From: Ureibacillus manganicus DSM 26584
GTDB lineage: Bacteria; Bacillota; Bacilli; Bacillales_A; Planococcaceae
Reading direction: 5' to 3'
NCBI RefSeq assembly: GCF_000772945.1
Contig: NZ_JPVN01000003.1
Location: 1 to 64,000 of the forward strand
Length of the DNA stretch: 64,000 nt
The translations under genes and the position numbers were made by a program. Shown here one piece after another: positions 1 through 64,000 of the stretch; within the stretch, counting starts at the first letter, position 1; every line of letters starts with the position of its first letter. The notes beneath the pieces were generated by a model, which made no database searches, was not told the origin of the DNA, and saw nothing but the letters and a program-made list of their open reading frames with translations.

Positions 1-1085
1 ATAGAGGCGTTCTACGGTACAAATGTGGATAAAAATTCGAAGGAAATGTTTCATAGATGCGTTCTACGGTACAAATGTGGATAAAAATTCGAAGGAAATG
101 TCTCATAGAAGGGCTCTACGGTACAAATTCAGTTAAATATTCGAAAGAAATGTCTCATAGAAGGGCTCTACGGAACAAATCCAGTTAAAAATTCGAAAGA
201 AATGTCTCATAGAAGGGTTCTACGGAACAAATCCAGATAAAAATTCGAAAGAAATGTCTCATAGGAGGGTTCTACGGAACAAATCCAGTTAAAAATTCGA
301 AAGAAATGTCTCATAGGAGGGCTCTACGGTACAAATTCAGTTAAAAATTCGAAAGAAATGTCTCATAGAAGGGTTCTACGGAACAAATCCAGTTAAAAAT
401 TCGAAAGAAATGTCTCATAGAGGCGTTCTACGGTACAAATGTGGATAAAAATTCGAAGGAAATGTTTCATAGATGCGTTCTACGGTACAAATGTGGATAA
501 AAATTCGAAGGAAATGTCTCATAGAAGGGCTCTACGGTACAAATTCAGTTAAATATTCGAAAGAAATGTCTCATAGAAGGGCTCTACGGTACAAATTCAG
601 TTAAATATTCGAAAGAAATGTCTCATAGAAGGGCTCTACGGAACAAATCCAGTTAAAAATTCGAAAGAAATGTCTCATAGAAGGGTTCTACGGAACAAAT
701 CCAGATAAAAATTCGAAAGAAATGTCTCATAGGAGGGTTCTACGGAACAAATCCAGTTAAAAATTCGAAAGAAATGTCTCATAGGAGGGCTCTACGGTAC
801 AAATTCAGTTAAAAATTCGAAAGAAATGTCTCATAGAAGGGTTCTACGGAACAAATCCAGTTAAAAATTCGAAAGAAATGTCTCATAGAAGGGTTCTACG
901 GAACAAATCCAGATAAAAATTCGAAAGAAATGTCTCATAGGAGGGTTCTACGGAACAAATCCAGATAAAAATTCGAAAGAAATGTCTCATAGGAGGGTTC
1001 TACGGAACAAATCCAAAGAAATTTCAAAAGAACTGTCACATAGATTCGCTCCACAGGACAAATCAAGATAATCTTTCGAATGCTG
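1..1085. repeat. 52-bp tandem repeat array A
   Basis: TTCTACGG recurs at exact 52-bp steps from position 10 to 998 (19 periods, 20 unit starts), and a decayed 21st unit follows in phase near 1050. Each unit holds a small hairpin of the TAGAA-ggg-TTCTA type, followed by an A-rich spacer containing ATTCGAAAG. Units fall into a few variants (spacer GTGGAT, TTCAGTT, CCAGTT, CCAGAT). The order of the first eight units is repeated by the next nine, with one unit doubled. There is no sensible reading frame, because 52 is not a multiple of three and stops occur in all frames. The array may continue left of the window. Confidence 0.97.
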
Positions 1086-1256
1086 CCCTTTAATAGCTGC
1101 TCTATAGCACAATAAATACGAAATACTTAATAACCCCTGTAAAAAGCAAAGATAAATCCATTCTTAATAGTAAAATATGGTTCACTTAAGATTAAGTTAA
1201 GACTCCAATTGTAGTATAGAGATATAAATAAGCAAACACATAAAGGAGTCGTTACG

Positions 1257-1976
1257 ATGAGTGCGGTTATAGAGATAAAAAATATCAAAAAAAGCTACGG
1301 AAATGTGAAGGCAGTCGATGACATTTCATTACAAGTAAAGCGTGGAGAGGTGCTTGGAATAATTGGGGCAAATGGCGCGGGTAAATCGACTACATTAGAA
1401 ATCATGATGGGTCTACGTAAACCAGATGAAGGGACCGTTACAGTACTAGGCATGGATATCGCAAAAGAATCGGAGCAAATCAAACAAAAAATTGGCATTC
1501 AGCTCCAGCAAACAGCACTTTATGATCGTATTAAAGTAAAAGAAGCACTAGAGTTATTTAGTTCTTATTATGAGAAAAAGAGAGACATAAATGAAATTAT
1601 TGAAGTACTGGGGCTAAGACCGTATCTTAACAAATTCGTGAAAAATCTATCAGGCGGTTGGCAACAACGTACATCTCTTGCACTTGCATTAATCAATGAT
1701 CCAGACATTATTTTCTTAGACGAACCAACAACAGGATTAGATCCCCAAGCAAGACTTGAACTTTGGGGTTGCATAAATCGCTATCGAAAAGAAGGAAAAA
1801 CAATTATTCTTTCCACTCATTATATGGATGAAGCTCAAAAGCATTGCGATCGCATTGCGATCATTAAAAAAGGAAAACTTATTTCTGTTGATGAGCCAAA
1901 GCGTTTAATTAGTACTTTAGAAAATGACGGTGCGACGTTAGAAGACGTTTATTTACAATATGCGGTAGGAAACTAA
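1257..1976 (+). CDS. ABC exporter ATP-binding protein (ABC-2 type)
   Basis: This is a single nucleotide-binding domain of 239 residues. Walker A GANGAGKS lies at 37-44, the signature LSGGWQQR at 132-139, Walker B LDEPTTGLD at 155-163 and the switch histidine near 189 in STHYMDEA. The fold and length fit DrrA/NatA-like ATPases that drive small-molecule export with a separate permease. It has no membrane segment, so it should sit on the cytoplasmic side of the permease encoded 15 bp downstream. The start has an AAAGGAG site eight bases upstream. The W in the signature is a little unusual. The substrate cannot be read from sequence. Confidence 0.93.
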   Translation: MSAVIEIKNIKKSYGNVKAVDDISLQVKRGEVLGIIGANGAGKSTTLEIMMGLRKPDEGTVTVLGMDIAKESEQIKQKIGIQLQQTALYDRIKVKEALELFSSYYEKKRDINEIIEVLGLRPYLNKFVKNLSGGWQQRTSLALALINDPDIIFLDEPTTGLDPQARLELWGCINRYRKEGKTIILSTHYMDEAQKHCDRIAIIKKGKLISVDEPKRLISTLENDGATLEDVYLQYAVGN

Positions 1977-1991
1977 AGGAGGAAAACTATA

Positions 1992-2735
1992 ATGCAATCA
2001 ATTTTAACTCATACAAAAATGGAAATGAAATTATTCTTTAGAGAAACCCTTGCTTTATTATTTACATTTATCGTACCTGCTGTAAGTTTTGTCGTGTTTG
2101 CAATTATGTTTAAGGGAACTTCGTATAAAGGAGGATTAGATTATTTCCAGGCTTATATCCCGAGCATGATTGCCATTATTATTTTCACAACAGCTTTTTT
2201 CTCGATGGGACTTCAAGTTGTCATTGATAGGGAGAAGGGAGTATACAAACGACTGAAAGGTACTCCACTTAATCAACGCGCAATTTTTACTGCAACGATT
2301 ATTAAAGGTTTCTTTGCGATTTATATAGGTGCAATTGAGATTCTCCTTATTGCAAAATTCGGTTTTTCAACAGATTTAACAGGCCATGCTTTACAGTTTT
2401 TCCTGGCGTTAACTTTTTGTTCCGTTACATTCTTTTCAATTGGATTTATCGTATCGAGTTTGGCTAAAAGAATGAATACTGCTTTAGGGATTGCATTAAT
2501 TGCTATGTATCCTATGATGTTTCTATCAGGAGCAACTATTCCAATTGAGGCATTTCCGGAAATTTTACAAAACGTATCACATATCGTTCCTTTGACATAT
2601 GTTGTTAATGTTTTAAGAGATGGCTGGAACGGTACATTATTTACTACTGATGCATTAGTCGATATAGCAATATTGGTAGGAATATTAATCATTTCCACAA
2701 TCATAAGCATGAGATACTTTAAGTGGACGGATTAA
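1992..2735 (+). CDS. ABC-2 type transporter permease
   Basis: This 247-residue protein has about six hydrophobic segments, and residues 12-35 form the first. The stretch around VIDREKGVYKRLKGTPL is the cytoplasmic coupling region typical of ABC-2 permeases of drug and lantibiotic exporters. It follows its ATPase by 15 bp with its own AAAGGAGG site, so the two genes form an operon and probably a homodimeric permease with two ATPase copies. A strong hairpin terminator follows at once. The partner and membrane location are clear; the exported compound is not. Confidence 0.92.
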   Translation: MQSILTHTKMEMKLFFRETLALLFTFIVPAVSFVVFAIMFKGTSYKGGLDYFQAYIPSMIAIIIFTTAFFSMGLQVVIDREKGVYKRLKGTPLNQRAIFTATIIKGFFAIYIGAIEILLIAKFGFSTDLTGHALQFFLALTFCSVTFFSIGFIVSSLAKRMNTALGIALIAMYPMMFLSGATIPIEAFPEILQNVSHIVPLTYVVNVLRDGWNGTLFTTDALVDIAILVGILIISTIISMRYFKWTD

Positions 2736-2756
2736 TACCCTAGTAAAAAGTAAATA

Positions 2757-2798
2757 AAAAAAGTGATCAGCACTGTTACTTGGCTTGATCACTTTTAA
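2757..2798. terminator. bidirectional terminator
   Basis: AAAAGTGATCA and TGATCACTTTT form an 11-bp stem with A and T runs on the outer sides. It lies between the convergent permease and lipoprotein genes and can serve both. Confidence 0.85.
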
Positions 2799-2804
2799 AT
2801 TTAT

Positions 2805-3455
2805 TTATTCTGCTTCGCTACCAGAAATCTCACTTGTTTTAACGTTCAAGCCAACATCTACCTTATCGCCTTCAACAGTTTCAACAAGGAACTTTTTGCC
2901 CTCTAATTCGCCTTTATCTACAGAGGCGTATCTTCTTGCAACTTCTTTATCAGTTTTAGTGTCATCTTGTTTAAGACTTACAACAATTTTAACTATGTCA
3001 TCATCTATTTTTTGTAAAGCTTTGAAGTCCATACTATGATCGATATACTTAGGGTCATTTACTTGAACAAGTAATAAGTCCTTTGTTTCCCAGTCAACTG
3101 TGCTTTCATATCCAGAAGGAATTGTTTCTGATGTGTAAACCCAAATGCCACCTGTTGGTTGACGGTCTGGGCTTCCCCAGAACCAGTTTATATTTTGGAA
3201 TGTAATCTCTGGATAAACGGGAGATGTTTCAACAGCTTCGATTAAATCAGAGTCATCATATGATTCTTCGTCATTTTCTTTGGAGCTTTCTTTGTTCTCT
3301 TTGTTGGATTCTTGATCGTTATCTTTTTCTTGTTCTGATGTAACCTCTGATTGCTTGTCATTTTGTGCTTCAGTTTCATTAGATGCACTGCATCCCACTA
3401 ATAATAACATCAGAAGAAAGGCATAAAATAACGATGGTAAAAACTTAATTTTCAA
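2805..3455 (-). CDS. hypothetical lipoprotein
   Basis: The protein has 216 residues. A short signal peptide ends in the lipobox LVGC (cysteine near 22), so it should be lipidated and anchored on the outer face of the membrane. Residues about 25-70 are a very acidic, E/N/K/S-rich linker. The folded part (about 80-205) contains WFWGSPDRQPTGG and DWETKDLLLVQVND, which I do not recognise as a named family. The start codon is TTG, seven bases after GGAGGG. It is transcribed alone and convergently with the ABC operon. Function unknown. Confidence 0.85.
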   Translation of the reverse strand: MKIKFLPSLFYAFLLMLLLVGCSASNETEAQNDKQSEVTSEQEKDNDQESNKENKESSKENDEESYDDSDLIEAVETSPVYPEITFQNINWFWGSPDRQPTGGIWVYTSETIPSGYESTVDWETKDLLLVQVNDPKYIDHSMDFKALQKIDDDIVKIVVSLKQDDTKTDKEVARRYASVDKGELEGKKFLVETVEGDKVDVGLNVKTSEISGSEAE

Positions 3456-3789
3456 AATAAAACCCTCCTAAATAATTGATGGTTCCAAGTGCCTTCGAAC
3501 CAAAAAACGCTCCACCTTATCATAACTGTTCCATTCAATAGTAATAAATTGGTTAAAGGCATCAATTTTATTGAAAAAGTTATAGTGATAAATAACTAAA
3601 CTTTTAAGGTGTTCACTCAAAAAAGCTATTGCTTATGAAATAAAACAATTAAGACACAATGGTACAATTGCACTGTTGAAAACATCTAGAGGAATTCCAA
3701 ATTTTTCAAATGTTTTCAGAAAACTATTGCTTAGGATGAAAAAAAGCAATTATACTTAGGGAGATATTATTTAAAGAAGGAATGAGTAA
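3456..3789 (+). promoter_or_regulatory. nagB promoter region
   Basis: This 334-bp gap between divergent genes holds a good SigA-type promoter: TTGCTT at 3727-3732, an 18-bp spacer and TATACT at 3751-3756. An inverted repeat GAAAACAT/ATGTTTTC spans about 3679-3720 just upstream of the -35 and could be an operator. I do not see a clear match to the NagR (YvoA) dre site. Nothing else in the gap looks coding. Confidence 0.6.
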
Positions 3790-4521
3790 ATGGAAATCAT
3801 AAAAGTAAGAGATTATGAAGAATTGAGCCAAAAAGCCTCTTCATACATCTTAAGTAAAGTAAAACAAATTGAATCTCCAGTATTAGGACTTGCAACTGGT
3901 TCAACACCAGAAGGATTATATAGTCAACTAGTGGATGAATATAAAAAGGGCAATATTTCATATAAAAACGTAACGACTTTCAATTTAGATGAATATACAA
4001 ATATCGATTCAACTGATCCAAACAGTTATCATTTCTTTATGAATAAACATTTATTAGGTCATATTGATATACCTAAAACGCAGATCAATCTTCCAAATGG
4101 TAGTGTGCAAGATTTGGAGGCTGAGTGCCTTGAATATGATGAAAAAATTACTCGTGCAGGTAAAATTGATCTTCAAATATTAGGAATTGGTGTAAATGGA
4201 CATATCGGATTTAATGAGCCAGGCACACCTTTTACGAGTAGAACGCATATTGTGACATTGGATGAATCTACACGTGAAGCGAACTCAAGATTTTTCTCTT
4301 CCATTGATGAAGTGCCAACGCATGCAATCACAATGGGGATTGGAACAATTATGGAGAGTAAGGAGATTTTATTGCTTGTATCAGGAGAGCAAAAAGCAGA
4401 CACGTTAAATCGTTTGCTAAATGGTGAAGTAAGTGAAGATTTCCCTGCTTCAATTTTACACAATCACAGTAAAGTAACAGTTATTGCAGATGCTGCTGCT
4501 TGTAGTAAATTAGCTGAGTAA
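3790..4521 (+). CDS. nagB: glucosamine-6-phosphate deaminase
   Basis: NagB converts glucosamine 6-phosphate to fructose 6-phosphate and ammonia, feeding amino-sugar carbon into glycolysis in the cytoplasm. The 243-residue length is that of the Bacillus enzyme. Phosphate-loop motif GLATGSTPEGLY lies at 33-44, the catalytic Asp in NLDEY near 67, and the ring-opening histidine with its partner glutamate in NGHIGFNEPG (138 and 143). The gene stands alone: nagA and the GntR-type regulator that often flank it are absent here, so they must lie elsewhere. It has its own promoter and terminator. Confidence 0.96.
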   Translation: MEIIKVRDYEELSQKASSYILSKVKQIESPVLGLATGSTPEGLYSQLVDEYKKGNISYKNVTTFNLDEYTNIDSTDPNSYHFFMNKHLLGHIDIPKTQINLPNGSVQDLEAECLEYDEKITRAGKIDLQILGIGVNGHIGFNEPGTPFTSRTHIVTLDESTREANSRFFSSIDEVPTHAITMGIGTIMESKEILLLVSGEQKADTLNRLLNGEVSEDFPASILHNHSKVTVIADAAACSKLAE

Positions 4522-4537
4522 AATTAAAATAGAAAGC

Positions 4538-4580
4538 AAGCCAACTATTCATTTTGATGTGTAGTTGGCTTATTATTTTT
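4538..4580 (+). terminator. nagB terminator
   Basis: AAGCCAACTA and TAGTTGGCTT form a 10-bp stem followed by ATTATTTTT. Confidence 0.85.
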
Positions 4581-4690
4581 GTGGACAGCGGTGGATAGAT
4601 TAGGAAATACATAGCTGTAAACTCTTTGCTTAATAATGTTAAACCTTGTACGATAAAACTAACTAACCGAACGTGAAAATAGGTGATCAC

Positions 4691-6979
4691 ATGTTACCAG
4701 AAATAAAGCTCTCTGTCAGAAATCTAGTTGAATATGTATTTAGTAGTGGAAGTATTGATAATAAATTTCGAACAGCAACTACGATGACCGAAGGAACGAA
4801 AGCCCATAAAGCAATTCAAAGTACATATGAAGAAACAGATCAAAAAGAAGTTTTTCTAAAGACAGAAATCCGACATGAAGATATGAATTTTGTTATTGAA
4901 GGTCGTTGTGATGGGTTGCTTTTTCGAGGTGATGAAATCATTATCGACGAAATCAAGTCTACTTCAAGAGAACTAGCGAGTATCGAGGAGGATTCTATCC
5001 CAGTACACTGGGCTCAAGCGAAAGTGTATGCCTATATTTATGCTAATGATACAAACAGAGATTGTATGAGTGTTCAATTAACTTACATACACATAGTAAC
5101 CGATGAACAAAAGAAGTTTCAAAAACGGTTTACATTTCATGAGCTTGAGCAATTTGTTCTTGAGTTAGTAAAAGGTTTTTATCCCTATGCACAATTAATG
5201 TACAAGCATAAAATACGTAGAGACAAGAGCATATCAGATTTACCATTTCCTTTTGAAACTTTCAGACAGGGGCAACGAAAGTTTGCAGGTGCAATTTATA
5301 AAACAATAACAGAAGAATCTAATCTTTTTGCAAATGCACCTACTGGAATAGGGAAAACAATTTCAAGCATTTATCCGACCATAAAAGCCCTTGGAGAAGG
5401 AAAGCTTGAACGAATGTTTTATTTAACTGCGAAAACAATTACGAGGCAAAACGCTGAGGAAGCTTTTTCGGAATTGAAGAATAAAGGATTAGTTTTTAGT
5501 GCAGTTACCATTACAGCAAAAGATAAAGTGTGCTTTAAAGAAAACACCCTCTGTCAAAAAGACTACTGTGAGTTTGCAAATGGTTACTACGACCGAATAA
5601 ATGATGCAGTATTAGACATATTCTCCCATGAAACATTTATTAGCCGAGCAACAATTGAAGATTATGCGAGGAAGCATACGCTTTGCCCATTTGAATTTTC
5701 CTTAGATTTAGCTTTTGTAGCAGATGCAATAATATGTGACTATAATTATATTTTCGATCCGAAAGTATCTTTGAAACGCTTTTTTGATGAGCATAAAAGA
5801 AACTCAGTTTTATTAATCGACGAAGCGCATAATTTAGTGGACCGTGCTAGGGAAATGTATTCTGCGGAATTAACAAAAAAGCCTTTCCTTACATTGAAAC
5901 GTGACTATAAAGGCTCTCAATTGTCCGTTTCTTCAAATAAAGTAAATAAATATTTTATTGAAATAAAGAAAAAATGTACAGAAGACGGACAGCTAGTTTT
6001 GAAAGAGTTGCAAGAGGATTTAGTTGAGCTGATAGATGAATTCGTAAAGTGCGCGGAAATAGAATTGCTGCAACCAGCAAAATTAGACGACCAACAATTG
6101 TTGTTAGATACCTATTATGCCGCAACTGCTTTTGTCCGAACATCAAAGATTTATGACGAACGATTCGTAACTTATGTAGAAGCTGATAATCAAGAGGTTC
6201 TACTTAAAATGTTTTGCCTAGATCCATCCTACCAATTACAGCAGATTCGAAAAAGGTTTCGCGCAACTATTTATTTTTCTGCTACACTATTGCCATTCCA
6301 GTACTTCATGGATATGCTTGGAGATTCAAAAGAGGATTATACACTAGCAATTCCTTCACCCTTTGCAAGGGAACAAACAGAAGTATTCATTCAACCAATA
6401 TCTACACGATATAGAGCTAGAGAACATTCAAAAAAACAAATACTCGATATGCTTGCTAGGCTAGTAAATTCACGACAAGGAAACTACCTAATTTTCTTTC
6501 CATCCTATCAGTATATGAAAAGTGTGTATGAGGAATTTAGAACAGCTTTTCCAGATATCAAGACTATCATTCAAAATAACAGCATGGACGAGTTAGAACG
6601 AGAACAATTTTTAGAAGAATTTAAGGAAGATAACATTACTACATTAATAGGATTTGCCGTATTAGGTGGCATCTTCTCGGAAGGTGTGGACTTAAAAGGA
6701 AACAGATTAAACGGTGTAGTCGTTGTCGGGGTAGGCTTACCGCAACTATGTCTAGAACGGAATATTATAAAGGATTACTTTCATTCAACAGGGAAAAACG
6801 GATACGATTATGCATACACCTTCCCAGGGATGAACAAGGTACTTCAAGCAGGTGGCAGATTAATACGGTCTGAGACGGATACTGGTGTTATTGTTCTGGT
6901 AGATGATCGATTCCTAACACCAAAATATCAAAACCTTTTACCTGTGGAGTGGAAGGATTTTGAGATAGTTCAAAATTAA
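4691..6979 (+). CDS. RecB-type nuclease fused to XPD/DinG-like Fe-S helicase
   Basis: This large DNA-processing protein has 762 residues counted from ATG 4691. That start has AGGTGA six bases upstream; a GTG six codons earlier has no such site. The N-terminal 150 residues carry the RecB/Cas4 nuclease set: EGTKAH (34-39), GRCD (D74), DEIKS (86-90) and QAKVY (109-113). The helicase follows, with Walker A PTGIGKT, DEAH in LLIDEAHNL and a motif VI-like QAGGRLIRS. Four cysteines (KVCFKENTLCQKDYC and a later TLCPF) fit the XPD-type 4Fe-4S cluster. Family knowledge suggests 5'-3' unwinding in repair. It is flanked by terminators and likely monocistronic. Confidence 0.88.
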   Translation: MLPEIKLSVRNLVEYVFSSGSIDNKFRTATTMTEGTKAHKAIQSTYEETDQKEVFLKTEIRHEDMNFVIEGRCDGLLFRGDEIIIDEIKSTSRELASIEEDSIPVHWAQAKVYAYIYANDTNRDCMSVQLTYIHIVTDEQKKFQKRFTFHELEQFVLELVKGFYPYAQLMYKHKIRRDKSISDLPFPFETFRQGQRKFAGAIYKTITEESNLFANAPTGIGKTISSIYPTIKALGEGKLERMFYLTAKTITRQNAEEAFSELKNKGLVFSAVTITAKDKVCFKENTLCQKDYCEFANGYYDRINDAVLDIFSHETFISRATIEDYARKHTLCPFEFSLDLAFVADAIICDYNYIFDPKVSLKRFFDEHKRNSVLLIDEAHNLVDRAREMYSAELTKKPFLTLKRDYKGSQLSVSSNKVNKYFIEIKKKCTEDGQLVLKELQEDLVELIDEFVKCAEIELLQPAKLDDQQLLLDTYYAATAFVRTSKIYDERFVTYVEADNQEVLLKMFCLDPSYQLQQIRKRFRATIYFSATLLPFQYFMDMLGDSKEDYTLAIPSPFAREQTEVFIQPISTRYRAREHSKKQILDMLARLVNSRQGNYLIFFPSYQYMKSVYEEFRTAFPDIKTIIQNNSMDELEREQFLEEFKEDNITTLIGFAVLGGIFSEGVDLKGNRLNGVVVVGVGLPQLCLERNIIKDYFHSTGKNGYDYAYTFPGMNKVLQAGGRLIRSETDTGVIVLVDDRFLTPKYQNLLPVEWKDFEIVQN

Positions 6980-7016
6980 AAAAGGGAATGAGGTGCAATA
7001 AACCTCATTCCCTTTT
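6978..7016. terminator. bidirectional terminator
   Basis: GGGAATGAGGT and ACCTCATTCCC pair around a short loop, flanked by A and T runs, between the convergent helicase and D-amino-acid genes. Confidence 0.9.
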
Positions 7017-7026
7017 TGGATCTTTG

Positions 7027-8133
7027 TTATTGCAGTTTCCCTCTTGCTAATACTGGAACAGTCTCCACTACCTCATCACCAGAAACGAGGTACGCAACGT
7101 CATATAGGTTACAAACTGGACAGATGTGGTTTGGAATAACTTCTACTTTATCGCCAATCTTTACTTCATTTCTAAACTTTTCATTGTAAATAATCGCATG
7201 CTCATCATACATTTGACTAATATGCACTTGATCGTAATGTTTCAATGTACCAACACCTGTTGTAGCACAAATTCCTTCACTACGGGACTGCATTGTTAGC
7301 CCCTTGGCACCAACATCTGTAATAACACGCTCGGAAGTAGGTTTACTAATTACAGTAGTTAGTACTGTCGCAGCACAGCGGTCGTATGTTCCAATAGCAT
7401 TGCCTTGGGATACGTCCATAAGGATATAAGTACCTACACGTAACTCAGTAACGCCCGCCATTACGTCAAAACCAAACATGAAGGGAGGGGTAGACCCAAT
7501 ACTAACAGTTTCTAACTTACATCCTAAATCTTCTGCTAAACGTGCAAAATGAAGTGTGCGAGTTTGCGCGTAATTATAAAGTTCTCGGCAATGCTCAACG
7601 TCTTTTGCTTTGTACGTATTACCATCATGGGAGAAGATTCCTTTTAGGTTCACATGAGAGCAATTCAAAATGTATTTCACTAATTCGATATAATCATGTT
7701 CTTCGATAACACCCGAACGATTTTCACCAACTTCAATCTCAATTAGCACTTGTGCAGGTTTGTCGCTATCACTAAATACTTTTTCAATTACTTCGATTTG
7801 TTCAATATTGTCAACACCAAATGAAATATCAATCGTTTCAGCTAATTTCTTAATACGATTAAGTTTTATTTCTCCAACAACTTGGTTCGCAATGAAAATA
7901 TCATTAAGCCCATTTTCAGCCATTACTTCTGCCTCGCCAACTTTTGCTACTGTAATTCCTTTGGCGCCAGCTTCGACTTGTAGCTTAGCAAGTGCAGGCA
8001 TTTTATGTGTTTTCGTATGTGGACGTAGAGCTACATTATGTTTATCCGCAAAGGATTGCATAAATTGAATGTTATCCATCATAATATCTCGATTGATTAT
8101 TAAACTTGGTGTATCTAAATCTTTCACTTTCAT
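7027..8133 (-). CDS. D-serine dehydratase / D-threonine aldolase-like PLP enzyme
   Basis: This is an alanine-racemase-fold enzyme of 368 residues. The N-terminal RPHTKTHK carries the PLP-binding lysine, and the C-terminal NHICPVC carries the metal ligands. His-x-Cys at that site is the pattern I associate with metal-dependent D-serine dehydratases, while D-threonine aldolases usually show His-x-Asp, so dehydration of D-serine or a related amino acid is favoured. The start is ATG 8133, nine bases after AAGGAG; an ATG six codons upstream overlaps that site and is unlikely. It is the last gene of the ridA operon. Exact substrate unproven. Confidence 0.85.
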   Translation of the reverse strand: MKVKDLDTPSLIINRDIMMDNIQFMQSFADKHNVALRPHTKTHKMPALAKLQVEAGAKGITVAKVGEAEVMAENGLNDIFIANQVVGEIKLNRIKKLAETIDISFGVDNIEQIEVIEKVFSDSDKPAQVLIEIEVGENRSGVIEEHDYIELVKYILNCSHVNLKGIFSHDGNTYKAKDVEHCRELYNYAQTRTLHFARLAEDLGCKLETVSIGSTPPFMFGFDVMAGVTELRVGTYILMDVSQGNAIGTYDRCAATVLTTVISKPTSERVITDVGAKGLTMQSRSEGICATTGVGTLKHYDQVHISQMYDEHAIIYNEKFRNEVKIGDKVEVIPNHICPVCNLYDVAYLVSGDEVVETVPVLARGKLQ

Positions 8134-8187
8134 TTTCAATTTCTCCTTCATTAAATTAATCTATAAAAGGTCTAATAGATAAATCTA

Positions 8188-9294
8188 TTAGTTACTCTTA
8201 ATTCCTGCACCACAAAGTGGCAAAACTACTTTTTGATCTATTAATTCAGGGTATTTAGCTACATATTTTGAATATGCTGCGTAATTCACAGCAGAAGTGA
8301 TTTCGACATAAAATCCTTTTAGTGCTAGTTCTTTTCTAGCTTGCATTGTTTCTTCATCGGTGATTGTAATAATGTCGCCATTTGTTTCGCGGACTGCTTT
8401 CAAAATTTCTGATCCTCTAGCAGGTGCTGCAATAGCAATACCTTCTGCTAAAGTGCCATTGTTTTCAACAGGCGATACTAAATTTTCTCCCTCTAAGAAT
8501 GCTTTTTGAATTGGTGCACATGCAGTAGCCTGTACAGCAAGAATCTTCGGCATTTTATCGATTTGGCCATTATCTAATAGTTCTTTAAATGCTATGTAAG
8601 CGCCAATTAGCAACGTTCCATTACCTACTGGAATGATAAATGCCTCAGGTAATTTGCCATCCATTTGCTCATAAATTTCATAGACATATGTTTTTGTACC
8701 TTCCCAGAAAAGTGGATTGAAAATATGACTCGCATAAAAGACTTGCGTATCTTCAACCATAGCGATAGCAGCATTTGCAACGTCTTCTCTCGTTCCAGGA
8801 ATTTTGTGAATGACAGCACCATGAGCTTCAATTTGTTTTATTTTTTTATCAGAAGTTGAATCAGCTACGAAAATATCACATTGGATTCCTGCTCGCGCTC
8901 CAAAAGCAGCAATGGCCGAGCCGGCGTTTCCGCTACTATCAGCTACTACTCGATCAATCCCAAGTTTTTTTGCCATAGCAATAAGGACAGCAGCACCACG
9001 GTCTTTGAATGAAAGAGTCGGCATATAGTATTCTGCTTTGGCGTAGAGATTTTCAGCAAGTTTAATAAGTGGTGTATCTCCTTCGCCCATAGTCACTTCC
9101 TGCCAAACGTCTGCTTCCTCAAGCGGTAATGTATCGATATATTTCCAAAGTGAATGATTTTTTGAAATCGACGTTTTAGAAAAATCGACCGGTTTTTTAT
9201 CGAATTCTAAATTTAAAAGCCCACCACAATCACATTTCCATTTATGACTTTCTAAAGGGAATGTTGATTTACATTCAACACATATATAGTTCAT
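8188..9294 (-). CDS. threonine synthase-like PLP-dependent lyase
   Basis: This fold-type II PLP enzyme has about 368 residues. An N-terminal zinc ribbon (CVEC then CDCGG) precedes the catalytic domain, where the PLP lysine lies in LSFKDRG and the phosphate-binding glycines in the C-terminal PLCGAG. The ribbon and overall layout match threonine-synthase-like proteins, but there is no thr operon here. Placement between ridA and a D-amino-acid enzyme argues for a catabolic ammonia-lyase. The preceding ridA gene ends in an ATGA overlap. ATG 9294 is preferred because AAAGGA lies nine bases upstream, whereas the ATG at 9303 is too close to it. Confidence 0.83.
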   Translation of the reverse strand: MNYICVECKSTFPLESHKWKCDCGGLLNLEFDKKPVDFSKTSISKNHSLWKYIDTLPLEEADVWQEVTMGEGDTPLIKLAENLYAKAEYYMPTLSFKDRGAAVLIAMAKKLGIDRVVADSSGNAGSAIAAFGARAGIQCDIFVADSTSDKKIKQIEAHGAVIHKIPGTREDVANAAIAMVEDTQVFYASHIFNPLFWEGTKTYVYEIYEQMDGKLPEAFIIPVGNGTLLIGAYIAFKELLDNGQIDKMPKILAVQATACAPIQKAFLEGENLVSPVENNGTLAEGIAIAAPARGSEILKAVRETNGDIITITDEETMQARKELALKGFYVEITSAVNYAAYSKYVAKYPELIDQKVVLPLCGAGIKSN

Positions 9295-9299
9295 GACCA

Positions 9300-9686
9300 T
9301 CATTCCTTTTCATCTTTGTAAGCAATTGCTTCAAGTTCAATTTCAAATCCAAAATGTAATTCTTTTGTTGGAACAATCGAACGAGCAGGTTTATGATCAC
9401 CGAAATATTGTTTGTATACTTCATTAACTGTGTCCCAATGGGAAATGTCAGAGATAAATAGAGTGACTTTCATTATATTCTCTTTTGAAGTTCCAGCAGC
9501 TTCTAAAACGGTGTCTAGATTTTCTAATACTTGTTTTGTTTGTGAAACTATATCTCCTTGGCATTTTTCGCCAGTAAAAGGGTTAACAGGAAGCTGACCA
9601 GAGATAAATACGAAGTTACCTTTTTCAGTCGCTGGGGAGTAATGGCCACCATTTGGCTTTGCACCCTCAATTGTAATGAATTCCAT
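9300..9686 (-). CDS. RidA family enamine/imine deaminase
   Basis: This protein of 128 residues has the YjgF/RidA fold. The conserved C-terminal PARSIVPTKELHFGFEIELEAIA holds the arginine that binds the carboxylate of the enamine or imine. RidA proteins hydrolyse reactive 2-aminoacrylate or 2-aminocrotonate, which PLP dehydratases release. That fits its place as first enzyme gene of an operon with two PLP enzymes. A clear AAGGAG site precedes ATG 9686. It overlaps the next gene by four bases. Cytosolic, probably trimeric by family. Confidence 0.92.
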   Translation of the reverse strand: MEFITIEGAKPNGGHYSPATEKGNFVFISGQLPVNPFTGEKCQGDIVSQTKQVLENLDTVLEAAGTSKENIMKVTLFISDISHWDTVNEVYKQYFGDHKPARSIVPTKELHFGFEIELEAIAYKDEKE

Positions 9687-9749
9687 CTAACATTTCTCCT
9701 TAATATATAATTTGTTCTATGACTTGTATAAAAAAATATATGCACACTT

Positions 9750-9782
9750 CAAAAAAATAGGACAGGTGAGAGGACCTATCCT
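9750..9782 (-). terminator. weak terminator after the regulator gene
   Basis: On the minus strand ATAGG and CCTAT pair around a loop and are followed by TTTTTTT, overlapping the end of the regulator gene. It would separate regulator transcripts from ridA at least in part. Confidence 0.5.
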
Positions 9783-10432
9783 TTATGATTTTTTTCCTTT
9801 ATTTCGTCAATATAACTATATACTGTGACTTTTGAAATGTTCAACTTTTCGGCGACTCGGTCGATTGTGCCACGAATGAGAAAGACCCCTTTTTGTTCCA
9901 TAAATCGGATCATTTCAATCTTTTCCTCTCTTCTTAGCAAATCGACTGGTTTGTTGCCAATCGTCTTATCAATTAAATCATTTGCAATTTCATTGATATG
10001 GTCCATTTCGTTCGTATTTTCAAAGGGTAAAGTAGATTCAGATAATTTGTTAGGTACATGGGGAACTAGGCTACTAAGCCAATTAATATTTTCTGTAATT
10101 TTTGTTGTATCAATATTAATGCACAATGCCCCTTTTACCTTTTTATCATGATCTCGAATAAGTACTGTGGAAGATTTAATCAAGCGACCATCATCTGTAT
10201 GAAAATAATAATTTGCTGAATAATCATTTGTGAAATTTTGTGAAAGCAATACGTCAGTGATTAAATGATTAAAACTCTGACCAACTTGTCTTCCCGTTAC
10301 ATGATTGTTAATAGTGTACACGACTGAATTCTGAGGAATCGTCAAATCGTGAATAACAACCTCAACATCTGAACCAAATGTTTTGGCAATAACATCAGCG
10401 ACAGGAATGTACTGTTGTACGTTAGAATCCAT
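9776..10432 (-). CDS. YheO-like PAS / DauR-type HTH transcriptional regulator
   Basis: The 218-residue protein has an N-terminal YheO-like PAS sensor (about 5-115, with the VVIHDLT and GALCINID elements). Its C-terminal helix-turn-helix (about 165-215) contains DRVAEKLNISKVTVYSYI. This pairing is found in DauR, which represses D-arginine catabolism in Pseudomonas, and in related D-amino-acid regulators. It lies upstream of ridA in the same orientation and divergent from a symporter, so both flanks are likely targets. The effector is unknown; a D-amino acid is an inference from context. Confidence 0.85.
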   Translation of the reverse strand: MDSNVQQYIPVADVIAKTFGSDVEVVIHDLTIPQNSVVYTINNHVTGRQVGQSFNHLITDVLLSQNFTNDYSANYYFHTDDGRLIKSSTVLIRDHDKKVKGALCINIDTTKITENINWLSSLVPHVPNKLSESTLPFENTNEMDHINEIANDLIDKTIGNKPVDLLRREEKIEMIRFMEQKGVFLIRGTIDRVAEKLNISKVTVYSYIDEIKEKNHKG

Positions 10433-10862
10433 AGATTTTTCCTTTCAGATAAGAAAATTTTATATAATTAATTTAATTATATAAAAAATTATACGAAATA
10501 CAAATAAATTTTTATATAGCAATTAAAAAGACTCTATTCATAAATGTTGGGACCTACTGCATAGTATGTTTTAAACAATAGAGATTTTGTACTGGCAATA
10601 GTTAATCATCACCATTTAGTTACAGAAGAAATTAATATAAAAATTTATACATTAGAATCACACACTTATTCATCGCATTTAACCAAATGTTGAAGGGAGT
10701 GAGTGGACGAATAAAAATTGTATTAAAAAATCGTTAATTATAGGAAGTTAGTGTTTCGAGATTTATTATCTTGTATTTCAATGCATTTTTGGATAGCGAA
10801 CTTATAAATTTGTGTTCTATTTTTACTTTAGGATGTTATTTTAATAAAATTGGGGGTTAAAG
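10433..10862. promoter_or_regulatory. divergent control region with perfect palindrome
   Basis: This is the 430-bp gap between the regulator and the symporter. A perfect 11-bp inverted repeat with a 3-bp centre sits at 10460-10484, 28 bp upstream of the regulator start. TAAATTTTTATA at 10505-10516 is mirrored by TATAAAAATTTA at 10636-10647. The region is very A+T rich, so chance symmetry must be allowed for, but the placement suits operators for the adjacent regulator. I see no gene in it. Confidence 0.45.
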
Positions 10863-12071
10863 ATGAAGAAGATTGGCTTGCTCTCGCAGATTTTAATAGC
10901 ATTTGTCATTGCCATTATTTTAGGTGCCATTATTGGACCTAATATTGAGGTTGTTAAACCACTTGGTGATCTATTTTTAAGACTTATTAAATTTATCATT
11001 GTTCCTTTAGTTCTTGCTTCTCTAGTAATTGGTATAGCTGGCGCAGGTGACTTAAAGCAGATTGGTAGAATGGGTGGTGTCTCATTTACTTATTATCTCG
11101 GAACTACTGCAATTGCTGTAGTCATTGGACTAGTGCTAGCAAACATATTTAGACCAGGTGACGGAGTAAATATGACACTTTCAGGGGAAGCGGCTGAGCC
11201 TACAGCAGCTCCAAATGTAGTTCAGACGTTATTAAATATTATCCCAACAAACCCCATTGAATCCCTTGTAACAGCGAATATGCTTCAAATTATCTTCTTT
11301 GCGCTTTTCCTAGGTATTGCAATTTCTATGATTGGTGATAAAGCGAAACCTGTATATAATTTCTTTGAAGGTTTAGCAGAAATTATGTACAAGATTACTG
11401 GAATTGTTATGAAAGTTGCACCAATTGGGGTATTCGGTCTAATTGCACCAATCGTAGGACAGTATGGAATTTCAGTACTTCTTCCTCTTATCAAATTAAT
11501 CTTAGTCGTTTATGCAGGATGTATTCTCCACGCATTAATAGTTTATTCAGGTTCAGTTAAACTATTTGCAAACTACAATCCACTTAAATTTTTCAAAGGT
11601 ATTGCACCTGCGAGTTTAGTAGCTTTTAGTACTTCAAGTAGTTCTGGAACATTACCGATTACGATGAAAAGTACTGAAGAAAATCTAGGTGTTTCTAAAA
11701 AGGTAAGTAGCTTTGTCCTACCATTGGGAGCAACCATTAATATGGATGGAACGGCATTATACCAAGGGGTATGTGTATTGTTTGTAGCCCAATTTATGGG
11801 GATTGAATTATCTATTATGCAACAATTGATTATCGTATTAACAGCTACACTTGCATCAATCGGTACAGCTGGTGTTCCTGGAGCTGGATTAATAATGTTA
11901 TCAATGGTTATAACAGCAGTAGGTCTCCCTTTAGAAGCGATAGCATTAGTTGCTGGAGTAGATCGAATTCTAGACATGATACGTACATCTGTGAATGTTA
12001 CTGGTGATGCTTCGGCTGCAATTGTTGTGCAGGCAATAGAAGATAAACGGGATCTAAAAGCTTCAAGTTAA
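10863..12071 (+). CDS. dicarboxylate/amino acid:cation symporter (DAACS family)
   Basis: This is a 402-residue membrane protein with about eight hydrophobic helices and two re-entrant loops. The serine-rich loop SLVAFSTSSSSGTLPIT and the metal/substrate motif NMDGTALYQG are diagnostic of the GltP/DctA/SstT family. The TGDASAAIVV stretch near the end belongs to the same substrate site. These proteins import acidic or neutral amino acids with sodium or protons. Divergence from the PAS-HTH regulator and its catabolic operon suggests it imports the amino acid that the operon degrades. It begins with ATG after a GGGGG-containing site. Confidence 0.93.
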   Translation: MKKIGLLSQILIAFVIAIILGAIIGPNIEVVKPLGDLFLRLIKFIIVPLVLASLVIGIAGAGDLKQIGRMGGVSFTYYLGTTAIAVVIGLVLANIFRPGDGVNMTLSGEAAEPTAAPNVVQTLLNIIPTNPIESLVTANMLQIIFFALFLGIAISMIGDKAKPVYNFFEGLAEIMYKITGIVMKVAPIGVFGLIAPIVGQYGISVLLPLIKLILVVYAGCILHALIVYSGSVKLFANYNPLKFFKGIAPASLVAFSTSSSSGTLPITMKSTEENLGVSKKVSSFVLPLGATINMDGTALYQGVCVLFVAQFMGIELSIMQQLIIVLTATLASIGTAGVPGAGLIMLSMVITAVGLPLEAIALVAGVDRILDMIRTSVNVTGDASAAIVVQAIEDKRDLKASS

Positions 12072-12106
12072 TGAAAGCGCTTAAAGAGCGAAGTATATGA
12101 AATGTT

Positions 12107-12150
12107 AAAAAGGTTGTTGAATTGGGATACCTAATTCAACAACCTTTTTT
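12107..12150 (+). terminator. symporter terminator
   Basis: AAAGGTTGTTGAATT and AATTCAACAACCTTT pair over 15 bp, followed by a T run. Confidence 0.92.
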
Positions 12151-12372
12151 ATATACTTGAGTTATCTGTTATTAGGGTAAAAATCATTATAAGATATTTG
12201 TCTAGTAAAATGACCAAATCTTATAGATAACTATCTCGTAAACTTTACACTGATGAAAGAACCTAAGAAAATATTTATTCTAGTTTTTTATAAAAAATTA
12301 ATCTATTAGTCTAAGCGATATCTTAACAATCTCATATCTTATAGTAGTCAATTATGAGAGGGGGGATTGTTA

Positions 12373-12594
12373 ATGGGTTATCGCAAATGTAATTGTGGCA
12401 AAAAGTACAATTGGGAAGACTTTATGTCAACAAATGAGGAAACAAGTAATGAGACTTCAATGGCAGATTTAATGGTAGAAATGGCTGCGATATTAAGGCC
12501 ATGTCAAAGTACTTGTGCAAAAATTTGTAGTGATTTACCAGGTCCTTTAAGAGGGGCTTGTATTCGTGATTGTATAAATCGCTGTGTTAGATAA
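12373..12594 (+). CDS. small cysteine-rich protein with twin CX3CX3C helices
   Basis: The protein has 73 residues and no signal peptide. The N-terminus has CNCGKKY. The C-terminal half carries two groups of three cysteines, each spaced by three residues: CQSTCAKIC and CIRDCINRC, separated by a proline-glycine turn (SDLPGPLRG). Cysteines at i, i+4, i+8 lie on one helix face, so a disulfide- or metal-clamped helical hairpin is plausible. GGGGGG seven bases upstream supports ATG 12373. It has its own terminator. I do not recognise the family; a coat protein or peptide precursor are both possible, but no modifying enzyme is adjacent. Confidence 0.75.
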   Translation: MGYRKCNCGKKYNWEDFMSTNEETSNETSMADLMVEMAAILRPCQSTCAKICSDLPGPLRGACIRDCINRCVR

Positions 12595-12604
12595 TATATT
12601 CAAG

Positions 12605-12640
12605 AAACGGGATAGATTTTTTTCTATCCTGTTTATTTTT
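12605..12640 (+). terminator. terminator
   Basis: AAACGGGATAGA and TCTATCCTGTTT form a stem closed by a T-rich loop and followed by ATTTTT. Confidence 0.8.
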
Positions 12641-12833
12641 GCATCCTCTTATTCTCTGTATTAATAGTTTCATTTACATTAATAACACTACCACTATTAA
12701 ATAAAACGTCCTATATCCGTATATTAGTAAATATGTAATGATTTTATATATCTATTAATTAGTGTGGAATAGTTTTTTATTACATGAATATAAATGAAGT
12801 AAACCTAGTAACATGAAAAGGAGTTTTTATAGA

Positions 12834-13148
12834 ATGGTAGTGAGTCTTGAAGTAGGCGAGAATTTCTTAGTTGAGAAAACACCAGCCAATTTATTTAAGG
12901 GATTAGAGGCAGTAGGTGGTCATTTAACAATTACAGATAAAAGGTTAATCTTTAAAGCTCATAAGTTGAACATACAAGGTGGAACGACGGAAATTTTATT
13001 TAGTGATATTGCTTCTATTGATAAAGCAAGTACTTTGAAAATAATACCAAACCGAATGATCGTGAAAATGAAAGATGGTAAAGAATATAAATTTGTCGTG
13101 TATAAGAGGGATAAATTGGTACAACTCATCACGGATCAACTGCAGTAA
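12834..13148 (+). CDS. GRAM/PH-like domain protein
   Basis: The protein has 104 residues, starting at ATG 12834, which lies ten bases after AAGGAG (an ATG seven codons upstream has no site). It is one small beta-rich domain: KTPANLFKGLEAVGGHLTIT, then DKRLIFKAHKLN and DIASIDKAS, the strand pattern of GRAM and bacterial PH domains. Such domains bind lipids or mediate stress responses, but no partner is encoded nearby. It is flanked by terminators and so is probably monocistronic. Function unknown. Confidence 0.78.
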   Translation: MVVSLEVGENFLVEKTPANLFKGLEAVGGHLTITDKRLIFKAHKLNIQGGTTEILFSDIASIDKASTLKIIPNRMIVKMKDGKEYKFVVYKRDKLVQLITDQLQ

Positions 13149-13167
13149 AAAAATAATAATATATAAA

Positions 13168-13216
13168 TGGGTTCGGTTTGAAATTAGCCCTTTTACAAAC
13201 CGAACCCAATCTTTTT
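13168..13216 (+). terminator. terminator
   Basis: TGGGTTCGGTTTG and CAAACCGAACCCA are a perfect 13-bp stem followed by ATCTTTTTT. Confidence 0.93.
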
Positions 13217-13326
13217 TCTAACAATTAGTTATAGATCATTTTTCCATATCAATTGTCCATATCGTGTATCAATCCATATCAATTCACCAACACTACTAGC
13301 ATCTAAAATCTTAGGTTGGTGTAAAT

Positions 13327-14280
13327 ATGATACTCAGATTCGGATATGTCTCTACTGCGCTTTCTTTATGGGAAGCATCTCCTTCTCGAACGTTAACCTT
13401 TACAAATTGGAAGAAACAAGACGAAGAAAGTAGGATGGAAAGATTATATTTTTTGACGGAGCAAAATTTAAAGAATACGCTACGAATTCTTCATTATAAT
13501 ATCGCACATGGGATCGAAGTTTATAGAATGTCATCTTCACTTGTCCCACTTGCTACCCATCCAGAGGTAATGTGGGATTTTACTACCCCATTTGCAAGTC
13601 TTTTTAAAGAGATAGGTGACTTGATACAACAACATCAATTAAGAGTAAGCTTTCATCCAAATCAATTTACATTGTTTACAAGCCCAAAGGAGCACATTAC
13701 GAAGAATGCAATTATTGATATGACCTATCACTATAAGATGTTAGAAGCGATGGGTATAGAAAGTTCTGCGAATATGAATATTCATGTTGGTGGGACATAC
13801 GGAGATAAAGCAAAAGCCATCGCTTCATTTAACGAAAACTTTGTGAAGCTTGATAAACATATTCGAATGCAAACAACACTTGAGAACGATGATAAAACTT
13901 ATACTGCGGAAGAAACTTTGAAGATCTGTGAGCATCATGATGTTCCATTCGTTTTTGATTATCACCATCATTGGGCAAATTCTGGAGATGTAGATTTTGA
14001 AGAATTATTACCTCGAATATTTTCCACTTGGAAGCGTACAGGAAAAGTTCCAAAATTCCACTTATCCTCACCAAAATCAGAAAGCTTAATACGAGCACAT
14101 GCAGATTATGTTGATTTAGATTTTGCTGTCCCTTTTATACAAGCGTTAAAGGATTATGGAGAATCAGCAGATATTATGATTGAGGCAAAAGCGAAAGACT
14201 ACGCAGCTTTACAACTTGTAGAGGAGCTAGGGAAGATGCGCGGGTTTAAACGTGTTAATGGTGGTGCAATTGAAATATAA
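13327..14280 (+). CDS. uvsE: UV damage endonuclease UvsE
   Basis: This 317-residue TIM-barrel enzyme of the UVDE family nicks DNA 5' of UV photoproducts, giving a repair route independent of UvrABC. Family motifs are intact: RFGYVS at the start, HPNQFTLFTSPK, NIHVGG with a metal-binding His, TLENDDKTYT with metal-binding Glu, and HLSSPK. The length is that of the B. subtilis enzyme. ATG 13327 has only a weak upstream site (GGTTGGTG). Three CCATATC copies (13244, 13257, 13274) stand upstream, and no LexA-type box is obvious. It ends in its own terminator. Confidence 0.95.
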   Translation: MILRFGYVSTALSLWEASPSRTLTFTNWKKQDEESRMERLYFLTEQNLKNTLRILHYNIAHGIEVYRMSSSLVPLATHPEVMWDFTTPFASLFKEIGDLIQQHQLRVSFHPNQFTLFTSPKEHITKNAIIDMTYHYKMLEAMGIESSANMNIHVGGTYGDKAKAIASFNENFVKLDKHIRMQTTLENDDKTYTAEETLKICEHHDVPFVFDYHHHWANSGDVDFEELLPRIFSTWKRTGKVPKFHLSSPKSESLIRAHADYVDLDFAVPFIQALKDYGESADIMIEAKAKDYAALQLVEELGKMRGFKRVNGGAIEI

Positions 14281-14285
14281 AGGTA

Positions 14286-14335
14286 AAGGTATAAATCCTC
14301 ATAAATCAGAGGGGATATACCTTTTTTATTTTCTA
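14286..14335 (+). terminator. uvsE terminator
   Basis: AAAGGTATA pairs with TATACCTTT, with an inner CCTC/GAGG stem, followed by a T run. Confidence 0.82.
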
Positions 14336-14357
14336 GATAATAAGTAAGCAGATGAGT

Positions 14358-14511
14358 GTCTATTAAGTCCTTGAAAGTGTCTATTAATTATAATGAATTG
14401 TCTATTATTGGGACAAAGTTGTCTATTATCAGGACACCTGTCTATTATACGCACGAAAGTGTCTATTATCTCTAACTGAATTGTCTATTATCCGGATATA
14501 AATGTCTATTA
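14358..14511. repeat. 21-bp-spaced GTCTATTA array
   Basis: GTCTATTA occurs eight times, at 14358, 14379, 14400, 14421, 14440, 14461, 14483 and 14504. Steps are 21, 21, 21, 19, 21, 22 and 21 bp. The spacers between cores are unrelated to each other. It lies between the uvsE terminator and the next gene, both on the plus strand. Confidence 0.93.
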
Positions 14512-14588
14512 ACCAACCTTAGTTGTTCATTGGCCAAAAATATTGGGTAAAATAATGTAGATACAGCATATTATGTGGAGGTATTTAA

Positions 14589-14954
14589 ATGAAAAGTGCA
14601 AGTCCTTATGTTTTTGTAGACAACTGTCTAGAAGTTATTGAATTTTATCGAAATATACTTGATGGATTAATTCAAAATGTTCAAGAGAGTGAAGATGGTA
14701 AATGTCTTCATGCTGAATTAGAAGTTGGAGCTAGCATTATTCATTTTTCAGATACTTTTGGTCAAACACAGCAAGGTGATAATGTTCGAATTTCTTTAGA
14801 ATTCGATAGTGAAGAGGAAATTAGAAGGGTCTATCAATCACTCATTGTAGATGGGGAAATTACACATGAACTACAAGATACTCCTTGGGGTGCACTGCAT
14901 GCAAACCTTGTCGATCAGTTTGGTATTGGTTGGCTATTAAGTTACCAAACATGA
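14589..14954 (+). CDS. VOC family (PhnB/glyoxalase-like) protein
   Basis: The 121-residue protein forms one VOC module of paired beta-alpha-beta-beta-beta units. PYVFVDNCLEVIEFYRNI opens it, and the PhnB-like ending DTPWGALHANLVDQFGIGWLL closes it. Members bind small ligands, and many lack metal; the usual metal triad is not obvious. TGGAGG lies upstream of ATG 14589. The next gene, also a ligand-binding fold, starts 44 bp later and may be co-transcribed. Substrate unknown. Confidence 0.85.
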   Translation: MKSASPYVFVDNCLEVIEFYRNILDGLIQNVQESEDGKCLHAELEVGASIIHFSDTFGQTQQGDNVRISLEFDSEEEIRRVYQSLIVDGEITHELQDTPWGALHANLVDQFGIGWLLSYQT

Positions 14955-14998
14955 TATGGTTAAAGTAAGAATTCGCAAGTGCGAGATAAAGGATATGA

Positions 14999-15634
14999 GT
15001 GACCATAATGAGTAAGTTTGAATGGAGAAAAGAATTAAAGGAGCTCTATTTACCTAAAAAACCGATGACAATTGAAGTTCCTGAAATGAAGTTTTTCACA
15101 ATTGAAGGAAGTGGAAATCCAAATAGTGCTCCTTTTAAAGAACATGTAGAAATCCTATATGGATTGTCGTATGCCATACGAATGATGCCTAAAAAGGGAA
15201 TGACTCCAGAGGGATATTTTGAATACACTGTTTTCCCTTTGGAAGGACATTGGGACTTAGATGAAGAAGGCAGGAAGCTAGACTATTTAAACAAAGACCA
15301 CTTAGTCTATAAGTTAATGATTAGACAACCGGATTTTGTAACAGAGGATTTGTTTCAGTATGCATTAAATACTGTTAGACAAAAAAATCCATCTGCGAAT
15401 TTAGATGCAGTTAAATTCGAGTCTATTACAGAAGGATTATGTGTCCAAGCAATGCATGTAGGTAGCTATGATGACGAGCCGAAAACTTTCGAGTTAATGG
15501 AAAGGTATTGTTCCGAAAATAATTTGCGAAGAGCAGAAAAAACACATAGAGAAATTTATATTTCTGATGCTAGAAAAACGCCACAGGAAAAATTAAAGAC
15601 AGTACTGAGGTTTAAAGTTACAGAAGATAAGTGA
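14999..15634 (+). CDS. GyrI-like small-molecule-binding protein
   Basis: The protein has 211 residues of the GyrI-like (SOUL/BacA C-terminal) fold. Recognisable elements are MKFFTIEGSGNPN, YTVFPLEGHWDL and the late ALCVQAMHVGSYDDEP-type turn with EIYISDARKTP. Free-standing proteins of this kind bind or hydrolyse hydrophobic ligands, and no DNA-binding domain is present. GTG 14999 has AAAGGA five bases upstream; ATG 15008, three codons in, is the alternative. It probably shares a transcript with the VOC gene before it. Confidence 0.83.
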   Translation: MTIMSKFEWRKELKELYLPKKPMTIEVPEMKFFTIEGSGNPNSAPFKEHVEILYGLSYAIRMMPKKGMTPEGYFEYTVFPLEGHWDLDEEGRKLDYLNKDHLVYKLMIRQPDFVTEDLFQYALNTVRQKNPSANLDAVKFESITEGLCVQAMHVGSYDDEPKTFELMERYCSENNLRRAEKTHREIYISDARKTPQEKLKTVLRFKVTEDK

Positions 15635-15661
15635 CATTAAAACAGAGATTTTTAATAAAGT

Positions 15662-15692
15662 AGCGACCTAACGAAAAGGTGTTAGGTCGCTT
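15662..15692. terminator. bidirectional terminator
   Basis: AGCGACCTAAC and GTTAGGTCGCT form a perfect 11-bp stem between convergent genes. Confidence 0.85.
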
Positions 15693-15702
15693 CTATTGTT
15701 TT

Positions 15703-17859
15703 CTATTGAATACTCTTTAATCTATTTTTACTAATAATCGCTTGGATCACAAAATATTCAATATCACCATCTAAAGCTTCCCAAACTGGTTTGAGCTTAT
15801 CTGTATCTAGTTCAATCATTATGTCTAAAACCTTTTTCTCTATTTCTTCATCGAATATTTCATTCCAATTTATTTTATAACCTTCTTCAGAACTGCGAAT
15901 GATATGGTTTTGAATGGTTACTTTAGAAAGATTTCTTTTTCCGGATATTTCGTCAATGCTAGTACCATCTATAAACATTTCATATGAAATCACATGACTT
16001 GGTTTATCATTTGTTTCTTTCGCCACTGTTTGCGTCATGTTTGTTTGTATAGATTTTTCAGGGACCGTTATTTCATTACCCGATACAAACTCTTTTATTT
16101 CATCAATAAATGCTTGCCCGTATTTTGCAAATTTACTTTGCCCTACTCCTTTAACTTGGAGCATGGAAGGTTCATCAATTGGGAAAAAGCGACACATTTC
16201 TTTTAATGTAGCATCTGAAAAAATAACAAAAGGCGGTACATTTTCTTTCTGAGCAAATTGTTTTCTCAGGCCTCGTAAAACTTCAAATAATTCTTCATTT
16301 TCTTCAACAGCACGAGCCTCTTTAACAGGTGTTTTACTCTTTTTCATCCAAACAGTCGTTTCACCTTTTAACACAGGAATGCTTTTTTCAGTTAATAATA
16401 CAACTGGATATTTACCATCCGTTAATTGCATGTAATCTTCAGTTAGTAAGTAATTAATTGTATCAACAATTTCTTTTTCAGATTGGGAACGAAGTAAGCC
16501 ATAAGTAGATAATTGGTCAAATCCGAGTTCTCGGATCCGTTTCTGATTGGAGCCTTTCAAAACTTGAGCAATTAATGTAGTACCGAACCGTTCACCCATT
16601 CGCTTGCAACAAGAAAAAATCATCTGAGCTTCTCGGGTAATTTCCACTTTTTCACGCGTATCTTTACAGCTACTACATTTTTTACATTTCATTTCTGTTT
16701 CGTTCGGGTCAAAATATTGAATGATATAGGATTGAAGACATTCTTCTGTATGGCAATACATAATCATTTGGTTCAGTTTATTATAATCCTGTTCGCGTAT
16801 TTCTGGATCGAAAGTAGATTGTTCTATTAAAAACTTTTGTAACTGAATGTCCTGTTTAGAAAATAGTAGAATACATTCACTTTCATCACCGTCACGACCT
16901 GCGCGGCCTGCTTCCTGGTAGTAGGCTTCAAGATTCTTTGGTAAGTTGTAATGAAGAACAAATCGCACATTGGACTTATCGATTCCCATTCCGAAGGCAT
17001 TTGTTGCTATCATAATTTGCTTTTCATCATAGACGAATTGTTCTTGTGCTTGTTTTCGCTCAAACTCTGAAAGCCCTGCATGATATTTTGCTACTGAAAA
17101 GCCTTGTAGTGATAAATAATTATATAGCCCATCTGTTTCTTTTCTACTTGAAGTATAAATGATTCCTGATTCCTTTGAATGCTCTTTTAAATAGGAAAGA
17201 ATATAGTCTCGCTTATTGGCACCTTTGATAACATTGAAGCTTAAATTCTCACGAGCAAAGCCGTTTTTGAATGTATCTTGTTGACCTATATGTAATAGAT
17301 TTCGAATCTCGTCTGCTACATTTTGTGTTGCTGTAGCAGTTAAGGCAACAATCATTGGTTGCTGATTTAATTTTTTTAAGGATGAAACGATGGACCTGTA
17401 ACTTGGTCTAAAGTCGTGTCCCCATTGAGAGATACAGTGTGCTTCATCAAAAGCAATTAATGGAATTTGAATGGAATTTAATACATCAATAAAATAATCA
17501 GAATCAAAACGTTCAGGAGCAACATATACAAGTTTGTAGACACCGTGGCGTATATCATATAGACAATCTTGAAGTTCCTTTTGGGTTAATGAACTATTAA
17601 TATATGTAGCTGGTATATCTGCGGCAGTAAGAGCATCAACTTGGTCTTTCATAAGAGATATGAGAGGGGAAATGACGATTGTCGTTCCTTGGAAAAGAAG
17701 TGCAGGTATTTGAAAACAGATTGATTTACCTCCGCCAGTTGGGAGAATTCCAAGCGTGTTCCGTTGATGTAATATATTATCGATTATTTCCGCTTGTCCA
17801 CTTCGAAAATCAGTATAGCCGAAATATTGATTTAATAAGTTCTTTGCTTCATTGATCAA
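15703..17859 (-). CDS. recQ: ATP-dependent DNA helicase RecQ
   Basis: RecQ unwinds DNA 3'-5' in recombinational repair and fork restart. The 718-residue protein has Walker A PTGGGKS (40-46), DEAH at 138-141, ALTATAT, the arginine-finger motif QEAGRAGRDG, and a zinc-binding domain with cysteines in MYCHTEEC and CKKCSSC. An HRDC domain (about 520-595) follows. A C-terminal helix-turn-helix region (about 630-715) contains DGTSIDEISGKRNLSKVTIQNH, longer than the minimal RecQ and typical of Bacillales forms. It stands alone, convergent with the GyrI-like gene. Confidence 0.95.
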   Translation of the reverse strand: MINEAKNLLNQYFGYTDFRSGQAEIIDNILHQRNTLGILPTGGGKSICFQIPALLFQGTTIVISPLISLMKDQVDALTAADIPATYINSSLTQKELQDCLYDIRHGVYKLVYVAPERFDSDYFIDVLNSIQIPLIAFDEAHCISQWGHDFRPSYRSIVSSLKKLNQQPMIVALTATATQNVADEIRNLLHIGQQDTFKNGFARENLSFNVIKGANKRDYILSYLKEHSKESGIIYTSSRKETDGLYNYLSLQGFSVAKYHAGLSEFERKQAQEQFVYDEKQIMIATNAFGMGIDKSNVRFVLHYNLPKNLEAYYQEAGRAGRDGDESECILLFSKQDIQLQKFLIEQSTFDPEIREQDYNKLNQMIMYCHTEECLQSYIIQYFDPNETEMKCKKCSSCKDTREKVEITREAQMIFSCCKRMGERFGTTLIAQVLKGSNQKRIRELGFDQLSTYGLLRSQSEKEIVDTINYLLTEDYMQLTDGKYPVVLLTEKSIPVLKGETTVWMKKSKTPVKEARAVEENEELFEVLRGLRKQFAQKENVPPFVIFSDATLKEMCRFFPIDEPSMLQVKGVGQSKFAKYGQAFIDEIKEFVSGNEITVPEKSIQTNMTQTVAKETNDKPSHVISYEMFIDGTSIDEISGKRNLSKVTIQNHIIRSSEEGYKINWNEIFDEEIEKKVLDIMIELDTDKLKPVWEALDGDIEYFVIQAIISKNRLKSIQ

Positions 17860-18028
17860 AGAAAAACCACCTCTTATTTACTATTGGTTTATAGTTAGTA
17901 TAGAAGAGATATAGTACTTTTTCAATTGTATCTAATTCAATTAGAGATTGTAATATGGTTTGTCCGAATAAAATTAATAAGTACCATTACTTGTTATAAT
18001 CAATTGTAATGAATGTTAGGGGGCTTTT

Positions 18029-18622
18029 ATGATTAAAAAACTTTCTTCACATCAACATAAGCAGCCTTTCAAAGGGCCATTTACAATTACTCGTATTCAA
18101 CCAGGTCGTATTTTGGGAGATGCGATTGACGATTTTGCTTTTGGTCCTTTGAGTATTATTGACCATGCTGTGATGAAAAAGGGATTAACGATAAAAATGC
18201 ATGAACATGTGAACGATGAAATATTTAGCTATGTTTGGAAGGGAACTATGTATCACAGAGATTCAGCTGGTATTGAAAAGGCGGTGTCCCCTGGAAATTT
18301 GATGATGATGAATGCCGGCAAAAGTTTTTGACATGAAGAAAAGGTAAAACAAGATGAAGTTGAGATGCTTCAAATTTTTGTTCGACCTAGGGATACAAAC
18401 CTTGAACCAATGATACAGTTTTATGAGAAGACTTCTTTGTCACACGGTTGGTATGTGGTGGTTGGCCCAGAAAATAGTGATGCGCCCCTTAAGGTAAGGC
18501 AAAATGTGTTTATACTAGATGCTCATCCCAAAAAGGGCGATCAGCTAAAGATACCTGATTATGACGGTATGCAACCATGTCAATGGCTGGTACAATTAGT
18601 GGGTTGTCGAAATAAGGAATAG
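18029..18622 (+). pseudogene. pirin-like cupin gene with in-frame TGA
   Basis: Together the two parts form a 198-codon pirin-like bicupin reading frame. The first part runs to 18331 with the metal site KMHEHVNDE. The second continues in the same frame from 18332 with EVEMLQIFVRPRDTN. A single TGA at 18329-18331 splits them right after MNAGKSF and before HEEK, where relatives carry an aromatic or small residue. No frameshift is involved. GGGGG upstream supports ATG 18029, and ATG 18365 could restart the second half. A true nonsense mutation or a sequencing error are both possible; there is no sign of a selenocysteine system. Confidence 0.85.
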
Positions 18623-18717
18623 TTTAAAAAGATGGTGGCTTGAATATTACAAATATGAATATAACCGGAATGATAGGCCCGTTTTATTAGACAACTTTTT
18701 TGAAAATGTAATGTACA

Positions 18718-18755
18718 GAAAGCTGTCTAAAAAAGCCTGTTATTAGACAGCTTTC
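18718..18755. other. hairpin downstream of pirin pseudogene
   Basis: GAAAGCTGTCTAA and TTAGACAGCTTTC form a perfect 13-bp inverted repeat between the convergent pirin remnant and phosphatase gene. It lacks a clean T run on either side, so termination is only likely. Confidence 0.7.
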
Positions 18756-18831
18756 GAAAAGTACTGTGTACTGTCGTGATTTATTATGGTTGTAAATATT
18801 TAGCGCCAGTCTCTCATATCCCTATTTATAA

Positions 18832-19434
18832 TCACTGAAAACGTTCTAAAGAATAATTTAAAAATCTTACAATCTTTTTATCTTCCTTTATTTCAATACA
18901 ATGGAGACCTAGATCTGCTGTAGGGAAGATCATACCACCCGTAATAGAATAGCCCAATAATATATTTAACAAGTGTGAAATAGTACCACCGTGACTCACA
19001 ATTAATATTTGGTCGGAATCTTTATATTGCTCTAGTATTTCATAAATAGCTTCTTCTACACGGTGACGAAAGGCAAGTTCCGATTCACCTTCTTCAATTG
19101 CTTCTGTAAGTGGACGTCCATTTGGAGGCATTGGATACCTTTTTAATGCTTCTTCTCGTTTTAAACCAGCAAGGACGCCATTATTCCATTCAACCAATCT
19201 TTGATCATAAACTACTTGTGTACTAAGAGATTTAACAATATGTTCTGTTGTTTGTTTCGTTCTTGTCATAGTACTTGAAATAACAACATTTGGATTAAAC
19301 TTGCTAGAAATGTACTGCGCCATTTTTTTAGCTTGTTTATGACCAGTCTCAGTCATTTCATAATCTGCTCGTCCTTCATGTACATTTAGGATGTCTGCCT
19401 CAGTTTGTCCATGTCTCAAAATTAATAGTAGCAA
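18832..19434 (-). CDS. histidine phosphatase family protein (phosphoglycerate mutase-like)
   Basis: This is a 200-residue member of the branch-1 histidine phosphatases. The catalytic RHGQT stands near the N-terminus, and the second histidine lies in IVSHGGTISHLL. The acid/base glutamate should fall in VEWNNGVLAGL. The start is taken as TTG 19434, because GGGGAGG lies about seven bases upstream; a longer frame starting eight codons earlier would place that site inside the gene. It follows a VOC gene by 40 bp and is probably co-transcribed. Substrate unknown. Confidence 0.85.
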   Translation of the reverse strand: MLLLILRHGQTEADILNVHEGRADYEMTETGHKQAKKMAQYISSKFNPNVVISSTMTRTKQTTEHIVKSLSTQVVYDQRLVEWNNGVLAGLKREEALKRYPMPPNGRPLTEAIEEGESELAFRHRVEEAIYEILEQYKDSDQILIVSHGGTISHLLNILLGYSITGGMIFPTADLGLHCIEIKEDKKIVRFLNYSLERFQ

Positions 19435-19473
19435 AAAAATACCTCCCCATTTCCCCAATTAGAAACTAATTTC

Positions 19474-19845
19474 CTATCGGTGTTGGTCGATTAGAATTTG
19501 GTTGCCATCTGGATCTTCAAGCGTGATATATTCAGGGCCTTCTGTTTCCGTATTTGCTTCTCTTGTTAGTGTAATCCCTTTTTCCAAAAGTTGTTTTTGT
19601 ATCTCGCGGACATCTGTAAAAGGGTCAATGTTTTGAGCGTTTTGGTCCCACCCTGGGTTAAAAGTCAAAAGGTTCTTTTCAAACATTCCTTGGAAAAGGC
19701 CAATGACTGTGCTTCCATTTTTTAAAATCAGCCAATTATTTGCAATGTCTCCCCCAAGTGTTTCAAATCCTAATTTCTCGTAGAATGCTTTTGATGCATG
19801 AATATCCTTTACTGTTAAACTTACTGAAAATGCACCTAGTTCCAT
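19474..19845 (-). CDS. VOC family (glyoxalase/bleomycin resistance-like) protein
   Basis: This is a single VOC module of 123 residues. [22 protein letters not shown] opens it, and [13 protein letters not shown] closes it, close to the classical ending with a metal-binding glutamate replaced by I/L. ATG 19845 has GGAGG eight bases upstream; a longer frame reaches 19914 but lacks a site. It heads a likely two-gene operon with the downstream phosphatase gene. The role could be ligand binding, detoxification or an isomerase; nothing here decides. Confidence 0.83.
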
Positions 19846-20107
19846 GCTATATTCCTCCATTTTAGTTAAGATCAAATCTTCAACAGTATTTCTAATATGA
19901 GTATAAATTAACAATTTTTGTTATACAACAGTTCTTTCTACTTGAATCGAGGATCTTTCTCCCAATAATATGTAAATATAATAGTGATTCTAAAGTTGGA
20001 TTCTATTACAATGAGAATTGTAAAAAGTGTAAACGAAATGTTAATAGTCCGTTTCATTAATAGATAAACATAGTAAATTCAAACTGGAAAAGAAGGGATA
20101 TGTATAT

Positions 20108-21082
20108 ATGAAAAAGAGAAATAAAATAATTATTTCTGTAGCATCAATTTTTGTTGTGCTTTTAGTAATTGTCTACTTTGCTGTAGGAAATTATTTTTAT
20201 GAATATGCACTCGATGCAAACGATGACAAGGAATTTATGGACGACAATCCTCATTTAGAGGAAAGTATTGCAGTAAATGCACAAGTGGCTGAAGAAGCTG
20301 AGCTAGCAGATGCTAAGTTTAAGGAACAGTATCCATTAGAACCAATGACCATAGTTTCAAATGATAAACATAAATTAAAACTTGAAGCTGATTTATATGA
20401 AAATGAACAAGAGAGTAGCAAGTGGGCAATTGTTGTCCATGGGTATACAAGTAAAGCTGCGAAAATGACTCGCTATGTTCGTAACTTTCACGAGCAAGGG
20501 TATAATGTGCTAGCACCAGATCTTCGTGGGCATGGGGATAGTGAGGGAGATTATATTGGGATGGGTTGGCATGACCGCCTTGACTTACTCCAATGGATTG
20601 GTGAAGTGATCAAAAAAGATCCAAATGCAGAAATCGTGTTGTTTGGTGTATCGATGGGTGGGGCTACTGTTATGATGGCTTCAGGGGAAGAACTACCTTC
20701 GAATGTTAAAGTGATCGTAGAAGATTGTGGGTATTCATCTGTAAGTGAAGTATTTACATATCAATTAGACGATTTGTTTGGACTTCCAGAATTCCCAATT
20801 ATAAATGCTGCTAGTACTGTTGCAAACTTCCGTGCAGGCTATGACTTATATGAGGCTTCAGCTGTGAAGCAGGTTGCAAAAAGTACAACACCAATGCTGT
20901 TTATTCATGGAGATGCAGATACATTTGTCCCTTATGAAATGTTAGATAAGGTATATGAAGCGGCAAATGTAGAGAAGGAAAAGTTAGTGATTGCAGAAGC
21001 AGGTCATGCAGATTCTGAGAAGGTTAATCCAGAACTTTATTGGAATACTGTATGGGGATTTGTTGATAAGTACATTCAATAG
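20108..21082 (+). CDS. membrane-anchored alpha/beta hydrolase
   Basis: The protein has 324 residues. A single N-terminal hydrophobic helix (about 7-26) should anchor it, with the hydrolase domain outside. The catalytic triad is visible: serine in GVSMGG, aspartate in HGDADTFVP and histidine in AGHADS. The oxyanion HGYT motif lies in VVHGYTSKAAK. Family members act on esters or peptides, and the natural substrate is unknown. An acidic stalk (about 35-70) links anchor and domain. It is followed by a terminator, so it is probably monocistronic. Confidence 0.88.
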   Translation: MKKRNKIIISVASIFVVLLVIVYFAVGNYFYEYALDANDDKEFMDDNPHLEESIAVNAQVAEEAELADAKFKEQYPLEPMTIVSNDKHKLKLEADLYENEQESSKWAIVVHGYTSKAAKMTRYVRNFHEQGYNVLAPDLRGHGDSEGDYIGMGWHDRLDLLQWIGEVIKKDPNAEIVLFGVSMGGATVMMASGEELPSNVKVIVEDCGYSSVSEVFTYQLDDLFGLPEFPIINAASTVANFRAGYDLYEASAVKQVAKSTTPMLFIHGDADTFVPYEMLDKVYEAANVEKEKLVIAEAGHADSEKVNPELYWNTVWGFVDKYIQ

Positions 21083-21090
21083 GAAGATTT

Positions 21091-21126
21091 TGCACCTATC
21101 TGTGAAGGCGGATAGGTGTTTTTTAG
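21091..21126 (+). terminator. terminator
   Basis: CACCTATC and GATAGGTG flank a 10-nt loop, followed by TTTTTTAG. Confidence 0.85.
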
Positions 21127-21170
21127 ATTTGGCTCGTAGCTTACGGATTTGCTGCTTTAAGTATAAAATT

Positions 21171-21241
21171 TGTTCTATACAACATAGAACAGAGTTGTTA
21201 TAATGTATCTAGAACAGATTTGTTCTAATTCCAATAGAACA
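21171..21241 (+). promoter_or_regulatory. promoter with TGTTCTA/TAGAACA operators
   Basis: TGTTCTAT-N5-ATAGAACA at 21171-21191 and TAGAACA-N4-TGTTCTA at 21210-21227 are palindromes of one motif. A third half-site TAGAACA lies at 21235-21241. A promoter TATACA-17-TATAAT (-10 at 21199-21204) is embedded, so the first operator covers the -35 and the second lies just after the -10. This is a repressor-type layout for the ABC operon that starts at 21313. Confidence 0.72.
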
Positions 21242-21312
21242 GTTTTATTGAAATACAAATCAATCATCACAAGAAGTTGTTTAATTTAATAAATAATATG
21301 GAGTGAGAACGT

Positions 21313-22224
21313 ATGGTATCCAAATATATTCATGTGAATGAGTTATACAAGTCGTTTGATCAGCAGGTAGTATTACAAAATGTAAATTTCCAGGTTAAAA
21401 AGGGAGAAATCATTGGGTTAATAGGTCCCAATGGTGCTGGTAAAACGACTTTTATTCGTATTTTGAATGGTGTAATAAAGGCGGATAGGGGCTCGATAGT
21501 GATTGCTGGGCTTGACCCTGTAAAAGATGGTGATGACATTCGAAAAAAGTCAGGTATTGTGACTGAAAGTGCAGGACTCTATCATCAAATGAGTGGCGAG
21601 GAAAATTTACGCTTTTTTAGTGATCTATATGGAGTGCAAAACAAAAATCGTATCATTGAATTGTTAATGTTATTTGATTTAATTGACCATAAAGATAAAC
21701 AGGTTGGTAAATACAGCACAGGGATGAAAAAACGACTTGCACTAGCGAAAGCACTTCTTCATAAACCAGATATCCTTTTCTTAGATGAACCGACAAATGG
21801 CCTGGATCCAGATGGCATTAAGTTAGTTCTCTCCTATTTAAAAAAATATAATGAAGAAACCGGCACAACAATGATTATTTGTTCGCATGTACTACATCAA
21901 TTAGAAACGGTTTGCCAATCATTTGCATTTATTGATCATGGAACGATAGTGGAACAGGGGACAGTACCAGAACTTGCACAGAAGTATATTGATGTTCTGA
22001 AGGTAGAAGTGGAAACTACTTTAAAACCAATTACACCTAAATATCAAGGTTATAACTATACAGTAGATGGAAATAAATTAATTTTTGAATTGCCATCAAA
22101 ACAAGAAATCTCAAAGCTACTAAATGAAATTCTAAAGACAGATGAAGTGTTCTCTGTAACTACTCTAAATACTGATTTAGAATCAATTTACTTTAAAGTA
22201 AGGGAGAATGGTCATGATAAGTAA
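21313..22224 (+). CDS. ABC exporter ATP-binding protein (NatA-like)
   Basis: The ATPase has 303 residues: Walker A GPNGAGKT at 38-45, signature STGMKKRLALA, Walker B ILFLDEPTNGLDPDG and switch histidine in CSHVLHQLE. An extra C-terminal domain of about 80 residues (after 220) is typical of drug and sodium exporters of the NatA/CcmA group. GGAGTGAG precedes ATG 21313. The permease gene overlaps its end. Its promoter carries paired TGTTCTA operators, so expression is likely induced by a ligand of an unlinked repressor. Confidence 0.92.
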   Translation: MVSKYIHVNELYKSFDQQVVLQNVNFQVKKGEIIGLIGPNGAGKTTFIRILNGVIKADRGSIVIAGLDPVKDGDDIRKKSGIVTESAGLYHQMSGEENLRFFSDLYGVQNKNRIIELLMLFDLIDHKDKQVGKYSTGMKKRLALAKALLHKPDILFLDEPTNGLDPDGIKLVLSYLKKYNEETGTTMIICSHVLHQLETVCQSFAFIDHGTIVEQGTVPELAQKYIDVLKVEVETTLKPITPKYQGYNYTVDGNKLIFELPSKQEISKLLNEILKTDEVFSVTTLNTDLESIYFKVRENGHDK

Positions 22225-23029
22225 ATCTATCATTCGAAAAGATATCATTGACATAACGAGAAGTAAAACGCTATTAACGACATTAATTATTATCCCTATC
22301 CTTTTTTCAGTTGTGTTTCCACTACTAATTGTTGGAAGTGCACTAATTTTTGATATAGAAAAAGTGACTGGTAATGATTTAAATATGATGTTAGACAAAT
22401 TTGTAAGTGTGATGGATCCAGTGGTAGCGACCTATTCTGTGGAACAACAAATTGTTTATATTTTTATAAATTATCTACTTCCAACTTTCTTTTTACTTGT
22501 TCCAATTATCACAGCTATGACAGTCGCTGCAAACAGTTTTGTTGGTGAAAAGGAAAGAAGAACGTTAGAAAGCTTGTTGTTATCGCCTATTTCGATTAGA
22601 AATCTTTATTTAAGTAAAATAATAGCGTCAATTATTCCACCACTATTTGTTTCAATTATAAGTTTTGTAGTTTGTGGAGTGATTATTAATGCACTAGGAT
22701 ATCCTTTATTTAATACACTAATATTCCCTTCAACAAACTGGCTTGTTTTGATTAGCTGTCTGTCTCCAATGATTATTTTACTGGTTGTCCTTGTAAATAT
22801 TTTAATTTCGTCGAAAGTTAAAACTTATCAAGAAGCTCAAAATATTGCGGGAGTTATTGTTCTTCCGATTGTTGCCTTAATCATTGGGCAAATCAGTGGT
22901 GTATTTCTGTTAGGTTTAGAATTGATTTTAATTATTTCTGCTGTATTACTAATTATTAATTTAATTATTTTGTTTAGAATTTCTAAACTAAATGACCGTT
23001 CTGCTTTATTTGAAAAACAAATTCATTAA
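22214..23029 (+). CDS. ABC-2 family permease (NatB-like)
   Basis: This membrane protein has 271 residues and six hydrophobic stretches, and residues about 20-45 form the first. The motif VGEKERRTLESLLLSPISIRNLYLSK is the coupling region of ABC-2 permeases related to NatB/YhfK-type exporters. ATG 22214 is favoured because GGGAG lies seven bases upstream; ATG 22208 is only one base from it. It overlaps the ATPase gene by 11 bp, so translation is coupled. Sodium, peptide or antibiotic export are all possible. Confidence 0.9.
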   Translation: MISKSIIRKDIIDITRSKTLLTTLIIIPILFSVVFPLLIVGSALIFDIEKVTGNDLNMMLDKFVSVMDPVVATYSVEQQIVYIFINYLLPTFFLLVPIITAMTVAANSFVGEKERRTLESLLLSPISIRNLYLSKIIASIIPPLFVSIISFVVCGVIINALGYPLFNTLIFPSTNWLVLISCLSPMIILLVVLVNILISSKVKTYQEAQNIAGVIVLPIVALIIGQISGVFLLGLELILIISAVLLIINLIILFRISKLNDRSALFEKQIH

Positions 23030-23036
23030 TCCTCAA

Positions 23037-23074
23037 TGCCTATTCCTGTGACTTGGAATAGGCATTATTTTTTC
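23037..23074 (+). terminator. terminator
   Basis: TGCCTATTCC and GGAATAGGCA form a 10-bp stem followed by TTATTTTTT. Confidence 0.9.
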
Positions 23075-23234
23075 AAAAAAATTCTCAAACAAAAAATTAT
23101 TTTTACTAGAATAATATTTCATAATAAATAATAAATTTATGAGTAATGAATTAGTTAATATGTCATGGTACTAGTCTAAGTGAAATGGCAAAAGGCACAT
23201 ATAATACATACATTATTCATAAAGGAGGACATCT

Positions 23235-23960
23235 TTGAAAAGCTTTAAATTACTCTTTGTTTTCATTTTGTGCCTTGTATTTTTAACTGCTTGTCTACCA
23301 GGTGCAGGACCAGGTCCCGGTCCAGGCCCAGGTCCAGTTCCAGTTCCAGTTCCAGGCCCAGTAATTCCAGAAGAACCACAACATGCAGATGACGAATCAG
23401 TCTTTGGGGATTTTATCATTGAGAATGTTGGCTATGGTGTATTTGAGGGGAAAGAATATATATTTGGTGATGTAACAAATACTTCTACTAATAATACTTA
23501 TGCTTGGGCGGAGGTTGAAATTGTTTTAGCTGATGATGACATGGACCATATACAATACGTTCATGTTAATACTGATCAACTAGGACCTGGCATGAGGTGG
23601 GAGTTTCTCGTTGCTTTACCAAACGTTAGCTTTAAATATTATTATATTCGTAATGTTTATGGATCTATTCAAGAGCAATTAAATAAGCTAAATGCCAAAA
23701 AGGACTTGGCGATAGTTGAACACACAGTCATTAATAATGGTACGAATTATCAAGTTGTAGGGACTGTTCAAAATATTACACAAAACCGATATGCATATGT
23801 TGATATACTTATTCATGTGTTTGATGAGGATAAGAATATTGTGGAACAATTACAGCCTTCAACAATTGATCTCGGTCCTAGTGGGATATGGAATTTTGAA
23901 GCTACCATTACTGCGCAAAATGCATCGAGCTATGAGATTATAGAAATTTACGGATATTAA
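23235..23960 (+). CDS. FxLYD-domain lipoprotein with PG/PV repeat linker
   Basis: The protein has 241 residues. The signal peptide ends in lipobox LTAC (cysteine 20). A low-complexity linker of alternating PG and PV (about 22-42) should form a stiff stalk. Two FxLYD-like domains follow: one around GDFIIENVGYGVFEGKEYIF to the GPGMRWEF region, the second around VVGTVQNITQNRYAYVDI to GPSGIWNFEA. FxLYD modules are found in exported Gram-positive proteins of unknown role. The start is TTG 23235, with AAAGGAGG six bases upstream. It is probably alone in its transcript. Confidence 0.85.
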   Translation: MKSFKLLFVFILCLVFLTACLPGAGPGPGPGPGPVPVPVPGPVIPEEPQHADDESVFGDFIIENVGYGVFEGKEYIFGDVTNTSTNNTYAWAEVEIVLADDDMDHIQYVHVNTDQLGPGMRWEFLVALPNVSFKYYYIRNVYGSIQEQLNKLNAKKDLAIVEHTVINNGTNYQVVGTVQNITQNRYAYVDILIHVFDEDKNIVEQLQPSTIDLGPSGIWNFEATITAQNASSYEIIEIYGY

Positions 23961-24184
23961 TTGAATGAGAAGATAAAAAACTTTCCTCCGATTCTTGGGG
24001 GTTTTTTATTTGGAAAAACTTCCACTTAATTTTACCAAAAAATGAATGATTCGTATGAAAAATGAATAGCATAAAATTAATGCTAATTTTTGGTGGACAT
24101 GTTGTTTGCTACTTGGTCTTTTAGAACAATTGCATTACCCATGTCGAAGCTCTGAAATCTACGAAGTGGAGAGTCTTACAAACT

Positions 24185-25726
24185 ATGAAATTTAGAAAAA
24201 TTATAACGTTTTTAATAATTGTTATACTGCTATTATTAACGACGTTAATTTTTACTACATCAAAATATATAAATGAAAAATACGTTATTGATGAAATTCT
24301 CTATTATTTAATGAATGATATTGGTGGAATATCCGAGGGAATCGTTAAGTATTGGATAGGGGAAAATGTATTACCCTTTATTGTAATATTCTTGGTTATT
24401 GTAACACCACTCTTGGTATCATACTCTACTAGTAAAACTTTTAAAATTCGTATACGCAAAAAGAAAGTTCAATTTACTTTATTTCCACGTTCAAATAAAT
24501 TCCGTATTACTTATTCATTGTTTATGTTAGCCCTATCCGCAGTTGTGGGTTTTTTCTTACTTGGAATTGATGAGTTTTTGAAAAGAACATTTGAAAATTC
24601 AATGTTTATAGAGGAGCATTATGTGGATGGAAGAAAAACGATGATACAATTTCCTGAAGCAAAACGTAATTTAATTCTCATTTATTTAGAGTCAATGGAA
24701 AATGCTTTAATAGATGAGAAAAATGGTGGGGGATGGCCATATAAGGTAATTCCTGAATTAGAAATCTTAGCACGGGATAATATAAATTTTTCTAACACAA
24801 ATCAGATTGGTGGCGCCTATCCTATCAATAATACAGTTTGGACTGTTGCTGCAATGGTCGCAACTACATCAGGTTTACCACTTAAAATACCGATAGAAAG
24901 AAATAGTTATACTTCTTCTGAAAATTTTCTTAAAGGGGCTTATACATTAGGTGATGTGCTAAAAAAAGAGGGATATAACTTAAAGTTAATGGTAGGATCG
25001 GATGCGCAATTTGGTGGTCGTTTAAATTATTTCACAAATCATGGTGAATATGAAATCTATGATTATAACACCGCTATACAAGAAGGAAAAATGACAAAGG
25101 AAGATAAAGTGTGGTGGGGATTTGATGACAGTCATTTATTCACCTGGGCAAAAGATGAAATTTTAGAATTAGCAAATGAAAAAGAACCATTTAATTTTAC
25201 TATTTTGACAGTAAATACACATTTTCCCGATGGTTACTTAGAAGAAAATGCAGAACGATTATATGATACACAATATGAAAATGTATATGCTCATTCCTCG
25301 AAACAAGTAGATGAATTTATTAGATGGTTAAAGCGACAAGACTTTTATGACAATACGACAGTTGTCCTAATTGGAGATCATTTAAGTATGCAAGACTCTG
25401 CTTACTACGAAGGAAAGTTAAATCCCGAATTTGTAAGAACAATTTACAATGCATTTTTGAATGTCCCTATTACACCTACAAAAGCAAACTATAGATTGTT
25501 TACATCACTTGATATGTATCCAACGATTCTTGCAAGTATTGGCGTTAGAATTGAAGGTGATCGCTTAGGACTTGGAACAAATCTATTTTCTAATAAGAGG
25601 ACTTTAATTGAACAGTATGGCTTAAATTATGTTGATTTAGAGCTGAGTAAGAATTCACATTTTTATAATGAAGTGATATTAGATAACGATTATTTTGATT
25701 TAATTAAACAACGAAAAAAGGATTAA
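24185..25726 (+). CDS. LTA synthase-like sulfatase-fold phosphotransferase
   Basis: This 513-residue membrane enzyme has three N-terminal transmembrane helices (about 7-25, 63-82, 107-130), fewer than LtaS. The extracellular sulfatase-fold domain follows. Metal and nucleophile sites are visible: LIYLESMEN, the threonine region NTVWTVAAMVATTSGLPL, and the late LIGDHLSMQ. The Thr region and GLPL ending resemble the phosphoglycerol transferase MdoB/OpgB branch more than LtaS. It may transfer glycerol phosphate or another phospho-group to a cell-wall glycolipid or glycan. It is monocistronic, with a terminator just after the stop. Confidence 0.87.
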   Translation: MKFRKIITFLIIVILLLLTTLIFTTSKYINEKYVIDEILYYLMNDIGGISEGIVKYWIGENVLPFIVIFLVIVTPLLVSYSTSKTFKIRIRKKKVQFTLFPRSNKFRITYSLFMLALSAVVGFFLLGIDEFLKRTFENSMFIEEHYVDGRKTMIQFPEAKRNLILIYLESMENALIDEKNGGGWPYKVIPELEILARDNINFSNTNQIGGAYPINNTVWTVAAMVATTSGLPLKIPIERNSYTSSENFLKGAYTLGDVLKKEGYNLKLMVGSDAQFGGRLNYFTNHGEYEIYDYNTAIQEGKMTKEDKVWWGFDDSHLFTWAKDEILELANEKEPFNFTILTVNTHFPDGYLEENAERLYDTQYENVYAHSSKQVDEFIRWLKRQDFYDNTTVVLIGDHLSMQDSAYYEGKLNPEFVRTIYNAFLNVPITPTKANYRLFTSLDMYPTILASIGVRIEGDRLGLGTNLFSNKRTLIEQYGLNYVDLELSKNSHFYNEVILDNDYFDLIKQRKKD

Positions 25727-25730
25727 GGGG

Positions 25731-25759
25731 AAGCCATATTATTTTGGCTTCTTTTTTCG
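25731..25759 (+). terminator. terminator
   Basis: GAAGCCA and TGGCTTC flank a 9-nt loop, followed by TTTTTT. Confidence 0.85.
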
Positions 25760-25921
25760 TGTCGAATGCTCAAGAGAAAGGAATGTTTGTAGGCGAAATT
25801 AATAGTTTCGTGTAACAATAGGTAGAATTTCATAGATAGGAAATAGGAACTTTTAAATATAGTTTAATAGAAATTATAAGAGTATAGTTAAGATAGAATG
25901 AGAACGAAATAGGTTCCTCAT

Positions 25922-26000
25922 TTGAAAAAGGCAAATCTATCGAAAGGTAGAGACGCAAAGTCACAGATCTAAGGGAAACTAGGATGGCTGGTCTACCAAA
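25922..26000 (+). ncRNA. cyclic di-GMP-I (GEMM-I) riboswitch
   Basis: The conserved GEMM core is readable: AAAAAGGCAAATCTATCGAAAG, then AGACGCAAAG with a GNRA-type loop, GATCTAAGGGAAACTAGGAT as the second arm with its tetraloop receptor side, and ATGGCTGGTCTACC closing. It lies 80 nt before a secreted protein gene. Immediately downstream (about 26000-26052) GAAGAAT/ATTCTTC and CTCAAAA/TTTTGAG pair into a hairpin without a clear T run, so control could be through RNA stability or access to the ribosome site rather than simple termination. Confidence 0.85.
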
Positions 26001-26078
26001 TGAAGAATCAAGAATTTGCTCAAAATATAGAGAGTAAGTTTTGAGATTCTTCCAAATTATAAAATGGAGGGATTTTTT

Positions 26079-27314
26079 ATGAATAGTAAATTCAACAAAA
26101 ATGTACGCAACGTTCTAGCAACAGGTTTCTTAATGGCAACATTTACATTCGGTACTGGACAAGCTTTTGCAAACGAGGATCCAACAAAAACCGATGCTGA
26201 TGCTATAGAAGAAAATGTAATTGAAACTACTGAAACTACTGAAGCTGAAACAACTGAAACAGAGGCTACTGTCGAAAATCAAACAAATGAGGGCGAAGAA
26301 ACTACTACACAAGAACAAACTGAGGAAGAAACAACTGATACTGAAAATGTAGAAGAAAGTACAACTCAAGAGCCCATTTCTATAATTGATTTCTTTAAAA
26401 AAGTACTGAATAATATTCAAGTTGCTATAGAAAACAATGATGCAATCGAGGCCATTGTATTAGCAAAAGATGCACAAGCTAAAATAGATGATGCAGAGGC
26501 TCTACTTAAAGCTGGCAATGAAGAAGAAGCTAGCAAATTACTCGAAGAGGCAATTGCACAACAAGAATTAGCGCTACAAAAATATGAAGATGCAACTTCA
26601 AATTTAGAAGATGATGCGAATGAAGAAGTTACTACCGAAGAAGAAGTTGAAGAAGAAACGACAAATGAATCGGAAGTAACTGGTGAAGTTGAAGAAAAAG
26701 TAACAGCTGAGTCAGTTCGTGCTGTACTAGAAGCAAAATTCTCATCTAACCTAAATGCACTTCAAGCTGCCCTAGATAAAGTTGGAAACCCTAAGGCAAA
26801 AGCTGCTTTAGCTAAAAACGTTGAAAAAGCAAAAGCACGTCTTGAAAAGAAAGTGAATAAAGAACTAGCAAAACTTGAGGCAAAAGGTTTATTCACTACT
26901 GAAGAAAAAGAAGAAGTTAAGAACGAACAAGATGTAACAACTGAGGAAACTGCTAAAGATAAAGAATCTGAGCCATTGGTGATAGTAACAGATGCTCCTA
27001 AAGCTGAACAAGAGGTAACTAGTGAAACGAAAACAGATAAAGTCGAAACAACAAAAGTAGTAGAAAAAGAAAAGGCAAAAGCTATTACAGAAACTAAAAC
27101 ACAACAAGAGGATCATTCTAAAAAAGAAGAAAAACAACTTGAAAAGGCTGAAAGAGAAGCTGCAAAGCAACAAGAAAAGGCTGAAAGAGAAGCAGTAAAG
27201 CAGCAAGAAAAGGCTGAACGTGAAGCTGTAAAACAACAAGAAAAAGCAGAGAAGTCAAAAGAAAAAGGCAATAATGGAAACGGCAATAACGGAAACGGAA
27301 ACAATAAAGAATAA
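26079..27314 (+). CDS. secreted DUF5667-like coiled-coil protein under c-di-GMP riboswitch
   Basis: The 411-residue exported protein has a Sec signal peptide (about 1-32, cut near QAFA-NE). A Thr/Glu-rich linker comes next. Two helical segments (about 95-170 and 205-275) have DUF5667-like KLLEEAIAQQELALQKYEDA and AKNVEKAKARLEKK patterns. The Lys/Glu-rich tail repeats EKAEREAVKQQ four times and ends NGNGNNGNGNN. It has no membrane anchor or LPXTG, so it is probably released or bound to the wall by charge. ATG 26079 has GGAGGG seven bases upstream. The riboswitch suggests a matrix or surface role tied to the sessile state. Confidence 0.85.
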   Translation: MNSKFNKNVRNVLATGFLMATFTFGTGQAFANEDPTKTDADAIEENVIETTETTEAETTETEATVENQTNEGEETTTQEQTEEETTDTENVEESTTQEPISIIDFFKKVLNNIQVAIENNDAIEAIVLAKDAQAKIDDAEALLKAGNEEEASKLLEEAIAQQELALQKYEDATSNLEDDANEEVTTEEEVEEETTNESEVTGEVEEKVTAESVRAVLEAKFSSNLNALQAALDKVGNPKAKAALAKNVEKAKARLEKKVNKELAKLEAKGLFTTEEKEEVKNEQDVTTEETAKDKESEPLVIVTDAPKAEQEVTSETKTDKVETTKVVEKEKAKAITETKTQQEDHSKKEEKQLEKAEREAAKQQEKAEREAVKQQEKAEREAVKQQEKAEKSKEKGNNGNGNNGNGNNKE

Positions 27315-27329
27315 TTATTTTAGAAAGTT

Positions 27330-27364
27330 AAGGGCTATGGCAAACATAGCTCTTTTTATTTTTG
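27330..27364 (+). terminator. terminator
   Basis: AGGGCTATG and CATAGCTCT pair around GCAAA, followed by TTTTATTTTT. Confidence 0.8.
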
Positions 27365-27567
27365 TAATACTGCCTTTCACTTACTAAAAATTGCATAGTT
27401 TTAAAAAGGTGAAATGTCGAAGGCTTCTAAAATACGAGCGAAATTCAAAGTAAATGGCAGTTATAATAAAAAAATTATGAAAACAATAAATTTCCATGAA
27501 ACTTATTCGAATGTTGGAACGACAAATGGAATGCTTTGATAATTTAACCACAATTTAGGGGGATATT

Positions 27568-29421
27568 ATGAAAAACGTAAAAAGATTATTAATCTTAACT
27601 ACTATAACTGGATCACTATTAGTTGGCGGAATAGGTGCTTCTGCTGCAGCAACTTTTAAAGATGTGAAAGATGGATTTTGGGCTGATGATGAAATAAATT
27701 ATTTAGTTGATGAAAAAATTACCGCTGGTTATCCAAATGGTAAATTTATGGTCAATAAACTGATTACAAAATCAGAAGTCGCAGTGATGTTAGCAAATGC
27801 ATTAAATTTAAAACCGAGTAAAAATTCAAAAATTGAGTTTTCTGATGTGACGAAAAAACACGCTGCTTATAATGCTTTTGTTGCCGTTGTTGAAGCGGGT
27901 ATTTTCCCAAAAGAAGCAAAGTTTAAACCAAACGATACGTTTACAAAAGCTGAAATGGCAGAAGTATTAGTTAATGCGTTTAAACTAAGTGGCGTTGGTA
28001 CAGTGGAGCTAAAAGATGTATCAAAAAAATCCGAAAGCTATGAAGAAATTTCAGCATTAATAGAAAATGACATTGCTGCAATCGGGAAAAATAACAAATT
28101 TAGCCCAAATAAAAAAGTTTCAAGAGTAGAATTTGCAGTTTTCCTTGCAAGAGCATTGAATCCTGATTTCTTACCTACTCAGTACAACATTGCACAAAAT
28201 ATGAATCCAGTTATTAAATTATTTGATTTACTACTGAAAAATCCAAAAGAAATTCCTTCTTTATTTACATTAAAAAATGACTTTGGCTTTACTGATGTAA
28301 GCAATCAGATTATAAAACTTGAAGTAAGTGAGTTGAAAGAAGTAGCAAGATTAAATGGAACGACTGAATTTGTTGTCCGTTTAAATGTTGACTTAAAAGG
28401 AGACAAAGCTGGGTTATTGCAAGATGGCGAAAATGTTTTATACTTCTTAGTGCAAAAAAATGATTATATGGATTTTAGTATTGTTTCTGTAAGTAAAACA
28501 CCACATATAAAAGGTGATGACTCAATTTTATTTACGAATGCTTCAGCACTTAAATTAATAAGTGACTCAAGGAAATCCTATTGGTATGTTGTCAGTGGTG
28601 GAGAGAGTAATGGCGAAATTCAAACATTTACTAAAGGTGGATTAGAATATCGATATATGTCAGAATCCCTAAATACAGAAAGTAAATTAAAAGCTTATTT
28701 AGGTCAAACGCATACACCTGAACAAGTTGAGAAATTGTTTAAGGATTTAGGCTTTATTACACACAACGGTAAATTAGCACAACCAAATGCAGATGGTGGA
28801 AGTATTTTAAACTTTGAAAAAGCTACTGTAAAACTAATTTCGAGTTCAACAACTGTGAAAAAATATGAATTAAAGGTGCCACTAGGAGATACAAAAGAAG
28901 TTCAAACAATGGTCAGTGAATTACGTTTTGTTGAAGGTAAAGGTTGGCGTGTTCATAGCTTAGTGGATGCAAGTCAATACGATATATCCAATGACACAGC
29001 ACTTGTTTTATTTGGAGAATCCAATAAAGCATACTGGACAGCAGTAGCAGGTGGCGAAGGTGATGGTGAGATCCAAACATTTATGAAAGGTAATATGGAA
29101 TATCGTTATATGTTGGAATCACTTAATACTGAAGAAAGATTAAGAACGTATTTGAGCCAATATTACACTCCAGAAAGAGTCAATCAATTGTATAAAGATT
29201 TAGGCTTCATTACACATAAGGGAAAATTAGCTCAACCTAATGCAGATGGTGGAAGTATCTTGAATTTTGCAAAAGCAAAGATTGCGTTAGTTTCAGATTC
29301 AGGTAAAGTGAAGAAATTTACATTAACAATCCCTCTAGGTGATACTGGTTCTGTTGAAACTATGCAAGGTGAACTGCATTTTGTAGAAAATGAAGGTTGG
29401 CGTGTGCATAGTTTAAAATAA
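27568..29421 (+). CDS. S-layer-homology protein with tandem IseA-like domains
   Basis: The 617-residue exported protein has a signal peptide (about 1-27, ASAAA). Three SLH domains (about 29-75, 90-135, 150-198), each with the FxDV...AxxA pattern, should tether it to wall polymers. A linker domain of about 110 residues follows. Two similar modules (about 335-470 and 475-617) share YRYM-ESLNTE, LGFITH-GKLAQPNADGGSILNF and GWRVHSL. These match the IseA/YoeB family, which inhibits cell-wall DL-endopeptidases. Inference: a wall-anchored autolysin inhibitor. The duplicated modules are about 60% alike by eye. GGGGG precedes ATG 27568. Confidence 0.86.
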   Translation: MKNVKRLLILTTITGSLLVGGIGASAAATFKDVKDGFWADDEINYLVDEKITAGYPNGKFMVNKLITKSEVAVMLANALNLKPSKNSKIEFSDVTKKHAAYNAFVAVVEAGIFPKEAKFKPNDTFTKAEMAEVLVNAFKLSGVGTVELKDVSKKSESYEEISALIENDIAAIGKNNKFSPNKKVSRVEFAVFLARALNPDFLPTQYNIAQNMNPVIKLFDLLLKNPKEIPSLFTLKNDFGFTDVSNQIIKLEVSELKEVARLNGTTEFVVRLNVDLKGDKAGLLQDGENVLYFLVQKNDYMDFSIVSVSKTPHIKGDDSILFTNASALKLISDSRKSYWYVVSGGESNGEIQTFTKGGLEYRYMSESLNTESKLKAYLGQTHTPEQVEKLFKDLGFITHNGKLAQPNADGGSILNFEKATVKLISSSTTVKKYELKVPLGDTKEVQTMVSELRFVEGKGWRVHSLVDASQYDISNDTALVLFGESNKAYWTAVAGGEGDGEIQTFMKGNMEYRYMLESLNTEERLRTYLSQYYTPERVNQLYKDLGFITHKGKLAQPNADGGSILNFAKAKIALVSDSGKVKKFTLTIPLGDTGSVETMQGELHFVENEGWRVHSLK

Positions 29422-29433
29422 GTGAATAATTTA

Positions 29434-29478
29434 AAGCCCCTTACAAGAATAGTATAGTTTCTTGAAGGGGCATTTTTA
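29434..29478. terminator. bidirectional terminator
   Basis: GCCCCTT/AAGGGGC and the inner AGAA/TTCT stem stand between the convergent SLH and EamA genes. Confidence 0.85.
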
Positions 29479-29484
29479 TTATTA

Positions 29485-30363
29485 CTATGTCCTGTTCGTC
29501 AATATTACTCCACCAATGACCGCTAGACCTCCAACTATTTGGGCGAGATATAACTGTTCTTCTAGAAATACTGTTGCAAAAAGCGTTGCAAACACTGGAA
29601 TTAAATTTAAGAAAATTCCTGCGCGGTTTGCACCGATAGCCACAACTCCTTTGTTCCAGCATAAAAATGCAACAATTGAAGCAAATATTCCGACATAGAG
29701 TATGGCACCAATAGTTTTCACTGACCAGATAATGGGTGTATTTAAAGTAGCTAATTCAAATGCTGTGAAAGGTGCTATTATAAGGATACCAACTCCAATA
29801 GAAACTAGAAATGTTGAAAACCCTGGTAGTCTATCAGAGTACTGTTTTACAAGTAACGAATAAATACTCCAGCAGATTACTGCAACAATAACGATTAAAT
29901 CCCCGATATTAAATGAAAAATTTATCAGATTCTCAAGTGACCCTTTCGTAAGAATGAATAGTACCCCTATTAATGAAATGGCTGTTCCAATAATTTGATT
30001 GCGGCTCACGTTTACTTTTAAAAATATAAAAGATAATATGTATAAAAAAATTGGAGTTAATGAATTCATCAATGAAGCGTTAATTGAGGTTGTATAGTAA
30101 ACTCCTATATAAACTAATGCATTAAAACTAGCAACACCAGTAAGAGCAAATAAAATAACAATTTTCCAATGCTCTTTTATCTTTGGCCAATCTCGTTTTA
30201 CATATTTAAAGGCAATTGGCAAAAAGATTAAAAATGCGAGACACCATCTTAAAAGCGATAATGTAAGTGGGGGAATTTCTCCAGTAACAGCTCGCCCAAT
30301 AACAAAATTTCCTCCCCAAAGAAGTGTTGCAACAATTAATAATAAATGTGGTGGAAACCTCAA
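29485..30363 (-). CDS. EamA/DMT superfamily transporter
   Basis: This 292-residue membrane protein has ten hydrophobic helices arranged as two EamA repeats, the first opening LLLIVATLLWGGNFVIGR and the second near ICWSIYSLLVKQYSDR. DMT exporters move metabolites or amino acids; the substrate is not readable. The start has GGAGG upstream on the minus strand. It is a single gene that shares a terminator with the convergent SLH gene. Confidence 0.92.
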   Translation of the reverse strand: MRFPPHLLLIVATLLWGGNFVIGRAVTGEIPPLTLSLLRWCLAFLIFLPIAFKYVKRDWPKIKEHWKIVILFALTGVASFNALVYIGVYYTTSINASLMNSLTPIFLYILSFIFLKVNVSRNQIIGTAISLIGVLFILTKGSLENLINFSFNIGDLIVIVAVICWSIYSLLVKQYSDRLPGFSTFLVSIGVGILIIAPFTAFELATLNTPIIWSVKTIGAILYVGIFASIVAFLCWNKGVVAIGANRAGIFLNLIPVFATLFATVFLEEQLYLAQIVGGLAVIGGVILTNRT

Positions 30364-30696
30364 TGAAAGAACCTCCTTTTTGCGAATATTATTTCAATTA
30401 TAAATATTAAATTTAAAACTTCAATTCAATCTTCACTATTAAGAGGATTATGGGTTGAATGTAGAAATAAAAGAGAGTATCCCACAAGTGGAATACTCCC
30501 GTACATAACGACTGTCTGAGACAGAAAAACTATTAGTATTTTTTACTTTTGCTTTGGTTGGTTATTAGTCATCGGTAAAAATGTTACAGGTAATCGGTCA
30601 TCGGTTTACCAATTCAGAAAATTAGGTATGCACGACAGGCATTTAGACAGTACGTTATGCCTCGGATTGGAGTCTCACCGCACCGAGAAATTGATT
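30364..30696. other. intergenic region with minus-strand terminator
   Basis: This 333-bp gap holds a hairpin at 30475-30498 (GAGTAT-CCAC/GTGG-ATACTC, one mismatch). Read on the minus strand it is followed by TCTTTTATTT, so it terminates the 31916-30697 operon. Between that hairpin and the operon, AGGCAT/ATGCCT (about 30637-30662) forms another small hairpin. I see no gene or recognised RNA motif. Confidence 0.55.
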
Positions 30697-31218
30697 TTAG
30701 AAGTAATTTGAGTCATCGAATTCAATTTGAACCTGATAGTTTTTTGCATTGATAAGGTTCGATAATCGATGTGCTTCCTTTTCCAGTTCATTCGCTCTGA
30801 TTCGATATTCTTCAGGATCGTATAGTGTTACTTGATAGAAAATAACATTATCCCCAGTACTATGATAAAGTCTTTCCTTTTCAGTTCTGCTCATATCTTT
30901 ACAGAGGGAGCTTTCCGCCCGGAGTTGACTTGCAAGTTCGATTGCTTCCACAATTGGTAAATCTTCACCTTTAAAAATAATTGTATTATCGATGTTCGCA
31001 CGATAGATTAATCTGTCCAATGTTCGTGAATCTTTTCTCACTCGGGCAAGCTCAGCTTCAACTTCTGATAGTACGCGACCATATGATTTTGGCGTTTGAC
31101 CTTTCTCTACAATTGCTTTACTAACGGATTGAATTTCATTTGTTAGTTCAGAGATTTTTTTCGTTAATACACTTTTTAATTTTACACCTTCTGCAAGTGG
31201 TATTTTCTTCATCTTCAT
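30697..31218 (-). CDS. DIP1984/DUF6847-like coiled-coil protein
   Basis: The 173-residue protein is mostly helical and charged. LAEGVKLKSVLTKKISELTNEI opens a coiled coil; RTLDRLIYRANIDNTI and VEAIELASQLRAESSL follow. The pattern resembles DIP1984 family proteins (DUF6847), which have no proven role. It overlaps the upstream B3/B4-domain gene by four bases (ATGA), so the two are translationally coupled and may act together. Cytosolic. Family assignment is from memory and is moderate. Confidence 0.7.
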   Translation of the reverse strand: MKMKKIPLAEGVKLKSVLTKKISELTNEIQSVSKAIVEKGQTPKSYGRVLSEVEAELARVRKDSRTLDRLIYRANIDNTIIFKGEDLPIVEAIELASQLRAESSLCKDMSRTEKERLYHSTGDNVIFYQVTLYDPEEYRIRANELEKEAHRLSNLINAKNYQVQIEFDDSNYF

Positions 31219-31916
31219 TCGCCCCCTTGTATGAAAATAGTAGGATCATTTACTGTTAGTAAGAATGGATTATAGTCACCACCGCTTACTTGGCAAAACA
31301 TTTTCCCCGCAGCTTGAAGTAGTGCGTGACACTCATCATCAGCTAATGATGGTCTTAAATAGAATAGTTGAATTGCATTTGTCGTATCTTCTGTTACAGC
31401 AGTACGTTTAGAATCTACAAATGGACTACCAAACGCGCTTGTTTCGTCCTTCGAACATAGGATATTCTTTAAAGAGTTATAACGTCCATTTAATCCTTCA
31501 TAACCTGTGTCATCATCACCAACAGTAATAATGACATCTCCTTCAATAGTAGAAAGATCGTAAATACCAATTGGATTCTCATATTGTAATGAAAAGAAAT
31601 TATTTAAATCAACAGCGAGGTGAAACGGTTCTAAATAATTTTCTTTAGCAATTCTACGCATTAGACTTTCAGCAGAGTGACGGTATCTGTTTGGATCAGC
31701 TCCAAATGACTTCCAAACTTTTCTCCATTCAGCTATTCCAGGTCGTTCGGTGACAGGAGTTTCTTGTAGTTCTAAAAATAGGTTTTCTTGATATAATCTT
31801 GTGCGTCCTTTTATCATTTGAGGAGATTCTGATACAACAATTTTGGTATAATGGATAATGCCGATTTTAAATTGGGTGTTTACATCAAAAACTGATTGAT
31901 CGATTGAAATTTTCAA
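31215..31916 (-). CDS. B3/B4 tRNA-binding domain protein
   Basis: The protein has 233 residues. The B3/B4 fold, otherwise part of the phenylalanyl-tRNA synthetase beta chain, is seen in free form (COG3382 type): WRKVWKSFGADPNRYRHSAESLMRRI, then NNFFSLQYENPIGIYDLSTIEGD and PFVDSKRTAVTEDTTNAIQLFYL. Such free proteins may bind tRNA or deacylate mischarged tRNA, but this is unproven. It overlaps the next gene by 4 bp and is divergent from queG, another tRNA gene. Confidence 0.85.
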   Translation of the reverse strand: MKISIDQSVFDVNTQFKIGIIHYTKIVVSESPQMIKGRTRLYQENLFLELQETPVTERPGIAEWRKVWKSFGADPNRYRHSAESLMRRIAKENYLEPFHLAVDLNNFFSLQYENPIGIYDLSTIEGDVIITVGDDDTGYEGLNGRYNSLKNILCSKDETSAFGSPFVDSKRTAVTEDTTNAIQLFYLRPSLADDECHALLQAAGKMFCQVSGGDYNPFLLTVNDPTIFIQGGE

Positions 31917-31983
31917 ATTGAGTCACCTACTCACATTTTTTATATATAGTAAAGTTTACCAAAGAAAGGAGCGGAATGCGAAG

Positions 31984-33120
31984 GTGAGCATCGAACAACT
32001 ACAACTAGATTTAATTGATTATGCAAAATCGATTGGCGTCGATAAAATCGGGTTTACTTCCGCATCGCCGTTCAATGAATTAAAGAACCGTCTAAAGCGG
32101 CAACAAGAACTTGGCTACCAATCTGGATTTGAAGAATCAGACATAGACAAGCGTACAGAGCCTATTAAATTACTAGATGGAGCTGAAAGTATCATCGCGA
32201 TTGCACTTGCATATCCATCCAAAATGGAAGATGCCCCTACTGGTAAAAAGGGAGCAAGACGTGGAATCTTTGCACGGGCTTCCTGGGGGATTGACTATCA
32301 TGTTGCCCTTCGTGAACGATTGAAGTTATTGGAAGAATGGTTAGTAGAGCGCGTTCCAGGAGTTAAGTTTAAATCGATGGTTGATACAGGAGAACTTGTT
32401 GACCGAGCAGTTGCGGAGCGTGCGGGAATCGGTTGGAGTGGTAAGAATTGTTCTATAATTACTCCTGAATTTGGCTCGTATGTTTATTTGGGTGAAATGA
32501 TTACTAACATTCCTTTTGCCCAAGACTCTCCAATAGAAAATGAATGTGGTGATTGCCGACTATGTTTAGACGTTTGTCCGACAGGTGCGCTAGTTGAGGC
32601 TGGACAATTAAATGCTAAGAGTTGTGTAGCATTTTTAACTCAAACAAAAGACTTTTTACCAGATGAATTCCGTGGGAAAATCGGCAATCGTGTGTATGGT
32701 TGTGATACTTGTCAAACGGTATGTCCGAAAAATAAAGGGAAGATCAACTGGATACATGATGAGTTTAAACCTGATCCAGAAATTGCAAAGCCTTTATTGC
32801 AACCGTTACTGCATATGTCAAATAAAGAATTTAAATCGAAATTTGGACACGTTTCAGGGAGTTGGCGAGGGAAAAAGCCAATTCAGCGTAACGCAATAAT
32901 AGCTTTGGCACATTTTAAAGAGGAAGCTGCGGTACCTGATTTAATTAATATAATGAAAAAAGATGAGCGTCCTGTCATGAGAGGTACAGCTGCATGGGCT
33001 ATCGGGAAAATTGGTGGGCCTTTAGCTGAAGATGCTCTTGTTGGTGCGAAAGACGTGGAGAAAGATGAGGAAGTTCTTAAAGAGATTGAGAAAGGGCTCA
33101 TGTTAGTTATGGAACGATAA
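31984..33120 (+). CDS. queG: epoxyqueuosine reductase
   Basis: QueG reduces epoxyqueuosine to queuosine at wobble position 34 of tRNAs with GUN anticodons, using cobalamin and two 4Fe-4S clusters. The 378 residues include ECGDCRLCLDVCPTGAL and CDTCQTVCPKNKGK for the clusters, DTGELVDRAVAERAGIGW for the active site, and a C-terminal HEAT-like repeat region (about 310-375) seen in the Bacillus form. GTG 31984 (MSIEQL) is chosen over the longer frame from 31918, because AAAGGAG lies 12 bases upstream and family proteins start here. trmL follows after a repeat array. Confidence 0.93.
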   Translation: MSIEQLQLDLIDYAKSIGVDKIGFTSASPFNELKNRLKRQQELGYQSGFEESDIDKRTEPIKLLDGAESIIAIALAYPSKMEDAPTGKKGARRGIFARASWGIDYHVALRERLKLLEEWLVERVPGVKFKSMVDTGELVDRAVAERAGIGWSGKNCSIITPEFGSYVYLGEMITNIPFAQDSPIENECGDCRLCLDVCPTGALVEAGQLNAKSCVAFLTQTKDFLPDEFRGKIGNRVYGCDTCQTVCPKNKGKINWIHDEFKPDPEIAKPLLQPLLHMSNKEFKSKFGHVSGSWRGKKPIQRNAIIALAHFKEEAAVPDLINIMKKDERPVMRGTAAWAIGKIGGPLAEDALVGAKDVEKDEEVLKEIEKGLMLVMER

Positions 33121-33196
33121 ACGTTATATTTCTCTTTAAGAGTACTAGATAAGATTGTTTATTAAGGGAGCTTTTAATTTTGGGGACGAAATAAAA

Positions 33197-33448
33197 CCGA
33201 AGTTACGTGCTGTTTTCCCGAAGTATTTCGCATTAATTCCGAAGTATTTCGTGATAATCCCGAAGTTTCAGTTTTCAGTGAAGTAATCCCGAAGTTACGT
33301 GCTATTTTCCCGAAGTAATTCGCATTAATTCCGAAATATTTTGTGTTAATCCCGAAGTTTCAGTTTTCAGTGAAGTAATCCCGAAGTTACGAGCTGTTTT
33401 CCCGAAGTAATTCGCATTAATTTCGAAGTATCGTGATAATCCCGAACT
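33197..33448. repeat. 21/29-bp CCGAAGT array
   Basis: CCGAAGT or a close variant begins at 33197, 33218, 33239, 33260, 33289, 33310, 33331, 33352, 33381, 33402, 33423 and 33442. Steps are 21, 21, 21, 29, 21, 21, 21, 29, 21, 21 and 19. The long step carries a half-copy, GTGAAGT, 18 bp in. The super-unit is 92 bp. It lies between queG and trmL. Confidence 0.95.
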
Positions 33449-33551
33449 TTTCAGTTTTCAGTGAAGTAATTAAGAATTCTCTCATTTATTCAGTAACATA
33501 TCGCCTTTATTCTATAAAGAAACAAGTTTAACTATTAAGGAAGTGTCGATT

Positions 33552-34025
33552 TTGCCATTGCATATTGTTTTATATCAACCAGAAATTCCAGCAAACACAG
33601 GTAATATAGCAAGAACTTGTGCTGGAACAAATACATCATTACATTTAATCCGCCCACTTGGATTTTCAACAGATGATAAAATGCTAAAACGTGCTGGGCT
33701 CGATTATTGGGAACATGTCAATGTGGTTTACCATGATTCATTAGAAGATTTTCTTGAATACTCAAAAGATGGCGATCTCTATTTAATCGAAACATATAGT
33801 GATGATCCATATACAACCCACGATTTCAGTGATCAAAACCAGGATATATACTTTATGTTCGGAAAAGAAACAACTGGGTTACCAAAGGACTTTGCGTACG
33901 AACGTCGGGATAAATGCTTAAGGATACCACAAAGTGAACATGTACGATCATTAAATTTATCGAATACGGCAGCAATCGTAATTTATGAAGCTTTACGACA
34001 ACAAAATTATCCGGGGTTAAAATAA
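33552..34025 (+). CDS. trmL: tRNA (cytidine(34)-2'-O)-methyltransferase
   Basis: TrmL is a SPOUT-fold methyltransferase that puts a 2'-O-methyl group on the wobble base of leucine tRNAs. The 157 residues closely follow the Bacillus protein: LHIVLYQPEIPANTGNIART, HLIRPLGFSTDDKMLKRAGLDYW, the cofactor knot FGKETTGLP, and RSLNLSNTAAIVIYEALRQQ. The start is taken as TTG 33552, ten bases after AAGGA, giving the family N-terminus PLHIVLYQ; GTG 33543 sits too close to the site. It is probably transcribed alone or with queG. A hairpin terminator follows at 34038-34076. Confidence 0.94.
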   Translation: MPLHIVLYQPEIPANTGNIARTCAGTNTSLHLIRPLGFSTDDKMLKRAGLDYWEHVNVVYHDSLEDFLEYSKDGDLYLIETYSDDPYTTHDFSDQNQDIYFMFGKETTGLPKDFAYERRDKCLRIPQSEHVRSLNLSNTAAIVIYEALRQQNYPGLK

Positions 34026-34037
34026 TTAATAATAATA

Positions 34038-34078
34038 GGGTGAGTCTGAAAGAGTAATTCAGGCGCATCCTTTTTATA
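34038..34078 (+). terminator. trmL terminator
   Basis: GGGTGAGTCTGAA pairs with TTCAGGCGCATCC (with wobble pairs), followed by TTTTTAT. Confidence 0.65.
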
Positions 34079-34099
34079 TGTTGTTAAGGGGATTCTCTT

Positions 34100-34370
34100 A
34101 GACAAAAATAAGAGGGAAATTAAAAAACTGTTCTCGATAGGCGTTCTCGCGGACAAAAAAGTGAAGAAACCGAGAAACCTGTCCTCGACAGGCGATCTCG
34201 AGGACAAAAAAGTGAAGAAACCGAGAAAGCTGTCCTCGACAAACTGTATCGAGGACAAAAAAGTGAAGAAACCGAGAAACCTGTCCTCGACAGGCGTTCT
34301 CAAGGACAAAAAAATGAAGAAAATGAAAAACCTGTCCTCGATAAGTCGTTTCGAGAGCAAAAAGGGAGTG
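34100..34370. repeat. 51-bp hairpin repeat array
   Basis: GGACAAAAAA recurs at 34100, 34151, 34202, 34253 and 34304, exactly 51 bp apart. Each unit carries GTCCTCGA and TCGAGGAC around a 9-nt loop (perfect in two units, decayed in the outer ones), followed by an A/G-rich spacer. Since 51 is a multiple of three, open frames arise on both strands, but none has a ribosome site. It sits between trmL and catE, which are convergent. Confidence 0.93.
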
Positions 34371-34387
34371 CTCAGGTCCAATATGTA

Positions 34388-34427
34388 AAAAAGGTGACGT
34401 CAAAAAATTGACGCCACCTTTACTATT
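34388..34427. terminator. bidirectional terminator
   Basis: AAAGGTG-GTCAA and TTGAC-CACCTTT pair, flanked by A and T runs, between array and catE. Confidence 0.85.
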
Positions 34428-34431
34428 TAAA

Positions 34432-35316
34432 TTATTCCCCGTCAAAAGTAAACACAATTCGAATACCTGATGGATCTACAGTAGAGAATGCCTGACTGCC
34501 ACCGAACTTCGGAGCACCAGCAAATTCTTCAACTACTGCACCAATTCCACGTAGGTTATTTTTAATTTTCTCTGCTTGCGCATCATTGTCTAACACAAGT
34601 GTGTAAGATTTTAATCCAACGCTATTTTCTGGAGCAGGGCGACCATTTGCACTATTCCATGTATTCATACCAATATGGTGGTGATATTTACCTGTTGAAA
34701 GGAAAAGCGCTTGGTTACCATAGCGTGTAACTACGTCAAATCCTAATGCCTCTGTATAGAATTTTTCGGAAGCAGCTAAATTAGAAACAGATAAATGGAT
34801 GTGTCCCATAACTGTCCCTTGTGGTAGGCCATTCCAACCTCCATCAGCCTCAGCAAGAACTGAAGGGATGTTCACTTGTTCTGTTGTCATGTAAACTAAG
34901 TCGTTTTCCCAAATCCAAGTTTCTTCAGGGCGGTCAGTATATACTTCAATACCATTTCCATCTGGGTCGTTTAAATAAAGTGCTTCACTCACATGGTGAT
35001 CTCCAGCACCAATACGAACATTAGCTTCTACAATATTTTGGATAAAATTCCCTAAATCTTTACGAGTAGGTAATAGAATAGCGAAATGATAAAGGCCTGT
35101 TTGCCCACCTTGTAAACCTTGTGCATTATCTACTTGTTCTAAAGACAAAATACTAGTAGCTCCATCAAATGTTAATACAGCCGTATTACCTGATTGTTCT
35201 AAAACATCAAATCCAATAACTTTCTTATAAAATTCAACAGATCTTTCTAAGTTCGAAACTTTAACTTGAACGTGTGAAACGTACATATTTGGTTTTTTAT
35301 GAAAGTGTGTAGTCAT
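34432..35316 (-). CDS. catE: catechol 2,3-dioxygenase (CatE-like, VOC fold)
   Basis: This two-module VOC protein of 294 residues is close to B. subtilis CatE/YfiE. Features are HVQVKVSNLERSVEFYKKV, YHFAILLPTRKDLG, GDHHVSEALYLNDPDGNGIEVYTDRP, GHIHLSVSNLAASEKFYTEALGFD and YHHHIGMNTW. The histidines in GHIHL and YHHHIG and the glutamate in GIEVY are the expected Fe(II) ligands. CatE cleaves catechol rings and protects against quinone stress. The usual partner catD is absent here. The promoter carries GTAACTA-N9-TAGTTAC (35366-35388), a MarR/DUF24-like operator. Confidence 0.88.
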   Translation of the reverse strand: MTTHFHKKPNMYVSHVQVKVSNLERSVEFYKKVIGFDVLEQSGNTAVLTFDGATSILSLEQVDNAQGLQGGQTGLYHFAILLPTRKDLGNFIQNIVEANVRIGAGDHHVSEALYLNDPDGNGIEVYTDRPEETWIWENDLVYMTTEQVNIPSVLAEADGGWNGLPQGTVMGHIHLSVSNLAASEKFYTEALGFDVVTRYGNQALFLSTGKYHHHIGMNTWNSANGRPAPENSVGLKSYTLVLDNDAQAEKIKNNLRGIGAVVEEFAGAPKFGGSQAFSTVDPSGIRIVFTFDGE

Positions 35317-35365
35317 GGCTTTTTAGCCCCCTTGTAAAAATATTAAATCCATTCACTTACTTTAT

Positions 35366-35388
35366 GTAACTAAGTATATTTTAGTTAC
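35366..35388 (-). promoter_or_regulatory. MarR/DUF24-type operator upstream of catE
   Basis: A perfect inverted repeat GTAACTA-N9-TAGTTAC lies 50 bp upstream of the catE start. In B. subtilis, catDE is repressed by the thiol-sensing MarR/DUF24 proteins YodB and CatR at such palindromes; the assignment to a specific regulator is inference. Confidence 0.6.
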
Positions 35389-35473
35389 TTCAAGAAGTCA
35401 AGGATATAAATTTAATATTGATTTTGTAGGTTTTTATAGTGGTTTTCTTAAATCTATTCCGTAAAAAATAAAA

Positions 35474-35503
35474 GAACAACCATATAAAATATGGTTGCCC
35501 TTT
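35474..35503 (-). terminator. terminator of small membrane peptide gene
   Basis: ACCATAT and ATATGGT (extended by flanking pairs) fold around AAA. On the minus strand TTTTATTTTTT follows. Confidence 0.8.
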
Positions 35504-35555
35504 TATTTGTAGATATGCGCCAAAACGATTATGTATGGCATTTGGACTTTAAAGA

Positions 35556-35648
35556 TTAGTCTTCTTTATTGTAGTTACCTTCATGACCTGCAGTTAAGAT
35601 TGCAGTTAAAATAGAAAGACAAATCATAATCATTAAAAAAGTATTCAT
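35556..35648 (-). CDS. 30-residue small membrane peptide
   Basis: ATG 35648 has a perfect AGGAGG eight bases upstream and opens a frame for MNTFLMIMICLSILTAILTA, then GHEGNYNKED and a stop. Residues 3-20 form one hydrophobic helix, with a short polar, acidic tail, so it should be an integral membrane peptide. A clean terminator follows 53 bp after the stop, so the gene is a complete transcription unit. Similar small hydrophobic proteins in Bacillus act as regulators of transporters or sporulation. I cannot assign a family. Confidence 0.72.
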   Translation of the reverse strand: MNTFLMIMICLSILTAILTAGHEGNYNKED

Positions 35649-35784
35649 GGAAGAATCCTCCTCATGTAAATAGACTATCACTATTAGTATAGACTAAATA
35701 AAATTTCTTTACTACACAAAATTTATGACGGATTTGGTTCGATTCATGGAAGTTGGGAATATTACTTTTGAGAGGAGTGATCAG

Positions 35785-35973
35785 ATGGAAAACGAAAAAA
35801 TGGAACCTAGTGGGCACATGACAAACAATATGGCAGATGTCATTTGGCTCGGAAAACAAATGGAAAGAATGCGTGAAGGTTCACAACTAGCTGAAGATAT
35901 GCGATTTCCAGATCCAATTCAATTTGATGCAGTAGATAATGATAATGATGAAAAGTATAACAAAAATAACTAA
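35785..35973 (+). CDS. small hypothetical protein
   Basis: The protein has 62 residues, starting at ATG 35785 with GAGAGGAG upstream (a longer frame from 35725 lacks a site). It is Met- and acid-rich: MENEKMEPSGHMTNNMADVI, then WLGKQMERMREGSQ and an Asp/Asn-rich tail. No membrane helix or known domain is visible. It is divergent from the small membrane peptide gene and ends at a bidirectional terminator. Function unknown. Confidence 0.65.
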   Translation: MENEKMEPSGHMTNNMADVIWLGKQMERMREGSQLAEDMRFPDPIQFDAVDNDNDEKYNKNN

Positions 35974-35981
35974 CCTAAAAT

Positions 35982-36018
35982 TGGCCTCACTCGATTTTCA
36001 TTTACGAGTAAGGCCAAT
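35982..36018. terminator. bidirectional terminator
   Basis: TTGGCCT-ACTCG and CGAGT-AGGCCAA pair between convergent genes. Confidence 0.88.
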
Positions 36019-36022
36019 CTAT

Positions 36023-37636
36023 TTAAGCGTTTACTTGATAACCTTTAAGTTCCTCACGTAATTTTGCTTTTAAGAATTTACCAACTGATGTTTTCGGAAT
36101 CTCATTTAAAAACACAATATCATCTGGTAACCACCACTTAGCAAACTGACCTTCAAGGGAAGCTAATAATTCTTCCTTTGTTACATTTTTGCCCTCTTTT
36201 AAAACAACACATGCAAGTGGTCGCTCTAACCATTTTTCATGTGGAATTGCGATAACTGCAGCTTCAAGAACTGCTTCGTGTGTCATTAGTGCATTTTCTA
36301 AATCAACAGAAGAAATCCATTCGCCACCACTTTTAATTAAATCTTTCGTACGATCTGTAATTTTAATGTAGCCTTCAGGTGTTACGACAGCTATATCGCC
36401 AGTATATAACCAACCATCACGGAACGCTTCAGTAGTACGCTCATCTTTGTAATACTCATGAGCAATCCAAGGACCGCGAATACGAAGCTCACCCATTGTT
36501 TTGCCGTCCCAAGGAACTTCGCCTTCATCATTCACCACTTCTGTATCAAGTAGGGAAACAGTTAGACCCTGTGTTGCGCGGATATTTAATTTATCTTCAC
36601 GGGACCAATCTTCCATCGCAGAAGTATAGGTTGATAAGCTTACAATTGGAGTTGTTTCCGTCATTCCATAGCCGACGATAAATGGCACACCAAACTTATC
36701 TTCGAAGGTTTGAATTAATCCTTTTGGTGATGCAGAACCGCCACATACAAGAGCTCTTAACGATGATAAGTCACGAGGATTTTTTTCTTGTTCCACAGCA
36801 ACACCCATCCAGATGGTTGGAACTCCTGCAGTTAACGTAACTTTCTCTTGTTCTATTAAATCTAGTAGTAACGGAGGATTAAACATCGGTCCAGGTAAAA
36901 CTTGCGTTAATCCAAAATTGACCGCTGCAAATGGCATTCCCCAAGCATTTACGTGGAACATTGGGACAATTGGCATGATGACGTCAGTTTCACGTAGACC
37001 CAGACTATCTGCTAAACCAAGTGCCATACTATGAAGAACTAATCCTCTATGTGTATATACAACTCCCTTAGGCATACCTGTTGTTGCACTTGTATAGCAC
37101 ATTCCTGCTGGAGAATTTTCATCTAGATCAAGAGGGAACTCAAACTCATCTGAAGCTTCTTCCAATAATTTTTCATAGGAATACACATTTGGGAAACTAG
37201 ATTCTGGAACTTCTTTATTATCTTGCATAACGATAATGTGTTTTACCGTTTTCAAAAATGGAATCGCTTTCTCAAATAAAGGGAATAAATCTCCATCAAT
37301 TAATAAAATCTCATCTTCCGCATGATTAATGACATAAATAATATGCTCTGGACTTAAGCGAATATTAACCATATGCAATATCGCTCCAGCACATGGTACA
37401 GCAAAATATGCTTCAAGATGACGGTGGTGATTCCAAGCAAATGATGCAACTTTCGTCCCGCGTTTCATACCTAACTTTGTTAATGCATCTGCAAGTTTTC
37501 TTGTACGTTTTACATAATCTTTGTAAGGAATTCTGTGAATTGTTTCAGGGCTTGTACGTGAAATAATCATTTTTTCTGGGAAGTATCTCTCTGCACGCTT
37601 CAAAAAACTGGTTAACAATAACGGCGTATCCATCAT
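36023..37636 (-). CDS. acyl-CoA ligase (long/medium-chain fatty acid type)
   Basis: This 537-residue ANL-superfamily ligase activates a carboxylic acid to its CoA thioester through an acyl-AMP. Motifs are YTSATTGMPKGVVYTHRG (AMP loop), YGMTETTP, YTGDIAVVTPEGYIKITDR and the C-terminal lysine in KTSVGKFLK. The pattern resembles the AlkK/LcfB type. The start is taken at ATG 37636, nine bases after GGGGGA; a longer frame reaches 37678. It is divergent from an aldo-keto reductase, with a 65-bp inverted repeat between. The chain length of the substrate cannot be told. Confidence 0.92.
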   Translation of the reverse strand: MMDTPLLLTSFLKRAERYFPEKMIISRTSPETIHRIPYKDYVKRTRKLADALTKLGMKRGTKVASFAWNHHRHLEAYFAVPCAGAILHMVNIRLSPEHIIYVINHAEDEILLIDGDLFPLFEKAIPFLKTVKHIIVMQDNKEVPESSFPNVYSYEKLLEEASDEFEFPLDLDENSPAGMCYTSATTGMPKGVVYTHRGLVLHSMALGLADSLGLRETDVIMPIVPMFHVNAWGMPFAAVNFGLTQVLPGPMFNPPLLLDLIEQEKVTLTAGVPTIWMGVAVEQEKNPRDLSSLRALVCGGSASPKGLIQTFEDKFGVPFIVGYGMTETTPIVSLSTYTSAMEDWSREDKLNIRATQGLTVSLLDTEVVNDEGEVPWDGKTMGELRIRGPWIAHEYYKDERTTEAFRDGWLYTGDIAVVTPEGYIKITDRTKDLIKSGGEWISSVDLENALMTHEAVLEAAVIAIPHEKWLERPLACVVLKEGKNVTKEELLASLEGQFAKWWLPDDIVFLNEIPKTSVGKFLKAKLREELKGYQVNA

Positions 37637-38057
37637 AACGAACCATCCCCCTAAAATAAGATGAATTGTCAGTATCATGACAATTTAACTACTTACTTGT
37701 ATATATTGAAGAAGTAGTTTAAATAGAACAAAATTGATAAGGAAAATAAAAAAATGAGGGATGTTTAATATTTTAAAAATAATACAATCACTGACAAATA
37801 AAATAAATCTGATTCTAAGAAGATAGTTTATTGAAATCGCAGAAATTGGGGATACGACATATGTAGAATTATGTGCAAATAGTTTAAACTTGCACATATA
37901 TTTAGATATGTCGTATGTTGAAAAGTTACAAAATCAATTTCTTCAATATTTATTGCTAGGTTAATTTAATAGTTTTAAAACAGTGATAAATAGCAAAAAA
38001 TTTTGATAAGTAGATTTAAATCGTATAATGAATTTAGTTTAGAAAAGGAGTGATTGC
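37637..38057. promoter_or_regulatory. divergent intergenic region with two inverted repeats
   Basis: This 421-bp gap contains AACTACTT/AAGTAGTT at about 37686-37724 near the ligase start. It also contains a long symmetric structure at 37852-37916: ATACGACATAT/ATATGTCGTAT (11 bp), an 8 x 8 internal loop, and ATGTGCAA/TTGCACAT (8 bp) around a GTTTAAAC-containing loop. It may be an operator pair or a transcribed hairpin. No gene is visible, and the rest is A+T rich. Confidence 0.7.
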
Positions 38058-38888
38058 ATGAACAAAATCCCAATGAAGACATTAGAAAATGGCGTGAAAA
38101 TGCCTTACTTAGGTTTAGGAGTCTATAAAATGACTGACCATGAAGAAGCAATACACGCTATGACAAAGGCACTAGAAGTTGGTTATCGTGCAATAGATAC
38201 TGCTGCGCTATATGGAAATGAAGAAGAAGTTGGTGAAGTCATTCGTGCATCGAGTATTCCTCGAGAAGAAATTTATATAACAACAAAAGTATGGAATTCA
38301 GATCAAGGCTATGACAACACATTAAGAGCGTTTGAAATTTCTCTTAAAAAACTAGGACTAGAGTATATTGATTTATATTTAACTCACTGGCCAGTGAAAG
38401 AAAAATTTGTGGAGACCTATCGTGCAATTGAAAGGCTATATGAAGAAAAGCTAATTCGAGTGCCAGGTGTCTCGAATCATCATCAGCATCACTTAGAAAA
38501 AATCTTTGTGAAAGCTAATGTAAAACCAATGGTGAACCAAATAGAGCTACATCCGTATCTGAGTCAAAAGCCTTTACTAAATTTCTGTCAAGATCAAACT
38601 ATAGCAGTAACAGCATGGGGACCACTTGGTAGAGGGAAGATAATAGAAGATACAACAATTGAACAATTATCTGCGAAATATAATAAAACCGCTGCACAAA
38701 TTATTTTACGTTGGCATTATCAAAATGATGTCATTACCATTCCAAAATCAGTGACACCAAGTCGTATCGAAGAAAATATGAACGTATTTGACTTTGAATT
38801 GACTCAGGAAGATATGCTAGCGATGGAAGGACTAAACAAAGATTTCAGAACTGGTCAGGATCCCGATCATTTTCAATTTGATTTCTAA
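38058..38888 (+). CDS. aldo/keto reductase
   Basis: The 276-residue NADPH-dependent (alpha/beta)8 barrel is close to the YvgN/YtbE glyoxal reductases. The catalytic tetrad is in DTAALYGNEEEVG (Asp, Tyr), TTKVWN (Lys) and LTHWP (His); the cofactor end has IPKSVTPSRIEEN. It reduces aldehydes or ketones in the cytosol, probably for detoxification. AAAGGAG precedes ATG 38058. It is single, followed by the second 52-bp array. Confidence 0.93.
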   Translation: MNKIPMKTLENGVKMPYLGLGVYKMTDHEEAIHAMTKALEVGYRAIDTAALYGNEEEVGEVIRASSIPREEIYITTKVWNSDQGYDNTLRAFEISLKKLGLEYIDLYLTHWPVKEKFVETYRAIERLYEEKLIRVPGVSNHHQHHLEKIFVKANVKPMVNQIELHPYLSQKPLLNFCQDQTIAVTAWGPLGRGKIIEDTTIEQLSAKYNKTAAQIILRWHYQNDVITIPKSVTPSRIEENMNVFDFELTQEDMLAMEGLNKDFRTGQDPDHFQFDF

Positions 38889-38942
38889 ATTTCCAAAGTG
38901 GTTAGTGGACTCAGTGCCTTAGTGAATTCGAAATTGATGTAA

Positions 38943-39580
38943 AAGGTAACAGAGAAGCGCTCTCAGTGCCCAAACGATTATGAACTTAATGAGAAAGGTA
39001 ACAGAGAAGCGCTCTCAATGCCCCAACGAGCATGAAAATAATGAGAAAGGTAACAGAGAGGCGCTCTCAATGCCCCAACGAGCATGAAAATAATGAGAAA
39101 GGTAATAGAGATACTCTCTCAGTGCCCAAACGATTATAAACTTAATGAGAAAGGTAACAGAGAGACGCTCTTAGTGCCCCAAGGCAATAAGAAATATAGC
39201 GAAAGGTCACATAGAAAGGCTCTATGTGCCCCAAGGCAATAAAAAATATAGCAAAAGGTAACATAGAGAGGTCCTATGTGCCCCAAGGCAATAAAAAATA
39301 AAGCAAAAGGTAACATAGAGAGGCTCTATGTGCCCCAAGGCAATAAGAAATAAAGCGAAATGTAACATAGAGAGGTCCTATGTGACCAAAGGCAATAAAA
39401 AATAAAGCAAAAGGTAACATAGAAAGGCTCTATGTGCCCCAAGGCAATAAGAAATATAGCGAAAGGTCACATAGAAAGGCTCTATGTGCCCCAAGGCAAT
39501 AAGAAATAAAGCAAAAGGTAACATAGAGAGGCTGTATTTGCCCTAAGACAATTAAAAATAAAGTAACGGGAACATTGGAG
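38943..39580. repeat. 52-bp tandem repeat array E
   Basis: AAGG phase marks fall at 38943, 38995, 39047, 39099, 39151, 39203, 39255, 39307, 39359, 39411, 39463 and 39515: twelve units at exactly 52 bp. The left five units have AGAG-aagcg-CTCT hairpins, and the right seven have CATAGAAAGGCTCTATG-type hairpins, in some extended to ACATAGAG/CTCTATGT. A decayed unit ends near 39580. It lies between the convergent aldo-keto reductase and RluA genes. Confidence 0.96.
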
Positions 39581-39646
39581 CTTTTATGTACCTACATTCC
39601 ATTTTTAATAAAACTACTCAACTCTACAGTAAAACAAAGAGCATAT

Positions 39647-40495
39647 TTAGTGAATTGCTCTTTGATCTTTCACAGTAAACACCTTATTTAAAAACGGATG
39701 TTCAAACTCCAATTGAATAGCATGCAGTTCATAATCGTCCTTAGCTGTTTTTCGTGCATTATACATCGTATCACCAACGATTGGGTGTCCTAAATGGGCC
39801 ATGTGTACACGAATTTGGTGTGTGCGGCCAGTTTCTAAAACTAAGTGAACAATCGATGTGTATTTTAGTCTTTTAACAACTTCATAATGGGTAATTGCAT
39901 GTTGCCCAGTTTTAGAAACGACACGACGTGTTGCATGATGTCTATCTTTTCCTATGGGTTCATTAATTGTCCCATGGTCTTGACGAACTATGCCTTGTAC
40001 TTCTGCTTCATAGGTACGAATAATCGATTTTTCCTCAATCATTCGATCAAAAATTGACTTCGCAATGGGATGCTTTGCCACAAGTAACAAACCTTTTGTT
40101 CCACGATCTAAACGATGAACATGCTCAGCATAATCTCCACCATTCGCTTTTATATGGGCCAACACATGATTCATACATGTATCACGATCCCAAATATCAT
40201 TTGGGTGTGTCGCCATCCCTTTAGGTTTAGATACAATAATGCAATGTTCATCTTCATATTGGATAGGGACTTCACATTTAGCTGTTGGTACATAACTTGA
40301 ACTTGGAACTTCGAAAACAAACTTTAATAAAGTGCCTTCTTTTAATTTATCGTTCCATAAAACTGGCGTATCATCCTCGTACATAACTGCCTTTGCCATT
40401 CTTAGTTCATGAACTAACTTTTTCCCGAGTCTCCACTTCGTTCGTAGTAATTCCTCAACTGTTAAACCATCTTGTACTACTTCATATTGAAACAT
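39647..40495 (-). CDS. RluA-family RNA pseudouridine synthase
   Basis: The 282-residue enzyme converts uridines to pseudouridine in rRNA or tRNA. The catalytic loop is HVHRLDRGTKGLLLVAK (Asp), and the family motif RTHQIRVHMAHLGHPIVGD follows. An N-terminal S4-like region (about 1-70) precedes it. The closest Bacillus types are YhcT/YjbO; the target base is not predictable. AAGGAGG precedes ATG 40495. The 5' side holds a set of GGA-loop hairpins (40552-40716), which could be in its leader. Confidence 0.92.
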   Translation of the reverse strand: MFQYEVVQDGLTVEELLRTKWRLGKKLVHELRMAKAVMYEDDTPVLWNDKLKEGTLLKFVFEVPSSSYVPTAKCEVPIQYEDEHCIIVSKPKGMATHPNDIWDRDTCMNHVLAHIKANGGDYAEHVHRLDRGTKGLLLVAKHPIAKSIFDRMIEEKSIIRTYEAEVQGIVRQDHGTINEPIGKDRHHATRRVVSKTGQHAITHYEVVKRLKYTSIVHLVLETGRTHQIRVHMAHLGHPIVGDTMYNARKTAKDDYELHAIQLEFEHPFLNKVFTVKDQRAIH

Positions 40496-40551
40496 AGTTA
40501 TCCTCCTTAGATAGACACAGTTCGATCAATTAATGATCAAAGCCTAAGAGC

Positions 40552-40716
40552 GCCACTTCCTGTGGCAACGGCTTCGAGCCAAACAGCAGCCAAAAAGGCG
40601 ACTTGTCGTTGAGAACGCTATTTATCCCCGAAAACGCCACGTCCTGTGGCATCGGTGACATGACCAACATCCTGTTGGCCTCTGTGGCGTTGACTGCATG
40701 ACCGACATCCTGTCGG
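40552..40716 (-). repeat. four GGA-loop hairpins
   Basis: Read on the minus strand, four 15-nt hairpins are CCGAC-AGGAT-GTCGG (40716-40702), CCAAC-AGGAT-GTTGG (40678-40664), GCCAC-AGGAC-GTGGC (40650-40636) and GCCAC-AGGAA-GTGGC (40566-40552). The loop AGGAN is constant while the arms change in a paired way. The segment is more G+C rich than its surroundings and looks like a dispersed repeat. It is downstream of the thioredoxin-gene terminator and upstream of the pseudouridine synthase gene. Confidence 0.88.
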
Positions 40717-40792
40717 CCCTCGTGTTGGCCTGAACTGATGTCTTTCTTATGCGGATTTCCGCAAAGTATATTATTTATGATCCGCAAATAAA

Positions 40793-40822
40793 GAATCGTG
40801 TTCAGTATGAACACGATTCCCT
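40793..40822 (-). terminator. terminator of the thiol-disulfide operon
   Basis: GAATCGTGTTCA and TGAACACGATTC form a perfect 12-bp stem with a 3-nt loop. On the minus strand TTTATTT follows. Confidence 0.9.
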
Positions 40823-40832
40823 TATTTTATAT

Positions 40833-41306
40833 TTATTGTTTCGCTTGTGCTAAAAATGCTTTAACCCCATCAATCTGTTGTGAATAGTCACCTTCAATAC
40901 GTTGAACTTCTTTCCCTTCATTGAAGAAAATTAAAGTTGGTGTACTTGTTATGCCATATTCAGCCCAACCTGCTTGGTATTCTAAAATGTTTAATTGGTC
41001 GATATGAACACCAACTTCTTTAGCAGCTGGCATTAAATTTGGCGTAAAGTTCATACAGTGAACACATTCAGGACTAAATAGGTATGCTACCACAGGTTCA
41101 CCAGAAGCAATTTTTTCTTGTAGTTCTTCCGGTTGAATAATATTTTGGTAATTTTCATTATCTAATAAATCAATTGTAGATTGTCTTAAGTTATCTGTAC
41201 CGTAAGGATTATTTTCTAATTTACTTGAATTAGAAATGTTCGTTAAAATAATGACTGCAGCAAATAATACTACAATTACCGCACCAATAATACCTAGTTT
41301 TTTCAA
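40833..41306 (-). CDS. membrane-anchored thioredoxin-like protein
   Basis: The 157-residue protein has one N-terminal helix (about 5-24) that anchors it outside. The thioredoxin domain carries the redox site CVHC in FSPECVHCMNFTP, and the cis-proline region is STPTLIFF. It follows bdbC by one base, so the two form an operon. BdbC-type quinone reductases reoxidise a DsbA/thioredoxin-like partner, so this is probably the oxidant partner of the adjacent BdbC, even though it is smaller than BdbD. Substrates are unknown. Confidence 0.9.
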   Translation of the reverse strand: MKKLGIIGAVIVVLFAAVIILTNISNSSKLENNPYGTDNLRQSTIDLLDNENYQNIIQPEELQEKIASGEPVVAYLFSPECVHCMNFTPNLMPAAKEVGVHIDQLNILEYQAGWAEYGITSTPTLIFFNEGKEVQRIEGDYSQQIDGVKAFLAQAKQ

Positions 41307-41307
41307 A

Positions 41308-41733
41308 TTATTTTTCCCCTTTCAACACTTTAAGCATATAAAAACTTGTTATAGCGATTAAAATAAATGCAGTTAACGCTAAGAATGGAATAGTAATAAA
41401 TCCTAACCAGTTAATATACTGACCTGTACATGGAACTTGTCCACATGATGGTGCATTTGCGCTTAAAAAATCAATTTTTTGAATGCCATAATGATATAAA
41501 GAAATAAAACCACCAACTACGGAAAATACCGCAGTAGTTAAAGCTATTCTTGCATTTTTTTGTATGTATGCAATGGTTGTCATAAGGACAATTGGATACA
41601 TTAAGATACGTTGATACCAGCAAAGTTCACATGGAGTATAACCACGCACTTCTGAAAAATAAAGAGATCCTAACGTTGCTACTAATGAAACGATCCATAT
41701 AAATAGCAAACTATTCTCAAGCTTTTTCTTCAT
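41308..41733 (-). CDS. bdbC: disulfide oxidoreductase BdbC (DsbB-like)
   Basis: The 141-residue membrane protein has four helices. The first redox pair lies in TPCELCWYQRILMYP, the DsbB signature, and the second in CGQVPC. It passes electrons from a thiol oxidase to quinone to keep extracytoplasmic disulfide formation going. The thioredoxin-like gene one base downstream would be its partner. In Bacillus such pairs support competence, bacteriocin folding and secreted proteins. ATG 41733 has GGGAG upstream. Confidence 0.92.
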   Translation of the reverse strand: MKKKLENSLLFIWIVSLVATLGSLYFSEVRGYTPCELCWYQRILMYPIVLMTTIAYIQKNARIALTTAVFSVVGGFISLYHYGIQKIDFLSANAPSCGQVPCTGQYINWLGFITIPFLALTAFILIAITSFYMLKVLKGEK

Positions 41734-42023
41734 TTAATATCTCCCTAGCGAAAATATGTATTCGTATTTTTGATTATAGATTGTGTTAATAGATAAGTAA
41801 ATTGTTTTGATTTCGAGGTAATCTTAAACTTTTGTAAGGTTCAGAACGATATACCAATATAAAGTATCCCAATTTTTTCTCTTAATTACAATATTACAAT
41901 ATTACAATTAGCTAGATTTTGACTATATTCAGACAAAAGTATGAGTAATCAAGAAATGAAAGAAACATGGTAGAGTGATATGATGAAAGAAAGACACATC
42001 TAAACTAGAGGTGTAAACAACTT

Positions 42024-43133
42024 ATGAATGAACAAACCAATATAACATTGCTTAAAGAAATAGCAGAATTACTGAATGAAGAAACTGAAATGATCCCTAT
42101 GTTAAAGGGTGCATTAAGTAAATTTCTACATGGGACAAACTTTGAAACTGGGTGGATTTTCTTTATAAACGAAAAAGGAAAATCCCAATTAGTAGCACAT
42201 GAACAATTGTCAGAAGCTCTTTCCTATAACGACTGCCAATATTTAAAAAAAGGTGGATGCTGGTGTGTTTCTAAATTTAGAAATAAGCAGTTGAAAAAAG
42301 CATCTAATATTATTGAATGTCAAAGGATTGAAAGTGCTATAGAAGATCAAGTTGGGGATCATGCTGGAATTACACATCATGCCACAGTACCACTTCAATC
42401 AGGTGGCGAACGCTTCGGAATTCTTAATGTAGCAAAGCCAAATACAGTTAGTTATTCAGATGATGAACTGGAACTTCTCGAATCAGTTGCGTTTCAACTA
42501 GGGTCAGCTATTAAACGAATCTATTTAACAAAACAGGAACAAGAAATGGCGTTAGTGAAAGAACGTAATCGACTTGCAAGAGACCTTCATGATTCTGTCA
42601 ATCAATTATTGTTTTCTGTGACTTTAACTTCTAGAGCTGGCATTGAAATGACCGAACAACAGGAACTAAAAAGTACATTCAGGGATATCCAACAATTAAC
42701 CCAGGCAGCGTTAACAGAGATGCGTGCTTTAATTTGGCAGTTGCGACCTAAAGGATTGGAAAGTGGATTAATAGACGCCATTAAATCTTATGCAGAAATG
42801 TTAAATTTGTCGTTGGTTGTCAATGTTTCTGGGGTACTGCAATTCCCTTCGAGAGTAGAAGAAACATTATTCCGTGTTGCTCAGGAAGCACTAAACAATG
42901 TAAGAAAACATGCTGGCGTTAGAGAAGTAGAAATGTTTATCACAATTACAGCAACAGATATTTTGTTTGTGGTGAAAGATGAAGGTAGAGGGTTTGTTAA
43001 TGATCCAGATATGAAGCTACCATCTATTGGGATGCAATCCATTAGAGATCGTGTTCAGGCCCTTAGTGGAACAGCAGATTGGGTAAGTGAAATTGGTAAA
43101 GGTACGGAGCTTTTAATTCGAATACCTTACTAG
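42024..43133 (+). CDS. GAF-domain sensor histidine kinase (AirS/YhcY-like)
   Basis: This 369-residue cytosolic kinase has no membrane helices. An N-terminal GAF domain (about 20-165) holds four cysteines, C71, C79, C81 and C99, matching the pattern expected for the [2Fe-2S] GAF sensor of S. aureus AirS. The HisKA_3 helix has LARDLHDSVNQLLFS (H189), and the ATPase domain has the N-box EEALNNVRKHAG and the glycine boxes DEGRGF and GIGMQS. The cognate LuxR-type regulator follows 13 bp later. An oxygen or redox signal is inferred from the cysteines. Confidence 0.87.
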   Translation: MNEQTNITLLKEIAELLNEETEMIPMLKGALSKFLHGTNFETGWIFFINEKGKSQLVAHEQLSEALSYNDCQYLKKGGCWCVSKFRNKQLKKASNIIECQRIESAIEDQVGDHAGITHHATVPLQSGGERFGILNVAKPNTVSYSDDELELLESVAFQLGSAIKRIYLTKQEQEMALVKERNRLARDLHDSVNQLLFSVTLTSRAGIEMTEQQELKSTFRDIQQLTQAALTEMRALIWQLRPKGLESGLIDAIKSYAEMLNLSLVVNVSGVLQFPSRVEETLFRVAQEALNNVRKHAGVREVEMFITITATDILFVVKDEGRGFVNDPDMKLPSIGMQSIRDRVQALSGTADWVSEIGKGTELLIRIPY

Positions 43134-43146
43134 GAGGGATTTGAAA

Positions 43147-43800
43147 ATGATTCGTGTATTAATCGCAGATGATCATCACGTCGTACGAAGAGGGTTAATC
43201 GTTTTTCTAAAAACACAAAAAGATATTGAAGTGGTTGGGGAAGCGAAGAATGGGTTAGAAGCAATCGAATTAGTAGAGAATCTACAACCCGACATTGTGT
43301 TAATGGACCTAGTTATGCCGGAAATGGATGGAATACAGGCTACAAAAAAAATAAAATCCAAATGGACAAATGTTGAAGTACTTATGCTTACAAGCTTTTC
43401 AGATAAAGACCATGTTCTTCCTGCTATAGAAGCAGGTGCAGCAGGATACCAATTAAAAGATATTGAACCTGATGATTTAGTAAATTCAATCCGAAAAATT
43501 ATGCGTGGAGAAAGTATTATCCATCCAGTTGCAACAACTACATTACAAGAAAAAATTCGGGAAGATGAAAACTTACCTCACATGCAAAATCCTTTAACAC
43601 CTAGAGAACAAGATGTCCTTGCTGAGTTAACAAAAGGAAAAAGTAATCGTGAAATCGCATCAACCCTATTTGTAACTGAAAAAACAGTGAAAACACACAT
43701 ATCAAATATTTTCAATAAATTACATGTTCAAGATCGAACTCAAGCAGCTCTTTATGCAGTGAAACATAATTTAACTGAAAGTAGTGAAGGTGGCGTCTGA
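43147..43800 (+). CDS. LuxR-family response regulator (AirR/YhcZ-like)
   Basis: The 217-residue regulator has a receiver domain with phosphorylated aspartate D54 in VLMDLVMPEMDG. The C-terminal LuxR helix-turn-helix is LTPREQDVLAELTKGKSNRE and VTEKTVKTHISNI. ATG 43147 lies nine bases after GGAGGG; a TTG two codons earlier is also open. It follows its kinase in an operon and is the output of the predicted redox system. The stop codon sits inside a perfect hairpin (43787-43824), so the last codons are part of a terminator-like structure. Target genes are unknown. Confidence 0.92.
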   Translation: MIRVLIADDHHVVRRGLIVFLKTQKDIEVVGEAKNGLEAIELVENLQPDIVLMDLVMPEMDGIQATKKIKSKWTNVEVLMLTSFSDKDHVLPAIEAGAAGYQLKDIEPDDLVNSIRKIMRGESIIHPVATTTLQEKIREDENLPHMQNPLTPREQDVLAELTKGKSNREIASTLFVTEKTVKTHISNIFNKLHVQDRTQAALYAVKHNLTESSEGGV

Positions 43801-43824
43801 AAAATTTTTTTGAGACGCCACCTT
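43787..43824 (+). other. hairpin spanning the response-regulator stop codon
   Basis: AAGGTGGCGTCT and AGACGCCACCTT pair over 12 bp, with GAAAAATTTTTTTG as a further self-complementary centre. The stop codon lies in it. Confidence 0.85.
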
Positions 43825-43887
43825 TGCGACGAGGATGGTGACAACTCGTTGTGACCACCGCAGGAGCACAATACTTAAATGGATACT

Positions 43888-43949
43888 AATCAGCAATATA
43901 AAAGGCTATCATGAAACAAATTTCATGATAGCCTTTTATATTGCTGATT
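43888..43949. terminator. 29-bp perfect hairpin between convergent genes
   Basis: A perfect inverted repeat has 29-bp arms (43888-43916 and 43921-43949) and loop CAAA. The left arm begins AATCAGCAATATAAAAGGCT. It ends two bases before the stop codon of the CDF gene and probably terminates both directions, although it is much longer than the other terminators in the window. Confidence 0.85.
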
Positions 43950-43950
43950 A

Positions 43951-44850
43951 TTAAAAATGATAATCATCTTCTACTGGATGTGGAAATTCGTGAGGTTCAA
44001 TATGCACAACAACTGTACAGTATGGTTTGAACCGTTTAACGGTTGACTCTATGTTCTCTGTAATTTGATGGCTTTCCCACACATTTAAATAAGGATTGAC
44101 TGTAACAGTTACCTCAATAAACATCATGTTTCCGTGAGTACGTCCTTTAAAGTCGATTAAATCGATGACACCATCTACATTGTGAATAAGAACAGACAAT
44201 GTTTCCGATTCTTCAGTATCAAATGCGTCTGTTAATGTTTGAACTGCTTCCCAGAAAATTTCAATTCCAGTCTTAATAATAATGATCCCTACGATTAATG
44301 CTGTAATCGTATCTAGCAAAGTGAAGCCGAGAATGGCTCCAAAGATACCAATAGCAGTACCGATACTAACAAGTGCATCTGAACGATTATCGTATGCTGC
44401 CGCTTTAACCGCAGAGCTGCCGATTTTTTTTGCAAGACTTAAATTATATCGGTAAACAAAATACATAACTATTGCACTTCCAATAGCCACATAAGCAGTT
44501 AATGGAGAAGGTGTTTCGCGAATTGGATTCCATAAATTTGTAATTGAATCAACTAATACTTGTAAGCCGACAACCATCATGATGAAGGATGCTATTAATG
44601 AAGCGATTGTTTCTGCACGTAGATGACCATATTGATGGTTATCATCAGGGGGGCGTTGAGAAATACGTAAACCAATTAACACTGCTATGGAGGCAATGAT
44701 ATCCGTTGTGTTGTTAAGACCATCTGCCTTTAATGCATCAGATGAACCAAAATAGCCGATAATCAATTTTGCCGCACTAAGTATGATATATGTACCGATG
44801 GAGAGCCAAGCTCCTTTTTCCCCTGCACGTAAGTTTGTATATAGTTCCAA
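43951..44850 (-). CDS. cation diffusion facilitator, probably Mn exporter
   Basis: The roughly 300-residue membrane protein has six helices and a C-terminal cytosolic metal domain. The two metal motifs of the transport site are NNTTD in helix 2 and DNRSD in helix 5. An Asn/Asp at the first position and DxxxD in the second favours manganese (MneP/MntE type) over zinc, which uses HxxxD. The start is taken as TTG 44850, seven bases after GGAGG; an ATG six codons upstream overlaps that site. It lies downstream of a CNNM-like gene after a terminator. Confidence 0.88.
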   Translation of the reverse strand: MELYTNLRAGEKGAWLSIGTYIILSAAKLIIGYFGSSDALKADGLNNTTDIIASIAVLIGLRISQRPPDDNHQYGHLRAETIASLIASFIMMVVGLQVLVDSITNLWNPIRETPSPLTAYVAIGSAIVMYFVYRYNLSLAKKIGSSAVKAAAYDNRSDALVSIGTAIGIFGAILGFTLLDTITALIVGIIIIKTGIEIFWEAVQTLTDAFDTEESETLSVLIHNVDGVIDLIDFKGRTHGNMMFIEVTVTVNPYLNVWESHQITENIESTVKRFKPYCTVVVHIEPHEFPHPVEDDYHF

Positions 44851-44883
44851 AAAGTTTCCTCCTCGCAAAACATCCAGACATTA

Positions 44884-44916
44884 TAAAACGACCTTCCGTA
44901 GTACGGAAAGTCGTTT
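44884..44916 (-). terminator. terminator of the CNNM-like gene
   Basis: AAACGAC-TTCCGT and ACGGAA-GTCGTTT pair around AGT between the two minus-strand genes. Confidence 0.85.
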
Positions 44917-44922
44917 ATATAA

Positions 44923-46299
44923 TTATTCTTCGATCTTTTGTTTTAATTCATCAAGTTCCTCAGATTCTCCGTCTGTAGGTTCTTCTAGTTGAATGATTTC
45001 GATATAAAGAATGTGATGACCATCTAATTCTTTAATCTTAAATTCATAGCCATCAAATTCAAAACTGTCACCTTCAACAGCATCGAATCGCTTTGTTAAG
45101 AACCAACCTCCAAGTGTATCGATATCTTCTTCTTGGATATTAGTACCTAACATGTCATTTACTTCAACTAACAACATTTTTGCATCTATAATATAATGAC
45201 CTTCACTAATTTCTTGAACTTCTGGAATTTCATCTTGGTCAAATTCGTCTTGAATATCACCGACGATTTCTTCGATAATGTCTTCAATAGTTACTAAACC
45301 TGAAGTACCACCATATTCGTCCATTAGAATAGCCATGTGAATTCGTTCTTGTTGTATTTTTAATAATAAATCACTAATTGGAACTGTTTCAAACACTCGA
45401 ATGACCGGCTGCATATAATCGACAACAGGTTTATCCCCATTTGTAGGATTTTTAATGTATGCAGTTAATAAGTGCTTCAAGTTTACAAGTCCAATTACAT
45501 GGTCTTTGTCACCATCAGTAACTGGGTATCGTGTATACTGTTCCACACCCATTACTTCAAAGACTTCTTTTACAGTTAAGTCTTTATCGAAGCTGATTAT
45601 TTCAGTACGAGGCACCATAATTTCTTTTGCTGTTCGGTCTGCAAATTCAAAAATACTGTTAACGTATTCAAATTCTGAATGGTTAATCTCACCGCTTTTT
45701 AAACTATCTGCCATAATCATACGAAGTTCTTCTTCAGTATGTGCGTTTTCACTTTCAGTAACAGGTTTTAAACCAAATAATCTTGAAAGCCCGCGTGCAG
45801 ATAAATTTAAGAAGTGAATAAATGGATACATCACTTTATAGAATGCTACTAGCAACCCTGAAAAGTTTAATGTAACCCATTCAGCTCGTTGAATTGCTAA
45901 CGTTTTTGGTGCTAATTCACCAGCAACAACATGGATAAATGTTACAATTGAGAATGCGATAATGAAAGAAATAACAGAAACTGCTGTAGTTTCTATGTTT
46001 ATCCCCATCATTTCAAATAATGGGTGTAACATTTTAGCTATTGTAGGTTCCCCTAACCAACCTAAACCTAATGAAGTGATTGTAATCCCAAGTTGACAAG
46101 CTGATAAATACTCGTCTAGATTATCAACTACTTTTTTAGCTCGAATTGCTTTTTTATTTCCTTCTTCTACTAATTGATCAATGCGTGTTGATCGCACTTT
46201 AACAATTGCAAACTCTGTTGCAACGAAAAATCCTGAAAAGATAATAAGGATAGCAAATGTTGCTAGCCTAATGGTCAGCTCTACTATGTCTCCGTCCAA
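44923..46299 (-). CDS. CNNM/hemolysin C-family protein (DUF21-CBS-CorC)
   Basis: The 458-residue protein has a DUF21 membrane domain (about 1-190, starting near VELTIRLATFAILIIFSGFF), two CBS domains (about 205-335, with EIMVPRTEIISFD and MDEYGGTSGLVTIEDIIEEI), and a CorC_HlyC domain (about 345-425). Relatives such as MpfA and YhdP are linked to Mg2+ export, and others to ion homeostasis. The acidic C-terminal tail ends in a run of Glu and Asp. The start is TTG, with AAAGGA five bases upstream, inside the 3' arm of a hairpin (46307-46342). Confidence 0.9.
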   Translation of the reverse strand: MDGDIVELTIRLATFAILIIFSGFFVATEFAIVKVRSTRIDQLVEEGNKKAIRAKKVVDNLDEYLSACQLGITITSLGLGWLGEPTIAKMLHPLFEMMGINIETTAVSVISFIIAFSIVTFIHVVAGELAPKTLAIQRAEWVTLNFSGLLVAFYKVMYPFIHFLNLSARGLSRLFGLKPVTESENAHTEEELRMIMADSLKSGEINHSEFEYVNSIFEFADRTAKEIMVPRTEIISFDKDLTVKEVFEVMGVEQYTRYPVTDGDKDHVIGLVNLKHLLTAYIKNPTNGDKPVVDYMQPVIRVFETVPISDLLLKIQQERIHMAILMDEYGGTSGLVTIEDIIEEIVGDIQDEFDQDEIPEVQEISEGHYIIDAKMLLVEVNDMLGTNIQEEDIDTLGGWFLTKRFDAVEGDSFEFDGYEFKIKELDGHHILYIEIIQLEEPTDGESEELDELKQKIEE

Positions 46300-46306
46300 A
46301 TACGTC

Positions 46307-46342
46307 CTTTGTTCCTAACCCGAATGAGGGGAGCGAACAAAG
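46307..46342 (-). promoter_or_regulatory. hairpin overlapping the ribosome binding site
   Basis: On the minus strand CTTTGTTC pairs with GAACAAAG, and the 3' arm includes most of the AAAGGA site of the CNNM-like gene. Folding could lower translation. A conserved riboswitch fold such as ykoK or yybP-ykoY is not evident. Confidence 0.5.
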
Positions 46343-46642
46343 AATACACCTCCTATAATAAAAAATTAGATAATAATTCAATCATAAAATATTTTCTTGA
46401 AAAATACAAATTATGAATGACTATTATTATTGAGTGGTAAAAATTACAGATTAAAAGATTTTCTTCAAAAAAAATGTTAACTGGTGAAATATACACATTG
46501 GAAATTTCGAATTCAATTTTCTATTAATTGATACTCAAGGTTATTAACCTCATATAAGTGATCAATCTAATTATAATGACAGTCTATGAAGTGCATTTAA
46601 AACAGCAAAAGAGTTCAAAAAAAATAAATATTTAGAAAATTG

Positions 46643-46672
46643 TTGACAAGAAAATTATGGGTATGCTACCAT
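46643..46672 (+). promoter_or_regulatory. promoter of the leader peptide / bmrCD operon
   Basis: TTGACA at 46643-46648, an 18-bp spacer and an extended -10 TGC-TACCAT (46667-46672) stand 39 bp before the leader ATG. The flanking sequence from 46343 to 46642 is A+T rich and holds nothing I can name. Confidence 0.75.
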
Positions 46673-46710
46673 CTAGTGGTGATGTAAAAATCGAAAGGGA
46701 GGTAAGGATT

Positions 46711-46788
46711 ATGAAAATGTTAATTCATTCAATTATTGATACAAATAAAAATTATAATCCAAGCTTCCGTATACTGTTTACTTGCTAA
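46711..46788 (+). CDS. 25-residue leader peptide (BmrB-like)
   Basis: ATG 46711 follows AAAGGGAGGTAAGG, one of the strongest ribosome sites in the window. The peptide is MKMLIHSIIDTNKN followed by YNPSFRILFTC and a stop. Soon after the stop, GGTACAGGT/ACTTGTACC (46815-46838) and a classical terminator (46846-46880) follow, then the bmrCD-like genes. In B. subtilis, bmrCD is controlled by the leader peptide BmrB through ribosome-stalling attenuation. The sequence here differs from what I recall of BmrB, so homology is by position and design. Confidence 0.75.
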   Translation: MKMLIHSIIDTNKNYNPSFRILFTC

Positions 46789-46814
46789 TTTTTTGTTTTA
46801 TTTTGCAAATACTC

Positions 46815-46880
46815 GGTACAGGTTTGGATACTTGTACCTTTTGGGCACTTATCCCTAAAAGGGATAAGTGTCTTTTTATT
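46815..46880 (+). promoter_or_regulatory. transcription attenuator of the bmrCD operon
   Basis: Hairpin 1, GGTACAGGT/ACTTGTACC (46815-46838), is followed by hairpin 2, an 11-bp perfect stem with loop AAA (46846-46870), and TCTTTTTA. Hairpin 2 is an intrinsic terminator before the coding region. A stalled ribosome on the leader frame would alter the upstream fold and permit read-through. Confidence 0.8.
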
Positions 46881-46946
46881 GCCTAAAAACGGAAGTTAAT
46901 GACAAAATTAGTAAAAACAGTAGAGGGAAAGAGAGAAGGTGTAACA

Positions 46947-48692
46947 ATGTTTAATGTTTTATTTAAATTAAAATGGTTTTTTAAAACCCAATGGAGAAGA
47001 TACACTGTAGCGATTCTATTGTTAGTATTAGCGAGTGTACTTGAAATTTTACCTCCATATATATTGGGGATGGGGATCGATGATATTGCTTCAGATACAA
47101 TGACTTCTGAAACTCTAAATACGTACGTCATCATACTAATTTGCATTATCGTAGGTGCTTATGTAATGAATTTTATATGGCAGTACCAATTATTCGGTGG
47201 TGCAATTAAATTAGAACAAATTTTACGAAGAAGACTTATGCATCAGTTTTTAAAAATGACACCAACGTTCTATGAAAAAAATAGAACTGGTGATTTAATG
47301 GCTCGTGCAACAAATGATTTGAACTCAGTTTCATTAACAGCTGGGTTTGGGATTATGACTTTAATTGATTCTACATTATATTTTGGTGCAATTATTTTAG
47401 CGATGGGATTCTTTATTTCTTGGAAATTAACATTGATTTCAATGATACCAATTCCAATTATCGCTATTTTAATGCAGGTTTTAGGGAAAAAAGTACATGA
47501 GCGCTACATGATAGCACAAGAATCATTTGGGGAATTGAATGATAGTGTTTTAGAATCTGTGGCAGGTGTACGTGTAGTTCGTGCATACGTTCAGGAAAAG
47601 AAAGACGAAGAACGATTCCACGGCATGAGTGAAGAAGTTTTTCAAAAATATATAAGAGTTGCAAAAATTAATGCATTATTCGGACCTATTACAAAAATTG
47701 GTACAGGGATTACTTATGTAATTACATTAGGATTTGGTGCAATTCTTGTTTCAAATGGTGAAATGTCAGTAGGCCAAATTGTATCATTTACCATCTATTT
47801 AGGGATGGCAACATGGCCAATCATTGCTATTGGAGAGTTAATTAACGTAATGCAACAAGGGAATGCATCATTAGACCGTGTTCAAGAAACATTAGACTAT
47901 TCACCGGATATTCAAGATCCAGAACGACCAAATGAAATTTCGACAGTAACTTCAATTGGGTTTAATGATTTTACATTCCAATATCCTCTTTCCCACATTA
48001 AAAATTTACAACGTATTTCATTGCAACTTCAAAAAGGGCAGACCCTTGGAATTGTTGGGAAAACTGGGGCAGGTAAAACGACGTTTGTAAAGCAGTTGCT
48101 AAGAGAATATCCAATCGGGGACGGACAATTTAGGTTTGGTGATATTGATATATCAAAACTAACTAAGGAACAAGTTCTTGAATGGATTGGTTATGTTCCT
48201 CAGGATCATGTGTTGTTCTCTCGTACGATTCGAGAAAATATTTTATTTGGTAAAGAAGATGCTTCAGAAGAAGATATTCGCGAAGCAATTCGATTAGCTT
48301 ATTTTGAGAAGGATTTAAAAAATCTACCATTAGGAATAGAAACACTAGTTGGTGAAAAAGGTGTTTCTTTATCGGGTGGTCAGAAACAGCGAGTTTCGAT
48401 TGCAAGAGCTTTAATTAAAGACCCAGAGATATTAATTTTAGATGATTCCTTATCAGCTGTTGATGCGAAAACAGAAACAAGAATAATTGAAAATATTCAA
48501 CAAGAGCGTAAGGGGAAAACAACAATTATTACAACGCATCGTCTATCTGCAATCCAACATGCAAATTGGATTATTGTATTAGATGATGGGGTCATTGTGG
48601 AAGAAGGGACGCATGAGGAACTCACTACGAAAGGTGGCTGGTATAAAGAACAATTCGATCGCCAGCAATTAGAGGGGGTGTCTTCTGAATGA
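46947..48692 (+). CDS. bmrC: multidrug ABC transporter BmrC (YheI-like)
   Basis: The half-transporter has 581 residues: an exporter membrane domain (about 1-300) with FFKTQWRRYTVAILLL, FYEKNRTGDLMARATNDL and VLESVAGVRVVRAYVQE, then the ATPase domain. Walker A is GKTGAGKTT, the signature LSGGQKQR, and the Walker B ILILDDSLSA has Asp where the catalytic Glu belongs. That is the degenerate site known from BmrC. ATG 46947 matches the family N-terminus and has GAAGGTG; ATG 46899 is also open. It works as a heterodimer with the next gene and exports drugs. Confidence 0.93.
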   Translation: MFNVLFKLKWFFKTQWRRYTVAILLLVLASVLEILPPYILGMGIDDIASDTMTSETLNTYVIILICIIVGAYVMNFIWQYQLFGGAIKLEQILRRRLMHQFLKMTPTFYEKNRTGDLMARATNDLNSVSLTAGFGIMTLIDSTLYFGAIILAMGFFISWKLTLISMIPIPIIAILMQVLGKKVHERYMIAQESFGELNDSVLESVAGVRVVRAYVQEKKDEERFHGMSEEVFQKYIRVAKINALFGPITKIGTGITYVITLGFGAILVSNGEMSVGQIVSFTIYLGMATWPIIAIGELINVMQQGNASLDRVQETLDYSPDIQDPERPNEISTVTSIGFNDFTFQYPLSHIKNLQRISLQLQKGQTLGIVGKTGAGKTTFVKQLLREYPIGDGQFRFGDIDISKLTKEQVLEWIGYVPQDHVLFSRTIRENILFGKEDASEEDIREAIRLAYFEKDLKNLPLGIETLVGEKGVSLSGGQKQRVSIARALIKDPEILILDDSLSAVDAKTETRIIENIQQERKGKTTIITTHRLSAIQHANWIIVLDDGVIVEEGTHEELTTKGGWYKEQFDRQQLEGVSSE

Positions 48693-50422
48693 GTACAGGA
48701 AGACGATTATTTCAATACACTAAGAAATTTAAGAAACCAATATTAATAGGTTTATTTTTATTAACTTTGTCAGTATTAACTGATTTATCAGGACCGTTAA
48801 TTGCGAAGCATATTATTGATAACTATATGATTCCAGAATCTCTATTGTTTGAACCATTAGTAATCTTATTAATCATTTTTATAACTTTAGAGATATCAAC
48901 AGCGGTTTTACGTTATTTTATGTACATTAATTTACAAATTGGTGCAAACCGTATTATACAGAAGCTGCGAATCGATGTTTTTGGGCATATTCAGAAAATG
49001 CCAATCAATTACTTCGATAATTTACCAGCAGGTAAAATTGTAGCTCGAGTAACAAATGATACAGAGGCGATTCGCAATTTATTTTCTCAAGTATTAGTGC
49101 AATTCGCCATGAGCACGATCTCAATATCGGGTGTTTATGTTGCATTATTTATACTAAATTGGAGAATGGCTTTAATTGCATTATTGGTAGTGCCAATTGT
49201 GTATACTTGGATGATTGCTTATCGCAAATATGCATCAAAATTTAACCATGTTGTCCGAACAAAAATTGCAGATATTAATGCGATGATTAATGAATCAATC
49301 AATGGTATGACAATTATTCAAGCGTTCAAACGGGAAGATCAAATGAAAAAAGAATTTGCTGAAATGAACAATGAACACTATGAATATCAACGTAAGTTAT
49401 TATTTTTAGATTCAGGTACAGCTCATAATCTTGTGAATGTATTACGCTTAACTATCTTAACAATTTTTATCTTTTACTTTGGAACGCAGTCAATTACAAC
49501 AACAGATATCATTACTGCAGGTACATTGTATGCATTTGTGGATTATACAACACGATTATTCAATCCAATTGTGAATATTGTAAATCAGTTCTCTCAAATG
49601 GAACGTTCCCTTGTGGCTGGTTCACGTGTATTTGAATTGTTAGACCAAAAAGGTGAAGACGTGAGTGAAAAATCCATTCCTCGTTATGAAGGAAACGTGA
49701 CATTTGATAAAGTATCCTTTGCTTATAAAGATGATGAGTATGTACTAAAAAATATAAGCTTTGAAGCAAAAAAAGGTGAAACAGTTGCACTAGTTGGTCA
49801 TACGGGCTCAGGGAAAAGTTCGATAATGAATTTATTGTTCCGATTCTATGATCCTCAAAAAGGAAAAATATTGATTGATGGAAAAGATGTAACAAAGACT
49901 CCACGTCAAACAATCCGTGAGCATATGGGTATTGTGTTGCAAGACCCGTATTTATTTACAGGTACAATTGCAACGAATGTTAGTTTAAATGATCCTCGTA
50001 TCACGAGAGAGACGGTTGAAAAGGCACTTGAAGCGGTTGGTGGCGAACGAGTATTGAAAAACCTTGAAAACGGGATTGATGAACCTGTAATTGAAAAGGG
50101 AAGTACATTATCATCAGGTCAACGTCAGTTAATTTCCTTTGCAAGAGCGTTAGCCTTTGACCCAGCAATCTTAATACTGGATGAAGCAACTTCAAATATC
50201 GATACGGAAACAGAAGAGATAATCCAACATGCGATGGACGTTCTGAAAAAAGGACGAACAACATTTATCATAGCTCATCGATTATCTACTATTAAAAATG
50301 CAGATCAAATATTAGTGTTGGACCGTGGAGAAGTGGTTGAAAAAGGTACACACGAAGAATTAATTGCTCTTGGTGGTCGTTATGAAACAATGTATCGCTT
50401 ACAATCTGGGGTTCATCAATAG
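48689..50422 (+). CDS. bmrD: multidrug ABC transporter BmrD (YheH-like)
   Basis: The 577-residue partner half-transporter starts inside the stop of bmrC (ATGA). The membrane domain has NRIIQKLRIDVFGHIQKMPI and YFDNLPAGKIVARVTNDTEA. The ATPase has Walker A GHTGSGKSS, a changed signature STLSSGQRQ, and a complete catalytic Glu in ILILDEATSN. So the pair has one full and one degenerate ATP site. B. subtilis BmrD is about 670 residues, with a large extracellular insert between the first two helices. Here that insert is absent, and GPLIAKHIIDNYMIPESLLF runs straight into the second helix. Confidence 0.93.
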   Translation: MSTGRRLFQYTKKFKKPILIGLFLLTLSVLTDLSGPLIAKHIIDNYMIPESLLFEPLVILLIIFITLEISTAVLRYFMYINLQIGANRIIQKLRIDVFGHIQKMPINYFDNLPAGKIVARVTNDTEAIRNLFSQVLVQFAMSTISISGVYVALFILNWRMALIALLVVPIVYTWMIAYRKYASKFNHVVRTKIADINAMINESINGMTIIQAFKREDQMKKEFAEMNNEHYEYQRKLLFLDSGTAHNLVNVLRLTILTIFIFYFGTQSITTTDIITAGTLYAFVDYTTRLFNPIVNIVNQFSQMERSLVAGSRVFELLDQKGEDVSEKSIPRYEGNVTFDKVSFAYKDDEYVLKNISFEAKKGETVALVGHTGSGKSSIMNLLFRFYDPQKGKILIDGKDVTKTPRQTIREHMGIVLQDPYLFTGTIATNVSLNDPRITRETVEKALEAVGGERVLKNLENGIDEPVIEKGSTLSSGQRQLISFARALAFDPAILILDEATSNIDTETEEIIQHAMDVLKKGRTTFIIAHRLSTIKNADQILVLDRGEVVEKGTHEELIALGGRYETMYRLQSGVHQ

Positions 50423-50459
50423 GAAGCTTTTGATTGCCTAGGAAAAAGTTAACATACTA

Positions 50460-50498
50460 AAAAAAGTTGGTCCGATTTCTGTCGGGCCAACTTTTTCC
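50460..50498 (+). terminator. bmrCD operon terminator
   Basis: AAAAGTTGG-CCGA and TCGG-CCAACTTTT pair, followed by T residues. Confidence 0.9.
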
Positions 50499-50595
50499 AT
50501 ATTATTATTGATTTTTCGTATCAATACTCGTATAGTAATCTCATAATTTATGAATTTTTTTTGACAATTTATGAGGGAAAAAGAGATGAAGGCCT

Positions 50596-51873
50596 ATGAC
50601 CAGATGGCTACGCAGCTGGGTGTTAACAATTAATTCTTTCAATAGAAATATTAAAATGTTTATGCTAGCGAATGTACTTATTCAAATTGGAATGGGTATT
50701 TTTATGGTGATGTACAATTTATATATTCGAGGACTTGGATATTCCGAATCAGTAAACGGAAGTGTCATTGCTATTAATTCGCTTGCAACTGCATTAATGC
50801 TTATCCCTGCTGGCTTGTTGAGTGATAAATTTGGACGGAAAAAAATTCTAATCATTGGGACATTATTAACTTCGTTTGTTCTTTTTGGACGAAGTATAGT
50901 TACTGTTGAACAGCCAATATTAATGTTTGGATTTTTTGCAGGAATCGTTTGGGCATTAGCCCAAGTATCAGGTGTTCCATTTTTAGCTGAAAACTCTAAG
51001 CCAAACGAGAGAATGCATTTATTTAGCATACATTTTGCAATGGTCACTGTTGCAAATGTTATAGGAAACTTGGCTGGAGGATTTATTGCAGACGGCTTAC
51101 AACATTTCCTTAATATTGGTATTGTTGAAAGTATCCGTATTTCGCTAATTTTTGGTGCTGTCATCTTTAGTATGGGGTTAATTCCGCTCTTTCAGTTGAA
51201 ACCTGTACCTAAACCACAAAGTAACTGTCAGACAAAAGTTTTAGATTCAAATAGGTTGGCTTTAGCAGCAGAAGAAGAAGGTTTTAAAAAGAATTTTAAG
51301 ATGATCGTTTTATTTGGATTATCAAGTTTAATGATTGGAACAGGTTCAGGCTTAGTTATTCCTTACTTGAATTTATACTTTGCCAACAGGTTTGGTGCTT
51401 CAAATTCGTATGTAGGGTTAATCATCGCATTAGGCTCAGCAATGACTGCTGTTGCTATGTTAATAGGTCCGATTTTAGTTAAAAAAGTCGGAAAAGTCCG
51501 AGCATTGGTAATTTTCCAATTCGTATCGATTCCGTTTTTATTTATTACTGGATTTACGAATTCATTACTTATAGCCTCTATAGGATTTTTGTTGCGTCAA
51601 GCGCTCATGAATGCTGGAAACCCGATAACAAGTGCGATTGCCATGGATGTCGTTCATGATAAATATAAAGGTCTTGCTAACTCAGTCAATCAAATGGTTT
51701 TCAATTTAGGTTGGGCGATGATGGGGTTACCTGCAGCTTGGCTCGTAACAACTTACGGTAATTATTGGGGCTATGCTTTCACATTTTCTATTACTGGATG
51801 TCTATATTTAGTAGCTTCAACGTATTTCTATATTATTTTTGGCAGGAAGTTTCGATTGAAGGAAGATTCGTAG
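50596..51873 (+). CDS. MFS transporter
   Basis: The 425-residue membrane protein has twelve helices. The MFS motif between helices 2 and 3 is GLLSDKFGRKKILI. A central loop (about 205-225, KPQSNCQTKVLDSNRL) separates two six-helix halves. It is probably a drug or metabolite exporter; no substrate motif is evident. It lies between the BmrCD operon and an amidase gene, 31 bp before the latter, so it may be co-transcribed with the amidase. A short AAGG site precedes ATG 50596. Confidence 0.9.
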   Translation: MTRWLRSWVLTINSFNRNIKMFMLANVLIQIGMGIFMVMYNLYIRGLGYSESVNGSVIAINSLATALMLIPAGLLSDKFGRKKILIIGTLLTSFVLFGRSIVTVEQPILMFGFFAGIVWALAQVSGVPFLAENSKPNERMHLFSIHFAMVTVANVIGNLAGGFIADGLQHFLNIGIVESIRISLIFGAVIFSMGLIPLFQLKPVPKPQSNCQTKVLDSNRLALAAEEEGFKKNFKMIVLFGLSSLMIGTGSGLVIPYLNLYFANRFGASNSYVGLIIALGSAMTAVAMLIGPILVKKVGKVRALVIFQFVSIPFLFITGFTNSLLIASIGFLLRQALMNAGNPITSAIAMDVVHDKYKGLANSVNQMVFNLGWAMMGLPAAWLVTTYGNYWGYAFTFSITGCLYLVASTYFYIIFGRKFRLKEDS

Positions 51874-51904
51874 ATTCATACTCTAGTTAAAGTGGGGTAA
51901 AACA

Positions 51905-53371
51905 GTGGAATTGAATTTTAATGAGTTATTAAATGAAGAATTGACTATTAAAGAAATCCAAAATGCTATGAACAATGGTGAATTAACATCAAAAGAACTC
52001 GTAATGTACTATTTATATAGAATAGCAAAGTATGACCAGGATGGCCCTAAACTGAATTCTATACTAGAGATAAATCCAGATGCTATTTTTATAGCAGAGA
52101 CTCTAGATCATGAAAGGAAACTAAATGGTCCAAGAGGTATACTGCACGGGATCCCTGTATTATTAAAAGATAACATAGAAACAAATGATTTTATGCATAC
52201 GAGTGCAGGCAGCCTTGCACTTGCGAATTATAATAGTAGAGATGATGCATTTCTAGTTAAAAAGCTAAGAAAAGCCGGTGCAGTGATTCTTGGAAAGACA
52301 AATATGACTGAATTTGCAAATGGGATGTCTTCACAGATGTGGGCGGGTTATAGTTCAAGAGGTGGACAAGTACTAAACCCATACAGTGCCTCCTTTTTCG
52401 TCGGGGGGTCTAGTTCAGGCTCTGCTGTAGCTGTTGCGGCAAATCTTACTGTGTTATCAGTAGGTACAGAAACAGACGCTTCAATATTGAGCCCTGCAAT
52501 AAATAATTCAGTAGTAGGTATTAAACCAACTGTCGGTTTAATAAGTAGAAGTGGTTTGATTCCTTTTACATATTCCCAAGATACTGCAGGTCCATTTGCA
52601 AGAAATGTTACTGATGCAGCAATTTTGTTAGGATCGATGGCTGGGGTTGATGAAGTGGATGTTGCTACTCATCGAAGTATCAATCGAACAGTTGAAGACT
52701 ATTCGGTATTTTTAGATCCGAATGGTTTGAAAAATTCTAGAATAGGTGTATTTACCGATGTAAGTAATGAATTTAAAAGTTCAGATGAATTTGATGAAGA
52801 TTTATATCAGAATGTTATTGAAACACTTAAAAGTGAAGGCGCAGAAGTAATCGAAGATATAGAAATTCCATCTATGAATAGAGAATGGAGCTATGGTGTA
52901 TCTTTATATGAATTGAAACATAGTCTAGAAAATTTCCTTTCAGAGCTTCCTAACAATATGCCGGTTCATTCGATTAGCGAACTAATTGACTTTAATAAAA
53001 ATAATAGTGAAGCTGCTTTAAAGTACGGCCAAGATAAATTAGAAAACAGAGCAAAATTATCTAATACATTGAGAGAACCTGAGTATATTTTGTCAAAACT
53101 AGAAGATATTTATTATGCACAGGAAAAAGGAATAGATGAAGTATTAAATAAATACAAACTAGATGCGATTTTACTCCCTTCCTATGTTGGCTCAACTATC
53201 TGTGCGAAAGCAGGATACCCTTCCATTGCTTTACCGGCTGGTTTTCGAAAAGATGGTAGACCATTTGGAATTACATTTGCTAGTGGGGCATTTAATGAAG
53301 GGATGTTAATAAAAATTGGATACGCGTTTGAACAAGTAACTCAACATAGAAAGAAACCAATACTCAAATAA
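51905..53371 (+). CDS. amidase-signature family protein
   Basis: This 488-residue Ser-Ser-Lys amidase has the catalytic lysine in PVLLKDNIETND, the bridging serine in GGSSSGSAVAVA and the nucleophile serine in GTETDASILSPA. The canonical G before the last serine is A here, which occurs in related stand-alone amidases. There is no gatB or gatC nearby, so it is not the tRNA amidotransferase subunit. The start is GTG after GTGGGG. A strong terminator follows. The natural amide is unknown. Confidence 0.9.
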   Translation: MELNFNELLNEELTIKEIQNAMNNGELTSKELVMYYLYRIAKYDQDGPKLNSILEINPDAIFIAETLDHERKLNGPRGILHGIPVLLKDNIETNDFMHTSAGSLALANYNSRDDAFLVKKLRKAGAVILGKTNMTEFANGMSSQMWAGYSSRGGQVLNPYSASFFVGGSSSGSAVAVAANLTVLSVGTETDASILSPAINNSVVGIKPTVGLISRSGLIPFTYSQDTAGPFARNVTDAAILLGSMAGVDEVDVATHRSINRTVEDYSVFLDPNGLKNSRIGVFTDVSNEFKSSDEFDEDLYQNVIETLKSEGAEVIEDIEIPSMNREWSYGVSLYELKHSLENFLSELPNNMPVHSISELIDFNKNNSEAALKYGQDKLENRAKLSNTLREPEYILSKLEDIYYAQEKGIDEVLNKYKLDAILLPSYVGSTICAKAGYPSIALPAGFRKDGRPFGITFASGAFNEGMLIKIGYAFEQVTQHRKKPILK

Positions 53372-53396
53372 TAGATCGAAATTCTGCATGATAATT

Positions 53397-53450
53397 AAAC
53401 GGAAGCATTGATTCTTCTTAATTGAAGATCGCAATGCTTCCGTTTTACTT
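53397..53450. terminator. bidirectional terminator
   Basis: AAACGGAAGCATTG and CAATGCTTCCGTTT form a perfect 14-bp outer stem, with an inner TCTTC/GAAGA stem. Confidence 0.92.
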
Positions 53451-53472
53451 TTTAAGATTATATTGTAATCAC

Positions 53473-53676
53473 TCAATCATAAACATGATAAAGCATTAGT
53501 TCATGTACCTTTTTTTCAACTTCCACAATCTCACCCGGTATTTCCCCAATCCACTCAATGTTTCCATCTTTACTATACTCTGCTTTATAAGACTTTTGGT
53601 TATAGTAAAAAGAAACAATCCACCCCGGAATTTGTGTGTTCTCAAACATTGGCTTAAAACGAAAATGTGTAATCAT
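53473..53676 (-). CDS. yheE: YheE-family small protein (DUF5342)
   Basis: The 67-residue protein contains PGWIVSFYYNQKSYKAEYSK, DGNIEWIG and ends KVHELMLYHVYD, the conserved YheE C-terminus. It has no membrane helix or catalytic motif. GGGGGAG lies five bases before ATG 53676; a longer frame to 53697 is less likely. Like B. subtilis yheE, it lies in the bmrCD/yheAB neighbourhood, opposite in strand to yheB. Function unknown. Confidence 0.8.
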   Translation of the reverse strand: MITHFRFKPMFENTQIPGWIVSFYYNQKSYKAEYSKDGNIEWIGEIPGEIVEVEKKVHELMLYHVYD

Positions 53677-53872
53677 ATAGCTCCCCCTTTGAAACATTTT
53701 CCTAACTTCAATCGTACTAGAAGTAGTGGAAGAAGGCTATTATTATCTTGCGTAACCTTCCTTTGTTATAATGAGGAATAGTTTTAAAGGAAGTTAAGTT
53801 ATTAAGCGAGCTCGAAAATCTTTGACGCAACTAACTATAGCGTTAATTTGATAAGAAGTGAGAGGTTTTATA

Positions 53873-55018
53873 ATGGAAAATCCAATACTAACGATAATCT
53901 TTATGGCTGTAGTAGGAGCATTAATTGGTGGGTTTACTAATTTTATTGCGATTAAAATGCTTTTTCACCCGTATAATGCCATCTATATCGGATCATGGAA
54001 GCTTCCGTTTACACCTGGCTTAATCCCGAAACGTCGCGGGGAACTTGCAACACAATTAGGTGAAACGGTAACGAAATATTTACTAACTCCAGAAGTTTTT
54101 AGAAAGAAATTACTTTCTGATGATATCCGTGAATCTGTATTAAAATTTACCCAAACGAAGGTCGAAGAAGTTATATTTACAGACGAAAAAACAATCTTAG
54201 ACTGGACAAAGTTTGTAGGGTTAAACAACTTGCCAAATACAATTGAAGGTAAAGTCAATGTAGTCATTGAAACTCAAGTTTTCAATGTAAGGAATACATT
54301 ATCTTCGAAGTCAATAGAACAGATTTTACCGGAACAACTTCATGAAACAATTGAAAGAAAAATACCTGAACTTGCTTCCTATATTTTAGAAAAAGGGGAA
54401 GAATATTTTCAATCTCCAAAGGGCGAGGCAACTATTCGTAATATGATGGATGACTTCTTATCATCCAAAGGAACAATTGGTGGGATGCTTCAAATGTTCT
54501 TTGGTGACTCCAACGCAGTCGTAGGTAAACTACAAAGAGAATTGGTTAACATGTTGAAATCCCCAGGTACAAAAAATTTGTTAGTCAATTTGTTCGAGCA
54601 AGAATGGGATAAATTAAAACAACAGCCAATAATGAATTACTTGCAAGAAGTTGAATTCGAATCGATTATTGAAAAACTCCAAGCATATGCTAAAAAAGAG
54701 CTTGCCCTAGAGGAAAGATTAGACAAATCAATTAACTATTACTGGCCTCAGGGTAATGAGTATGTCAAAATGGAATTACTGCCAAAACTTTTAGACCAAG
54801 GATTTAATCTTGCGGAGAAGAAATTAGAAGATGTAGTAAATCGTTTAAATTTACAAGAAGTAGTAAGAGAACAAGTCGATTCATTTCCTCTTAAAAAATT
54901 GGAGGAATTGGTCGTTAGTGTTACAAATCGTGAGTTAAAGATGATTACAGTTCTAGGAGCCGTATTAGGTGGAGTCATTGGGATTGTGCAAGGCTTAATT
55001 GTTTTACTATTAAATTAA
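53873..55018 (+). CDS. yheB: YheB-family membrane protein (DUF445)
   Basis: The 381-residue protein has one N-terminal helix (about 4-24) with GALIGGFTNFIAIKMLFHPY, the DUF445 signature, and PGLIPKRRGELATQLGETV right after. A large helical middle region (about 80-345) follows, and the C-terminal helix VLGAVLGGVIGIVQGLIVLL is the second anchor. ATG 53873 has GTGAGAGG upstream; a GTG five codons earlier is also open. yheA starts 38 bp later. Conserved in spore-formers, role unproven. Confidence 0.92.
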   Translation: MENPILTIIFMAVVGALIGGFTNFIAIKMLFHPYNAIYIGSWKLPFTPGLIPKRRGELATQLGETVTKYLLTPEVFRKKLLSDDIRESVLKFTQTKVEEVIFTDEKTILDWTKFVGLNNLPNTIEGKVNVVIETQVFNVRNTLSSKSIEQILPEQLHETIERKIPELASYILEKGEEYFQSPKGEATIRNMMDDFLSSKGTIGGMLQMFFGDSNAVVGKLQRELVNMLKSPGTKNLLVNLFEQEWDKLKQQPIMNYLQEVEFESIIEKLQAYAKKELALEERLDKSINYYWPQGNEYVKMELLPKLLDQGFNLAEKKLEDVVNRLNLQEVVREQVDSFPLKKLEELVVSVTNRELKMITVLGAVLGGVIGIVQGLIVLLLN

Positions 55019-55056
55019 TAGCTGTATTAATCGGCTAAAGAGAGTAGGAAAAAATT

Positions 55057-55401
55057 TTGATTAACATTTATGATGACATTAACAAATTAGAAAGTACATT
55101 ACGTCAGACTCCTGAGTTTAAAACTTTAAAAGAGGCTGTTGAACTAGTACGCTCAGATGAAGAATCGAAAAAGCTATTCACAAATTTCCGTGATATTCAA
55201 ATGAAGCTACAAGAAAAACAAATGAACGGTGAAGAATTGTTAGAAGACGAGTATATGTACTTACAAAAAACAGCACAACTTGCACAACAAAACCCAAAAA
55301 TTTTAGCAATGCTAGAAGCTGAAATGGCTGTAAGTAAAATCATTGAAGAAATCAACCGCATTATCGTAAAACCAATCCAGTCTATGTACGATGGACTATA
55401 A
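55057..55401 (+). CDS. yheA: YheA/YlbF/YmcA-family protein
   Basis: The 114-residue, all-helical protein has MINIYDDINKLESTLRQTPE, then DEESKKLFTNFRDIQMKLQEKQMNGEEL, the YlbF family core, and a C-terminal helix with INRIIVKPIQSMY. YlbF and YmcA act with YaaT on RNase Y and on sporulation, while YheA itself has no fixed role. The start is TTG, seven bases after AGGA. It lies in the conserved yheB-yheA order, with its own terminator. Confidence 0.92.
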   Translation: MINIYDDINKLESTLRQTPEFKTLKEAVELVRSDEESKKLFTNFRDIQMKLQEKQMNGEELLEDEYMYLQKTAQLAQQNPKILAMLEAEMAVSKIIEEINRIIVKPIQSMYDGL

Positions 55402-55409
55402 GATGAAGG

Positions 55410-55441
55410 ACCACACTTTTTAGGAAGTGTGGTTTTTTTCT
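55410..55441 (+). terminator. yheA terminator
   Basis: ACCACACTT and AAGTGTGGT form a stem with a short loop, followed by TTTTTTT. Confidence 0.93.
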
Positions 55442-55467
55442 TTGATTGATAGTGTGGTGCGAAATAT

Positions 55468-55638
55468 ACAAAATGATCGATACTGCCATAAAGGAGAGCG
55501 ATAATGTCACAAAGTGAATCGATACGGTCACAAAGTAGGTCGATATATACAAAGTGATCGATACTGCCACAAAGTAGGTCGATTAAGATACAAAGTGGAT
55601 CTATACTGCCACAAAGTAGAGCGATTAAGTCACAAAGT
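55468..55638. repeat. 21-bp-spaced ACAAAGT array
   Basis: ACAAAGT or variants begin at 55468, 55488, 55509, 55530, 55549, 55569, 55590, 55611 and 55632, steps 20, 21, 21, 19, 20, 21, 21 and 21. Flanks repeat GATCGATACTGCC and GTCGATTAAG in part. It lies between yheA and hemZ. Confidence 0.93.
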
Positions 55639-55770
55639 AGACCGATTTAAAAATCGAATGATGAACTATCCATTTGGGAAGTATTTCTTTCATCATTTGT
55701 CGCGAGACATGGTAAAATAGAAAAAGTGATTTTTGATCGACATGATCATTTGAAGAAAGAGAGTTAATAT

Positions 55771-57288
55771 ATGAAAACTATAAAAATAAATGAACAATTT
55801 AAAGAGGATTACATCCGAGTTTTAAATCATATAGCAAATTTGTTTTTTGAGGATTCTAAAATTGCCACTTCACATGATGAGGCAGATATGGTTATTCAAT
55901 TTAATTATTCAATTGACGATAATTATACAATTCATACAGCAAGTGAATTAACTGTTGAAGGTCAAACATATAAAAGTAACTATTCTATTAACTACGCAAC
56001 AGAAGGAACAGAAAAGGAACAAGGAATACGAATGAAACGTGCCCTTTCGCATGTTATGTTAGATGTACTTGAACAGTATACAGGCATGACACAAGAGTGG
56101 GGGATATTAACAGGTGTTCGCCCTACAAAACTGTACCACAACTATCGTAAACAAGGGTTAACAGATCAACAGATTGCAGAAATTTTAAAATCAGATTTCC
56201 GTATTTCAGATGCGAAAATTGAGCTTATGAAAGAAATTGTTGATCGCCAACTAAAAACAATCCCTGACCTAGATGGAATCGGTAAAGAAATTTCCATTTA
56301 TATCGGTGTGCCGTTTTGTCCAACGAAATGTGCATATTGTACATTCCCTGCTTATGCTATTGGAGCGAATCGTAAGCATGGTCGTGTTGAATCCTTTATC
56401 GACGGACTACACATTGAAATTCGTGCGATGGGGAAATGGATAAAAGAAAATAATATGAACATTACATCGATTTATTGGGGTGGGGGAACTCCGACTTCCA
56501 TTGAGGCTGAGGAAATGGATGCATTGTATAAAACAATGTTTGAATCCTTCCCAAATCCTGAAACGATTCGAGAAATTACTGTAGAAGCTGGTCGTCCAGA
56601 TACAATTACTCCTGAAAAGATTGAAGTATTGAAAAAGTACGGAATTGACCGTATTTCTGTCAATCCACAATCGTATACAGATGAGACATTAAAGGCAATT
56701 GGTCGCCACCATACAGTTCAAGAAACGATTGATAAGTTCTGGCTATCACGTAATTCAGGTATGAACAACATCAATATGGATTTAATTATCGGACTGCCAA
56801 ATGAAGGAATCGAAGAATTCCAACATTCATTAGACGAGTCGGCAAAAATGCAACCTGAATCGTTAACGGTTCATACATTATCTTTTAAACGTGCATCAGA
56901 AATGACAAGAAATAAAGATAAATACAAAGTGGCAGACCGCAATACAGTTTCTAAAATGATGGACATGGCAAGCAGTTGGACAAAAGAAAATGGCTATGTT
57001 CCATATTATTTATATAGACAAAAGAACATCTTAGGAAACTTAGAAAATGTAGGTTATTCAAAGCCTGGGGAAGAAAGTATTTATAACATTGTCATTATGG
57101 AAGAAGTGCAAACTATTTTAGGACTCGGTTGTGGTGCTTCTACGAAATTTGTTAATCCTGAAACAGGGAAAATAACACAATTCCACAATCCAAAAGATCC
57201 AGCGGCATACATTATGACATTTGAAGAAGCCATAGAGAAAAAAGTAGAAATGCTAGAGGATTTATATAATGTACAACTAAGTAAATAA
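55771..57288 (+). CDS. hemZ: HemZ, coproporphyrinogen III oxidase-like radical SAM protein
   Basis: This 505-residue protein is close to B. subtilis HemZ. The radical SAM cluster motif lies in GVPFCPTKCAYCTFPAY (three cysteines). WGGGTPTSIE and EAGRPDTITPEK follow, with DLIIGLPNEG. The N-terminal 165 residues are a separate domain typical of HemZ and absent from HemN. It may serve anaerobic heme synthesis, but HemZ proteins often lack full activity. A weak AAAGAGAG site precedes ATG 55771. A terminator follows. Confidence 0.93.
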   Translation: MKTIKINEQFKEDYIRVLNHIANLFFEDSKIATSHDEADMVIQFNYSIDDNYTIHTASELTVEGQTYKSNYSINYATEGTEKEQGIRMKRALSHVMLDVLEQYTGMTQEWGILTGVRPTKLYHNYRKQGLTDQQIAEILKSDFRISDAKIELMKEIVDRQLKTIPDLDGIGKEISIYIGVPFCPTKCAYCTFPAYAIGANRKHGRVESFIDGLHIEIRAMGKWIKENNMNITSIYWGGGTPTSIEAEEMDALYKTMFESFPNPETIREITVEAGRPDTITPEKIEVLKKYGIDRISVNPQSYTDETLKAIGRHHTVQETIDKFWLSRNSGMNNINMDLIIGLPNEGIEEFQHSLDESAKMQPESLTVHTLSFKRASEMTRNKDKYKVADRNTVSKMMDMASSWTKENGYVPYYLYRQKNILGNLENVGYSKPGEESIYNIVIMEEVQTILGLGCGASTKFVNPETGKITQFHNPKDPAAYIMTFEEAIEKKVEMLEDLYNVQLSK

Positions 57289-57292
57289 CAAT

Positions 57293-57337
57293 AAGGGTGA
57301 TTCAAAGTCTAAGCCTTTGGATCACCCTTTATTTTTA
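57293..57337. terminator. bidirectional terminator
   Basis: AAGGGTGAT-CAAAG and CTTTG-ATCACCCTT pair between convergent genes. Confidence 0.9.
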
Positions 57338-57342
57338 TATGA

Positions 57343-57960
57343 CTAATTCTTAATATATAAATCAAACACATGGCCAAAATCAGTATTGGAATATGAATCG
57401 CTCATATTCTTAAGCCATGTATTCGTAAACTCTGTAATAGATTTAAAGGATTCAGCAGGAGACTGTCCTTGACTGTAACCAGGCGAGGAAAGAGTTTTCT
57501 TTGCACTATCAAGGCTATCGAGCATATGATTTCTATATTTATCGTTATCTCTCATTATTTGTTCAATTGTAACGAGACTTTTGTATAAATCTTTAATCTT
57601 CTCGGCGTAGCTTTTATTAATATCGATTGAAAATGTAGTTTCACCAATAACAAATTTAATCTCAACATCTAGATCAATAGTTCCTGCCGTTTCAAGAGAT
57701 ACATGGTGAAGTGAATTGTATTTATAATCATATCGCTTTAATGTTCTTTTTTTACTAATCGCAGAATCACCATCAACGTGGATTAAGGCGTAGTTTGTAA
57801 AACAATATTCATCAGCCTTCGTTTTAATAATAAAATAAATCTTCTCACCTTTTTCGTATAAAACGTAATCATCTGATTCAGTTTTATCATAATCCTGAGG
57901 TTCAATTACTTTTCCGATATCGGATAGACCTAAAGCATCGGCTGCAAGTTTTTTAAACAA
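57343..57960 (-). CDS. bacterial PH-domain protein (YvbH-like)
   Basis: The 205-residue protein has a PH-like domain (about 10-130) built of beta strands, including IYFIIKTKADEYCFTNYALI and GTIDLDVEIKFVIGE. The C-terminal helical region (about 130-200) is like the YvbH oligomerisation region. No signal or membrane segment is present. The start is TTG, seven bases after AAGGGG. It is a single gene. Role unknown. Confidence 0.82.
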   Translation of the reverse strand: MFKKLAADALGLSDIGKVIEPQDYDKTESDDYVLYEKGEKIYFIIKTKADEYCFTNYALIHVDGDSAISKKRTLKRYDYKYNSLHHVSLETAGTIDLDVEIKFVIGETTFSIDINKSYAEKIKDLYKSLVTIEQIMRDNDKYRNHMLDSLDSAKKTLSSPGYSQGQSPAESFKSITEFTNTWLKNMSDSYSNTDFGHVFDLYIKN

Positions 57961-58137
57961 GTTTTAACCCCTTTTCACTTAAAAATTACTACAAGATTAA
58001 TATACTTTTTTATCATCAATATATGACAATAAATTCGAAGCTAATTCATACTATTTATTATTCTGGTATGAACTATCTGAACCTATTAATCTATGCTAAA
58101 CTAAGAATAATTATCCAAAGAAAGTGCTGGTGGTCAC

Positions 58138-58926
58138 ATGTCAATCAATACAATTATTTTTGATTTAGATGATACATTATTATGGGACAAGCAAAGTATA
58201 CAAACCGCTTTCGATAAAACTTGTGAATATGCTGCCACGATACATAATGTAGAACCAAAGCAATTAGAACAAGCTGTACGTGTGGAAGCTCGGAAATTAT
58301 ATGAGTCTTACGAAACTTATGATTACACTGTGTTAATTGGTATCAATCCTTTTGAAGGTCTGTGGGGCACGTTTGATGATCCGACACCGGAGTTCCAAAA
58401 AATGAAGGAAATTATTCCGCAATATCAAAAAGAAGCATGGACAAACGGGTTAAAAGCTGTGGGAATTAATGACCCGGCGCTTGGTGTAGCACTTAGTGAA
58501 CGATTTGTTGAAGAAAGAAAAAAATCCCCATATGTATATGAAGATACATATGCAGTACTTGATGAATTAAAAGGGAAATATCAACTTGTACTTTTAACTA
58601 ATGGAGCACCGAGTTTACAAAATTTAAAATTGCAAATTACACCTGAAATTCGTGCCTATTTTGACCATGTAATTATTTCTGGAGATTTTGGAATAGGAAA
58701 ACCCGATGCCAGTATTTTTGAGTTCGTAATGGATAAAGCAGGTATCACTGCTGAAGAAGGGATCATGGTTGGTGATAATTTAAATACGGATATTTTGGGA
58801 TCCTCTCGCGTTGGTATGCGTAATGTGTGGATTAACCGTGAAAACAAAGAACAGAATCCTGAAATTCCAACGACTTATGAAGTGACGTCGTTGACAGAGT
58901 TTTTAAACTTAGTGAAAACCTTATAG
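58138..58926 (+). CDS. HAD-superfamily phosphatase (YsaA-like)
   Basis: This 262-residue HAD hydrolase has motif I DLDDTLLWD, motif II TNGAP, motif III lysine in GIGKPDAS, and motif IV MVGDNLNTDI. A helical cap of the C1 type fills residues about 20-110. The closest Bacillus relatives are YsaA-type phosphatases, with phosphoserine among reported substrates; that would suit serA 4 kb away, but this is a guess. ATG 58138 follows a GGTGG site. Confidence 0.87.
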   Translation: MSINTIIFDLDDTLLWDKQSIQTAFDKTCEYAATIHNVEPKQLEQAVRVEARKLYESYETYDYTVLIGINPFEGLWGTFDDPTPEFQKMKEIIPQYQKEAWTNGLKAVGINDPALGVALSERFVEERKKSPYVYEDTYAVLDELKGKYQLVLLTNGAPSLQNLKLQITPEIRAYFDHVIISGDFGIGKPDASIFEFVMDKAGITAEEGIMVGDNLNTDILGSSRVGMRNVWINRENKEQNPEIPTTYEVTSLTEFLNLVKTL

Positions 58927-58939
58927 TTTAAGTAGAAAA

Positions 58940-58983
58940 AACGTTGGAATGGTATGAAATTATTCATTATCATTCCAACGATA
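58940..58983. terminator. hairpin overlapping the DHFR-like gene end
   Basis: CGTTGGAATG-TATGAA and TTCATT-CATTCCAACG pair. The right arm lies inside the last codons of the convergent gene. Confidence 0.8.
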
Positions 58984-59517
58984 AATTAACTGTACAACAC
59001 CGGAACTAAACGATCGCGTATTTACCAGTTGAAGGTATACTCTCTGCTGAATATTAGTAAACAATGGCTTACCTTCCCCTAAAATCACTGGATGAACAGA
59101 TAATCTAAATTCATCAACAAGCCCCAAGTTGATAAAGGTAGTAATTAGGCTCGATCCTCCATATAGCCAAATGTCTTTACCAGGCTGCTTCTTTAATTTA
59201 GTAACTTCTTCCTTTATATCATTATTTATATATTTTACTTTTGACCCGATTTCTTTTTGCGTTTTGGAAAACACAATTTTCTCTTTTGAATGAACTAAAT
59301 CCCACATTTCTTTTTCTGCCTCATCAGAAGTTTGTGGCAAAAATTCTCCCCACAAATCGTAACTTTTTCTGCCGTAAAGGATTGTATCAATTTGATTTAG
59401 AAATTTTGTGAAATCCATATCTGGCTCCATTATGCACCAGTCAACTTCTCCATTTTTCCCCTCAATAAAGCCATCTAAAGTGACCGCTAAATCTAATATG
59501 ACTTTTCGTTTAGACAT
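58960..59517 (-). CDS. dihydrofolate-reductase-fold protein (RibD C-terminal family)
   Basis: This 185-residue protein of the YwjB/YyaP group begins with VILDLAVTLDGFI. It has the cofactor loop YGGSSLITTFINLGLVDEF and HPVILGEGKPLF, and ends VQLIYRW. It is probably an NADPH-dependent reductase; the substrate is unknown and real folate activity is unlikely. GAGGTGGAAG precedes the ATG. It ends inside a shared terminator hairpin. Confidence 0.88.
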   Translation of the reverse strand: MSKRKVILDLAVTLDGFIEGKNGEVDWCIMEPDMDFTKFLNQIDTILYGRKSYDLWGEFLPQTSDEAEKEMWDLVHSKEKIVFSKTQKEIGSKVKYINNDIKEEVTKLKKQPGKDIWLYGGSSLITTFINLGLVDEFRLSVHPVILGEGKPLFTNIQQRVYLQLVNTRSFSSGVVQLIYRWNDNE

Positions 59518-59577
59518 TTACTTCCACCTCTTTTTAGGAACGTTCGTTCTCTATATTGTACCAAAGGTTAAAAAAAA

Positions 59578-59606
59578 TGGCGAATTCGAAATAACCGAAT
59601 CGCCAC
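59578..59606 (-). terminator. terminator of yteA
   Basis: TGGCGA-TTCG and CGAA-TCGCCA form a stem just past the yteA stop, between yteA and the start of the DHFR-like gene. Confidence 0.75.
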
Positions 59607-59611
59607 TTAAT

Positions 59612-60298
59612 TTATTCCTCTAAATAATCGTATTTTCTTGCATGGTCAACTTCCCGTTGAGAAAGTTGTTGTGTTAACTGATCAATTTCTGAAATATGGA
59701 AGGAACTGAGTTCGTCGTTTCTTGCCACTTCTTCAGGGTCATCATATAAATCCTCATATTCTTCAAAGTCCCCTTCGAAATCTGAAGGAGTCTCGGATGT
59801 CCCATATTTTGCAACAACTTGAAACGTATCCTCATAATCATGGATGTCATCTTTATCATCTCTACCTGAAAATGAATTATCAACAGGTGGTAAAATCACT
59901 TGTTCTTCAACAGGGCGATCTGTTGGAATGTTTTTTGCATCCGTATGTTCAATACAAAAAGCAGTATAGGGAAGTGCTTCTAGACGTTCATATGGAATAT
60001 CTTGATGACAAACTTCACAAACTCCATATGTACCGCTATCCATTTTTTCTAATGCAGCATTAACTTTTGCTAGTTCATCTTCATCGTGAACTTTTAACGC
60101 CATATCTTTTTCACGTTCATATAACTCAGTTCCTAAATCAGCTGGATGATTATCAACGGTAGACAATTCATCAATTGAGTCACGAAGACTCCCGCGTTCT
60201 AAATATTCCTGGTCATCAGCCAAATCTTCCTTAGATAGAGATTTCTTTTGATCGAGTAACATCATTTTTAAGTTCGATAACTGATTTTCATTTAACAA
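59612..60298 (-). CDS. yteA: YteA-family TraR/DksA zinc-finger protein
   Basis: The 228-residue protein has a TraR/DksA-like fold. Long helices (about 5-80) precede the finger CEVCHQDIPYERLEALPYTAFCIEH, which has three cysteines plus a histidine. An acidic C-terminal half (about 135-228) is rich in Asp and Glu. YteA-type proteins in Bacillus are expressed in sporulation; a role at RNA polymerase is possible but not shown. A strong AAGGACGTGATG context precedes the start. It is flanked by an array on its 5' side. Confidence 0.87.
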   Translation of the reverse strand: MLNENQLSNLKMMLLDQKKSLSKEDLADDQEYLERGSLRDSIDELSTVDNHPADLGTELYEREKDMALKVHDEDELAKVNAALEKMDSGTYGVCEVCHQDIPYERLEALPYTAFCIEHTDAKNIPTDRPVEEQVILPPVDNSFSGRDDKDDIHDYEDTFQVVAKYGTSETPSDFEGDFEEYEDLYDDPEEVARNDELSSFHISEIDQLTQQLSQREVDHARKYDYLEE

Positions 60299-60453
60299 AG
60301 CATCACGTCCTTTCTAACAAACATAGTATGGACGGAAAAAGGGAAGTTATTAGAAGGAGAATTTTAAAAATTACCGAGGAAAGTCGCTTAACCTATAGGG
60401 AAATTTGTTCAGTAGTTTGAGCAAGTGCTGAGGTTGCCCATAAGTGGCGAAAA

Positions 60454-60863
60454 GTCGCTCATAAAACAGTAGAAGTCGCTCAATTGGCACCAAAAGTCGC
60501 TCAATTCCATCCGATAGTCGCTCATAAATTGGAGTGGATGCTGGAGTCGCTCATAAGAGGCGAAAAGTCGCTCATAAAACAGTAATAGTCGCTCAAATCG
60601 CACCAAAAGTCGCTCAATTCCATCCGAAAGTCGCTCATAAATTGGAGTGGATGCTGGAGTCGCTCATAAGAGGCAAAAAGTCGCTCATAAAACAGTAGAA
60701 GTCGCTCAAATCGCACCAAAAGTCGCTCAATTCCATCCGAAAGTCGCTCATAAAATGGATTGGATGCTGGAGTCGCTCATAAAACAGTAGAAGTCGCTCA
60801 ATTCGCACCTAAAGTCGCTCAATTCCATCCAAAAATCGCTCAAATCACTCCCGAAATCGCTCA
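60454..60863. repeat. 21/29-bp GTCGCTCA array
   Basis: GTCGCTCA or a close variant begins at 60454, 60475, 60496, 60517, 60546, 60567, 60588, 60609, 60630, 60659, 60680, 60701, 60722, 60743, 60772, 60793, 60814, 60835 and 60856. Steps are 21 with a 29 before 60546, 60659 and 60772. The super-unit of four 21s and one 29 is 113 bp. The last copy touches the IS element. Confidence 0.97.
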
Positions 60864-60971
60864 AAAAAAGTCAAGTCCTTATTATTGTGTAAAATACTTT
60901 TACTCTGTTTTCAACCTATTTTTTTATGAGATTATTGGGTTTTGAATTTACATCCCTAACATTTTTTCGGC

Positions 60972-61080
60972 CTTAACTTCCGTGGGGTAATAACTTCATA
61001 CTCAGTGAAGGCTGTCAAAGGCTCTTTTCACTTTGATAGCCTTTACTGGGTATGAAATACTCCCAGGAATGGAAGTTAAG
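60972..61080. repeat. 109-bp imperfect palindrome inside the IS element
   Basis: Ends CTTAACTTCC and GGAAGTTAAG are perfect 10-bp inverted repeats. Inside, TTCATAC/GTATGAA, CAGT/ACTG, AAGGCT/AGCCTT and TCAAAG/CTTTGA pair in order around a short loop. It lies between the left IS end and the 3' end of the transposase gene, and may be a nested small element or a terminator/insulator hairpin. Confidence 0.85.
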
Positions 61081-61092
61081 TACGAAATTGAC

Positions 61093-62253
61093 TCATAGTG
61101 ATTTTCTATTGTTATATTTTGTTTCTTGATATTCCATTAGTACTGCTCCTACTAATCTAAAAGCTGACTGTGTATTAGGGAAAATACGCAATACAGTCTC
61201 TCTTCTTCGAACCTCTTGATTTAAGCGTTCAAGCGAGTTAGTACTTCGAATATGTTTACGGATTCTTTCAGGAAAATTCATATATTGAATGGTATCTTCG
61301 AAACCTTCTTCAAAGATCTCAAGTGCTTTTTCATATTTTGAGTGATCACAAAATTGTTCCATTAATTCATCCTTGAATTTGCGGATATCATCGATTGTTA
61401 TAGCTTCAAAAACACGTTTAATCATTGTACGTATTTCAGTTGAATCCTTTTTAGGAAGTTTATCCATGATATTACGCTTAAAGTGCACATTGCATCTTTG
61501 CCAGGAAGTACCGATGAATTCACGGTGTATTGCTTTTTGTAACCCTTGATGAGCATCTGAAATAATTAGCTTGGGTGATTGTAGTCCACGAGCTTTAAGT
61601 TGTTGTAAAAAACGACTCCAACTTTCAAAACTCTCTACATGATCAACACTTAAGCCTAGTATTTCTCTTTTATTATCTTCTGTTATAGCAGTTGCAATAT
61701 AAACAGCTTTAGAAACAACACTATGATGCTCGCGAACTTTAATATACATTGCATCAACAAAAACATAAGGGTAATAAGTGGTGTTTAGAGGCCTATTGGC
61801 CCAATCGTTAATAACTGGATCTAACTTAGATGTTAGTGAAGAAACAAAAGACTTTGAAACATGTTCCCCACATAATTGCTTTACGATATTCGTAACTTTT
61901 CTAGTGGAGACACCATTTACAACCATCTCTAACATAGAAATTACTAATGCTTGATCACAACGAGCATACTTTTCAAAGACTTTAGTTGAAAATTCTCCAC
62001 TACGAGTTCTTGGAACCTTAAGTGTTAACTTTCCAATGCTCATTATTAGTTCACGTTCATAGTATCCATTACGATAATCACGGCGTTCGGCAGAACGCTC
62101 ATAGGCAGCTACATTTAAGTATTCATCACGTTCTTTTTCCATGAATTCATTTAATACAAGAACAATTGCCGATTTAATAACAGTATCAATATTTGAATTC
62201 ATAATAGAATCTTTTAAAACATCTAAATCTAGGTTAAACTGTAATTGAGTCAT
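61093..62253 (-). CDS. IS256-family transposase
   Basis: The 386-residue Mutator-type transposase has a full catalytic triad: Asp in YVFVDAMYIKV, Asp in LIISDAHQGL, and Glu in NSLERLNQEVRRR. The family CHFKRN-type motif is seen as RCNVHFKRNIMDKLP. AGAGGA lies six bases before ATG 62253. The frame is intact, so the element could be active. The gene reads towards the repeat array and away from serA. Confidence 0.97.
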   Translation of the reverse strand: MTQLQFNLDLDVLKDSIMNSNIDTVIKSAIVLVLNEFMEKERDEYLNVAAYERSAERRDYRNGYYERELIMSIGKLTLKVPRTRSGEFSTKVFEKYARCDQALVISMLEMVVNGVSTRKVTNIVKQLCGEHVSKSFVSSLTSKLDPVINDWANRPLNTTYYPYVFVDAMYIKVREHHSVVSKAVYIATAITEDNKREILGLSVDHVESFESWSRFLQQLKARGLQSPKLIISDAHQGLQKAIHREFIGTSWQRCNVHFKRNIMDKLPKKDSTEIRTMIKRVFEAITIDDIRKFKDELMEQFCDHSKYEKALEIFEEGFEDTIQYMNFPERIRKHIRSTNSLERLNQEVRRRETVLRIFPNTQSAFRLVGAVLMEYQETKYNNRKSL

Positions 62254-62356
62254 TTTATATCCTCTTTTCTAATGTGATCGTGGTTGAAAACATTGTATCA
62301 AAGAGGAACAAAAATGACTCTTTTCTTTTTACACAATTATACGGACTTAATCTCAA

Positions 62357-62390
62357 AAAAAGACCCCGGAAACTAATCCGAAGTCTTTCT
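62357..62390 (-). terminator. serA terminator
   Basis: AAAGAC-CCGGA and TCCG-GTCTTT pair. On the minus strand the T run TTTTTTTGAG follows and is the same T run shared with the IS target duplication. Confidence 0.88.
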
Positions 62391-62398
62391 CAAGTTAA

Positions 62399-64000
62399 TT
62401 AAAGCGTGATTGCTTTTACTTCATCAATATTTTCAAGTTGTGCAACATAATCTAAATCTTCAGGTGTAACTTCATTATCAATAGTTAACATCATTACTGC
62501 TGTTCCACCTACTTGGTCACGTCCAACTTGCATTGTTGCAATGTTAATGTCTTTTTCAGCTAATTTTGTTGCAACACGTCCGATAGCACCTGGTTTGTCA
62601 GTGTTTTTAATGTATAGTAAATGTCCTTTTGGAATTACGTCAACTACATAGTTTTCAACTTTTACAATACGAGCACCAAGGCCGTTTAGTAATGTTCCTG
62701 CAACTGTGTGAACTTCATTTACAGTTTTAACCTCGACAGTAATTAAGTTCGTAAAGCCTTTTGCAGTCGTTGTTTTATGTTCATTGATTTTAATACCAAC
62801 TCGTTCAGATAAATAACGAGCATTTACATCGTTTACATGGTCGCCATGATTTTTCTTCAACAAGCCTTTTAGACCGTTTGATGTTAACGGGCGAACATCG
62901 TAATTTGCAACTTCACCAGCATAAGAAATATTCACTTCTTTTATCGCTTCTTCTGTTACTTGTGATAAGAAATCACCAAGTTTTTCCGCTAACTCAAAGA
63001 ACGGTTCCACTTGAGCAAGTAATTCTTTCGGAATAGAAGGCATGTTCACTGGATTCGTCACTGTTCCTGTTTTAAAGAATTTAATGATGTCGTTAGAAAC
63101 GTCTACTGCAACAGATTCTTGAGCTTCAACTGTAGAAGCACCTAAGTGAGGTGTTGCAATAACTTGAGGTAAAGTTAATAGTTTGTTGTCAGTTGCAGGT
63201 TCCTCAACGAATACATCAAGTGCAGCACCAGCAACTTTACCACTTACGATTGCATCGTATAAATCGTCTTCGTTAATAATTCCACCACGTGCACAGTTGA
63301 TGATACGTACTCCGTCTTTCATGATGGCAAACTTTTCTTTGTTAAGTAAGTTTTTCGTATCTGGTAAAAGTGGAGTATGTACTGTAATGAAATCTGCTGC
63401 CTCACAAATTTCTTCAACTGTAGCTTTTGTTACTCCAAGTTTTTGAGCACGTTCTTCTGTTAAGAATGGGTCATAGGCCATTATTTCCATACGCTGTCCT
63501 TTTGCGCGGTAAGCAACTTCAACACCGATACGGCCAAATCCAATAACACCTAATGTTTTATTTTTAAGTTCTACACCGACAAATGATTTACGATCCCAAA
63601 CGCCATTTTTTAAAGAATTGTAAGCTTGTGGAATATGGCGAGCAAGAGACGTCATCATTGCAATTGAATGTTCAGCGGCAGAGTTTGTGTTCCCATCTGG
63701 TGCATTGACTACGATAATACCGTATTCAGTTGCAGCAGTTAAATCAATATTATCTACTCCAACCCCTGCACGGCCGATTAATTTTAAGTTTTTAGCAGCT
63801 TGAATAATTTCACGAGTTACTTTTGTTTGGCTACGAACTAATAACACATCTACATCTTCAATTTTTGAAATCAATTGTTCTTGAGTTAAGCCAGTTTCAA
63901 CAATCACATTTAAATCTAGTTCCGTTTCTTGACGAAGTGGGAAGATCCCTTCTTCGCTTAGTGGATCTGCTATAAATACGTTAATTACTTTCGTTGCTGT
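62399..64000 (-). CDS. serA: D-3-phosphoglycerate dehydrogenase (5' end beyond window)
   Basis: SerA makes 3-phosphohydroxypyruvate, the first step of serine synthesis. The frame stays open from GTG 63907 to the window edge, adding ...[20 protein letters not shown], which is the family N-terminus, so the gene is cut by the edge and its start is just outside. Visible parts are the NAD motif [13 protein letters not shown], the catalytic RGGIINED and HLGAST regions, an intermediate domain, and a C-terminal ACT domain ([19 protein letters not shown]) that usually gives serine feedback. The total visible length is 533 residues, close to full. Confidence 0.96.

Follow-up and report, generated by a model that had tools for sequence, protein, structure and literature searches.

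Direct repeats that lie about two helix turns apart and seat an array of proteins are familiar from iterons and clusters of DnaA boxes. The arrays described here differ from these in being spread over many gaps, with many cores per genome and no adjoining replicon gene. Closer to them are the non-coding tandem repeats of Bacillus described by Subirana and Messeguer, with units of 20-21 or 51-53 nt, for which no function was assigned (PMC8161180). Why bacterial satellite DNA should have only two unit lengths has been a long-standing question since that first description. In B. coagulans, 52-nt repeats are reported to be transcribed (PMC8625621). The TAACTGA direct repeats of Beggiatoaceae (PMC4679880) are intergenic, patchy over taxa and without a known binder. 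These resemble the present arrays in being short, patchy and intergenic, but their unit is 7 bp and they lie directly upstream of start codons. Likewise, REP palindromes, which go with RAYT transposases (see PMC3733652), are extragenic and present in many copies, whereas the arrays here are strictly tandem at 51-52 bp.

The window analysed, 64,000 nucleotides of Ureibacillus manganicus DSM 26584, contains seven tandem arrays that an earlier sequence-only reading had fitted to no named family. That view is overturned, as the kind is already published: bacterial tandem repeats of 20-21 and 52 nt (PMC8161180). In both sets there are just two unit-length classes, the repeats are non-coding, several families of the same length occur per genome, and presence is patchy across species. 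Unit length is constant within an array, at least four repeats occur within 800 nt, and the short characteristic signals are frequently accompanied by their own reverse inside one unit. Consensus repeats in Table 1 of PMC8161180 contain dyads of the genomes studied here: GTCNTCAT-N7-ATGANGAC is found with 0 mismatches in the published repeats of B. horikoshii and sp. m3-13, and a form one base longer in those of B. coagulans and B. litoralis. In contrast, the authors report species-specific sequence without conservation. Recurrence in the same gaps, convergent preference, the 21 + 29 pattern and strand polarity were not found in the text of PMC8161180. Relative to that work, same-gap recurrence, cross-genus motifs, an A/T dyad position that does not pair, convergent preference and a leading-strand polarity that holds in this genus but not in distant families are new.

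Arrays in the window

Tandem Repeats Finder recovered all seven arrays where they had been reported (Table 1). By the gene calls, all are intergenic, and each holds four or more units (7/7). Rfam gave three matches in the window at the gathering score, 0 of them within any array. A coding role was rejected: several reading frames stay open through the 51-bp units, yet no common peptide was seen. The unique spacers of CRISPR are lacking, as the whole unit repeats (84-93% matches where units are 51-52 bp).

Table 1. Arrays of the window and the genes beside the recurrent gaps
Feature	Position	Strand	Family	Description
Array 1	1..1085	+ (A-rich strand)		52-bp units, ~20 copies (20.1), 93% matches; Tandem Repeats Finder 1-1044
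Array 2	14358..14511	+		eight TGTCTATTA cores; Tandem Repeats Finder 14398-14469, unit 21
queG	31984..33120	+	TIGR00276	left flank of recurrent array gap
Array 3	33197..33470	+		gap between queG and trmL; CCCGAAGT cores every 21 bp, interrupted by 29-bp skips; higher-order unit of 92 bp
trmL	33552..34025	+	TIGR00185	between both recurrent array gaps
Array 4	34100..34370	+		51-bp units, 4.7 copies; Tandem Repeats Finder 34124-34363
Array 5	38941..39563	+		52-bp units, 12 copies, CATAGAG/CTCTATG dyad
Array 6	55460..55646	+		ACAAAGT cores, ~21 bp (19-21) apart, unit 21/42; between YlbF/YmcA-family gene and hemZ
Array 7	60439..60868	+		19 AGTCGCTCA cores (<=1 mismatch) every 21 bp, interrupted by 29-bp skips; higher-order unit of 113 bp

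Array 1, whose dyad frame is TGTC-N5-(9 nt)-N5-(A/G)ACA, is truncated by the contig start (the window begins at contig position 1), and its left gene is absent from the contig. Core spacing in array 2 is 19-22 bp, and exactly 21 bp in 5/7 intervals. The unit of array 4 consists of the dyad TGTCCTCGA-(9 nt)-TCGAGGACA and an A-rich linker. The gap of array 4, between trmL and a glyoxalase-family gene, is convergent, as is that of array 5, whose neighbours are genes for an aldo/keto reductase and an RluA-family pseudouridine synthase.

The arrays had been placed mostly just after stop codons. This holds for arrays 2-6, which start 52-77 bp past a stop codon, and fails for array 7. On one side of that array, at a distance of 140 bp, is the 5' end of gene 59612-60298 (minus strand); on the other, 224 bp away, is the 3' end of a gene for an IS256 transposase. 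Similarly, the remark that no array lies between divergent promoters is correct within the window, whereas elsewhere divergent gaps hold 4/44 arrays (four genomes, our own gene calls). A further intergenic repeat at 21168-21260 has a 25-bp unit, outside both length classes.

Unit lengths and spacing

The proposed length classes of 51-52 and 21 bp are real and span the sampled genome and its relatives. Among 88 intergenic arrays with at least three copies in the sampled genomes, 81 have units of 19-22, 40-43 or 50-53 bp, multiples of these, or sums with 29 bp. Exact 8-mer recurrences were counted in the first 464 kb of this genome, comprising the window and 20 stretches, five of which were chosen for GTCGCTCA arrays. 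Between genes, the distances did not scatter evenly but peaked at 52 (914), 21 (264) and 42 bp (173), with additional peaks at the sums with 29 bp (50, 71, 92 and 113); most other distances gave single digits. Coding sequence of the same sample had no peaks of the 21/52 type.

The 29-bp skips are genuine. Successive intervals in array 7 begin 21, 21, 21, 29, 21, 21, 21, 21, 29 and continue in this manner. Of the 102 intervals of the GTCGCTCA family in the sample of this genome, 70 measure 21 bp and nine measure 29 bp. The idea that one face of the DNA is presented to a protein agrees with the 21- and 52-bp periods. However, the recurring 29-bp interval corresponds to 2.8 turns and is off helical phase; strict phasing is thus not demonstrated.

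Motifs common to other arrays and taxa

The seven arrays had been described as having different cores. Several do differ, whereas others belong to families common to other arrays, genera and bacterial families. Pairs of GTCGCTCA occur on six contigs of this genome, a second CCCGAAGT array is present in locus L097, and the core TCGCTCA of array 7 makes 20-21-bp arrays in other genera. TGTC-N19-GACA, the frame seen in arrays 1 and 4, is matched with up to one mismatch by 7/27 published repeats (0.28 expected). A resemblance of array 1 to a B. coagulans family through CATAGA-N5-TCTACG is not claimed: one published repeat carries this motif exactly, but 73/200 shuffled sets also reached the threshold applied.

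A 25-bp GGTC dyad, found outside the seven window arrays, is present in 113 copies elsewhere in this genome and in 26, 71 and 79 copies in genomes G057, G160 and G374, which represent two other families, making three bacterial families in all with many copies. The reversed dyad, used as a control, gave 0 copies in these four genomes. The dyad is spaced at 52 bp in 157/168 intervals (31 arrays). No isolated copy (<=3 mismatches) was present in the intergenic gaps of 864 kb; five matches fell outside called gaps. Among 25 genomes of the same genus, paired TCAT-N7-ATGA dyads number eight or more in 13 and one or none in 12.

Cores are constant while spacers vary between arrays. In the GTCGCTCA family, based on 108 cores collected with one mismatch allowed, core columns carry 1.1-2.0 bits, the next three positions are A/T (0.8-1.0 bit) and the mid-spacer carries 0.0. 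Many 52-class arrays, such as array 5 and that of L058, match neither dyad frame.

Recurrence in the same gaps and strand polarity

The two neighbouring gaps flanking trmL hold 14/20 independent arrays of the syntenic block, against 3.7 expected under a length-weighted null (0/20000 simulations). Across species, the arrays in these gaps have units of 20-21, 41-42, 51 and 52 bp and unrelated cores. The test suggested in the earlier reading thus came out positive: in relatives, an array persists in the orthologous gap although its core differs, and the unit class can differ as well. Recurrence with class switching says that address counts for more than sequence, and no simple account explains it so far. 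A shared gap in genome G005 was dropped, as the gene beside it, corresponding to 61093-62253, encodes the IS256 transposase and the flank is therefore mobile.

Arrays of the 52 class favour convergent gaps (11/22, versus a background of 10.9%). Comparison of 205 array-neighbouring proteins between genomes, few of them identified by family search, revealed no recurrent nameable DNA-binding protein.

Within the genus, the A-rich strand of 52-class arrays is the leading strand in 23/25 (28/29 in an earlier, overlapping count). Universal leading-strand polarity is ruled out by distant families, at 7/15. The A-rich strand runs against the genes on either side in four arrays (L164, L165, L166 and L168) and also in three gaps on the lagging strand that hold arrays of the 21 class. 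The orienting sequence SRS of SpoIIIE/FtsK is GAGAAGGG. It shares the leading-strand polarity (35 leading vs 6 lagging in a 2.06 Mb sample), but occurs in 0/49 arrays (19.5 kb), and identity with SRS/KOPS was rejected because it is missing from them.

Possible roles of the arrays

Our preferred reading, held tentatively and at slightly under an even chance, is that the arrays are clusters of docking sites on double-stranded DNA for putative sequence-specific proteins. Each unit of the 52 class would bear an inverted pair of half-sites, in the frames GGTCNTCAT-N7-ATGANGACC and TGTC-N19-GACA, and would recur every 51-52 bp, or about five helix turns. The 21 class would instead have a core of 7-9 bp with A/T-rich flanks, recurring about every two turns (21 bp) and now and then after 29 bp. 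Putative proteins bound side by side could, we infer, multimerise into an extended complex in gaps past gene ends, especially convergent ones, and this complex might help to organise the chromosome or serve as an insulator. The observations behind this reading are the fixed spacing, the cores with A/T-degenerate positions, the cross-genus motifs, the gap recurrence with class switching and the convergent preference of the 52 class. The docking-site reading is weakened by the out-of-phase 29-bp interval, by the many 52-class arrays that fit neither frame and by the absence of the GGTC dyad from the seven window arrays. It is further weakened by the transcription reported in B. coagulans (PMC8625621) and by two hairpin-like features described below, the complementary changes in TGTC/GACA arms and the pairing at position 5 in G160.

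A broader proposal, which we consider somewhat unlikely, is that the 52-/21-bp satellites of Bacillota form one class of docking array on the chromosome, built from a small number of motifs that are conserved between families, contrary to the published species-specificity, and read by a conserved set of putative DNA-binding proteins. Such arrays would repeatedly vanish from a gap and form there anew, the 21 and 52 classes being interchangeable, and would be replication-oriented in some lineages; they would be the bacterial equivalent of satellite DNA that evolves fast but keeps its address. Since short motifs are shared across genera, the search for a recognising factor is testable; with motif families common to bacterial families, the question of the 52-bp period turns into a bait experiment and a comparison of gene presence.

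An alternative that we judge unlikely is that the arrays are neutral or selfish minisatellites, generated by slippage and unequal exchange in permissive gaps, with length and polarity arising from replication mechanics and not from a selected function. Such a process would fit the fast change in copy number (2.7 vs 10.6 copies of one unit in L158 and L159), the higher-order units, e.g. 113 bp, the low-constraint gap locations, the polarity tied to replication in this genus and the patchy presence, with dyad pairs in 15/25 same-genus genomes. However, it does not sit well with cores that stay fixed while spacers differ, with identical cores and spacing that reappear in other genera and families, or with coding repeats of the same genomes that lack the 21/52 peaks. 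The excess in the two trmL gaps also counts against minisatellites, though a gap-specific mutational hot spot would equally give this recurrence.

Dyad arms as possible DNA sites or RNA hairpins

That the arrays are RNA elements, with read-through transcripts acting as strings of hairpins or as small RNAs (3'-end protection, protein sponge or target pairing), appears quite unlikely. The transcribed repeats of B. coagulans, the location of arrays mostly past gene ends and the convergent preference of the 52 class are in keeping with it, and the dyad beats 95% of 60 shuffles in 19/30 consensus units. Moreover, the arms of the 51-bp TGTC/GACA class vary complementarily, as a hairpin would give: 62 arm positions were complementary versus 36 in shuffles (0/5000) in a set of 17 arrays, some of which are related or of the other dyad class.

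The GGTC dyad behaves differently. In a search that left position 5 of the arms open, this position was A/T on both sides in 176/199 dyads (AA 41, AT 16, TA 81 and TT 38), and the combinations were as expected for unpaired bases (P 0.60, from copies that are not mutually independent), which argues against a hairpin at that position. Among A/T cases, position 5 was unpaired in 17/20 in G005 and 11/14 in G057; G160 was the exception, with pairing in 26/40. Mismatches on the A-rich strand comprised 74 G-T versus 64 A-C, indicating no RNA wobble bias. For the GGTC dyad, an RNA hairpin as the selected structure was rejected on the missing wobble asymmetry and the unpaired position 5; the TGTC/GACA class is excepted. 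The median folding energy of the 25-nt dyad as RNA is only -6.8 kcal/mol, no hairpin was seen in the 21 class, and the arrays whose A-rich strand runs against both flanking genes also count against RNA elements.

Bidirectional terminators, in which each dyad, together with the A and T runs at its sides, would halt transcription from both convergent genes, are a very improbable explanation. The convergent excess and units that read as A-run, stem and T-run (e.g. L105) suit them, but downstream of the GGTC dyad the first 7 nt contain a mean of 3.07 T versus ~2.2, with 5 or more T in just 16%. Terminator-like sites in 33000-40000 number 7 versus 4.2 (sd 2.4) in shuffled sequence, and terminators would need no strict 52-bp spacing. 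Finally, relics of mobile elements of the REP/RAYT or recombination-site kind are least credible of all: REP/RAYT identity was rejected, as this genome (99.99% complete) has 0 proteins with PF01797 (Y1 transposase), as has G013, and a plasmid or phage origin was rejected when array 7 matched no plasmid and array 5 no phage (one array each, these two of the seven), even though the inverted 9-bp arms with 7 variable bases between them resemble the core sites of tyrosine recombinases.

Organization of the arrays

All seven arrays that the sequence-only reading had placed in the window were recovered at its positions, and each lies between called genes, as it had claimed (see table). The array begins 52-77 bp after the stop codon for arrays 2-6, and in arrays 3 and 7 a regular 29-bp step generates higher-order units. 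The genome itself (G000) comprises 4.05 Mb in 81 contigs and, judging by TrmL similarity, is a member of a Lysinibacillus/Ureibacillus-like group: the closest TrmL among the 80 loci listed, from which G000's own records were possibly excluded, was that of Lysinibacillus telephonicus (94%).

Features of the window and of relatives' loci (L numbers), with coordinates
Feature	Position	Unit or core spacing	Remarks
Array 1	1-1085	52 bp	
Array 2	14358-14511	~21 bp	
Tandem repeat	21168-21260	25 bp	intergenic, 3.7 copies; fits neither length class
c-di-GMP-I-GGC riboswitch aptamer (RF03167)	25921-26001		upstream of gene starting at 26064 or 26079
Coding repeat	27141-27244	33 bp	charged 11-residue repeat
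Array 3	33197-33470	~21 bp	higher-order unit 92 bp; between queG and trmL
Array 4	34100-34370	51 bp	convergent gap after trmL
Array 5	38941-39563	52 bp	
Bacillaceae-1 sRNA matches (RF01690), tandem pair	40528-40599, 40616-40678		43.9, 36.5 bits; overlaps mechanical ORF on minus strand (40528-40678)
Array 6	55460-55646	~21 bp	
Array 7	60439-60868	~21 bp	higher-order unit 113 bp
IS256-family transposase gene	61093-62253		adjoins array 7
Gene in L188 (G005)	7781-8947		80% identical to window IS256 transposase; flanked on both sides by one 52-bp array
Repeats near trmL	L004 1108-1297; L009 293-499; L019 1050-1237; L047 1158-1328	89-115 bp	~1.8-1.9 copies

The sequence-only reading knew of no named family that fits. 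Non-coding tandem repeats with unit lengths of 20-21 and 51-53 nt, and no others, have nevertheless been described in Bacillus, each genome having several families, with nucleoid proteins or small RNAs proposed as their roles (PMC8161180). PMC8625621 reports such repeats as transcribed in B. coagulans. Because the kind was previously described, the window arrays are a further example of a known, unexplained kind.

Period classes

Our sample comprised 40 own-genome stretches of 20 kb each, five of them picked for holding GTCGCTCA arrays; 60 stretches from three complete genomes of the same genus, together with syntenic regions of 20 same-genus genomes; 80 trmL loci from named Bacillales and others; and, from three distant genomes of two other families (G057, G160, G374), 20 stretches surrounding dyad arrays. 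All samples together yielded 88 intergenic arrays of at least three copies. Their periods were 19-22 in 29, 40-43 in 9, 50-53 in 27, and multiples or sums with 29 in 16; the other seven had periods of 11 (four arrays), 15, 25, and 38. In the sampled genome and its relatives, the two length classes of the sequence-only reading, with their multiples and sums, covered 81 of 88. The 35 own-genome stretches chosen blind to arrays contained 18 arrays in 700 kb. The IS256-type element of G005 looks as if it had inserted inside a 52-bp array.

Recurrence in the trmL gaps

Gene order around trmL is conserved across the genus. Among 21 same-genus genomes, an array occupied the queG-trmL gap in nine and the convergent gap after trmL in eight. 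Units in the queG-trmL gap were 21 bp in the window and L154, 20 bp in L160, 51 bp in L152, 52 bp in L158 and L159, 21/42 bp in L156 and L161, and both 52 and 21 bp in L155. Those in the post-trmL gap were 51 bp in the window, L165, and L166, 52 bp in L164 and L168, 21 bp in L007, and 21/42 bp in L158 and L159. Except in two related pairs, the units in the two gaps were unrelated in sequence. The prediction that orthologous gaps keep an array while the core changes was thus borne out, with changes of both sequence and unit class; in L152, whose neighboring proteins share ~90% identity with their window counterparts, the array class in the queG-trmL gap was already different (51 vs 21). With related pairs collapsed, the two gaps held 14 of 20 block arrays, as compared to 3.7 under a length-weighted null (0 of 20000 simulations); the post-trmL gap taken alone showed a weaker excess, with 7 reached by some gap in 3.7% of simulations.

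Outside the genus, 15 loci yielded no array in the queG-trmL gap and one in the post-trmL gap (L004, 20 bp). Between the farnesyl-diphosphate-synthase gene and dxs, an array recurs across families, with 52-bp units in G057 and 19-bp units in the own genome. The 89-115 bp repeats near trmL in several relatives look like duplicated tRNA genes.

Motifs shared between genomes

The GGTC dyad, a 25-bp inverted pair of two arms around N7, was the most frequent 52-class family met in the own genome outside the window and was absent from the seven window arrays. A search for two ATGAAGACC copies at a free spacing of 37-67 bp matched 8 of 398 genomes of the class: 158 times in the own genome, 34 in G160, 14 in G057, 12 in G374, and once in each of four others. 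The reversed control gave 0 in the first four and a maximum of 9 elsewhere (G414). The dyad GTCNTCAT-N7-ATGANGAC occurred 113 times in the own genome, 26 in G057, 71 in G160, and 79 in G374, and once in each of 55 other genomes, where the match looks like one conserved coding stretch; its reversed control gave 0, barring one in G196. Of 25 same-genus genomes, 15 contained paired TCAT-N7-ATGA dyads, 13 of them at least eight, and so did each of the three distant genomes; the reversed control gave 0 in all 28. Dyad spacing was exactly 52 bp in 157 of 168 intervals from 31 arrays. Window arrays 1 and 4 match a second frame, TGTC-N19-GACA, which at ≤1 mismatch was found in 7 of 27 published repeats vs 0.28 in shuffles; the longer TCAT dyad is present as well in two of the seven.

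To trace the core of array 7, 121 family genomes were scanned for three TCGCTCA copies spaced 16-36 bp apart. Ten matched, seven of them at least seven times; four genomes of genus g19 and two of g26 are among them. Among the matches listed, spacing was nearly always 20-21 bp and the 29-bp step occurred in the own genome only. Among the window arrays, the evidence of sharing with other genera covers the frame of arrays 1 and 4 and the core of array 7, and none of the cores of arrays 2, 3, 5, and 6.

Protein site or hairpin

The arrays are best accounted for as phased putative sites for DNA-binding proteins, in permissive gaps past gene ends. A serious alternative is that they are neutral minisatellites with an inherited period, which copying alone can preserve; against this, 51-52 bp was retained though unit sequences are unrelated, and shared motifs keep their spacing in other families.

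Position 5 of the dyad arms is unbiased because it was left open in the search. Of 199 dyads, 176 had A or T there in both arms, in combinations fitting independence (P = 0.60; copies related); the position was mostly mismatched in G005 (AA 17/20) and G057 (TT 11/14) and mostly paired in G160 (26/40) and the own genome (29/47). The remaining arm positions, being specified by the search pattern (≤4 mismatches allowed), say nothing on pairing. Mismatches on the A-rich strand were G-T in 74 and A-C in 64. In the TGTC/GACA frame, inner-arm complementarity was 62 vs 36 in shuffles (0/5000) over 17 arrays; these include 4 with the TTCAT dyad and count two loci twice. In the GTCGCTCA family, the core is followed by three positions that may each be A or T, and the mid-spacer has no information. 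Such A/T-degenerate edges beside a fixed core suggest protein contact with duplex DNA.

Gap type and strand polarity

In four same-genus genomes, with gap types approximate because genes were called by a simple self-made hexamer method, convergent gaps accounted for 11 of 22 52-class arrays vs 105 of 965 non-array gaps (P = 6e-6) and for 4 of 22 21-class arrays; divergent gaps held 2 of 22 per class vs 23.6% (P = 0.13 each). The leading strand was assigned by the sign of each stretch's GC skew. On this strand, A exceeded T in 23/25 52-class arrays, 18/24 21-class arrays, and 315/549 non-array gaps of at least 200 bp; mean AT skew was 0.23 for the 52-class arrays, against 0.02 for gaps. The arrays of L164, L165, L166, and L168 follow the leading strand despite flanking genes on the opposite strand, and the same holds for three 21-class arrays lying in lagging-strand gaps. 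The GTCGCTCA core itself was co-oriented in 5 of 6 arrays. In the distant genomes, leading-strand polarity was found in 7 of 15 (G057 0/3, G160 4/8, G374 3/4); polarity therefore characterizes the genus rather than these repeats in general.

On contig C1 of G456, nine of nine TCGCTCA matches listed were on the + strand, which would fit a strand rule. In the stretches of the own genome, G005, G020, and G013 (2.06 Mb), GAGAAGGG, the sequence recognized by SpoIIIE in B. subtilis, occurred 35 times on the leading vs 6 on the lagging strand.
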